In this document: positions 1 to 26,566 of the stretch, piece by piece
Layout of the letters: each line of letters begins with the position of its first letter
Position numbering within the stretch: the stretch's first letter is position 1
Virus record (IMG/VR): IMGVR_UViG_3300017719_005958
Location: 1 to 26,566 of that record
DNA length: 26,566 bases
Reading direction: 5' to 3' (one strand)
Source of the DNA: a virus
The notes under the pieces: model-generated
The model's database searches: none
Told to the model about the DNA's origin: nothing
Seen by the model: only the letters and a program-made list of their open reading frames with translations
Position numbers and translations under genes: made by a program

Positions 1-10
1 ATTTAGCCAT
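1..10 (-). CDS. possible start of a gene cut by the window edge
   Basis: On the minus strand an ATG lies at 10-8, followed by GCT and AAA (Met-Ala-Lys), and the frame runs out of the window. It begins 21 bases after the stop of the lysozyme-like gene and has an A-rich leader like other starts here. The dense one-strand packing makes a gene likely, but three codons identify nothing. Confidence 0.3.
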
Positions 11-31
11 AATCTATTTTTATAATAAATA

Positions 32-619
32 TTATATGGTTATTTTATAGTTGCTAAATAATTGTAAATAATCAACTAAATCTGTCCCTAAACCATCTCT
101 AAACCTTTCACCACGTCTTAGCCATTTTTTTACATTACCCGGACCTGCTAAATGAGCAGCAGCTAATAATCCTGATTCTGTAATATATACTCCATGGATT
201 GAGGTTGCACAATACTTTCTAATTTCTCTTCTTAGAATGTGTTTATTAGATTTAAGTAGTTCTTTCATTGCTTCTTCTTGTATTTTAGGGCTATTAAGAA
301 ATTGTTCATTTGTAACATTTTCATATCCCAAATTATTTAAAGTAGCACGTCCAAACTGGTATTTACCCATGTATCCCCATCTATTTACTATATCATATCG
401 ATTTGAAGATTCACGGTAGGCTATAGCTGAAAGAAATAAATTATTAGCATTTACAATTTTTACATCTTCAACTAGGGGTTTATTTACTTCTATACTAATG
501 TTCTTTTCTTCTAGATTATTTACAGATTCTACAGGCACCCTAAACATGGGTGAAGCAGCAAATGCAGATAAAATAGAAATAAAAGAGGTAAGCAAAACTA
601 ATTCGCTTGTCTTTTTCAT
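32..619 (-). CDS. secreted lysozyme/transglycosylase-like protein
   Basis: A 195-aa protein predicted to cut peptidoglycan in the envelope. Residues 1-22 look like a signal peptide: Lys-Lys, a hydrophobic stretch, then an AFA-A cleavage-type site. A linker of about 40 residues follows. From residue 62 the sequence resembles the lysozyme-like/SLT fold: AIAYRESSNRYD holds a candidate catalytic Glu70, WGYMGKYQFG (81-90) matches the G-YQF pattern of the family, and GLLAAAHLAGPGNVKKWL (150-167) matches its C-terminal helix. The GLGTDLVDYLQLF segment is also seen in phage enzymes of this group. It lies 2 bases after the 52-aa gene and is probably cotranscribed. It could be an exported endolysin or an enzyme acting at entry or exit; no holin was recognised. 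The family call is fairly sure, the role is inferred. Confidence 0.75.
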   Translation of the reverse strand: MKKTSELVLLTSFISILSAFAASPMFRVPVESVNNLEEKNISIEVNKPLVEDVKIVNANNLFLSAIAYRESSNRYDIVNRWGYMGKYQFGRATLNNLGYENVTNEQFLNSPKIQEEAMKELLKSNKHILRREIRKYCATSIHGVYITESGLLAAAHLAGPGNVKKWLRRGERFRDGLGTDLVDYLQLFSNYKITI

Positions 620-621
620 AA

Positions 622-780
622 TTAAAAGTTTTTAAGGAAATCGCCTTTAATAGGCTTGGATTTAAGCTGTTGAGCTTTTTCATCTTTATCTAAAGTTTTA
701 GATGCTAGTTTATCTAAATGTTTAGACTTGATGTGTTCATAGTCAGTTACGATTCGAGTATGTTTTTTACTTCGTTTCAT
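622..780 (-). CDS. small basic hypothetical protein, 52 aa
   Basis: A short gene with an ATG at 780-778 directly abutting the TAG of the HNH-type gene and a TAA at 624-622, two bases before the lysozyme-like ATG. The product is very lysine-rich (begins MKRSKKHTRIV, ends KPIKGDFLKNF), lacks cysteine and hydrophobic stretches, and looks helical and hydrophilic. The exact fit between its neighbours is the main support for it being real. I recognise no family. The charge would suit nucleic-acid or protein binding, but that is only a guess. Confidence 0.6.
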   Translation of the reverse strand: MKRSKKHTRIVTDYEHIKSKHLDKLASKTLDKDEKAQQLKSKPIKGDFLKNF

Positions 781-1395
781 CTAAATTCTAGAGATATACT
801 GGTTAACATCGTCATCATCATCTCCTAAGCCTAATTCTTTTAGACGTTCAAGATGATAATCATCGACTTCCCAATCTACTTTCTCACTAGTCCCAAAATG
901 CTCTCTTGTAGACTCTATTTGTTTAACATCTTTATCATTAAAGATATCACCCACGGTGAGGAAATAATGATTGTAACACAGTAACTCTATGTTTTCAAGG
1001 AGGAAGTTTGATTTGTTTCCATCCTTGAAATGCAACAATAGGGGCATTTTATAATCTAAGACCCTACGTTCTTTGAAACCACACATTGAGCATTGCTCGG
1101 ATAAATATCCCTCTTCTATTAAACGATACTTAATTTTTGCAGGTTTGAAATGTGCCGCTGAAACTTTACCCTCAATAATGTCCATCAAGGCCGGTTTTTT
1201 ACCGCGCCCTTTGAGGAATTTAGGTATACCTCTTCCACTTTGATTTGTATGGCTATCAAAAATACCATACATTTTTGCATATCGTTTGTAATGTTGATAT
1301 GAAACATGCAAATATCTTGCAGCAGCGGCATTAGATCTCGTTTGAGATTGAGCTGCTTCTATTTGTTGTTTAGAAAGCGGTTTAGGTTTAGGCAA
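781..1395 (-). CDS. HNH-type zinc protein with N-terminal helix-turn-helix-like region
   Basis: A 204-aa protein. Residues 8-45 contain an Ala-rich helical segment (NAAAARYLHVSYQHYKRYAK) resembling a DNA-binding helix-turn-helix. Residues 102-146 resemble an HNH nuclease core: CSMCG (C102, C105), then LHFKDGN with His122, LLENIELLC with Asn135, and C140-x-x-H143. In typical phage HNH proteins the last zinc pair is CxxC; here it is CxxH. The C-terminus is acidic (GDDDDD). The start is TTG at 1395-1393: the first in-frame ATG is Met42, inside the helix-turn-helix-like region, and the upstream gene stops five bases before the TTG. It could be a nicking or homing-type nuclease, or a DNA-binding protein that has lost cleavage. 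No intron or group-specific target is visible. Confidence 0.6.
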   Translation of the reverse strand: MPKPKPLSKQQIEAAQSQTRSNAAAARYLHVSYQHYKRYAKMYGIFDSHTNQSGRGIPKFLKGRGKKPALMDIIEGKVSAAHFKPAKIKYRLIEEGYLSEQCSMCGFKERRVLDYKMPLLLHFKDGNKSNFLLENIELLCYNHYFLTVGDIFNDKDVKQIESTREHFGTSEKVDWEVDDYHLERLKELGLGDDDDDVNQYISRI

Positions 1396-1400
1396 AACTT

Positions 1401-1751
1401 TTATTCTTCTATTGAACTATTATTAATAATTCTAAAAGGTCCTTGGAGGTTTCTTTCATCGTCATCATAACTTTGTACTTCAGGTGTAGTAGGATTAAGT
1501 TTATTCGAATTAAGAATATCATCTTGTTCAGTATGTTTTAGATATTCATCTTCTTCCATTATAACTACATCTGTCCAAGTGTGATCTCCACTACCAAATT
1601 GAACTGGTATTCCTCGTTTTGTTCCTACTGTAGAACAATTTACACAAAAATCATACCCATATTGGGTAAATCTAAGTTCGGGCATATCAGCCCCACATTT
1701 AGAACACGGAATCATTTTCACTGCTATTGGATTTTGAATTGTCAAACACAT
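1401..1751 (-). CDS. zinc-ribbon protein, function unknown
   Basis: A 116-aa protein with a four-cysteine zinc ribbon: C16-x2-C19 and C36-x2-C39 with a Tyr/Phe-rich loop between, followed by a basic GTKRGIP turn. This recalls the zinc finger of DksA/TraR-type proteins and small phage transcription-associated ribbons. The rest (50-116) is acidic, with many Asp, Glu and Asn and no clear fold. The ATG at 1751 is chosen because AAAGG lies about 10 bases upstream, one of the few Shine-Dalgarno-like sequences here; Met13 would also keep the whole ribbon. It follows the only gap in this part of the window and may be the first gene of a transcript running into the HNH, 52-aa and lysozyme-like genes. 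A regulator is possible, not shown. Confidence 0.6.
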   Translation of the reverse strand: MCLTIQNPIAVKMIPCSKCGADMPELRFTQYGYDFCVNCSTVGTKRGIPVQFGSGDHTWTDVVIMEEDEYLKHTEQDDILNSNKLNPTTPEVQSYDDDERNLQGPFRIINNSSIEE

Positions 1752-1798
1752 AAATATATAACCTTTTAAAATTTATATGTAAATATACGAAAAAATAG
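1752..1798 (-). promoter_or_regulatory. candidate promoter region ahead of the zinc-ribbon gene
   Basis: One of very few non-coding gaps (47 bases), extremely AT-rich. On the minus strand it contains TATAAATT (1777-1770), one base from the T4 late-promoter core TATAAATA, then AAAAGG about 10 bases before the ATG. Its position after the glycosyltransferase block and before lysis-type genes suits a transcription start, but chance matches are common in such AT-rich DNA. Confidence 0.3.
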
Positions 1799-3070
1799 TT
1801 AATAAACCAAGTATTTATGCTCTTTATTTAGTAGTGGATTAAAGGTTTTAATTTTATCTTTAATTATATTTTGTTTTTTATTTATAATAATAGTAAACCC
1901 ATTATACTTATATGTTCCTTCATCATATTGGTGAATGATATGTTGGAGATTTAAAATAACATCATTAAAATTATTTTGGGTAATGTTAGATAAACTAAAT
2001 TTAATAATAATATCTCCTTTGCTATCACCTATTCTAATATAATCCTTTAAATTCTCAACATTGTACATGTAAGAGTATTCATTCCAGTTATTATCACTAA
2101 AATTAAGAAGTTGATTAGCATAAATGTGCTCATCTTGGTTTATAAATTTATTATAAAATGAAATTTCATTAATATAATTTACATTAAAAAATGTTGATAT
2201 CATTTTAAATGTATCAAAATTATTATTATCAATTTCGATTTCTGAATTTATATTATAGTAGTAATTATTTGGTTTGCCATGGCTAAACCCACCCCATTTT
2301 TTGTTAATACGAGACATTTCAACTAAATCTGCCTGTTGTTGTAATGCCGCTCTTGCTTGTGCTTTTGAATTTTCTTTATTATGCCAATCTTTTCCTCTAC
2401 TAGAAACACAAGTAAAATGATAAACTAAAGCATCCCAAGTTTGAACTATTTTATTTCCATCCAATATTAGTCTATTTAAAACATCAGAATCTTCTCTTGA
2501 ACGTCTAAACCTAGTATCATGGCCCCCTATACTATTCCAAACTTTTTTATACATTGTAAAAGGAGCAAAAAAGTATTCTGTTTGTTTTTCTTCTCTATTG
2601 TGTTCACACCAATCTAAAAACATTTCATATTGAAAATCCTCAGGTGATAATCCAAAGTCAATAGTATGTTTTTCTAAACCAGGACCATGTAAAGGTGGTT
2701 CTATTCTAGTACTAGATAATATCATATTATCTTTTATGTGTTTACTAATATTTACGTCATAATTTTTACTAATTACCATATCTGATTGAAGATAAGAAAC
2801 AATGTCATTAGACGCGAATTCAAACATTTCATTAATATTCCTGGCATAACCATAACATACCGGAAGTGGGTTTTTGAGTATATTAAGATTTGGAAATATT
2901 TGTTTTTGTTCTAATAACCATTCAAAAGTACCTTGATTATCTGAATCTATGAAAACTACAATTTCATGTTCTAGTGTTGATAAATTATCTTGTAATGATT
3001 TAAATAATAACTTAATATAATCTAACTCATTTACAGCAGTATTAATGCAAAAACTAATTAAGTGCTTCAT
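1799..3070 (-). CDS. GT2/GT-A family glycosyltransferase with C-terminal extension
   Basis: A 423-aa cytosolic protein. Residues 1-230 look like a GT-A nucleotide-sugar transferase: an N-terminal beta-strand MKHLISFCINTA, the acidic strand VVFIDSDN (38-45), the metal-site strand YLQSDMVI (93-100) in the position of the usual DXD, a YFFAPFTMY acceptor-type segment, and SREDSDVLNRL with the ED pair often found before the last catalytic helix. Residues 270-423 are Asn/Ile-rich and match nothing I know; they may bind the acceptor. No membrane segment is present. It is the last gene of the sugar block and overlaps the upstream epimerase gene by 17 bases, so translation is probably coupled. Sugar donor and acceptor cannot be read from the sequence. 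Confidence 0.75.
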   Translation of the reverse strand: MKHLISFCINTAVNELDYIKLLFKSLQDNLSTLEHEIVVFIDSDNQGTFEWLLEQKQIFPNLNILKNPLPVCYGYARNINEMFEFASNDIVSYLQSDMVISKNYDVNISKHIKDNMILSSTRIEPPLHGPGLEKHTIDFGLSPEDFQYEMFLDWCEHNREEKQTEYFFAPFTMYKKVWNSIGGHDTRFRRSREDSDVLNRLILDGNKIVQTWDALVYHFTCVSSRGKDWHNKENSKAQARAALQQQADLVEMSRINKKWGGFSHGKPNNYYYNINSEIEIDNNNFDTFKMISTFFNVNYINEISFYNKFINQDEHIYANQLLNFSDNNWNEYSYMYNVENLKDYIRIGDSKGDIIIKFSLSNITQNNFNDVILNLQHIIHQYDEGTYKYNGFTIIINKKQNIIKDKIKTFNPLLNKEHKYLVY

Positions 3071-3815
3071 ATACTTTTTTTATACCTTGTTTTAATCCAA
3101 TATAATTTAATGAATTTAATTTAAATTCCCCAGTATATTTATTTGCTAATCCATCTTGGGTAATTTTAATAGGGCACCTATAATCTGAAAGTTCATTTAT
3201 TATATTAGCTATTTCTTGTAAATTATATGATTTAGAATAACAACAATCAATATGTTTATAAAGTATAGGTTTAGTAATTACTTCTTTTATTATTTGAATT
3301 AAGTCATCTATATAAATAAAATCCATTACTTTGTTTTGGTGGATTTGTAATGGTTCTTTGTTTATATAACGTTTAACATTTGCTTTAATAAAACGAGTAT
3401 CCCATTCATCTTCTCCAAATACCCCAAAAATACGTAAATTAACAAAATAGGGATGTTGTTGTATTATTTTATCAATTATGTTTTTACTTAACCCATAGGG
3501 ATCAGTTGGAAAACCTACTTCAGCTCCAGACCCAAAATTAATAAAACATTTAAATTTATCTTGATTTGCTAGTAAGTTGTAAAACATTAAAATGTTTTTA
3601 TAAAATATATCCCCATCATCAACTTTTAAACGACTGCCTCCTACTATTGCTGTGTGAATTACTGCATCAAATTGTTTATCAGCAAACCATTTATTGGTTT
3701 CTTCTCTATTAGTTAAATCAAAATCTTCTCGTCCAATACTAGTAATTGTGTAATCTAATTTTTTAATTAAATTACGACCTATAAACCCATTTTTTCCTGT
3801 TATTAATACTTTCAT
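3054..3815 (-). CDS. NAD(P)-dependent epimerase/dehydratase (extended SDR)
   Basis: A 253-aa nucleotide-sugar-modifying enzyme of the extended short-chain dehydrogenase family. The Rossmann motif GKNGFIG lies at 7-13, the catalytic Tyr and Lys are in YGLSK (Tyr107, Lys111), and FINFGSGAEVG (91-101) is the strand carrying the Ser of the triad. The DAVIHTAIVGG strand after the first half is also typical. It is somewhat shorter than usual (about 300 aa), with a trimmed C-terminal substrate domain. The general look is closest to GDP-fucose synthase/WcaG-type reductases and epimerases, but the substrate is not certain. The stop overlaps the next gene and the start overlaps the upstream transketolase half by ATGA, placing it in one coupled series with the RmlB-like gene. 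Confidence 0.8.
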   Translation of the reverse strand: MKVLITGKNGFIGRNLIKKLDYTITSIGREDFDLTNREETNKWFADKQFDAVIHTAIVGGSRLKVDDGDIFYKNILMFYNLLANQDKFKCFINFGSGAEVGFPTDPYGLSKNIIDKIIQQHPYFVNLRIFGVFGEDEWDTRFIKANVKRYINKEPLQIHQNKVMDFIYIDDLIQIIKEVITKPILYKHIDCCYSKSYNLQEIANIINELSDYRCPIKITQDGLANKYTGEFKLNSLNYIGLKQGIKKVYEALN

Positions 3816-4282
3816 CTACTTAAATTCAAATAACTAGGTTTTTGATTGCCTATAAATTTTTTAAATATAGATTTTTCAAACGTTTCAGGTTTATATAAGA
3901 TAATATTCTTAAATATGCTCATTACTTCTATATCTTCTTCTGCCCAATGAGAAAATCCTAAATATCCATAATCCTTATCTCTACCCCCACCTACTAATTT
4001 TACTGGGATTTGTTCATTATTTAAATAATTTCTAATCCACTCAAAGGGACGGTATAATACAAAAGGAGTAATTGAGTATACAATTGGAATTTTTCCTTCC
4101 ATAGCTAAACCTACAGCAGTACCTAATAATAATTGTTCTGAGGATAAAGTATTAATAAATCTATCAGGATAATCTATTTTGATTCTATCCCAAAGTCCAT
4201 ATCCTAAATCACCAGTTAACAAATAAATTTTTTCATTTATTGCCATTTCATTATGTAACAGTTCTGCAAATTGTTTTCTCAT
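3812..4282 (-). CDS. transketolase-like, pyrimidine-binding half
   Basis: A 156-aa protein matching the middle (pyrimidine-binding) domain of transketolases. It shows the LLTGDLGYG strand (21-29), FINTLSSEQLLLGTAVGLAM with candidate Glu49 that would contact the thiamine diphosphate aminopyrimidine, the IPIVYSITPF strand, and GYLGFSHWAEEDIEVM, the counterpart of the G-x-T-H-x-x-x-E-D segment. The third transketolase domain is absent. It should pair with the product of the adjacent gene (4279-4887), overlapping it by ATGA, to make a complete thiamine site at the interface. Such split transketolases are known in bacteria and in some surface-sugar clusters. Here the pair probably transfers a two-carbon unit, in sugar synthesis rather than in the central pentose pathway; that role is inferred from context. 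Confidence 0.8.
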   Translation of the reverse strand: MRKQFAELLHNEMAINEKIYLLTGDLGYGLWDRIKIDYPDRFINTLSSEQLLLGTAVGLAMEGKIPIVYSITPFVLYRPFEWIRNYLNNEQIPVKLVGGGRDKDYGYLGFSHWAEEDIEVMSIFKNIILYKPETFEKSIFKKFIGNQKPSYLNLSR

Positions 4283-4887
4283 ATTGTATTGTAATCTTCT
4301 TTACTCATTACATGGTAGTGGGCATTTATTCCTTTTAAAAATGGAGTTTGATTAACAGTAGTATAATGCAAATTAATATTAGGTAAAAAAGATTTTAGGC
4401 GATTTGATAAATATTCTGGATCTACTTTATCATAAGCAGCGTATCCATTTATATTAACATGAACTTCAATATTATTAACTGGGTGTTCTTTAATAAAACG
4501 TAATGATTCCCAAATTGAGCCCTCAGCACATTCCCCATCACTAATTAGAACATATACTTTACGTTTTGGATTTGCTATAGCTCTTCCAACTGCAACTGTA
4601 ATTCCTGTACCTAAGCTGCCAGTAGAACAATATATTTTGTCTTTTTCTGATCTATGAGGATGGCCTCCATATTTTTTAAATAATTCTTCTGCATTTTTAC
4701 CTTCATATTTTTCTAATATTACATAAAGTGCTAAAGCAGCGTGACCTGAGGATAAAATAAATATGTCATTTTTATCTTTTTGGGTATAAATTTTATCTAT
4801 AATGTTAACACTAGATAAATAAGACCCTAAATGTGATAATTTATTTTTATAAGCTATTTCTAGTATACGTTTTTTTAAATCTACCAT
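4279..4887 (-). CDS. transketolase-like, thiamine-diphosphate-binding half
   Basis: A 202-aa protein matching the N-terminal domain of transketolases. FILSSGHAALALY (43-55) matches the substrate/thiamine helix, GGHPHR (74-79) the histidine-containing loop, and STGSLGTGITVAVG (88-101) the G-S-L-G-x-G motif. SDGECAEGSIWESL (116-129) with NINGY (145-149) is the metal and diphosphate motif. The usual GDGE is SDGE here, a change at the first Gly, and the Asp before the Asn-Gly is Asn. At 202 aa it is shorter than stand-alone N-terminal halves (about 270-280 aa), mostly at its C-terminal end. Its partner is the next gene downstream. Start ATG at 4887 overlaps the end of the RmlB-like gene. Confidence 0.8.
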   Translation of the reverse strand: MVDLKKRILEIAYKNKLSHLGSYLSSVNIIDKIYTQKDKNDIFILSSGHAALALYVILEKYEGKNAEELFKKYGGHPHRSEKDKIYCSTGSLGTGITVAVGRAIANPKRKVYVLISDGECAEGSIWESLRFIKEHPVNNIEVHVNINGYAAYDKVDPEYLSNRLKSFLPNINLHYTTVNQTPFLKGINAHYHVMSKEDYNTI

Positions 4888-5867
4888 ATAAAGTTATTTT
4901 TATAATAATCTACTATAGAAGGTAATTCATTATCAAATATAGCTTTTGGTTCCCAACCTAATGCTCTTAATTTATCATCATTTAAAGCATACCTTACGTC
5001 TTGACCTTGTCTAGAATAGGATAAATCTAAAAATTGATCTATATCTTCATTATAATATGGGAATGTCTCTTTTAAAGATTCATCCTGACCATGATATAAT
5101 GTAATAATTTTATTAACAGTATCCAAATTAGTTTGTTCAAAACCACCACAAATATTATATATTTCATTTTTAACTCCGGATTCAATAATAGTAATTATAG
5201 CATTAGCTGTATCCTGAGCATGTAACCAATTTCTTGTTGGGGCTCCATTATTATGTAAGGGAATTTTTTTACCCAAACTTAAGTATTTAATAGACTTAGG
5301 TATTAATTTTTCTACATATTGACCAATACCATAATTATTAGTTGGTCTAATAATTACATAAGGTAAATTATAAGTACGCCCCCAAGCTGTTATTAATTGA
5401 TCAGCGGCTGCTTTAGTTGCAGAATAAGGGTTAGAAGGTTTTAATATATCAGTTTCAATATGTTCTCCCTCTGTTATGTCACCATATACTTCATCAGTTG
5501 AAAAATGTAATAATATGGGTTTAACTTTACCTTCTGCTCTGTAATTCCTAATTAATTCGAGTATATTATGAACCCCATTTACATTAGAATGTAAAAAATC
5601 TTCACTTTTAACTATAGAATTACCTACATGGGTTTCAGCAGCAGTATTAATAATATAATCACATTCATATAAAAATTTTAAATCATTAATATCTGCTTCT
5701 TCAAAACAAAAGTTTGGGTGATATAAAAATTCATTATAAGCATCAGGAAAGTAAGCATAGGTCATTTTATCAACACCCCTAACTTGCCATCCTTTTTTTA
5801 AACATTCTCTAGTAACATAGCTTCCTATAAAACCAAAACAACCAGTTACATATACTATTTTTTTCAT
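4881..5867 (-). CDS. rmlB: dTDP-glucose 4,6-dehydratase-like enzyme
   Basis: A 328-aa extended SDR enzyme expected to convert an NDP-hexose (dTDP-glucose in the family) to its 4-keto-6-deoxy form. It has the NAD motif GCFGFIG (9-15), NTAAETHV (74-81), the catalytic HFSTDEVYG (Thr124, Asp125, Glu126), YSATK (Tyr148, Lys152), and NNYGIGQYVEKLIP, close to the RmlB signature. Length is normal. The usual HVDRS is HVGNS, so nucleotide or sugar selectivity may differ; a CDP- or GDP-sugar substrate cannot be excluded. It is the gateway enzyme for deoxy sugars and lies just upstream of the split transketolase, in the same block as an RfbH/ColD-like PLP enzyme. No RmlC or RmlD was recognised, so the product is probably not rhamnose. 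Confidence 0.85.
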   Translation of the reverse strand: MKKIVYVTGCFGFIGSYVTRECLKKGWQVRGVDKMTYAYFPDAYNEFLYHPNFCFEEADINDLKFLYECDYIINTAAETHVGNSIVKSEDFLHSNVNGVHNILELIRNYRAEGKVKPILLHFSTDEVYGDITEGEHIETDILKPSNPYSATKAAADQLITAWGRTYNLPYVIIRPTNNYGIGQYVEKLIPKSIKYLSLGKKIPLHNNGAPTRNWLHAQDTANAIITIIESGVKNEIYNICGGFEQTNLDTVNKIITLYHGQDESLKETFPYYNEDIDQFLDLSYSRQGQDVRYALNDDKLRALGWEPKAIFDNELPSIVDYYKNNFIW

Positions 5868-5873
5868 ATAAAC

Positions 5874-6308
5874 TTATTTATTATAATATTTTATTTTATC
5901 TGAACAAATCCCTATACATTGTGAGATTTCTTCATTATTATACTCAGGCATTACTGCTATACTTTCAGGTACAGGTTGTTTACCTGGAAATACCCAATAA
6001 TATCCTTTAGAAGTAAGAATAACATCATCGGTTTGATGGAAAAAGTAATTATAATCTGTATTTTTAAAATAAGAAAAAGTGATTAAATCTTTACAGTGTA
6101 TCCATAATTTAGATTTTCTATCTTTTAACCAACTTAAATCTATTTTATATTGAGGAAAATCATGACCCAAATATAATTTATTTTCTACTACTCTAATATC
6201 ACATTCAACATCATACCCTTGTTCTAATGCTTGGTCCAAATAAATAGGATTATTTTCATTAGACAAATCTTTACCATTTATATTTCCTCTATGTGATATT
6301 AAAATCAT
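5874..6308 (-). CDS. GDPD-like phosphodiesterase domain protein
   Basis: A 144-aa protein resembling the N-terminal half of glycerophosphodiester phosphodiesterases (PLC-like TIM barrel). It has ISHRG with His6 and Arg7, YDVECDIR with Glu35 and Asp37, and LGHD with His49, the expected metal and catalytic pattern. The usual family is about 230-260 aa, so the barrel appears shortened, and the C-terminal part (residues 60-144) is not clearly alignable. Short GDPD-like proteins occur in surface-polysaccharide loci. It may remove or process a phospho-linked group on a sugar or glycan; the substrate is unknown. Its start overlaps the methyltransferase stop by ATGA. Confidence 0.65.
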   Translation of the reverse strand: MILISHRGNINGKDLSNENNPIYLDQALEQGYDVECDIRVVENKLYLGHDFPQYKIDLSWLKDRKSKLWIHCKDLITFSYFKNTDYNYFFHQTDDVILTSKGYYWVFPGKQPVPESIAVMPEYNNEEISQCIGICSDKIKYYNK

Positions 6309-6994
6309 AATGGTTTATAAGCTTTTACATAAACCCATGATGGATGTCCTTTATCCGAAAATGTTTCTTTTACGTAAGTTTCTATATTAACAAATCCTAT
6401 ATTAGTTAAATCTTCTGTAATTTCAGATTCACTTTGTACTCTTACATCATGAGCTGAATTTGTACCTCTGGCCTCATAAATGTTTTCATAATAACCAGAT
6501 CTAATTTCTCCTTCATTAATATTTTTACCATACCCCATTTGAAATGAAAATAAACCTCCAGGTTTAAGGGTTCTAAGTAAATCTGTTATTAAAGATTTTC
6601 TAATATCATAAACAGGAATATGTTGAAGGGCAATTGTTGACATAATAAAATCATACTCGTTGCTATTTAATTCAGATACATCAACTCCATTATTTACATA
6701 CCAATTACTATTTTGAGTCTTATTTTTTTCATTACAATATACAATGTTAGCTTCTGAGATGTCAATACCATCTACCCTTTTCCAATTACAAAGAGATAAC
6801 ATATTGGTTACATTTCTACCTTTACCACAAGCAAAGTCTAAACCAACTTTATCTTCCCATTTTTCTTTATCTTTTAAATCACTTAAAAGTATATCCCAAT
6901 AATTAGGGTTGTCATTATGTTCAGGGTGATTAGTAGTACCACTACTATAAGCACCTTTTTGCATTTTAGTATACTGATTGCTGCTATTTACCAT
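6305..6994 (-). CDS. class I SAM-dependent methyltransferase
   Basis: A 229-aa protein with a Rossmann-type methyltransferase core. Motif I is VGLDFACGKGRN (50-61), the acidic residue after strand 2 is in VDGIDIS, motif IV-like NEYDFIMSTIALQHI follows, and LKPGGLFSFQMGYG matches the post-IV strand. Among relatives this pattern is common in small-molecule and sugar methyltransferases. The N-terminal 30 residues are polar and may be a lid. Within the sugar block it most likely O- or N-methylates a nucleotide sugar or glycan. Target atom not predictable; a protein or DNA target is less likely but not excluded. Confidence 0.8.
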   Translation of the reverse strand: MVNSSNQYTKMQKGAYSSGTTNHPEHNDNPNYWDILLSDLKDKEKWEDKVGLDFACGKGRNVTNMLSLCNWKRVDGIDISEANIVYCNEKNKTQNSNWYVNNGVDVSELNSNEYDFIMSTIALQHIPVYDIRKSLITDLLRTLKPGGLFSFQMGYGKNINEGEIRSGYYENIYEARGTNSAHDVRVQSESEITEDLTNIGFVNIETYVKETFSDKGHPSWVYVKAYKPL

Positions 6995-8345
6995 AATTCT
7001 CTAAATAATATTTTAAATCTTCTGGGGTTCCAAGACCCCACATTCCATTAACATTAAAGGTTCTAATTTGTTTATTATCACCTATTGCTTCATTAAACAC
7101 AGGACAAACATAAAATTCTTTGTTAACACGAATGTTTTTTTCAATCATTTGTTCAGCATATTTAACAAAATCACTTCCTTGTTTCCAGTAATAATACCCT
7201 ACAGTTGCTATATTTGATATTGGTTTTTTTTCTGCTACTTCAGTTACTAAACCTTGTTCGTTTACTTTAGCAAATGACCACTTAGGATGTGTAGCTTTAA
7301 ATGTAACAATACCTCCATCAGCATCTGTTTCATTCATTTTATATAGGAACTCATTACTATCCCATTCTACAAATTGATCAGAATTAGCAAAAAATAATGG
7401 TGCTTCTGTATTAATATGTTCTTTAGCTAATAGTGCGGTACAGGCAGCCCCTTCAGTCATACCCTCTGTTTCTACTATCTTACAGCCTGGGGTGATTAAT
7501 GATAATAAAGCATCTAAATTATATTTTTCACGATGAGATTTTTGTACTACATAAATGTAATTAGCTTTTATATTTAAATTCTCTACTACCACTTGTATCA
7601 TTGGTTTTTTTCTTACCTCAATAAGTGGTTTTGGGAAAGTATAACCTGCTTGTTCAAATCTACTTCCTGCCCCTGCCATTGGAATTAAAACATTTAATGT
7701 TTCATCTCTCCAAGCAGGGGAAATTTGTTTTTCATTCATTTGTATTTGGTTTAATTTATTATATACATTTTTAATAGTTACCTCTTTTGGATTTTTTACA
7801 CGGAGAATATACGATTTACTTCTTGCAGCGGCAAGTAAACCATAAGGAGAGTCTTCTACAATTAATGTTTCTTCGGGTAAGCATTTCATCTTAGATATTG
7901 CTGCCCAATACATTTCTGGATGTGGTTTTGAATTTACTACATCTTCATTTGAAATAAGTAAATCAAAATATTCTATTATTCCTAGTTTAGCTAGCACTGT
8001 AACTACTGTTTTGCGAATTGAATTTGAACATACTGCTAGTTTATACCCATCTGATGTTAATGATTGGATTAATTCTGTTAATGAATTATTAGGTTTTAAT
8101 TCTTTTAACATTTCTAATGTAAAATGTTGTTTTGAATTCCAAACATGCTCATGGTCCTCTACAGGTAAACCTTTTTCTTTAGTTAACATTTCTAATTTTT
8201 GGAATGTTTTTAAACCATCATAAGTAGATAAATGTTCATTCCAACTAATAGCATAATCCCCTAATGCCTTATTTAAAGCATCAAAATGAATATTTTTTGC
8301 TTCAACTAAAACACCATCTAAATCAAAAATAACTAATTTAATCAT
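6984..8345 (-). CDS. fusion of HAD phosphatase/phosphoglucomutase-like domain with sugar nucleotidyltransferase
   Basis: A 453-aa two-domain enzyme. Residues 1-195 are a HAD hydrolase of the beta-phosphoglucomutase subgroup: FDLDGVL with Asp8 and Asp10, a His20 as in beta-phosphoglucomutase, VCSNS (105-109), Lys140 in SKPHPEMY and VEDSPYG (163-169). Residues 216-453 are an NTP-transferase: LIPMAGAGSRF (220-230), the FPKPLIEV lysine motif (238-244), and FANSDQF with Asp323 for metal binding. The fusion suggests that one polypeptide isomerises or dephosphorylates a sugar phosphate and then makes the NDP-sugar. It could supply the RmlB-like enzyme. The nucleotide and sugar are not deducible. It overlaps both neighbours (11 bases and ATGA), in the middle of the sugar block. 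Confidence 0.85.
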   Translation of the reverse strand: MIKLVIFDLDGVLVEAKNIHFDALNKALGDYAISWNEHLSTYDGLKTFQKLEMLTKEKGLPVEDHEHVWNSKQHFTLEMLKELKPNNSLTELIQSLTSDGYKLAVCSNSIRKTVVTVLAKLGIIEYFDLLISNEDVVNSKPHPEMYWAAISKMKCLPEETLIVEDSPYGLLAAARSKSYILRVKNPKEVTIKNVYNKLNQIQMNEKQISPAWRDETLNVLIPMAGAGSRFEQAGYTFPKPLIEVRKKPMIQVVVENLNIKANYIYVVQKSHREKYNLDALLSLITPGCKIVETEGMTEGAACTALLAKEHINTEAPLFFANSDQFVEWDSNEFLYKMNETDADGGIVTFKATHPKWSFAKVNEQGLVTEVAEKKPISNIATVGYYYWKQGSDFVKYAEQMIEKNIRVNKEFYVCPVFNEAIGDNKQIRTFNVNGMWGLGTPEDLKYYLENYGK

Positions 8346-9070
8346 ACTTCTCCTCTCATATTAGGATTTATATTATATTCTTTAAATAAAATATCTAATT
8401 CTTTTTTATATTCACTAGTATTCCATTTTCCTTTATTTATGGCTGTAGCGATATAAGGAAAAACAATACTATCACAATGATATACTCCTCTTTTTATTTC
8501 ATTTCCTAATTTTACCATATAAGAATTAAAATTATTTTTAACTGCTTTTTCAAAATCCCAAATGTTTAAAGACCCTACACTACTAAGTATTGATAAAAAT
8601 GAAGTTTTTGAAATAATAGTAGGTTGTATTGAAAATTGAGAAAATTCATTAGTTATTAAGGTATCATCAACATCCGAGATTATATCTCCTGTAAGGCCAA
8701 AACTGCCAGATATTTGGTGAGAAGGGACATAAATCATTTTAATTGAATCTACTTTTTTATCTCTAACTAAATTAAAATATCTTTCAATATAGTCAAATTT
8801 AGGTTCATTAAATAAAATCATGTCTTCATGTAAAAACATAAATACTTCTTCTTTAATTTGTGGTAAAATTTGTTCCCATCTATTAGTGTAAGGAATAGAA
8901 TCGTCATATAATACCTGTGTGTGTTCTTTTGGAATTAAAGGGCTTTTTTTATTTAAAGCTACATATACTTTAGTATTACTATCATATTTTTGAAGTTGGC
9001 CAAAAAATACTGGCCATACATCTTCCATGTCAGTATGTGTATATAATATTAATGGTAAATTTATTCCCAT
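8342..9070 (-). CDS. putative glycosyltransferase-like protein
   Basis: A 242-aa cytosolic protein without a firm family. The order of features fits a GT-A transferase: LPLILYTHTDMEDVW at the N-terminus, NRWEQILPQIKEEVFMFLHEDMILF around residues 64-88 with the HEDM acidic strand in the place of a DXD, and a later CDSIVFPYIATA segment. No membrane segment or cysteine motif. It sits between the nucleotidyltransferase fusion and another glycosyltransferase-like gene, overlapping the latter by 10 bases (stop TAA inside the first codons). The call rests mainly on the HEDM strand and the neighbourhood. Confidence 0.5.
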   Translation of the reverse strand: MGINLPLILYTHTDMEDVWPVFFGQLQKYDSNTKVYVALNKKSPLIPKEHTQVLYDDSIPYTNRWEQILPQIKEEVFMFLHEDMILFNEPKFDYIERYFNLVRDKKVDSIKMIYVPSHQISGSFGLTGDIISDVDDTLITNEFSQFSIQPTIISKTSFLSILSSVGSLNIWDFEKAVKNNFNSYMVKLGNEIKRGVYHCDSIVFPYIATAINKGKWNTSEYKKELDILFKEYNINPNMRGEV

Positions 9071-9786
9071 GTTGTTTCTAAGTTTATTCGTTTATTCCAA
9101 AGTTTATTTTCTAACATCCACCATTTATAAAAGGCAATAGCATTAGATAAATCATTAGGGTTATTTTCAACATTTGTAGAAAAAGTATGAAATTCACTAT
9201 CTACTTTCATATTATCTTTTAATGATTCATATAATGTAGTAAATAATTCCATAACATTAGAAGACCCATAAAACCACATATCGGCGGGTCCCATATGAAA
9301 GTGTTGCCAATTTGCCATATAAATTTTATCCTTTTCTATATCTGTTTGGAAATTAATGCACTGGACAGGATAGGGATTGTGTTTGTTAGGTCCTGAAGTT
9401 AGTCTATTAATTCTACCTAGATCAAATCTGGCTTTAATAATAATATCATATTCAATTTTACTTTCAAATGCTAGTTTAATAGATTGAGTTACACTATATA
9501 GATGGGATAAAACAGATTGTGGTGGTCTAGGGGGTGAGATTAATGTATCAAGCTTATTTTTAATTATAATATTACTAAAATCTTTTTGTTCTTCAAAAAT
9601 AGATTTTTTTGGGTTGTATAACTTAGTAATTTCATCAAACTTTTTAGTCTCCCAACTATGGATGTATATATCAGTATTTGCTTTATCTAAAATATTTTTT
9701 TTAATATGATAAAACCCATCTATTCCTTTAGAATTAGTATCAGTTAAAGAATCAAATAGTCCATGTAAGCAAAGTGCTACTTTCAT
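9061..9786 (-). CDS. putative glycosyltransferase-like protein
   Basis: A 241-aa protein starting MKVALCLHGLFDS, with DIYIHSWE at about 40-47 and YDIIIKARFDLGRIN near the middle. This order (N-terminal strand with Gly-rich turn, I-H-S/T-W, then YD-x-x-x-x-R-x-D) is seen in a loose group of predicted glycosyltransferases of phages, large DNA viruses and polysaccharide loci; RFDL probably stands in for the DXD. The C-terminus is Trp- and Asn-rich (KWWMLENKLWNKR). No membrane segments. It overlaps the short aminotransferase by one base (TAATG). Family similarity is from memory of the pattern, so the call is moderate. Confidence 0.5.
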   Translation of the reverse strand: MKVALCLHGLFDSLTDTNSKGIDGFYHIKKNILDKANTDIYIHSWETKKFDEITKLYNPKKSIFEEQKDFSNIIIKNKLDTLISPPRPPQSVLSHLYSVTQSIKLAFESKIEYDIIIKARFDLGRINRLTSGPNKHNPYPVQCINFQTDIEKDKIYMANWQHFHMGPADMWFYGSSNVMELFTTLYESLKDNMKVDSEFHTFSTNVENNPNDLSNAIAFYKWWMLENKLWNKRINLETTWE

Positions 9787-10412
9787 TATTCTATTGTTCT
9801 ATGATTTTTAAATACAGTAAATTCAGTTAAATCTCTATACCCTCCTTTTTCACCTAAATCTTCTTTATGTTCAGGGTAGTTTTGAAACATGGCTAAACCA
9901 TGAGCCGCTTGTTGAGGAGTCATATACATATTCCACCCACAAAATTCAATATCATCATCTTTATAAAATTTTTGGCTTCTGCCTTCATACCTTGCTCTAA
10001 TAAGCCACTCAACTGCTTCTTTATTATCTGTTAATATCATTCCTCCTTTCCAAATAGGGAGTTGTTTTTTAATATGAAAAGATAAACTCATAAAGGTATC
10101 TGGAATGTACATATCTTTAGTAAGTCTTTTAGCTGCATCATAAATAGGATAGGGTTTTAATTGATATATGCCACTCCAATGGTTAGTTTTCCCTCTTTTA
10201 TCAAATATAACTTCACCACCTGCATGCATTATAGATTGAGGTACTGAAAGATATGTTTTAGAAGGTATAGTTACTTCTTTTACTTTTAAATATTTACAAA
10301 TTAAAAATAAAGCATTAGTACAACTATCTACAGATACAGCATAAGGTGCTCCTGTGTATTGTGCTACTTCTTCTTCAAACATTTTTACAATTTTATAAGG
10401 ATTGTGCAACAT
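9786..10412 (-). CDS. short DegT/DnrJ/EryC1/StrS-family PLP enzyme
   Basis: A 208-aa protein resembling the large (PLP) domain of DegT-family sugar aminotransferases, which normally have about 370 aa. It has AVSVDSCTNALFL (25-37) for the phosphate-binding turn, VTIPSKTYLSVPQSIMHAGG (47-66), YDAAK with Asp92 for the pyridine nitrogen, and SLSFHIKKQLPIWKGGM with Lys116 at the Schiff-base lysine position. RARYEG (134-139) matches the family. The C-terminal small domain is missing; the protein ends soon after QQAAHGLAMFQ. The remaining motifs look intact, so it may be a minimal active enzyme making an amino sugar, or need a partner. Not a recent frameshift: the gene fits closely between its neighbours. 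Confidence 0.7.
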   Translation of the reverse strand: MLHNPYKIVKMFEEEVAQYTGAPYAVSVDSCTNALFLICKYLKVKEVTIPSKTYLSVPQSIMHAGGEVIFDKRGKTNHWSGIYQLKPYPIYDAAKRLTKDMYIPDTFMSLSFHIKKQLPIWKGGMILTDNKEAVEWLIRARYEGRSQKFYKDDDIEFCGWNMYMTPQQAAHGLAMFQNYPEHKEDLGEKGGYRDLTEFTVFKNHRTIE

Positions 10413-10415
10413 ATT

Positions 10416-10799
10416 TTAATTTTTAGTTAATATATAAAATTTTTTTGTAAACCCACAAGCTTCAAATAACTTTAAACTTGCTTTATTATTTATCTTTACT
10501 TTTGCAAAAGCTGTAGGCCATATCTCTATACACTTATTAATCATAAATTTACCGATTCCTTTACCTTGGTAATCAGGATGGGTACATACTCTAATATCAT
10601 CTTCAATTACCCCAACATACCCAACAGGGATATTATCTATTAATGCAATACGAAAATGAGAATTATTTTTACTCATATAATCTTGTTGCATTTCTTTAGT
10701 AATATAAGTAGATTTTATAAATCCCTCTAATACCCTTTTATCATTTCTTAGAACCCTTATAAATTCCCAATATTCTTTACTACATTCTACTAATTCCAT
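10416..10799 (-). CDS. GNAT-family N-acetyltransferase
   Basis: A 127-aa protein of the GNAT fold. The acetyl-CoA signature is YQGKGIGKFM (77-86; Gln78-x-x-Gly-x-Gly), preceded by the strand IRVCTHPD and followed by INKCIEIW and the ASLKLFEACGFTKK C-terminal motif typical of the family. I start at the ATG at 10799-10797; a TTG two codons upstream is possible but unnecessary. It overlaps the upstream gene's stop by 10 bases. In this context it probably acetylates the amino group of a nucleotide sugar made by one of the DegT-family enzymes; the acceptor is inferred. Confidence 0.8.
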   Translation of the reverse strand: MELVECSKEYWEFIRVLRNDKRVLEGFIKSTYITKEMQQDYMSKNNSHFRIALIDNIPVGYVGVIEDDIRVCTHPDYQGKGIGKFMINKCIEIWPTAFAKVKINNKASLKLFEACGFTKKFYILTKN

Positions 10800-11569
10800 A
10801 CACAAATTTTATTACTATCTCCTCCACCTTGATGTAACCAATATTTTTGCAGATAATCCCGTTCAATAGGTAAATCCATCATAGGAGCTAAACATGTTCC
10901 TATATCAATATACGAATTATTAGGATGTTCTTCAAATAGTTGGTAAATAGCTAAATTAGTAAAACTAGCAGCTGAAAATAGAAATATATGGTTAGTTATA
11001 TTATTAGATTTAATCCATTCTTTAATTTCATCTATTTTATTATAATCATTAATCATTGCATTATAACCTACTCTGAAATCATTAACAAAAAATGGTAATT
11101 TATCTAATTGGGCACTTTCGTGTCCTATAAAAACACATTTTCTACTATATAATAAAGGTAATACATTTTGAATAAATAAATGATAATTTCCATTAACCCA
11201 TAAATTAGCCCATGTTAAAGATTCATCATCTCCCCCATGTAAATCAATTTGCCAATCAAAACTTTCTTTACCAACACAACAACTACAACTAATTCCTTTA
11301 TAATAATTATCTTGTCTATGTTTAAAAGATTCTATAAGTTTATCTCTATAAAAAGAATGTTGGTTAGGATCAAAATGTTTAAAATCAGCAGGTTTATAAG
11401 GTCCTCCTGTAATTCTTTCTCCTACTTGGATAAAATTATCATCTAATTTTAATTCTTTGTTTTGAAGTATAAATAACTCTCCATCTGAAAATCTAGCAAA
11501 GGCAAAATTTTCTTTTTTATAAAGTTTATTTACAAGCATTCCAAAATCTTGTCTAAAATCTTTATTCAT
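10790..11569 (-). CDS. GT-D/DUF1792-like putative glycosyltransferase
   Basis: A 259-aa protein. FAFARFSDGELFIL (22-35) resembles the R-F-G-D-G-E segment of DUF1792, the founding GT-D-fold glycosyltransferases, whose Asp-x-Glu binds metal and donor (Asp29, Glu31 here). NSYIDIGTCLAPM near the C-terminus matches the D-I-G strand of the same family. Between them are a Cys cluster (ISCSCCVGK) and VFIGHESAQLDKL. No membrane segment. It overlaps the WecB gene by 8 bases and the GNAT gene by 10. The DXE and DIG motifs support the assignment, but overall similarity is modest. Confidence 0.55.
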   Translation of the reverse strand: MNKDFRQDFGMLVNKLYKKENFAFARFSDGELFILQNKELKLDDNFIQVGERITGGPYKPADFKHFDPNQHSFYRDKLIESFKHRQDNYYKGISCSCCVGKESFDWQIDLHGGDDESLTWANLWVNGNYHLFIQNVLPLLYSRKCVFIGHESAQLDKLPFFVNDFRVGYNAMINDYNKIDEIKEWIKSNNITNHIFLFSAASFTNLAIYQLFEEHPNNSYIDIGTCLAPMMDLPIERDYLQKYWLHQGGGDSNKICVWN

Positions 11570-12560
11570 TTTTTAAAATATTATGGATTAATAAAGAAGT
11601 ATTTCCATCTCCATAAGGACATTTTTTGTTAATGTATGGATCTTTATTTACTTTATCAAATATTTTTTCTAATTCACCAGGGGTAGAACATATATGCAAA
11701 TGACCTGTATAAATTGCTTCGGGTCTTTCAGTGGTTTTTCTACATACAATTACTTTTTTATTAAAAAAAGAACCTTCTTCTTGTAACCCCCCACTATCAC
11801 TTATCACAAATTTACATTTAACTAATATTTTTAATAATTCAGAGTGAGATAAAGGGTTAATTACATTTATATTAGTAAGTAAATGTTTATGTTTTTGGAC
11901 ATTAGGATTTGGGTGAATAGGTAAAATAAATTCTAAATCTGTATTTAATTTTGCTAGTTGATTTATATTGGTAAACCATTTGTCCATCCAATGATGATTT
12001 TCTCTACGATGTAAAGTAATTAATACTTTATTAGTATATTCACACTTATCTTTATATTCAACTAAATTGTCTAATACAGAATTTCCTACTACATGAGTAT
12101 AACCATTAGCTTTTTCATTAAATAAATTACTAGAAGATATTTGAGTAGGAGAAAAATTAATATCAGAAATTCTAGCAATCATTTGTCTATAACCTTCTTC
12201 AGGATAAGGATGTTCTAAATTATAACTTCTTAAACCTGCTTCTAAGTAATAAATTTTAATTTGTCTATTAAATGCTGCTAAAGCACAACCAAATGCAGAC
12301 CCAGTATCACCTTGTACTAATACACCCCTAAAATTACCATTTGGGAATTGTAACATACAATCTGATATAATTGAATCTAGTCTATTATTTGTTGTACTCA
12401 TATTAATTTGGTAATCAACTTCTATGTTTTTTAACAAATCAACATGTTGGCCTGTGAATAAAAGTTTATATTCACTTCTATCCATAAGTTTAATTAATGG
12501 TTTAATTTTTAACCACTCTGGTCTAGTACCAAAACATAATAATATTGGTTTATCTTTCAT
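11562..12560 (-). CDS. wecB: UDP-N-acetylglucosamine 2-epimerase (non-hydrolysing type)
   Basis: A 332-aa GT-B-fold enzyme that should interconvert UDP-GlcNAc and UDP-ManNAc in the cytoplasm. Family motifs are all present in order: GTRPEWLKI (11-19), GQHVDLL (37-43), VQGDT (82-86), YLEAGLRS (105-112), PYPEEGYRQMI (118-128), LHRREN (183-188), the IHPNPNV strand, SDSGGLQEE (254-262) and TTERPEA (276-282). Length is slightly below the usual 360-380 aa, trimmed at the C-terminus. The N-R of the usual E-x-N-R is Y-R. UDP-ManNAc is normally oxidised by WecC, which is not seen here, so ManNAc itself may be used, or host enzymes may act next. It overlaps the GT2 gene by 11 bases. Confidence 0.88.
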   Translation of the reverse strand: MKDKPILLCFGTRPEWLKIKPLIKLMDRSEYKLLFTGQHVDLLKNIEVDYQINMSTTNNRLDSIISDCMLQFPNGNFRGVLVQGDTGSAFGCALAAFNRQIKIYYLEAGLRSYNLEHPYPEEGYRQMIARISDINFSPTQISSSNLFNEKANGYTHVVGNSVLDNLVEYKDKCEYTNKVLITLHRRENHHWMDKWFTNINQLAKLNTDLEFILPIHPNPNVQKHKHLLTNINVINPLSHSELLKILVKCKFVISDSGGLQEEGSFFNKKVIVCRKTTERPEAIYTGHLHICSTPGELEKIFDKVNKDPYINKKCPYGDGNTSLLIHNILKNE

Positions 12561-13320
12561 TTACTAATTTCCAACCTTTTAATCGTTGTTCTTTAAAATA
12601 TTGATTCATTAATTCTTTAAATGGTACTCCCTCAATACTAGCTTGATTAGTTTCCCATAGAGATACAGCATCACCCCCATATTCGCCTCCTTTAATACTC
12701 CCCCATAATTCCTTATTATCTCTAGGGTGAGGAGGAACATAAGTAGGAATATTAGCATATTTTTGCAACATATAACTAAAATGCATATCCTCACCACAAG
12801 TATTATACTTTGGATCAGGTAATTCTCTTACCATATAAGATAACCATTCTTTTTTAAAAAACCAACTATGTCCAACTAAATCAACCTGAACAGGTACATC
12901 ATTATTTCCAGCAGGTACCCACCCAAATCTAAGGTAATGTTCATAATAGGATGAATGTTCTGGGGGTAATGGGTTTGGGTATAGAACACCAATTGATCCA
13001 AGTAACCCTTCATGTGTTTTCATTGTTTCTAAACAATTTTCTAACCATCTTTTTCCTGGGATTGTATCATCATCAAAAACACAAATGTAAGGATTTTTAG
13101 CATTCATAGCAAAATAAAATCTTGCCCATACCCCAAAGTTATAGTTACAGTATGCTACTGGGATTTTAGTTCCTATTTCATAATTAGGTTCATTACCATC
13201 TCCTGGGTTATTATACCATAAAAGTATTTCAGTTGGTTTAACTGTTTGATTTTCTAGTGCAATTAATTGTTCATCTAAATAATCTTTTCTTTTATAACCA
13301 TTTAATATAACTGTGATCAT
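12550..13320 (-). CDS. GT2-like glycosyltransferase, paralogue A
   Basis: A 256-aa GT-A enzyme. It starts MITVILNGYKR, has the ALENQTVKPTEILLW helix-strand typical of GT2, and YICVFDDDTIPGKRWLENCL with Asp83-Asp85 as the metal triad. VDLVGHSWFFKKEWL and CGEDMHFSYMLQKY (ED-x-x-x-x-x base motif) follow. The end (PHPRDNKELWGS...) is family-specific. No membrane segment, so it acts on a soluble acceptor. It is clearly paralogous to the gene at 22434-23168: both share the start, the FDDDTIPG/LDDDTIPG core, VGHSWFF, GEDxHFSY and VPPHP in the same order. They differ in the N-terminal loop, suggesting different donors or acceptors. Confidence 0.82.
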   Translation of the reverse strand: MITVILNGYKRKDYLDEQLIALENQTVKPTEILLWYNNPGDGNEPNYEIGTKIPVAYCNYNFGVWARFYFAMNAKNPYICVFDDDTIPGKRWLENCLETMKTHEGLLGSIGVLYPNPLPPEHSSYYEHYLRFGWVPAGNNDVPVQVDLVGHSWFFKKEWLSYMVRELPDPKYNTCGEDMHFSYMLQKYANIPTYVPPHPRDNKELWGSIKGGEYGGDAVSLWETNQASIEGVPFKELMNQYFKEQRLKGWKLVNER

Positions 13321-14300
13321 ATTTTTTCTTTTATATTAGTTAGCCATTTTTCTTTTTTATAAAGTGAAGTATATTGGGATTTTGATACTTGACTACACTC
13401 ATTATAAAAACCTTTATCAGTACTTAATTTTAATGCTAATTTTCTAGCTTCTTCTACATTTTCAGAACTAACAGAAGTTAATGGATGGAGGTTTATTTGT
13501 GTATCTACATTTTCATTCCCAATACAAGGAATACCAAAATAGGCACAATTTAAACTAAAAGTTCCAGCAGCAACTGTAGGCATTAAATGTACTGCATATT
13601 TAAATGTAGATAAAGTCTTCATCCAATCTACCCAAATTAACCTTGGAAGGTGAGATAAATTAGGAAGTTGATCTTCTCCTATTCTTTTGCAATGAGAATC
13701 CTGTGCCCAAATAGGAAGATTAAAAGACTGGGCTATCATATAACTTTGAAAACCACCATACCACCGTGCAAAGTTACCTCCTATTATAACTTTATCTTCA
13801 GGGTTTGGTTTAATTTCTTGTATTAAGTCTTCTATTAATAAAGAGGGTATTACTTCTACTTTTTTATCTGGGAGTAGTCCTTTATAAAATTTTGAATCAA
13901 ATTTATTATGGGCGAATATACCATCAAAATTACTTAATAAATTATAAAAATTAATTTGATCCTCCATATCATAATCATTAAATAACCAAGTAGGACCTTC
14001 TTGTATAAAATATATTTTTTTGCAATTTTGTTTTTTTAATATATCAATTAAAGGAAGTTTTAATATATCTTTTATTGGATTTTGATTTTGGGATATTGTT
14101 ACCCCAACGGCATTTAAATAAGTTTCCCCTTTAGGTAATATTATAAAAACAATATCATATTCTTTTACATTTTCAATTTTCCTTATATTAAAATGGGTAG
14201 CATCTAAAGCATTCATCCAAGCAAATTCTGTTCGAGCGTTTGGGTGTGATGGAGGTATTTTACCCCCAAAGTCCATTTCTGTTAAGAAAGCAATTTTCAT
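13317..14300 (-). CDS. GT-B-like glycosyltransferase
   Basis: A 327-aa protein with two-domain GT-B character. An N-terminal MKIAFLTEMDFGG opens it, IYFIQEGPTWLFND lies mid-protein, FDGIFAHNKFDSKFYKGLL with KKVEVIPSLL marks the interdomain region, and a C-terminal domain begins DKVIIGGNFARWYGGF. The later IPCIGNENVDTQINLHP resembles the donor-binding strand and loop of GT4-type enzymes. The usual E-x7-E is not clear. It overlaps both neighbours by ATGA. Donor and acceptor unknown; the soluble nature fits a cytosolic target. Confidence 0.6.
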   Translation of the reverse strand: MKIAFLTEMDFGGKIPPSHPNARTEFAWMNALDATHFNIRKIENVKEYDIVFIILPKGETYLNAVGVTISQNQNPIKDILKLPLIDILKKQNCKKIYFIQEGPTWLFNDYDMEDQINFYNLLSNFDGIFAHNKFDSKFYKGLLPDKKVEVIPSLLIEDLIQEIKPNPEDKVIIGGNFARWYGGFQSYMIAQSFNLPIWAQDSHCKRIGEDQLPNLSHLPRLIWVDWMKTLSTFKYAVHLMPTVAAGTFSLNCAYFGIPCIGNENVDTQINLHPLTSVSSENVEEARKLALKLSTDKGFYNECSQVSKSQYTSLYKKEKWLTNIKEKI

Positions 14301-15448
14301 TTATTAAAAAATTCTTTAATTTTATCACAAACATAATCTACATCATCTAAATCCATTCCATGATGGGCACCTAATAAAAACCCATTTTTCATAATTGTAT
14401 CAGCATTTTCAAAATCTTGTAAGTATTCTCTATAAACTGGGTGTCTAGTAACATTACCTGCAAATGTAACACGTGTTTGGATATTATTATTTTCTAAGTA
14501 ATTTAGTAATTCTAATCTACGTTCAGTTTGGAATGGGATAGCTAACCAATTTGGTTTAATACTATCATCTGGAAGGATTAATTCTTTTACATCTTTGAGA
14601 TTTTCTAGGTAACGTTCAATATTATCTCTTCTTTTTTGTTTAAATGTTTGGAAACGTTCTAGTTGAACTAAACCAAATGCAGCACTCATTTCACTACATT
14701 TCATGTTATAACCTAAAACACCATATAAAAATTTATAATCATAAGGCAAACCATCAACATCATGAGCAAAACGTTCATCCATGTTTTCACTGTTATCTCC
14801 AATGCGACCCCAATCTCTATACATAAGTGCGCGCTTAACATATTTTTTATCGTTAAACATTACCATTCCACCCATCCCACCAGCAGTAATAACATGTGAG
14901 GCATAAAAACTAGTAGTTGAAACATCAGAATCTTTAGTATAAGTAACGGTATCAGCTGAATCTTCTACTATTATAATATCTGTTCTATCTATTAATTCTA
15001 ACCCCGCTTTTAATAAAGACCAATCTGGTTTATTGCCTATTAAATTAGGCACCATTATAGCTTTAACTTCCGGAGTAACTTTATCTAAAATATCTTCAAC
15101 TGTAGGAACATAGGAAGTTAAATTTGAATCAATAAAAATAGGGATATAACCCAGTTGTATAATTGGGGCTAACGTAGTAGAAAAAGTTAAAGCAGGGGTA
15201 ATAATTTTACTCCCTTTAGGTAAATCTAAAGCAGCTAAAGCTAATAAACAGGCAGAAGAACCCGAATTAACAAACACCCCATACTTTTTACCAAATTCTT
15301 CAGCTATTTTCTTTTCAAACTCAATTGAATAAGGCCCAAAGCCAGCTAACCATCCATCTTGTAAACATTTTTCTACTGCTTTGATTTCTTCTTCCCCATA
15401 AGATTCAAATTTATTGGGGGCATACCAAACTTTTTTAGAGTGTTTCAT
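14297..15448 (-). CDS. DegT-family PLP enzyme with RfbH/ColD-type active-site histidine
   Basis: A 383-aa, full-length DegT-family protein. The phosphate turn is VNSGSSACLLAL (60-71), the cofactor Asp is in IVEDSAD (Asp163), and the normal Schiff-base Lys is replaced by His185 in SFYASHVITAGGMGG. That substitution marks sugar 3-dehydratases such as RfbH (CDP-4-keto-6-deoxyglucose) and ColD (GDP-4-keto-6-deoxymannose). Other RfbH-like segments are MYRDWGR, TRVTFAGNVTRHPVYREY and the final HHGMDLDDVDYVCDKI. The four-cysteine [2Fe-2S] pattern of RfbH is not evident, so a ColD-like, iron-free reaction is more likely. It should remove the 3-OH of a 4-keto-6-deoxy sugar, downstream of the RmlB-like enzyme. 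I start at Met of MKHSKKVW (15448), where the family begins; an upstream in-frame ATG (15529) would add 27 unrelated residues inside the previous gene. Confidence 0.82.
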   Translation of the reverse strand: MKHSKKVWYAPNKFESYGEEEIKAVEKCLQDGWLAGFGPYSIEFEKKIAEEFGKKYGVFVNSGSSACLLALAALDLPKGSKIITPALTFSTTLAPIIQLGYIPIFIDSNLTSYVPTVEDILDKVTPEVKAIMVPNLIGNKPDWSLLKAGLELIDRTDIIIVEDSADTVTYTKDSDVSTTSFYASHVITAGGMGGMVMFNDKKYVKRALMYRDWGRIGDNSENMDERFAHDVDGLPYDYKFLYGVLGYNMKCSEMSAAFGLVQLERFQTFKQKRRDNIERYLENLKDVKELILPDDSIKPNWLAIPFQTERRLELLNYLENNNIQTRVTFAGNVTRHPVYREYLQDFENADTIMKNGFLLGAHHGMDLDDVDYVCDKIKEFFNK

Positions 15449-16058
15449 AATAATTATTTTGCTTTTCTTGGCGTTTAATATCTTTTGGATGGTATAGTGA
15501 AAGTTCTTCTTGAGCAGGCAATGGAGCATATGTTTTAAATCCTTCTAATACTTCATGTACTTTATTCTTCCATTTTATCTCTGGTTTATTCTTCCATATA
15601 CGCCATTGGTAGTCAGGATAGTTAATCCATCCTTTATCATCTACTTTCCATCCCCACTTTTGAATGTGAGCTTCTGTTAAACCTTTTACTGTATTAACCC
15701 TAGGAACTAAATAAACTTCATTATCAGGATTAGATTCTAATATTGCAGGTAGTTGTTCTATAAGGATTTTATTAGGGATTTCATCAGCATCTATTTGAAA
15801 TATATAATCACCAGAACATAAACTTGTTAGTTTATTTTTCCAATCAGCAAAATGGTTATTAAATTCTCCTGAATGCCATCCAAACGAAGAATTAACTGAT
15901 TTGGCTCTTAAGAAAAACTCTACTCCTTCATCTCCATTTTTTTCATCAAATAGTACTATAATTTCATCCTGTGTTCTTTTATTATTAACAAGGAATCTTA
16001 TAAGCTCTTGTATCTCTACAAACTCATTACAAACAGTAATAGCATAACTTATTTTCAT
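15435..16058 (-). CDS. GT2-family glycosyltransferase (WaaE/KdtX-like)
   Basis: A 207-aa GT-A enzyme. It starts MKISYAITVCNEF (the family's A-x-x-V-x-N-E), has DEIIVLFDEKNGDEG, and GDYIFQIDADEIP with Asp90 and Asp92 as metal ligands. The YQWRIWKNKPEIKWKNKVHEVL segment is characteristic of WaaE-like enzymes that add hexose to lipopolysaccharide core. It is short (about 250 aa usual) but retains these parts. No membrane helix. It overlaps the next gene by 14 bases and the preceding CxC protein by ATGA. Confidence 0.82.
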   Translation of the reverse strand: MKISYAITVCNEFVEIQELIRFLVNNKRTQDEIIVLFDEKNGDEGVEFFLRAKSVNSSFGWHSGEFNNHFADWKNKLTSLCSGDYIFQIDADEIPNKILIEQLPAILESNPDNEVYLVPRVNTVKGLTEAHIQKWGWKVDDKGWINYPDYQWRIWKNKPEIKWKNKVHEVLEGFKTYAPLPAQEELSLYHPKDIKRQEKQNNYYETL

Positions 16059-16504
16059 ATTTTTATAATTACTGGGGTAGTGAATTCACCTTCTTTTTGT
16101 TTATATTTTATTTCTGCTATAACTGGGGTTGCTTTGGATGGGTATTCAAGGGTTATATTTCGTTTAGTCCCATTTAATAAATCTAACCTATCAAACTTAA
16201 TATTTTTAATAAGAGCCCCGTTAGCATCTTTTATTTCAACTATTCCTTCTACAAAATTACAGGAACAACTAACTTGTTTTCTAATTTCCTTCCATTCTTC
16301 TTTCCAACTAACATTTATAGAAGATTGGGTACCCACTTCTGTAAATTTAAAAAGGTTATCACTTAAATTGTTTAATTTTTGTTGTCTTCTATCACAACCA
16401 CAATCTTCTTTTCCCCGTAGTTTAGCTATCCTAGTTGCTATTTTTTTACCTTGACCAAAGGTAATAACTCGAATTATTTTTTCTACTAAATCTCCTAATT
16501 TCAT
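16055..16504 (-). CDS. hypothetical phage protein with two CxC pairs
   Basis: A 149-aa protein. The N-terminal 50 residues are basic and helical (GDLVEKIIRVITFGQGKKIA...) with C35-G-C37, a layout I associate with short phage proteins of unknown function. The C-terminal part is beta-rich, contains C80-S-C82, and ends with alternating strands (IVEIKDANG, RNITLEYPS, IAEIKYKQ), suggesting a small beta-sandwich. The two CxC pairs could hold a metal ion or disulfides. It lies amid glycosyltransferase genes with ATGA overlaps on both sides, which suggests a related role, for example a scaffold, a structural protein or a glycosylation target. That is a guess. Confidence 0.5.
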   Translation of the reverse strand: MKLGDLVEKIIRVITFGQGKKIATRIAKLRGKEDCGCDRRQQKLNNLSDNLFKFTEVGTQSSINVSWKEEWKEIRKQVSCSCNFVEGIVEIKDANGALIKNIKFDRLDLLNGTKRNITLEYPSKATPVIAEIKYKQKEGEFTTPVIIKI

Positions 16505-16938
16505 GGTATTACTTTAATATATGATAGAGCATCCATAAAATCACGTTCTTCAAAATGTTTTATTGTAGACATGTCTGCTCTATATTTAGCATTCTTATAT
16601 TTTTTTCTTTCTTTTTTAGGTACTTTAACATGTTTTACAGCTCCCCATTTCCAGTTTTCTGGGCCACTACCATCAGCAAACACCATACCTTTTCCTTCTA
16701 CATTATGAAATGAGGGCATCCATACTTTACTTGATTCTTCTTCACCTATTAAAGCTTTATAAAGATCTGGAAGGGTTTCTAATTGTTCCTTTAAAAATTG
16801 GCTATCAACTGTCATTAAAGAATTAGATTGAAAACCACACCCATAACATAATTCTATTTTTATATCTTTAGTTACTTCAGATACATAACATGCATCTGAA
16901 CCACAGCGGGTGCACTCTATTAAATTATCATAAGCCAT
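16501..16938 (-). CDS. zinc-ribbon protein, function unknown
   Basis: A 145-aa protein with a zinc ribbon at its N-terminus (C9-x2-C12, C31-x2-C34) and a C-terminal region with Trp- and Gly-rich segments (GSGPENWKWGAVKHV) and a strongly basic stretch KKERKKYKNAKYR. No nuclease or transferase motif is visible. Its stop overlaps the CxC protein start by ATGA, and its start overlaps the GT4 stop by one base. It could be a nucleic-acid-binding adaptor or a small structural protein. The family was not recognised. Confidence 0.5.
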   Translation of the reverse strand: MAYDNLIECTRCGSDACYVSEVTKDIKIELCYGCGFQSNSLMTVDSQFLKEQLETLPDLYKALIGEEESSKVWMPSFHNVEGKGMVFADGSGPENWKWGAVKHVKVPKKERKKYKNAKYRADMSTIKHFEERDFMDALSYIKVIP

Positions 16939-18233
16939 TATTCTACTTTTTGTAATTTTGGAATATTTAATTTAGGTAATTTCAATTCAGTTTGTGTTGG
17001 GAATTTAGGTATATTTGCCTCTAAAACACTATCAACTAATTCTTGCATTTTATCAAAACTAAATCTAGATCTACTAAAATTCTTTTGTTGTTTAGATTTA
17101 ACTAAATATTGTTTATATTTTTTATAAACATCTTTTAAAGATTTTCCTATTTCTCCATCATGTGGTTTAAACCATTTAGATTCTTTAATTAGCCAATCAT
17201 TAGCTGCACTTTCATGTACATTTTCTAATTCACCCCCAATTAAAGTAGTAAAGGATGTTTTTAAAAAGTCAGTATGTCCTGACCAATTACTAGCTATAAT
17301 GGGTTTACCTGTTAGACTAAACTCAAGTAAGGGCCTACCATATCCCTCTCCTTTAGTAAAGCTAATCATAGATTTTACTTTAGGGTGGTGATACAATTCA
17401 TTCATTTCTTGATCACTAAATTCTCCATTTAAAACATAAATGTTAGGTAAAGTAGATGAATTAACTGTTTTACGAATATTTTTAATTCGCTTTAAAATTT
17501 CTTCTCTACTCATATAAGAAGATACTCCTATAGATGCTTTTAAAATTAAAGCAGGTTTTGGTTTATTTGGTCCTTTAAAAGTTTCATAAAATGCTTTAAT
17601 CATTTTACCTACATTTTTTCTATCATGACCAAAATGTCCTTGCATCCAATGTCCTACAAACAAATAACAAAAAGATTCTTTTATTTCACTTAAATCAATT
17701 GTTTTAATTTCTTTGGATGTAATATGCTTATATACATCTAAATTAGCACCTTCAAATATTACTTCAATTGGTTTTTGTAAAGTAATATTCCCTTCTTTTT
17801 GATTTGTTTGTTTATTAATTTTTTCATAATTAACACTTTCAAAAGTTTGCTTTGCAAAATTAGATGATACCCAATTCATGTCCATTCTATTTAAACCTTC
17901 AATCCATTCTGGTTTGCATAAATTAGATTCAATCCCAGCAGTACATCCTATATTATACTTTCCTACTGTTTGAAATTCATTTGGAATAGTAATTTGCATC
18001 CAAATATCGGGTTTTGTTGTGAGCTTATTTTCAGGTAATCTATGATTGTTTAAAAATTCCCATTCAGGGTTATCTTTACAAAACCCCCAAGCAGTTGATC
18101 CCCAACGTTGGGCCATTAATTTTACATCGTATTTACCGGTATTAATTATTGCTTTAACTATATCTCTAGCACGAGCGCCATAACCGGAGTAAGTATCAAA
18201 AGGGCAACTTATTGCAAAAACTGGTTTATTCAT
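16938..18233 (-). CDS. GT4-family glycosyltransferase
   Basis: A 431-aa GT-B enzyme. The N-terminal glycine-rich acceptor loop is SGYGARARDIV (16-26). The C-terminal donor domain has FGHDRKNVGKMIKAF (the conserved R-K after the linker), PNIYVLNGEFSDQEMNELY and KGEGYGRPLLEFSLTGKPIIAS, where the E-x7-E motif reads E-G-Y-G-R-P-L-L-E. This matches GT4 retaining transferases, which use UDP-, GDP- or dTDP-sugars. The C-terminal tail (about 400-431) is Pro/Leu/Lys-rich and low-complexity. No membrane segments. It follows another GT4 gene with a one-base TAATG overlap; the two may act in sequence. Confidence 0.85.
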   Translation of the reverse strand: MNKPVFAISCPFDTYSGYGARARDIVKAIINTGKYDVKLMAQRWGSTAWGFCKDNPEWEFLNNHRLPENKLTTKPDIWMQITIPNEFQTVGKYNIGCTAGIESNLCKPEWIEGLNRMDMNWVSSNFAKQTFESVNYEKINKQTNQKEGNITLQKPIEVIFEGANLDVYKHITSKEIKTIDLSEIKESFCYLFVGHWMQGHFGHDRKNVGKMIKAFYETFKGPNKPKPALILKASIGVSSYMSREEILKRIKNIRKTVNSSTLPNIYVLNGEFSDQEMNELYHHPKVKSMISFTKGEGYGRPLLEFSLTGKPIIASNWSGHTDFLKTSFTTLIGGELENVHESAANDWLIKESKWFKPHDGEIGKSLKDVYKKYKQYLVKSKQQKNFSRSRFSFDKMQELVDSVLEANIPKFPTQTELKLPKLNIPKLQKVE

Positions 18234-19672
18234 TAGTATATAATTTCGTGTTTTAAATGTCTTCCATTAAATTCGGTAGCGTTTATTATTTCATATTTTT
18301 CTCTTGGTTTCCAAGTTTCAAATAATTCAGTAAAAGCTTCCATTACTCTGTTAGCTTGATGTTTAGAGGTAAATCCAGCTTCATCACTTAAAGCCCATTC
18401 TCTACCTTTTAAACCTAATGCTTTACGTTGTTCTCGAGTCATTTTATATAATTCTATAATTTGATCCCTAGCATCTTCCCATTTACATCTATCATCAAAA
18501 ATATAAGGGGTCATAGGTGAACCTTGAACCGAACGTGATGTAGGAAAACATGGGAAAACCCATTCCCCATGATTATTCATTGTTTGTCTATGGTTAGAAG
18601 GTAATTCTGGGGATGGAGTAAACCAATTACCATCTTTATCTTCAAATCGCATCTGATCCTGCATACCTCCTGTAACATTAGCTATAAAAGGAGTTCCAGC
18701 TAACATTGCTTCTGTAATTGTTAGTCCCCAACCTTCATTTGATGTTAATAGTATTTGGACATCTGCAATATTATAACAGTGATTTAATTGATTAGTGGAA
18801 AGTTTACCTGTAGAAAATAAAACATTATCAGGATATTTTTCATCAAATAAATATTCTTTTACTGCTCCTAAATCTGTTCCAGCATCTGTTCTGATTTCGG
18901 TATGTAATAAGAATTTACATTGTAATGCTTCTTCATAAGGTAATTGATCTAAAAATGATCTAAAAGCTAATAAAGCATCTGGGATTTGTTTGCGTCTAAT
19001 ATTTCTAGAATTAAAAAATAAAACAAATTTAGGATCTGATTTACCAAAAAATTTCTTTTTTGTTTCTAATAATTCTTTATTATCTGCTGGTAAGGGTTTG
19101 AAAGCATCAGAATTTAGGCCATGTGGAACATATTTAAATATTCTATTTTTAGCTGCATCACCCAATACAATTTTATTTATATTTACTGTTTGTTTCGAAA
19201 TCCCCATTAATAAATCACATGCTTCATAAAATGCACGATTATACATGGGAGCAGGATAATCATCCCATATATTTAAGTAAGCAATTGGAATATTTTTACG
19301 TATTTCTTGTTCAGCATTAAATACATGAGTAAAATATCTTGGGTCTGTAATTAGTAATAATGCATCTGGGTTTTCTCTAGCTATAACTTGACGTAATAAC
19401 TCAATATTACCATAACCATCAGCTGGGTACATCATTACATAAGCATCATTTACTCCTACTTGGTCACCAGTATCTTTACTAATATCTAACCCTTTACCTT
19501 TATCTGGATGTTTAATTGCTCCTGCAATTTGGCACCAATTAAAGTGATGGCAAGTATGTACTACTATTTCACGAGCAACTGTAGCTACTCCTGAGTGTAC
19601 TCTAATGTCATCACAAATTAAGAGGATTTTTTTCCTATCTTCTTTAGGAACATGTTCAAAACTATTTTTCAT
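18233..19672 (-). CDS. GT4-family glycosyltransferase
   Basis: A 479-aa GT-B enzyme, the largest complete gene here. It has KILLICDDIRVHSGVATVAREI with the N-terminal glycine loop, MYPADGYGN, FFNSRNIRRKQIPDALLAF with the donor-binding Arg-Lys, and LLTSNEGWGLTITEAMLAGTPFIAN, whose E-G-W-G-L-T-I-T-E gives the E-x7-E pair. VTGGMQDQM follows, as in many GT4 enzymes. It is longer than typical GT4 enzymes (350-420 aa), with insertions between the donor motifs. It is the first gene of the main sugar block and starts 12 bases after the ribbon-helix-helix gene. Confidence 0.86.
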   Translation of the reverse strand: MKNSFEHVPKEDRKKILLICDDIRVHSGVATVAREIVVHTCHHFNWCQIAGAIKHPDKGKGLDISKDTGDQVGVNDAYVMMYPADGYGNIELLRQVIARENPDALLLITDPRYFTHVFNAEQEIRKNIPIAYLNIWDDYPAPMYNRAFYEACDLLMGISKQTVNINKIVLGDAAKNRIFKYVPHGLNSDAFKPLPADNKELLETKKKFFGKSDPKFVLFFNSRNIRRKQIPDALLAFRSFLDQLPYEEALQCKFLLHTEIRTDAGTDLGAVKEYLFDEKYPDNVLFSTGKLSTNQLNHCYNIADVQILLTSNEGWGLTITEAMLAGTPFIANVTGGMQDQMRFEDKDGNWFTPSPELPSNHRQTMNNHGEWVFPCFPTSRSVQGSPMTPYIFDDRCKWEDARDQIIELYKMTREQRKALGLKGREWALSDEAGFTSKHQANRVMEAFTELFETWKPREKYEIINATEFNGRHLKHEIIY

Positions 19673-19684
19673 TAATTTTTGGAT

Positions 19685-19870
19685 TTATAATTCGAGAGTA
19701 TTTTGATTAGAAATTTGTTTACGAAAATCTTCATCTGTAAGATACAAATAAATAGCCCGATCGGCAAGTTTTTGGAATGAAAATTTACGCTTTACACATT
19801 CAATCTTGAAGTTCTCAAATAAATCGCTTTTAACTTTTACACTTGTAAGTGTCATGTCTTTTGTTGGCAT
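19685..19870 (-). CDS. small ribbon-helix-helix-like DNA-binding protein
   Basis: A 61-aa protein. Residues 6-13 (MTLTSVKV) form a beta-strand with alternating polar residues, 15-28 (SDLFENFKIECVKR) a helix, and 30-45 (FSFQKLADRAIYLYLT) a second helix. That is the layout of a ribbon-helix-helix repressor or antitoxin-type DNA-binding protein, which acts as a dimer. It lies directly before the sugar block and after a 43-base non-coding gap, a natural place for a local regulator of that block. No toxin partner is visible. The fold is inferred from pattern alone. Confidence 0.6.
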   Translation of the reverse strand: MPTKDMTLTSVKVKSDLFENFKIECVKRKFSFQKLADRAIYLYLTDEDFRKQISNQNTLEL

Positions 19871-19913
19871 AATCTTTATTATTAAAACGTTTATTATAAA
19901 TATATGTATATCT
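19871..19913 (-). promoter_or_regulatory. candidate promoter region ahead of the RHH gene and sugar block
   Basis: A 43-base gap with only A/T-rich sequence, read on the minus strand as alternating TATA and TTTA tracts (TATACATATATTTATAATAA). It is one of only a few gaps longer than 40 bases and lies before the ribbon-helix-helix gene and the long sugar block. A promoter or operator is plausible, but no consensus is firm and no inverted repeat stands out. Confidence 0.3.
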
Positions 19914-20882
19914 CTAAAATTTTAACCCTTCTCCACAAAGTTCTAAATTTTCTTTAAAGGGGCAAAAAGTACAATTCCACTTTGAAGGTGATTTAGGATA
20001 TTCAATTTCTTTTATTTCACCACTTGATACAAAGCATTCTTTTATAAAATTATCTATAGCTTTTTTAGCTCTACTTAATTTTATTTTCCCACTAGGTGGA
20101 CTGAATGTTTGTACCCTATATGCCTGGTGAGGGGACATAATATTTTCATCATCAAACGATAATACTTTTCTCTTTACAATAAAAAACTCAATTTCAATAT
20201 CCTTTAAAGGAATACCATATTGCTCACTAAAAAATTGTTTATACAATAATAATTGATATTGTTTATCTTCATTCTTTTTATCTCGTTCTTTCCAACCACG
20301 AGTACTAGTTTTAATATCTATAATTTTAAATGTATTGTATTTTTCATTATATAATACCACATCAAGGAAACCTGTATATTTTATGTTAGTATACATTTTA
20401 TTTGGGGAAATAACTAAAGGTACTTCGCAACCAACTAAATGCCATCCTCTTCTAGAAAAATATTTAGCACGTTTTTTCTTAAACCAATTTAAAATACCAA
20501 TTCCATCTTCATAAAATTCTCTCATTTCTTCAGCAGATGAAAAATGCTGATTTTTGTTTCGTTTGTATTGGGATTGATATTCTTCAATAAATTTTTCATT
20601 GAATAATTCTTCTAGATCAATTCTGTCAGCACCTGCCGCACTTGTATCAAACATCACATCTAAATAATGCTGGAGTACTTCATGTATAGCAGTTCCAAAT
20701 ACGGTATGGATTGATGAAGTGAATGCCTTTATTTTGTCTTTATATTGTAACTTCCAACGATATGGACAACCACGAAATATAGACATTTGTGAGTATGAGA
20801 CATTCTTTTGATAAGCAAAATTAATCTCTTGGGGAGGATTCGAACGAATCTCCCTTACTATTTTAGGTATTTTTCTAGCCAA
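19914..20882 (-). CDS. PD-(D/E)XK nuclease, Cas4/RecB-like, with iron-sulfur-type cysteines
   Basis: A 322-aa predicted DNA exonuclease. The core motifs are VFGTAIHEVLQ (His67), GFLDVVLY (Asp174), FKIIDIKTS (Asp189, Lys191) and QYQLLLYKQF (Gln210 and Tyr214, the QxxxY motif). Cysteines at 39 (GCPYRW) and at 304, 307 and 316 (CTFC...C) match the four-cysteine iron-sulfur staple of Cas4 and AddB-type nucleases. The start is TTG at 20882-20880: the first ATG would be Met33, inside the conserved N-terminal YSQMSIFRGCP segment, and the upstream gene stops three bases before. In T4-like phages such nucleases process DNA ends during replication or recombination. No CRISPR genes are near, so a Cas4 role is unlikely. 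Confidence 0.85.
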   Translation of the reverse strand: MARKIPKIVREIRSNPPQEINFAYQKNVSYSQMSIFRGCPYRWKLQYKDKIKAFTSSIHTVFGTAIHEVLQHYLDVMFDTSAAGADRIDLEELFNEKFIEEYQSQYKRNKNQHFSSAEEMREFYEDGIGILNWFKKKRAKYFSRRGWHLVGCEVPLVISPNKMYTNIKYTGFLDVVLYNEKYNTFKIIDIKTSTRGWKERDKKNEDKQYQLLLYKQFFSEQYGIPLKDIEIEFFIVKRKVLSFDDENIMSPHQAYRVQTFSPPSGKIKLSRAKKAIDNFIKECFVSSGEIKEIEYPKSPSKWNCTFCPFKENLELCGEGLKF

Positions 20883-20885
20883 AAT

Positions 20886-21317
20886 TTATTTTTTCCATTT
20901 GTCACGTCCTACTAATAAACCAATTATTCCATAATTAGCTATATCAATAAACGTGTCCTCCATTCCTTCGCCTTTAACAAAGTTTTTACCATTAATAAGC
21001 AAATTTTTTAATCTACTAATTTTATCAGTTAATCTAATAGTTAAACCAGTAAGTGAAAACTTTTTATCATCATCATTAGTCAAATCTCCTCCTAAAGCGA
21101 TATTATTTAGACCATAATCAAGATGTTTACGAGCAAACATTTCATACATTTCATTTTGTATTTCCCTAAATTCTTGAGATAATTCAGGATAGTCTTTTTC
21201 AAATTTTCTAACTGCTGCTGCATCTGGATTTTTTGCATCCATAATCTCTCTATCACTCATACCTTTTAGTTTAGCGTTTTCTTCTAATTCAAATGCTTTT
21301 GATACTATATCACCCAT
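20886..21317 (-). CDS. DUF1599/Nmad1-like protein
   Basis: A 143-aa helical protein with the pattern of DUF1599 (nucleotide-modification-associated domain 1). MYEMFARKHLDYGLNNIALGG (54-74) is followed by LTIRLTDKISRLKNLL (92-107) and GMEDTFIDIANYGIIGLLVG (117-136). This matches the order K-x-x-D-Y-G, D-K-I-x-R-x-K-N-L and E-D-x-x-x-D-x-x-N-Y found in the family. Family members occur in phages and Bacteroidota and are predicted to be linked to modified nucleotides, but no activity is established for this one. It overlaps the 76-aa gene by 8 bases. The neighbouring sugar genes make a DNA-modification link worth noting, but that is inference. Confidence 0.7.
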   Translation of the reverse strand: MGDIVSKAFELEENAKLKGMSDREIMDAKNPDAAAVRKFEKDYPELSQEFREIQNEMYEMFARKHLDYGLNNIALGGDLTNDDDKKFSLTGLTIRLTDKISRLKNLLINGKNFVKGEGMEDTFIDIANYGIIGLLVGRDKWKK

Positions 21318-21540
21318 TAACTTGTTCTTTTGGTAATGTAAAATATTTATTTAATGTCTCAATTTTATCATCTGCATCTACTAAAACGGATAATGCTTCA
21401 TTAGCATTATTATAAAAATCATCTGTTGAATGGTCTCCAATTCCAGCGGGGTGTTCGCTTAATAAGTTTAAAGTAAGAATTGCTTTTGTTCTTTCGGCCA
21501 CTGCTTGTGCCATTAACATTTCAAATAGTTCCGGTTTCAT
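21310..21540 (-). CDS. small hypothetical protein, 76 aa
   Basis: A 76-aa, mostly helical, acidic protein. The segment HPAGIGDHSTDDFYNNANEAL (about 30-50) recalls small conserved proteins of T4-like phages, but I do not know a function. It begins inside the end of the GT-A gene (20-base overlap) and ends inside the start of the DUF1599-like gene (8-base overlap), so it is probably translationally coupled to both. No cysteines or membrane segments. Confidence 0.55.
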   Translation of the reverse strand: MKPELFEMLMAQAVAERTKAILTLNLLSEHPAGIGDHSTDDFYNNANEALSVLVDADDKIETLNKYFTLPKEQVNG

Positions 21541-22432
21541 ATAGTTGATTTAGTTTAGTTATCATTTTATTCATTACATTTATTCTTTTTTCCCCATGGA
21601 AAAATAATAATTCTTCTTTATTAGCGGGTATTTTTAGCCATGGTCTTATATCTCTTACATCTCCCGTAAAACCTAAATGAGAATAAATTTCATCTATTGT
21701 CTCCAATGTACCATTAATATATACAAGAGGCAAGCCATTATAAAATTCTCTGTCCCAAAGTAAAGGATTTAATACTGTTTCTTCATGAAAAGGAGCATAG
21801 TAAGCTGTGTCTTTTAATATAGTGGGATGTTTACACATCCAATCCCATTCTTCTAAAAAATCTATATTGTTTTTTCCTGTTATAAAATACCCAGTTTGTC
21901 TATAAAATCTAGCTATTCTATTATATTGATTTAACCTAAATAATTCGCTTATAGGATGTTCTAAAGTGGTACTTAAATCATTTTCATCCATTGCTCCTCC
22001 TCTTCCATTCCAATGTAAAAATTGGTATATTCCTTGACTAAAATAAGGATAAGATTCACTAGGATTAAAATAATTAAAAATATTTTCTACATAAGGAGTA
22101 GCAATTGAGTCACTATCAATATATGCTACTATGTCTGAAAAATTTTCTAAAGCATGTTTAGTAATTAATGGTTTTTGGATTAGGATATTATAAATTTCGC
22201 TACTGTTTCTATTTATATAAAAGTTATTACCTTCTTCAATATAATTGTTTTTTTGTTCTTTGAATGATATATCCCATTTAATTGTAGTAACACCAGCTAT
22301 ATTGCATTTTTTATTACTATTAATTAAATATAAGTAAATAGGTAAATTACTGTATTGTCTTATTGATTTAATACAAGTAGATACTATATCAAAATATTTT
22401 TCATTAGAATGTAAAATAAATGATTTTTCCAT
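21521..22432 (-). CDS. GT-A family glycosyltransferase (GT8-like layout)
   Basis: A 303-aa protein. It starts with SFILHSNEKYFDIVSTCIKSIRQY, has ILIQKPLITKHALENFSDIVAYIDSDSI with Asp106-x-Asp108 as the DXD, and GYFITGKNNIDFLEEWDWM plus EETVLNPLLWDRE in the C-terminal half. This order (two-domain GT-A with a D-S-D and an E-E-T base region) resembles GT8-type and related stress-sugar transferases. No membrane helix. It is separated from the main sugar block by phage genes and starts one base after the paralogous GT2 gene. Donor unknown. Confidence 0.75.
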   Translation of the reverse strand: MEKSFILHSNEKYFDIVSTCIKSIRQYSNLPIYLYLINSNKKCNIAGVTTIKWDISFKEQKNNYIEEGNNFYINRNSSEIYNILIQKPLITKHALENFSDIVAYIDSDSIATPYVENIFNYFNPSESYPYFSQGIYQFLHWNGRGGAMDENDLSTTLEHPISELFRLNQYNRIARFYRQTGYFITGKNNIDFLEEWDWMCKHPTILKDTAYYAPFHEETVLNPLLWDREFYNGLPLVYINGTLETIDEIYSHLGFTGDVRDIRPWLKIPANKEELLFFHGEKRINVMNKMITKLNQLYETGTI

Positions 22433-22433
22433 T

Positions 22434-23168
22434 TTAATTAATATTTTTTAGTATTTTAAATCCTTTTTTAATATAAAAAGAATAAATATTATTAAATGCC
22501 TCAAAAGATTCTGGGGATTGGGATATTCCTACTTTATCTGGGCCGTTTCCTATAGTCCAAGCTGTTTCAGGTTTACTACCCCACATTTCAATATCATTAG
22601 CAGGATGGGGAGGAACATAAGTATTTTTATTTAAATATTTCTGTAAAGTATAAGAAAAATGAATATCTTCTCCTACATAAACTGATTGGTCTATTTCAGG
22701 AAGTTCTCTCCAAAAGGTAGAAAGCCATTCTCTCCTAAAAAACCAAGAATGTCCTACAATATCTACTTGTTCAACATTTTCGTTTGGGTTTGCCCATCCT
22801 ATCCTATGAGAGGGCCAATATGCTTCATTACTTTCATATCTAACTCCTATAGTACCTAATAATCCATCATATTGTTGGATAGTGCTAATACAATTTTCTA
22901 GCCATTTACTCCCCGGAATAGTATCATCATCTAGAATACAAATATAAGGGGTTTTAGCATTTAAAGCATATGAAAATCTAGCCCATACTCCTAAATTAGA
23001 ATTACAACTTGCATGTTGAGTAGAATTAATTAAATCAAAATCAAACTCACTACCTTTATTTTGCCACATCATTACAGTTTGGGCTTGAAGGGTTTGAGAT
23101 TTTATTGCTTCTAACTGTTGAGCTAAGGCATATGGTCTTTTATATCCATTTAAAATAACAGTTATCAT
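22434..23168 (-). CDS. GT2-like glycosyltransferase, paralogue B
   Basis: A 244-aa GT-A enzyme, the second copy of the family seen at 12550-13320. It begins with the same MITVILNGYKR, has YICILDDDTIPGSKWLENC (Asp80-Asp82 as metal triad), VDIVGHSWFFRREWL, VGEDIHFSYTLQKY and VPPHPANDIEMWGS. The two proteins differ in residues 35-60 and in their last 40 residues. It starts six bases after the clamp-loader small-subunit stop, so it is probably expressed with the replication genes. It uses a nucleotide sugar donor of unknown type. Confidence 0.82.
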   Translation of the reverse strand: MITVILNGYKRPYALAQQLEAIKSQTLQAQTVMMWQNKGSEFDFDLINSTQHASCNSNLGVWARFSYALNAKTPYICILDDDTIPGSKWLENCISTIQQYDGLLGTIGVRYESNEAYWPSHRIGWANPNENVEQVDIVGHSWFFRREWLSTFWRELPEIDQSVYVGEDIHFSYTLQKYLNKNTYVPPHPANDIEMWGSKPETAWTIGNGPDKVGISQSPESFEAFNNIYSFYIKKGFKILKNIN

Positions 23169-23174
23169 TAAATT

Positions 23175-23585
23175 TTATTTAATTAATTTTTTTGATTCTT
23201 TACTATCTACCCCTAATTGGCCTAATATTTGAATTAATTCTGTATTATCTAAAATATGTAAATAATCTAGAATTTCTCTAGTAGATAGTTTAAAATAGTT
23301 TTTTAAATATTCTAATAAATCTTTATTAGGGGATTTTTTATTGGGTTTAATATATTTATTCCATTTATTATTTTTTGGAATAAATTCTTTGTAAACTTGA
23401 TAAATTTGTTTTTTTTCAGTAGGATGAAAGGATTGTGTCTCATTTACTAACTCGATAAGATCAGTATTCATACTAAGAAACCTGTGAATCATATATGAAT
23501 TAAATTGTTCCCAATCATCATCATTAAATGACTCAACAGGTGACTTTTTAGAGTTAATCTCTTTAAGCCAATCAAATAAGTTCAT
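23175..23585 (-). CDS. 62: clamp loader small subunit, T4 gp62-like
   Basis: A 136-aa protein. The N-terminal MNLFDWLKEINSKK with SYMIHRFLSMNTD (30-42), ETQSFHPTEKKQIYQVYKEF (49-68) and the C-terminal LKNYFKLSTREILDYLHIL match the layout of gp62-type subunits in marine T4-like phages: an F-x-N/D-x-x-L-N/K-x-I-N start, a mostly helical body and a basic middle KKSPNK. Gene order supports it, as the ATPase subunit lies just upstream. In T4, one gp62 and four gp44 load the sliding clamp. It is shorter than T4 gp62 (187 aa) but near the size of marine relatives. Sequence identity with T4 is low, so the call depends on context. Confidence 0.75.
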   Translation of the reverse strand: MNLFDWLKEINSKKSPVESFNDDDWEQFNSYMIHRFLSMNTDLIELVNETQSFHPTEKKQIYQVYKEFIPKNNKWNKYIKPNKKSPNKDLLEYLKNYFKLSTREILDYLHILDNTELIQILGQLGVDSKESKKLIK

Positions 23586-23814
23586 CAGCTAACTCTTCTC
23601 TTAGTTCTTTAGGTACAGAATCAGTTAAAATTTTACCAGTATTTGCTTCATAAAATACAGGAATAGGCATTAATGCATCTTCTTGAGTACCAGTTACAAA
23701 CTTAGATACTTTACGTAAAATTACTCCTTGTTGAAATACATTAGTATTATCACTTGTTTTAACAGCTTGGGTGTTTTTTAAATCAATTTGTGGTTGTTGA
23801 ACTTGTTGTTCCAT
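23572..23814 (-). CDS. hypothetical protein between clamp-loader subunits, 80 aa
   Basis: An 80-aa protein with a Gln-rich N-terminus (MEQQVQQPQIDL) and a central VILRKVSKFVTGTQEDALMPIPVFYEANTGKILTDS region that looks like a small beta-fold with a charged helical tail (ELREELADELI). No known motif. It is wedged between the two clamp-loader genes with overlaps (14 bases downstream; one base, TAATG, upstream). It could be a phage-specific accessory subunit, an assembly factor or an unrelated insertion. I do not recognise it. Confidence 0.5.
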   Translation of the reverse strand: MEQQVQQPQIDLKNTQAVKTSDNTNVFQQGVILRKVSKFVTGTQEDALMPIPVFYEANTGKILTDSVPKELREELADELI

Positions 23815-24716
23815 TATTTATTATTTATTAAGGTTTGGATTAAAGACATTAAGTTGATCTCTTTGTCTATACGAAAATTTGATTTATATAAATGTTCATT
23901 AATTAAAATAGCAGCTGTTCCTTCTTTATTAGGCATGTATTCTGAAGCATTATCATATAAAAATCGAAATAATTCTTCAAAATCACTTACTCCTGAATCT
24001 GCTATTATTTGTCTAATATTTTTAAAATCATCTTGTTTTAACTTTTCAAGCACAGAATCCATATAGCTGGACGATACTAGTAAATCTTTATCAAGCTGTA
24101 AATGACCATCTATTGTACTTGCTTGAACTGCATTTAACATTTTACGAATGTCTGGATAATACTTGCTTACTAGTTTTCCCAAAGCTGGAACTTCATAACC
24201 TATACTTTCTTTATCACATATGCCAGCTATATGGACTGCAACTTCTTTTTTAGTTGGTGGAACTATTTTAAATGTTTGACAACGTGATTGAATTGGATCA
24301 ATAATTCTCTCTACAAAATTACATGTTAAAATAAATCTAGTAGTTCTTGAGAACGTTTCAATTACATTACGTAAAGAAGCTTGTGCTTGAATTGTTAAAA
24401 AATCAGATTCATCTAATATTACTACTTTTAAAGGTTTTAAACTAGCAACAGAAGAAAACCCTACTACCTTATCTCTGATAGTTTCAATTCCTCGTTCATC
24501 ACTCGCATTTATATAAAGTGATTCACAATCGAGGTTATTAATAATAATTTTAGCTAAAGTTGTTTTACCACATCCCGCGGGTCCATAGAATAAATAATTT
24601 TGAATATCATTTTGTTCTAATTGTTTCCCTATAGATGCTTTTAGGGTTGCATTGCCTACATAATTTTCTAAATCATTAGGCCGATAAATTTCATTTAATA
24701 ATGTATGTTGCTTCAT
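23814..24716 (-). CDS. 44: clamp loader ATPase large subunit, T4 gp44-like
   Basis: A 300-aa AAA+ ATPase that should load the phage sliding clamp. It has YRPNDLENYVGN (11-22), Walker A GPAGCGKTT (45-53), the NASDERGIETIRDKV segment of RFC and gp44, Walker B VVILDESDFL (98-107) and SRC (144-146), the arginine-finger motif acting on the neighbouring subunit. Length matches T4 gp44 (319 aa). I chose ATG at 24716: a TTG three codons upstream (24725) also opens the frame but adds only Gly-His. A 24-base gap separates it from the 92-aa gene. Confidence 0.9.
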   Translation of the reverse strand: MKQHTLLNEIYRPNDLENYVGNATLKASIGKQLEQNDIQNYLFYGPAGCGKTTLAKIIINNLDCESLYINASDERGIETIRDKVVGFSSVASLKPLKVVILDESDFLTIQAQASLRNVIETFSRTTRFILTCNFVERIIDPIQSRCQTFKIVPPTKKEVAVHIAGICDKESIGYEVPALGKLVSKYYPDIRKMLNAVQASTIDGHLQLDKDLLVSSSYMDSVLEKLKQDDFKNIRQIIADSGVSDFEELFRFLYDNASEYMPNKEGTAAILINEHLYKSNFRIDKEINLMSLIQTLINNK

Positions 24717-24740
24717 ATGCCCCAATATACAACTTTTATT

Positions 24741-25019
24741 TTAGTACTCCCCGTAGATTGAATATCTTTTTTCTGGTTCTGGTTCTATTACTTCTTCAGT
24801 AGTTGATACGGCATATAATTCACTTTTTAAAGGAGCTAATCTATATTCACCTTTAAATCCAGTTGCCATCATATATGCTTCTAAAGTATCAGTTAAAGAA
24901 GAATGTACTTTACCATCTGGCTCATTAGCCACTAAACGCCACTTATCACCAGGGGGAACTCGCCTGGCAATAAGAACGTTATCCTCAATAACATTGATTT
25001 CAGGATTATTTGCTTTCAT
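24741..25019 (-). CDS. hypothetical protein, 92 aa
   Basis: A 92-aa protein of unknown family. It has a beta-rich first half (INVIEDNVLIARRV, KWRLVANEPDG), a DTLEAYMMATGF helix, and an acidic, Pro/Glu-rich tail ending EKRYSIYGEY. No membrane segment, cysteine motif or catalytic pattern was recognised. Its start overlaps the end of the Hc1-like gene by 14 bases, so it is translated with it and sits just before the clamp loader. A replication- or DNA-associated role is possible only by position. Confidence 0.55.
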   Translation of the reverse strand: MKANNPEINVIEDNVLIARRVPPGDKWRLVANEPDGKVHSSLTDTLEAYMMATGFKGEYRLAPLKSELYAVSTTEEVIEPEPEKRYSIYGEY

Positions 25020-25173
25020 TTACTGAAGCTTTTCTATAATCTGTTACCAATTTCTTGATACTACCAATGGCTTTACGAGCACGTTGTGCTCCTGCTTTGG
25101 TTGTTGTGTTGTGTTCTGTTACAAATGTTTCATACAGTTCACCAATTTGCTCGAAAATTTCTTGCTTTGTCAT
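25006..25173 (-). CDS. histone H1-like (Hc1-type) DNA-binding protein
   Basis: A 55-aa gene, ATG at 25173, stop TAA at 25008-25006. The product starts MTKQEIFEQIGELYETF, then has AGAQRARKAIGSIKKLVTDYRK (27-48), which matches the G-x-R-A-R-K-A and K-x-x-x-x-x-R-K pattern of the small Hc1-like histone proteins found in Bacteroidota and Chlamydia. It lacks the long Lys/Ala tail of Chlamydia Hc1. It probably binds and compacts DNA or affects transcription. It overlaps the next gene by 14 bases and follows the GroEL gene by 18. The call rests on motif recall; a small unrelated coiled-coil is the alternative. Confidence 0.7.
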   Translation of the reverse strand: MTKQEIFEQIGELYETFVTEHNTTTKAGAQRARKAIGSIKKLVTDYRKASVNESK

Positions 25174-25191
25174 AATTAATTAAATTTAAAT

Positions 25192-26566
25192 TTACATCAT
25201 ACCCATCATTGGGTCTAATTGCGGTTGTTGTTTATCTTCTTGGGGTTCATCTACTACTGTACATTCTGTAAGTAATATTGTACCCGCTATTGAGGCAGCA
25301 TTCTGCAATGCTGTTCTAGTTACTTTAGTAGGGTCTATAATACCTGATTCTTTCATGTTGATAACTTCTCCAGTCTCAACATCAACCCCAGCCCAAGTAT
25401 CATTACCAGATTCCACTAATTTATATTTACCCAACATTTGTGCTTCAGTTGAATCATATCCTGCATTAACTAATATTTGGTTAAATGGCATTCTACATGC
25501 TCTTCTAACTATACCACTACCAGTTTGAGCTCGACTTAATATTTGTGAAGCATATAATAGAGCAACACCACCACCAGGCACAATTCCTTCCTCAATGGCA
25601 GCCTTAGTGGCGTGTAGTGCATCATCTACTCTATCTTTCTTCTCCTTCATTTCGGTTTCAGTAGCTCCACCTACATGGATAATAGCTACTCCCCCAACAA
25701 ATTTTGCTAACCTTTCTTGAAGTTTTTCGATTTCGAATGGGGTTGTTGCCTTGTCGATTTGTTGTTGTAATTCTTCAATACGTGCCTCAATTAATTCAAT
25801 TGATCCTTTACCATCTACAATAGTAGTTTGTTCTTTAGACACTGTTACATTTCGTGCTTCACCAAACCAATCCCAACTAAACTTATCAAGTTTCATCCCT
25901 TTTTCCTTGCTGAATACTTGACCACCTGTTGTAATAGCAATATCTTCTAAAATTAGTTTACGTCTGTCACCAAAATCGGGGGATTTTACAGCACATACTT
26001 TCATTGTACCCCTCATTTTATTAACAATTAAAGTAGCTAATGCTTCATTGTCAATATCCTCTGCAATAATTAATAGTGATTTAGCTTGTGATGATACTGC
26101 TTCTAGGATTGGTAATAAATCTTTTACTTGTGTGAGTTTTTGATCTATAAGTAAAACCATAGGGTTTTCTAGTATCGATGACATACTATTATTGTCAGTG
26201 ACAAAATAAGGTGATTTAAAACCACGATCGAATTGCATTCCCTCTACAGTTTCAAGGTATGTTTCCCCAGTTCTAGATTCTTCAATATGTACTACACCTT
26301 CCATACCCACTTTATCAATAGCAGTAGCAATTAACTTACCAGTATCTACATCATTATTAGCAGATACTGTGGCTATCTGTTCTAATTGATCCTCAGATGA
26401 AATGTCTTCTGCTATATCTTTTAATTTAGCTACTACGGTTTGTACTGATTTGTCAATATCCCGTTTAATACTAACAGCATTCTCACCTAAAGCTACTGCT
26501 TTTAAACCTGCTTTTACCATTTCACGTGCAAGTAAGGTAGAGGTTGTTGTACCATCCCCTGCTTTA
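25192..26566 (-). CDS. groL: GroEL-type chaperonin, N-terminus cut by window edge
   Basis: About 457 residues are visible; the first roughly 80-90 lie outside the window. The frame is open to the last base, starting [15 protein letters not shown], so the ATP-binding D-G-T-T-T motif is included. Further marks are [16 protein letters not shown] and [21 protein letters not shown] in the apical domain, [40 protein letters not shown], and [33 protein letters not shown]. The C-terminus is Pro/Gln-rich and ends LDPMMGMM, a short form of the GGM tail. The E. coli apical PGFGDRR reads PDFGDRR here. It would fold phage or host proteins; no GroES was seen in the window. A phage-borne chaperonin is uncommon, and it could replace or modify host GroEL. 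Confidence 0.93.

Follow-up and report, generated by a model that had tools for sequence, protein, structure and literature searches.

What does a phage do with a set of sugar genes large enough to build its own glycan, and on what is that glycan built? Ever since genomes of marine cyanophages first appeared, the function of the 'LPS genes' carried by large T4-like phages has been an unanswered question, and the locus described here raises it again. It lies in an IMG/VR record (IMGVR_UViG_3300017719_005958), a fragment of 26.6 kb that holds nothing of the virus beyond it; we refer to this whole stretch as 'the window'. The virus is described as one of aquatic bacteria, and its host is probably a member of the Bacteroidota. 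In the explanation that we find somewhat more convincing than not, and develop below, the locus serves a T4-related phage as its island for glycan assembly.

Sugar enzymes and glycosyltransferases of the locus

The sugar locus (1799–23168) comprises about 20 genes, bordered on one side by T4-type clamp-loader genes and on the other by an HNH gene. Its open reading frames are real, densely packed, and all on the minus strand, as are all the features described below; most overlap, by 1–20 bp. This tight arrangement, with the Pfam and NCBIfam assignments, bears out the original prediction of some 20 overlapping sugar genes, and the T4-like replication genes reported beside them are indeed there. 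The clamp loader small subunit (23175–23585; gp62-like; phrog_225, 4.9e-17) and large subunit (23814–24725; gp44-like; AAA and Gp44_lid matches) adjoin the locus, and a GroEL-like chaperonin whose gene runs off the end of the window (25192–26565; PF00118, 2.4e-44; 57.5% to GroEL of Flavobacterium phage immuto), forms with the latter a conserved left context. Interspersed among the sugar genes are others of different kinds: a PD-(D/E)XK exonuclease, a DUF1599 protein, small Zn-ribbon and unknown genes, and the gene we call u149. The locus genes are under purifying selection, with dN/dS among relatives of 0.07–0.27.

Domain searches support the predicted nucleotidyltransferase, 4,6-dehydratase, epimerase, PLP enzymes, GNAT acetyltransferase and methyltransferase. 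The full Pfam/NCBIfam set is a HAD-fused nucleotidyltransferase, an RmlB-type 4,6-dehydratase, a WecB epimerase, two DegT/RfbH-type PLP enzymes, a GNAT protein, a methyltransferase, a short-chain dehydrogenase/reductase (SDR), a two-gene transketolase, and four GT2 and two GT4 glycosyltransferases (GTs). A hydropathy scan found no convincing membrane segment in any protein of the cluster, as had been claimed; the highest 19-residue mean, 1.68, is located in the HAD core.

About eleven transferases had been proposed. Six to eight of these are supported, and the remaining three were guesses. Pfam identifies six, the four GT2 and two GT4 enzymes, one of the latter (GT4a) weakly (E 0.003). Two more come from other evidence: a GT-B-like glycosyltransferase, u327 (13317–14300), from WsaF_C matches in three of 13 relatives (best 2e-4), and a GT-D-like enzyme (10790–11569), with an invariant DGE motif, from its predicted fold. 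The AlphaFold2 model of the GT-D-like enzyme (pLDDT 92) has the GT-D (DUF1792) fold, the three top Foldseek matches being DUF1792 structures (4phr, 4pfx and 5v4a; probability 1.00, E 1.8e-5), at a TM-score of ~0.5 and 10–14% identity, a likeness at the level of fold only. The next matches, TagA/TarA ManNAc transferases of a lipid-carrier pathway, fall below significance, and the match to PF22882 (E 0.006, 16.3 bits) is under the 27-bit Pfam cut-off. The GT-D fold is known to glycosylate the protein Fap1 (PMC5063993). A putative GT-A glycosyltransferase (21521–22432; 81% in the sister contig G027) has no match in the PDB, the DxD-like motif YIDSDS being the sole basis for its assignment. Two conserved module members without assignment, u242 (8342–9070) and u241 (9061–9786; phrog_13607), were dropped as transferases when profile–profile tests against GT2 failed.

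A constant core and a replaceable cassette

The original prediction was right about gene content, but its reading lacked two things: the branched-sugar pathway described later, and the architecture of the locus, which joins a constant set of genes, with two GT4 enzymes and one GT2, to a replaceable cassette (1799–15448). The division is plain from comparison with G027. The flanks are 86–95% identical DNA, and between positions 1,791 and 15,440 of the window there is no nucleotide similarity; all 16 flank and core genes are retained (mean 90%), versus none of the 18 cassette genes. The cassette is thus exchanged wholesale between otherwise near-identical viruses. The complete, cultured Flavobacterium phage vB_FspM_immuto (Immutovirus) carries the locus at 49–62 kb with the same order, PDDEXK-u61-GT4b-GT4a-Zn145-GT2c-[cassette]-Zn116-HNH, and a different cassette that has neither the WecB module nor the split transketolase. 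In at least nine phages the insertion site is constant and the contents are functionally coherent. With such a locus in a cultured phage, the role of these genes becomes directly testable.

Among the constant genes are those of a DUF1599 protein (20886–21317; PF07659, 1e-8), the PD-(D/E)XK exonuclease (19914–20882; PF12705, 4.7e-24; 98% in G027) and u61, a conserved 61-aa protein (19685–19870; 52–100% in 19 relatives). GT4b (18233–19672; PF00534, 4.6e-13) follows. It is present in nearly all relatives, including immuto (53%) and Microcystis phage Mel-JY01, and its nearest solved relative by profile search is the chlorella-virus glycosyltransferase B736L (8.7e-9). GT4a (16938–18233; PF00534) is kept in the relatives compared (Mel-JY01, 6.8e-150), where the Zn-ribbon protein Zn145 (16501–16938) lies downstream of it, immuto included; a search of Mel-JY01 for Zn145 gave no match. 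The third core enzyme, GT2c (15435–16058; PF00535, 2.3e-8), is 61% in immuto and also occurs in Mel-JY01 (4.4e-58). The core GTs stand in identical order in Mel-JY01, and the core, therefore, does not track host phylum. On the right, the constant flank comprises Zn116, a Zn-ribbon protein (1401–1751; 91% in G027), and the HNH-endonuclease-like protein (781–1395; phrog_14736, 1.6e-9; 99% in G027).

Between Zn145 and GT2c lies u149 (16055–16504), truncated in G027. It is modelled as a low-confidence N-terminal part with a CGC motif followed by an Ig/FN3-like beta-sandwich (residues 59–149; pLDDT ~88), for which the PDB gave no significant match; as a candidate decoration or acceptor protein it is speculative. 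A second variable site, from gp62 to 21310–21540, is occupied by GT2d (22434–23168; PF00535, 9.4e-7), a paralogue of GT2b in the cassette that is missing in G027.

The cassette itself opens, next to the core, with a 3-dehydratase, followed by u327 and GT2b (12550–13320; PF00535, 1e-6; DDD motif invariant in alignment). Then come WecB, a predicted UDP-GlcNAc 2-epimerase giving UDP-ManNAc (11562–12560; TIGR00236, 6.5e-64, above cut-off; catalytic residues retained in alignment to 6vlb), the GT-D-like enzyme, the GNAT acetyltransferase (10416–10805; PF00583, 2.6e-12) and a compact, 208-aa DegT aminotransferase (9786–10412; PF01041, 3.1e-21; Lys116 invariant in alignment). Beyond u241 and u242 lie the fusion of a HAD phosphatase and a sugar-1-phosphate nucleotidyltransferase (6984–8345; PF13419, 4e-31; PF00483, 9.5e-13; dN/dS 0.07–0.09 among relatives), the SAM methyltransferase (6305–6994; PF08241, 5.8e-13), a GDPD-like phosphodiesterase fragment or domain (5874–6308; HRG motif; phrog_34507, 4.8e-29), four genes of the branched-sugar module, and GT2a (1799–3070; PF00535, 1.4e-7), the final gene. 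Searches of INPHARED proteins with WecB, the transketolase and the RfbH-like enzyme gave distant matches only, many in bacterial-looking records.

A predicted route to a branched sugar

The RmlB-type NDP-hexose 4,6-dehydratase (4881–5867; TIGR01181, 1.1e-85) retains its TDE and YxxxK motifs. The PLP-type 3-dehydratase (14297–15448), RfbH/ColD-like, aligns to E1 (3bcx, 7e-57); its probable start is codon 28 of the 410-aa ORF, and it has His212 (ORF numbering) in place of the PLP lysine, and no Fe–S cysteines. All 59 homologues have histidine at this site. The transketolase is split into a ThDP-binding subunit (4279–4887; SDG...N; N component of the split-chain transketolase 6yak, 5.6e-14), which belongs to a phage-enriched clade, and a pyrimidine subunit (3812–4282; PF02779, 3.8e-10; Glu49 conserved). 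Both are compact and lack much of a normal transketolase. An SDR reductase/epimerase (3054–3815; PF01370, 8.6e-24) ends the operon. Among 82 transketolase loci surveyed, the partner subunit is close by in every one, the SDR in 78 and the 4,6-dehydratase in 69. Two scans of sequence collections, made with differing peptide patterns, found the split-transketolase/dehydratase gene set in about 80 viral loci, and rarely in bacteria.

The best reading of this gene set is a pathway leading to a C4-branched 3,6-dideoxy sugar. The 4,6-dehydratase and then the His-type 3-dehydratase would yield an NDP-4-keto-3,6-dideoxyhexose, to which the split transketolase would add a two-carbon ketol branch at C4; reduction by the SDR would come next, and then transfer, perhaps by GT2a. 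The order of the enzymes and the branched product are thus proposals of ours, and the donor, acceptor and branch position of the transketolase are predictions. The yersiniose A pathway (DdhB/DdhC/YerE/YerF) has the same succession of 4,6-dehydratase, 3-dehydratase, ThDP-dependent branching and reductase, but its branching enzyme is a YerE-type decarboxylase. The ThDP enzyme here is of the transketolase type, and so the pathway may be said to work like that of YerE without being a member of it. Branching by a transketolase, also encoded by split genes, has been proposed for miharamycin (PMC12247030). The compact split transketolase and the His-type 3-dehydratase offer a new enzyme lead for C-branched sugars.

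The acceptor of the glycan

Since the record is only a 26.6-kb fragment, export genes were sought in relatives. Wzx (PF01943) was found in none of 46 related phage records, the complete immuto genome included, in a search that detected it in 13 of 14 known genomes used as positive controls. WecA (PF00953) was found in none of 25 records, WbaP (PF02397) in none of 34, and Wzy_C (PF04932) and ABC-2 (PF01061) in none of 14 each, upholding the predicted lack of flippase, polymerase and lipid-carrier transferase. The relatives searched show neither the initiating transferase nor the flippase, polymerase or exporter of a Wzx/Wzy- or ABC-dependent surface polysaccharide locus. In a hydropathy scan of six records, only tape-measure-like proteins exceeded four predicted spans. 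A 1069-aa protein of the related record G001, with 12 hydrophobic segments, was rejected as an exporter: it is encoded near the sheath gene, and parallels the annotated tape-measure protein of immuto, which is likewise hydrophobic. Both bacterial genomes that carry the same transketolase have Wzx-family matches.

We lean towards a glycan attached in the cytosol to an acceptor that the phage itself encodes, a virion protein being the likeliest, with the cassette supplying the outer sugars. GT4b, GT4a and GT2c, working in the cytosol of the host, would start the glycan on a conserved acceptor encoded by the phage; the cassette would make special activated sugars, in this phage UDP-ManNAc by way of WecB, with amination and acetylation, and the branched sugar, and add them as an outer, antigen-like part. 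Soluble phage-encoded glycosyltransferases, as such a system needs, are present. Of the two soluble targets first proposed, virion protein and DNA, we favor the former because the core transferases are common to phages whose hosts belong to different phyla, and because one transferase has the GT-D fold of protein glycosylation; DNA is disfavored, for reasons given below. The virus would probably cover proteins of its own with a sugar coat that can be changed, although both the acceptor and the final place of the glycan on virions are what we infer. Points on the other side include that we found no virion glycoprotein data in the literature for this phage or for immuto, that the GT-D-like enzyme resembles its matches in fold only, with transferases of a lipid-carrier pathway next in line, albeit below significance, and that export of the glycan by a flippase of the host is conceivable. 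A bolder formulation, to which we give slightly less than even credence, is that of a serotype-like locus of large aquatic phages, in which three constant transferases prime a virion protein, the outer glycan depends on which cassette has been swapped in, and one recurrent module is a virus-enriched, compact split-transketolase route to a C-branched 3,6-dideoxy sugar. If so, virions wear a coat of chemically unusual glycans that the phages make themselves and can exchange, and cassette exchange gives these phages serotype-like diversity that bears on adsorption and host recognition.

Known systems resemble the locus in part. Mycobacteriophage virion glycosylation reportedly employs one to a few GTs and host nucleotide sugars, in contrast to the whole sugar biosynthesis program here. 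Streptococcal Fap1 is O-glycosylated in the cytosol by soluble, sequential, protein-acting GTs, one with the GT-D fold (Gtf1/2/3; dGT1, DUF1792), but no serine-rich-repeat acceptor or accessory Sec was identified here, and sequence similarity is negligible. O-antigen and capsule loci also have constant flanks and swapped sugar genes; the present locus does so without Wzx, Wzy or WecA. The cyanophage 'LPS' clusters (P-SSM2, S-SSM7 and S-SM2) and the GT-rich host-recognition island of pelagimyophages likewise belong to large T4-like phages, and combine nucleotide-sugar enzymes with GTs, vary between phages, and are of unproven function (PMC3037559, PMC7029224). Many pelagimyophage GTs, however, lie in a tail-fibre island; the present island has replication genes on one side and an HNH gene on the other, and is set apart by a constant core of three GTs, sharp limits to the cassette and the split-transketolase pathway. 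Moraphages, in the sections of PMC12619734 drawn on here, are similarly large, aquatic and mostly Bacteroidota-associated, and carry chaperones as well as core glycosyltransferases of four groups; they are described as a lineage separate from the T4 families, and those sections mention no such cassette locus. The same sections cite Freeman et al. (2023) for mycobacteriophage GTs that glycosylate subunits of the capsid and of the tail tube.

Alternatively, the phage sugars and GTs might remodel the host surface, altering LPS or capsule via the host lipid carrier and flippase and so blocking co-infecting phages. We consider this unlikely, while taking it seriously: modification of host O-chains has been proposed for the pelagimyophage glycosyltransferases (PMC7029224), the cassette enzymes resemble O-antigen enzymes, and a hypervariable cassette would suit varied host surfaces. 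Against it, initiating transferases, flippases, polymerases, ABC exporters and large multi-span membrane proteins are all missing from the tested records, and core GTs shared by phages of Bacteroidota and Cyanobacteria are unexpected for a host-specific LPS acceptor.

That the sugars end up on modified bases in the DNA of the phage, in the manner of T4-type glucosylation or arabinosylation, is very improbable. DNA glycosylation by phage enzymes is a familiar phenomenon, and the locus adjoins replication genes, but the ThyA-like genes of immuto and of the records G001 and G017 have the Asn of thymidylate synthase (GLPFN), and no signature of the base hydroxymethylase of T4-type hydroxymethylcytosine synthesis. 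The sugar genes of the cassette, moreover, far outnumber those of known DNA glycosylation pathways. Where DNA modification is seen in relatives, it takes the form of a deazaguanine pathway (immuto, G019 and G005), a separate modification that does not track the sugar locus and is missing in G001 despite its rich sugar cluster. Still less credible is that the transketolase and dehydratase genes make a soluble metabolite, for carbon metabolism or as a small-molecule decoy, instead of a building block for a glycan. Transketolases are central carbon enzymes, and the product here is a predicted one; yet both subunits are stripped of much of the normal enzyme, share an operon with the two dehydratases and the SDR in most loci, and in the window sit inside a GT cluster. 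Least probable of all is neutral accretion, the notion, raised for cyanophage LPS clusters (PMC3037559), that such genes are passenger 'stuffer' DNA for which large heads have room: the low dN/dS, the intact catalytic residues, and the constant insertion site with coherent contents all speak against it.

Gene content, relatives and export

The sugar genes of this IMG/VR virus record (26,566 bases; GC 29%; genes on the minus strand) have a GroEL/clamp-loader block to their right and an HNH/lysozyme-like block to their left. Searches of Pfam, NCBIfam and PHROGs confirmed the enzyme classes named in the original prediction, and hydropathy bore out its statement that the cluster genes include no membrane protein. 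Its 'about eleven transferases' stands in part: six glycosyltransferases (GTs) are secure (four GT2, two GT4), two more have some support, 10790–11569 from its predicted fold and 13317–14300 from weak family hits, and the remaining three are unproven. A nucleotidyltransferase fused to a HAD phosphatase (6984–8345) is 55–80% conserved in many phages. The DegT-type aminotransferase (9786–10412) has 208 aa, little over half the usual length; in alignments across many large phages it is 70–84% identical, with an invariant PLP lysine. The WecB-type epimerase (11562–12560) and the transketolase are likewise shorter than bacterial forms.

The same gp44 occurs in 80 IMG/VR contigs and the WecB-type epimerase in 65, several records reaching 170–274 kb. 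The lineage likely infects Bacteroidota, because the cultured phage closest to it is Flavobacterium phage immuto, which has a complete genome of 160 kb with T4-like gp20/gp23. The gene order in immuto is PDDEXK, u61, GT4b, GT4a, Zn145, GT2c, sugar cassette, Zn116, HNH.

The reported lack of a flippase, polymerase or lipid-carrier transferase was upheld among relatives. Wzx (PF01943) was found in 0 of 46 phage records, namely 25 large related records, 17 further virus records with a split transketolase and four phages (immuto; Microcystis phage Mel-JY01; Rhodothermus phage RM378; a 484-kb phage); two bacterial genomes searched alongside the split-transketolase records did match. WecA was found in 0 of 25 records, WbaP in 0 of 34, and Wzy_C and ABC-2 in 0 of 14 each. 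Of the virus records searched, most may be partial genomes; those of immuto, Mel-JY01 and RM378 carry the label complete. By hydropathy, only tape-measure-like proteins exceed four predicted spans in immuto and five other records.

A constant core and an exchanged cassette

By tblastn synteny and ORF comparison, relatives keep the replication block with GT4b (18233–19672), GT4a (16938–18233), Zn145 (16501–16938) and GT2c (15435–16058) on one side, and Zn116 (1401–1751), HNH (781–1395) and lysozyme on the other, and exchange the genes in between. The cleanest exchange is with the sister contig G027: one flank matches at 86–89% DNA identity along 9.5 kb and the other at 95% along 1.8 kb, with no nucleotide similarity across 1,791–15,440. 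G027 has 16/16 core genes (mean identity 90%) and 0/18 cassette genes at 35% identity or above. Four other contigs (G029, G032, G034, G019) repeat this pattern, and G043 shares one cassette gene, at 37%. The cassettes of nine phages (73 proteins) encode GT2s, SDR dehydratases/epimerases, UDP-glucose dehydrogenases, methyltransferases and aminotransferases, with no export family among the 25 families listed. The locus thus has the architecture of an O-antigen locus, minus the export genes.

For cyanophage LPS clusters, described as of unknown function, even 'stuffer DNA' has been entertained as a possibility (PMC3037559). Filler is very improbable here: dN/dS values are 0.07–0.27 for cassette genes among relatives and 0.12–0.20 for core GTs (window versus G027), and catalytic residues are unbroken.

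The two Zn-ribbon proteins, Zn145 and Zn116, resemble each other in pattern and lie on either side of the variable region in nearly all relatives. At the exact cassette edge, u149 (16055–16504) combines a conserved N-terminal LGD...CGC part with a predicted Ig/FN3-like sandwich; only some relatives have it, and in G027 it is truncated. A second variable site (21310–23168, between gp62 and a 76-aa gene) holds GT2d and a putative GT (21521–22432), and in relatives is present, partial, empty or occupied by other genes. The lysozyme/transglycosylase-like protein of the constant flank (32–619) has an N-terminal hydrophobic segment.

A predicted branched-sugar pathway

The 4,6-dehydratase motifs of 4881–5867 are intact. 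The product of 14297–15448 aligns to CDP-4-keto-6-deoxyglucose-3-dehydrase E1, and its predicted chemistry is ColD-like because His replaces the PLP lysine and Fe-S cysteines are absent. A very small transketolase is encoded in two halves (4279–4887 and 3812–4282; 202 and 156 aa), the first best matching a split-chain transketolase among solved structures. Relatives numbered 224 in a viral scan and three in a genome scan of 84,980 species, an uncalibrated ratio, since the scans used different peptide patterns. Phylum samples agree that the compact form is probably rare in bacteria: only the centre genome exceeded 120 bits among 297 Actinomarina-phylum genomes, and the centre plus two among 287 for Roizmanbacteria, other matches being mostly 270–300-aa subunits that score no more than about 100 bits. 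Compact transketolases form one clade, its bootstrap not fully settled, separate from these longer subunits and with few bacterial members inside.

Among 82 transketolase loci, the second subunit is nearby in all 82 and an SDR (3054–3815 here) occurs in 78; 69 have a 4,6-dehydratase (at least 50% identity) and 58 an RfbH-like enzyme no more than 4.5 kb away. His occupies the PLP site in each of these 58 enzymes and in that of the window. ThDP enzymes are known to branch keto-sugars, YerE being an example. The most economical reading of these genes is a pathway to a C4-branched 3,6-dideoxyhexose. For miharamycin, the proposal is a split-gene transketolase (PMC12247030). We found no description of a phage-borne branched-sugar pathway, or of this locus, in the open-access literature.

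The glycan target

The gene content originally observed is confirmed, and its interpretation, a glycan on 'virion proteins or phage DNA', is partly supported and sharpened: a virion protein is somewhat favoured and DNA disfavoured. The GT4b/GT4a/GT2c trio occurs in the same order in Mel-JY01 (GT4a 6.8e-150; GT2c 4.4e-58), and GT4b also in RM378; because this core is kept across hosts of different phyla, it points to an acceptor that would be phage-encoded rather than host LPS. The WecB-adjacent protein (10790–11569) has a predicted fold of very high confidence (pLDDT 92) that matches the GT-D fold of DUF1792, and all 17 phage sequences compared share its DGE motif; a DUF1792 member transfers glucose onto the protein Fap1 (PMC5063993). 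The best solved relative of GT4b is the chlorella-virus GT B736L.

Modification of the host surface is rather unlikely here, given core transferases common to phages of different host phyla; the role assigned to pelagimyophage GTs is to modify the host O-chain (PMC7029224). DNA is a very improbable target: ThyA genes in relatives encode the Asn of thymidylate synthases, and the deazaguanine DNA pathway, present in immuto and contigs G019 and G005 and missing from contig G001, is independent of the sugar locus. QueD, QueE and FolE occur in all three carriers, and QueC and DpdA in immuto and G019 (immuto loci L184, 5008–12015, and L188, 18607–19488; G019, 0.7–6.1 kb; G005, 105.9–108.0 kb).

Moraphages have four core GT groups (PMC12619734). 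In Mel-JY01 (locus L185, 13441–14932), the core GT4b is two consecutive ORFs, either a real split or a frameshift. Another locus (L138, 30–2180) encodes a 716-aa collagen-like repeat protein in the neighbourhood of a clamp loader and of a glycan cluster that includes the split transketolase; this protein is a possible glycoprotein acceptor.
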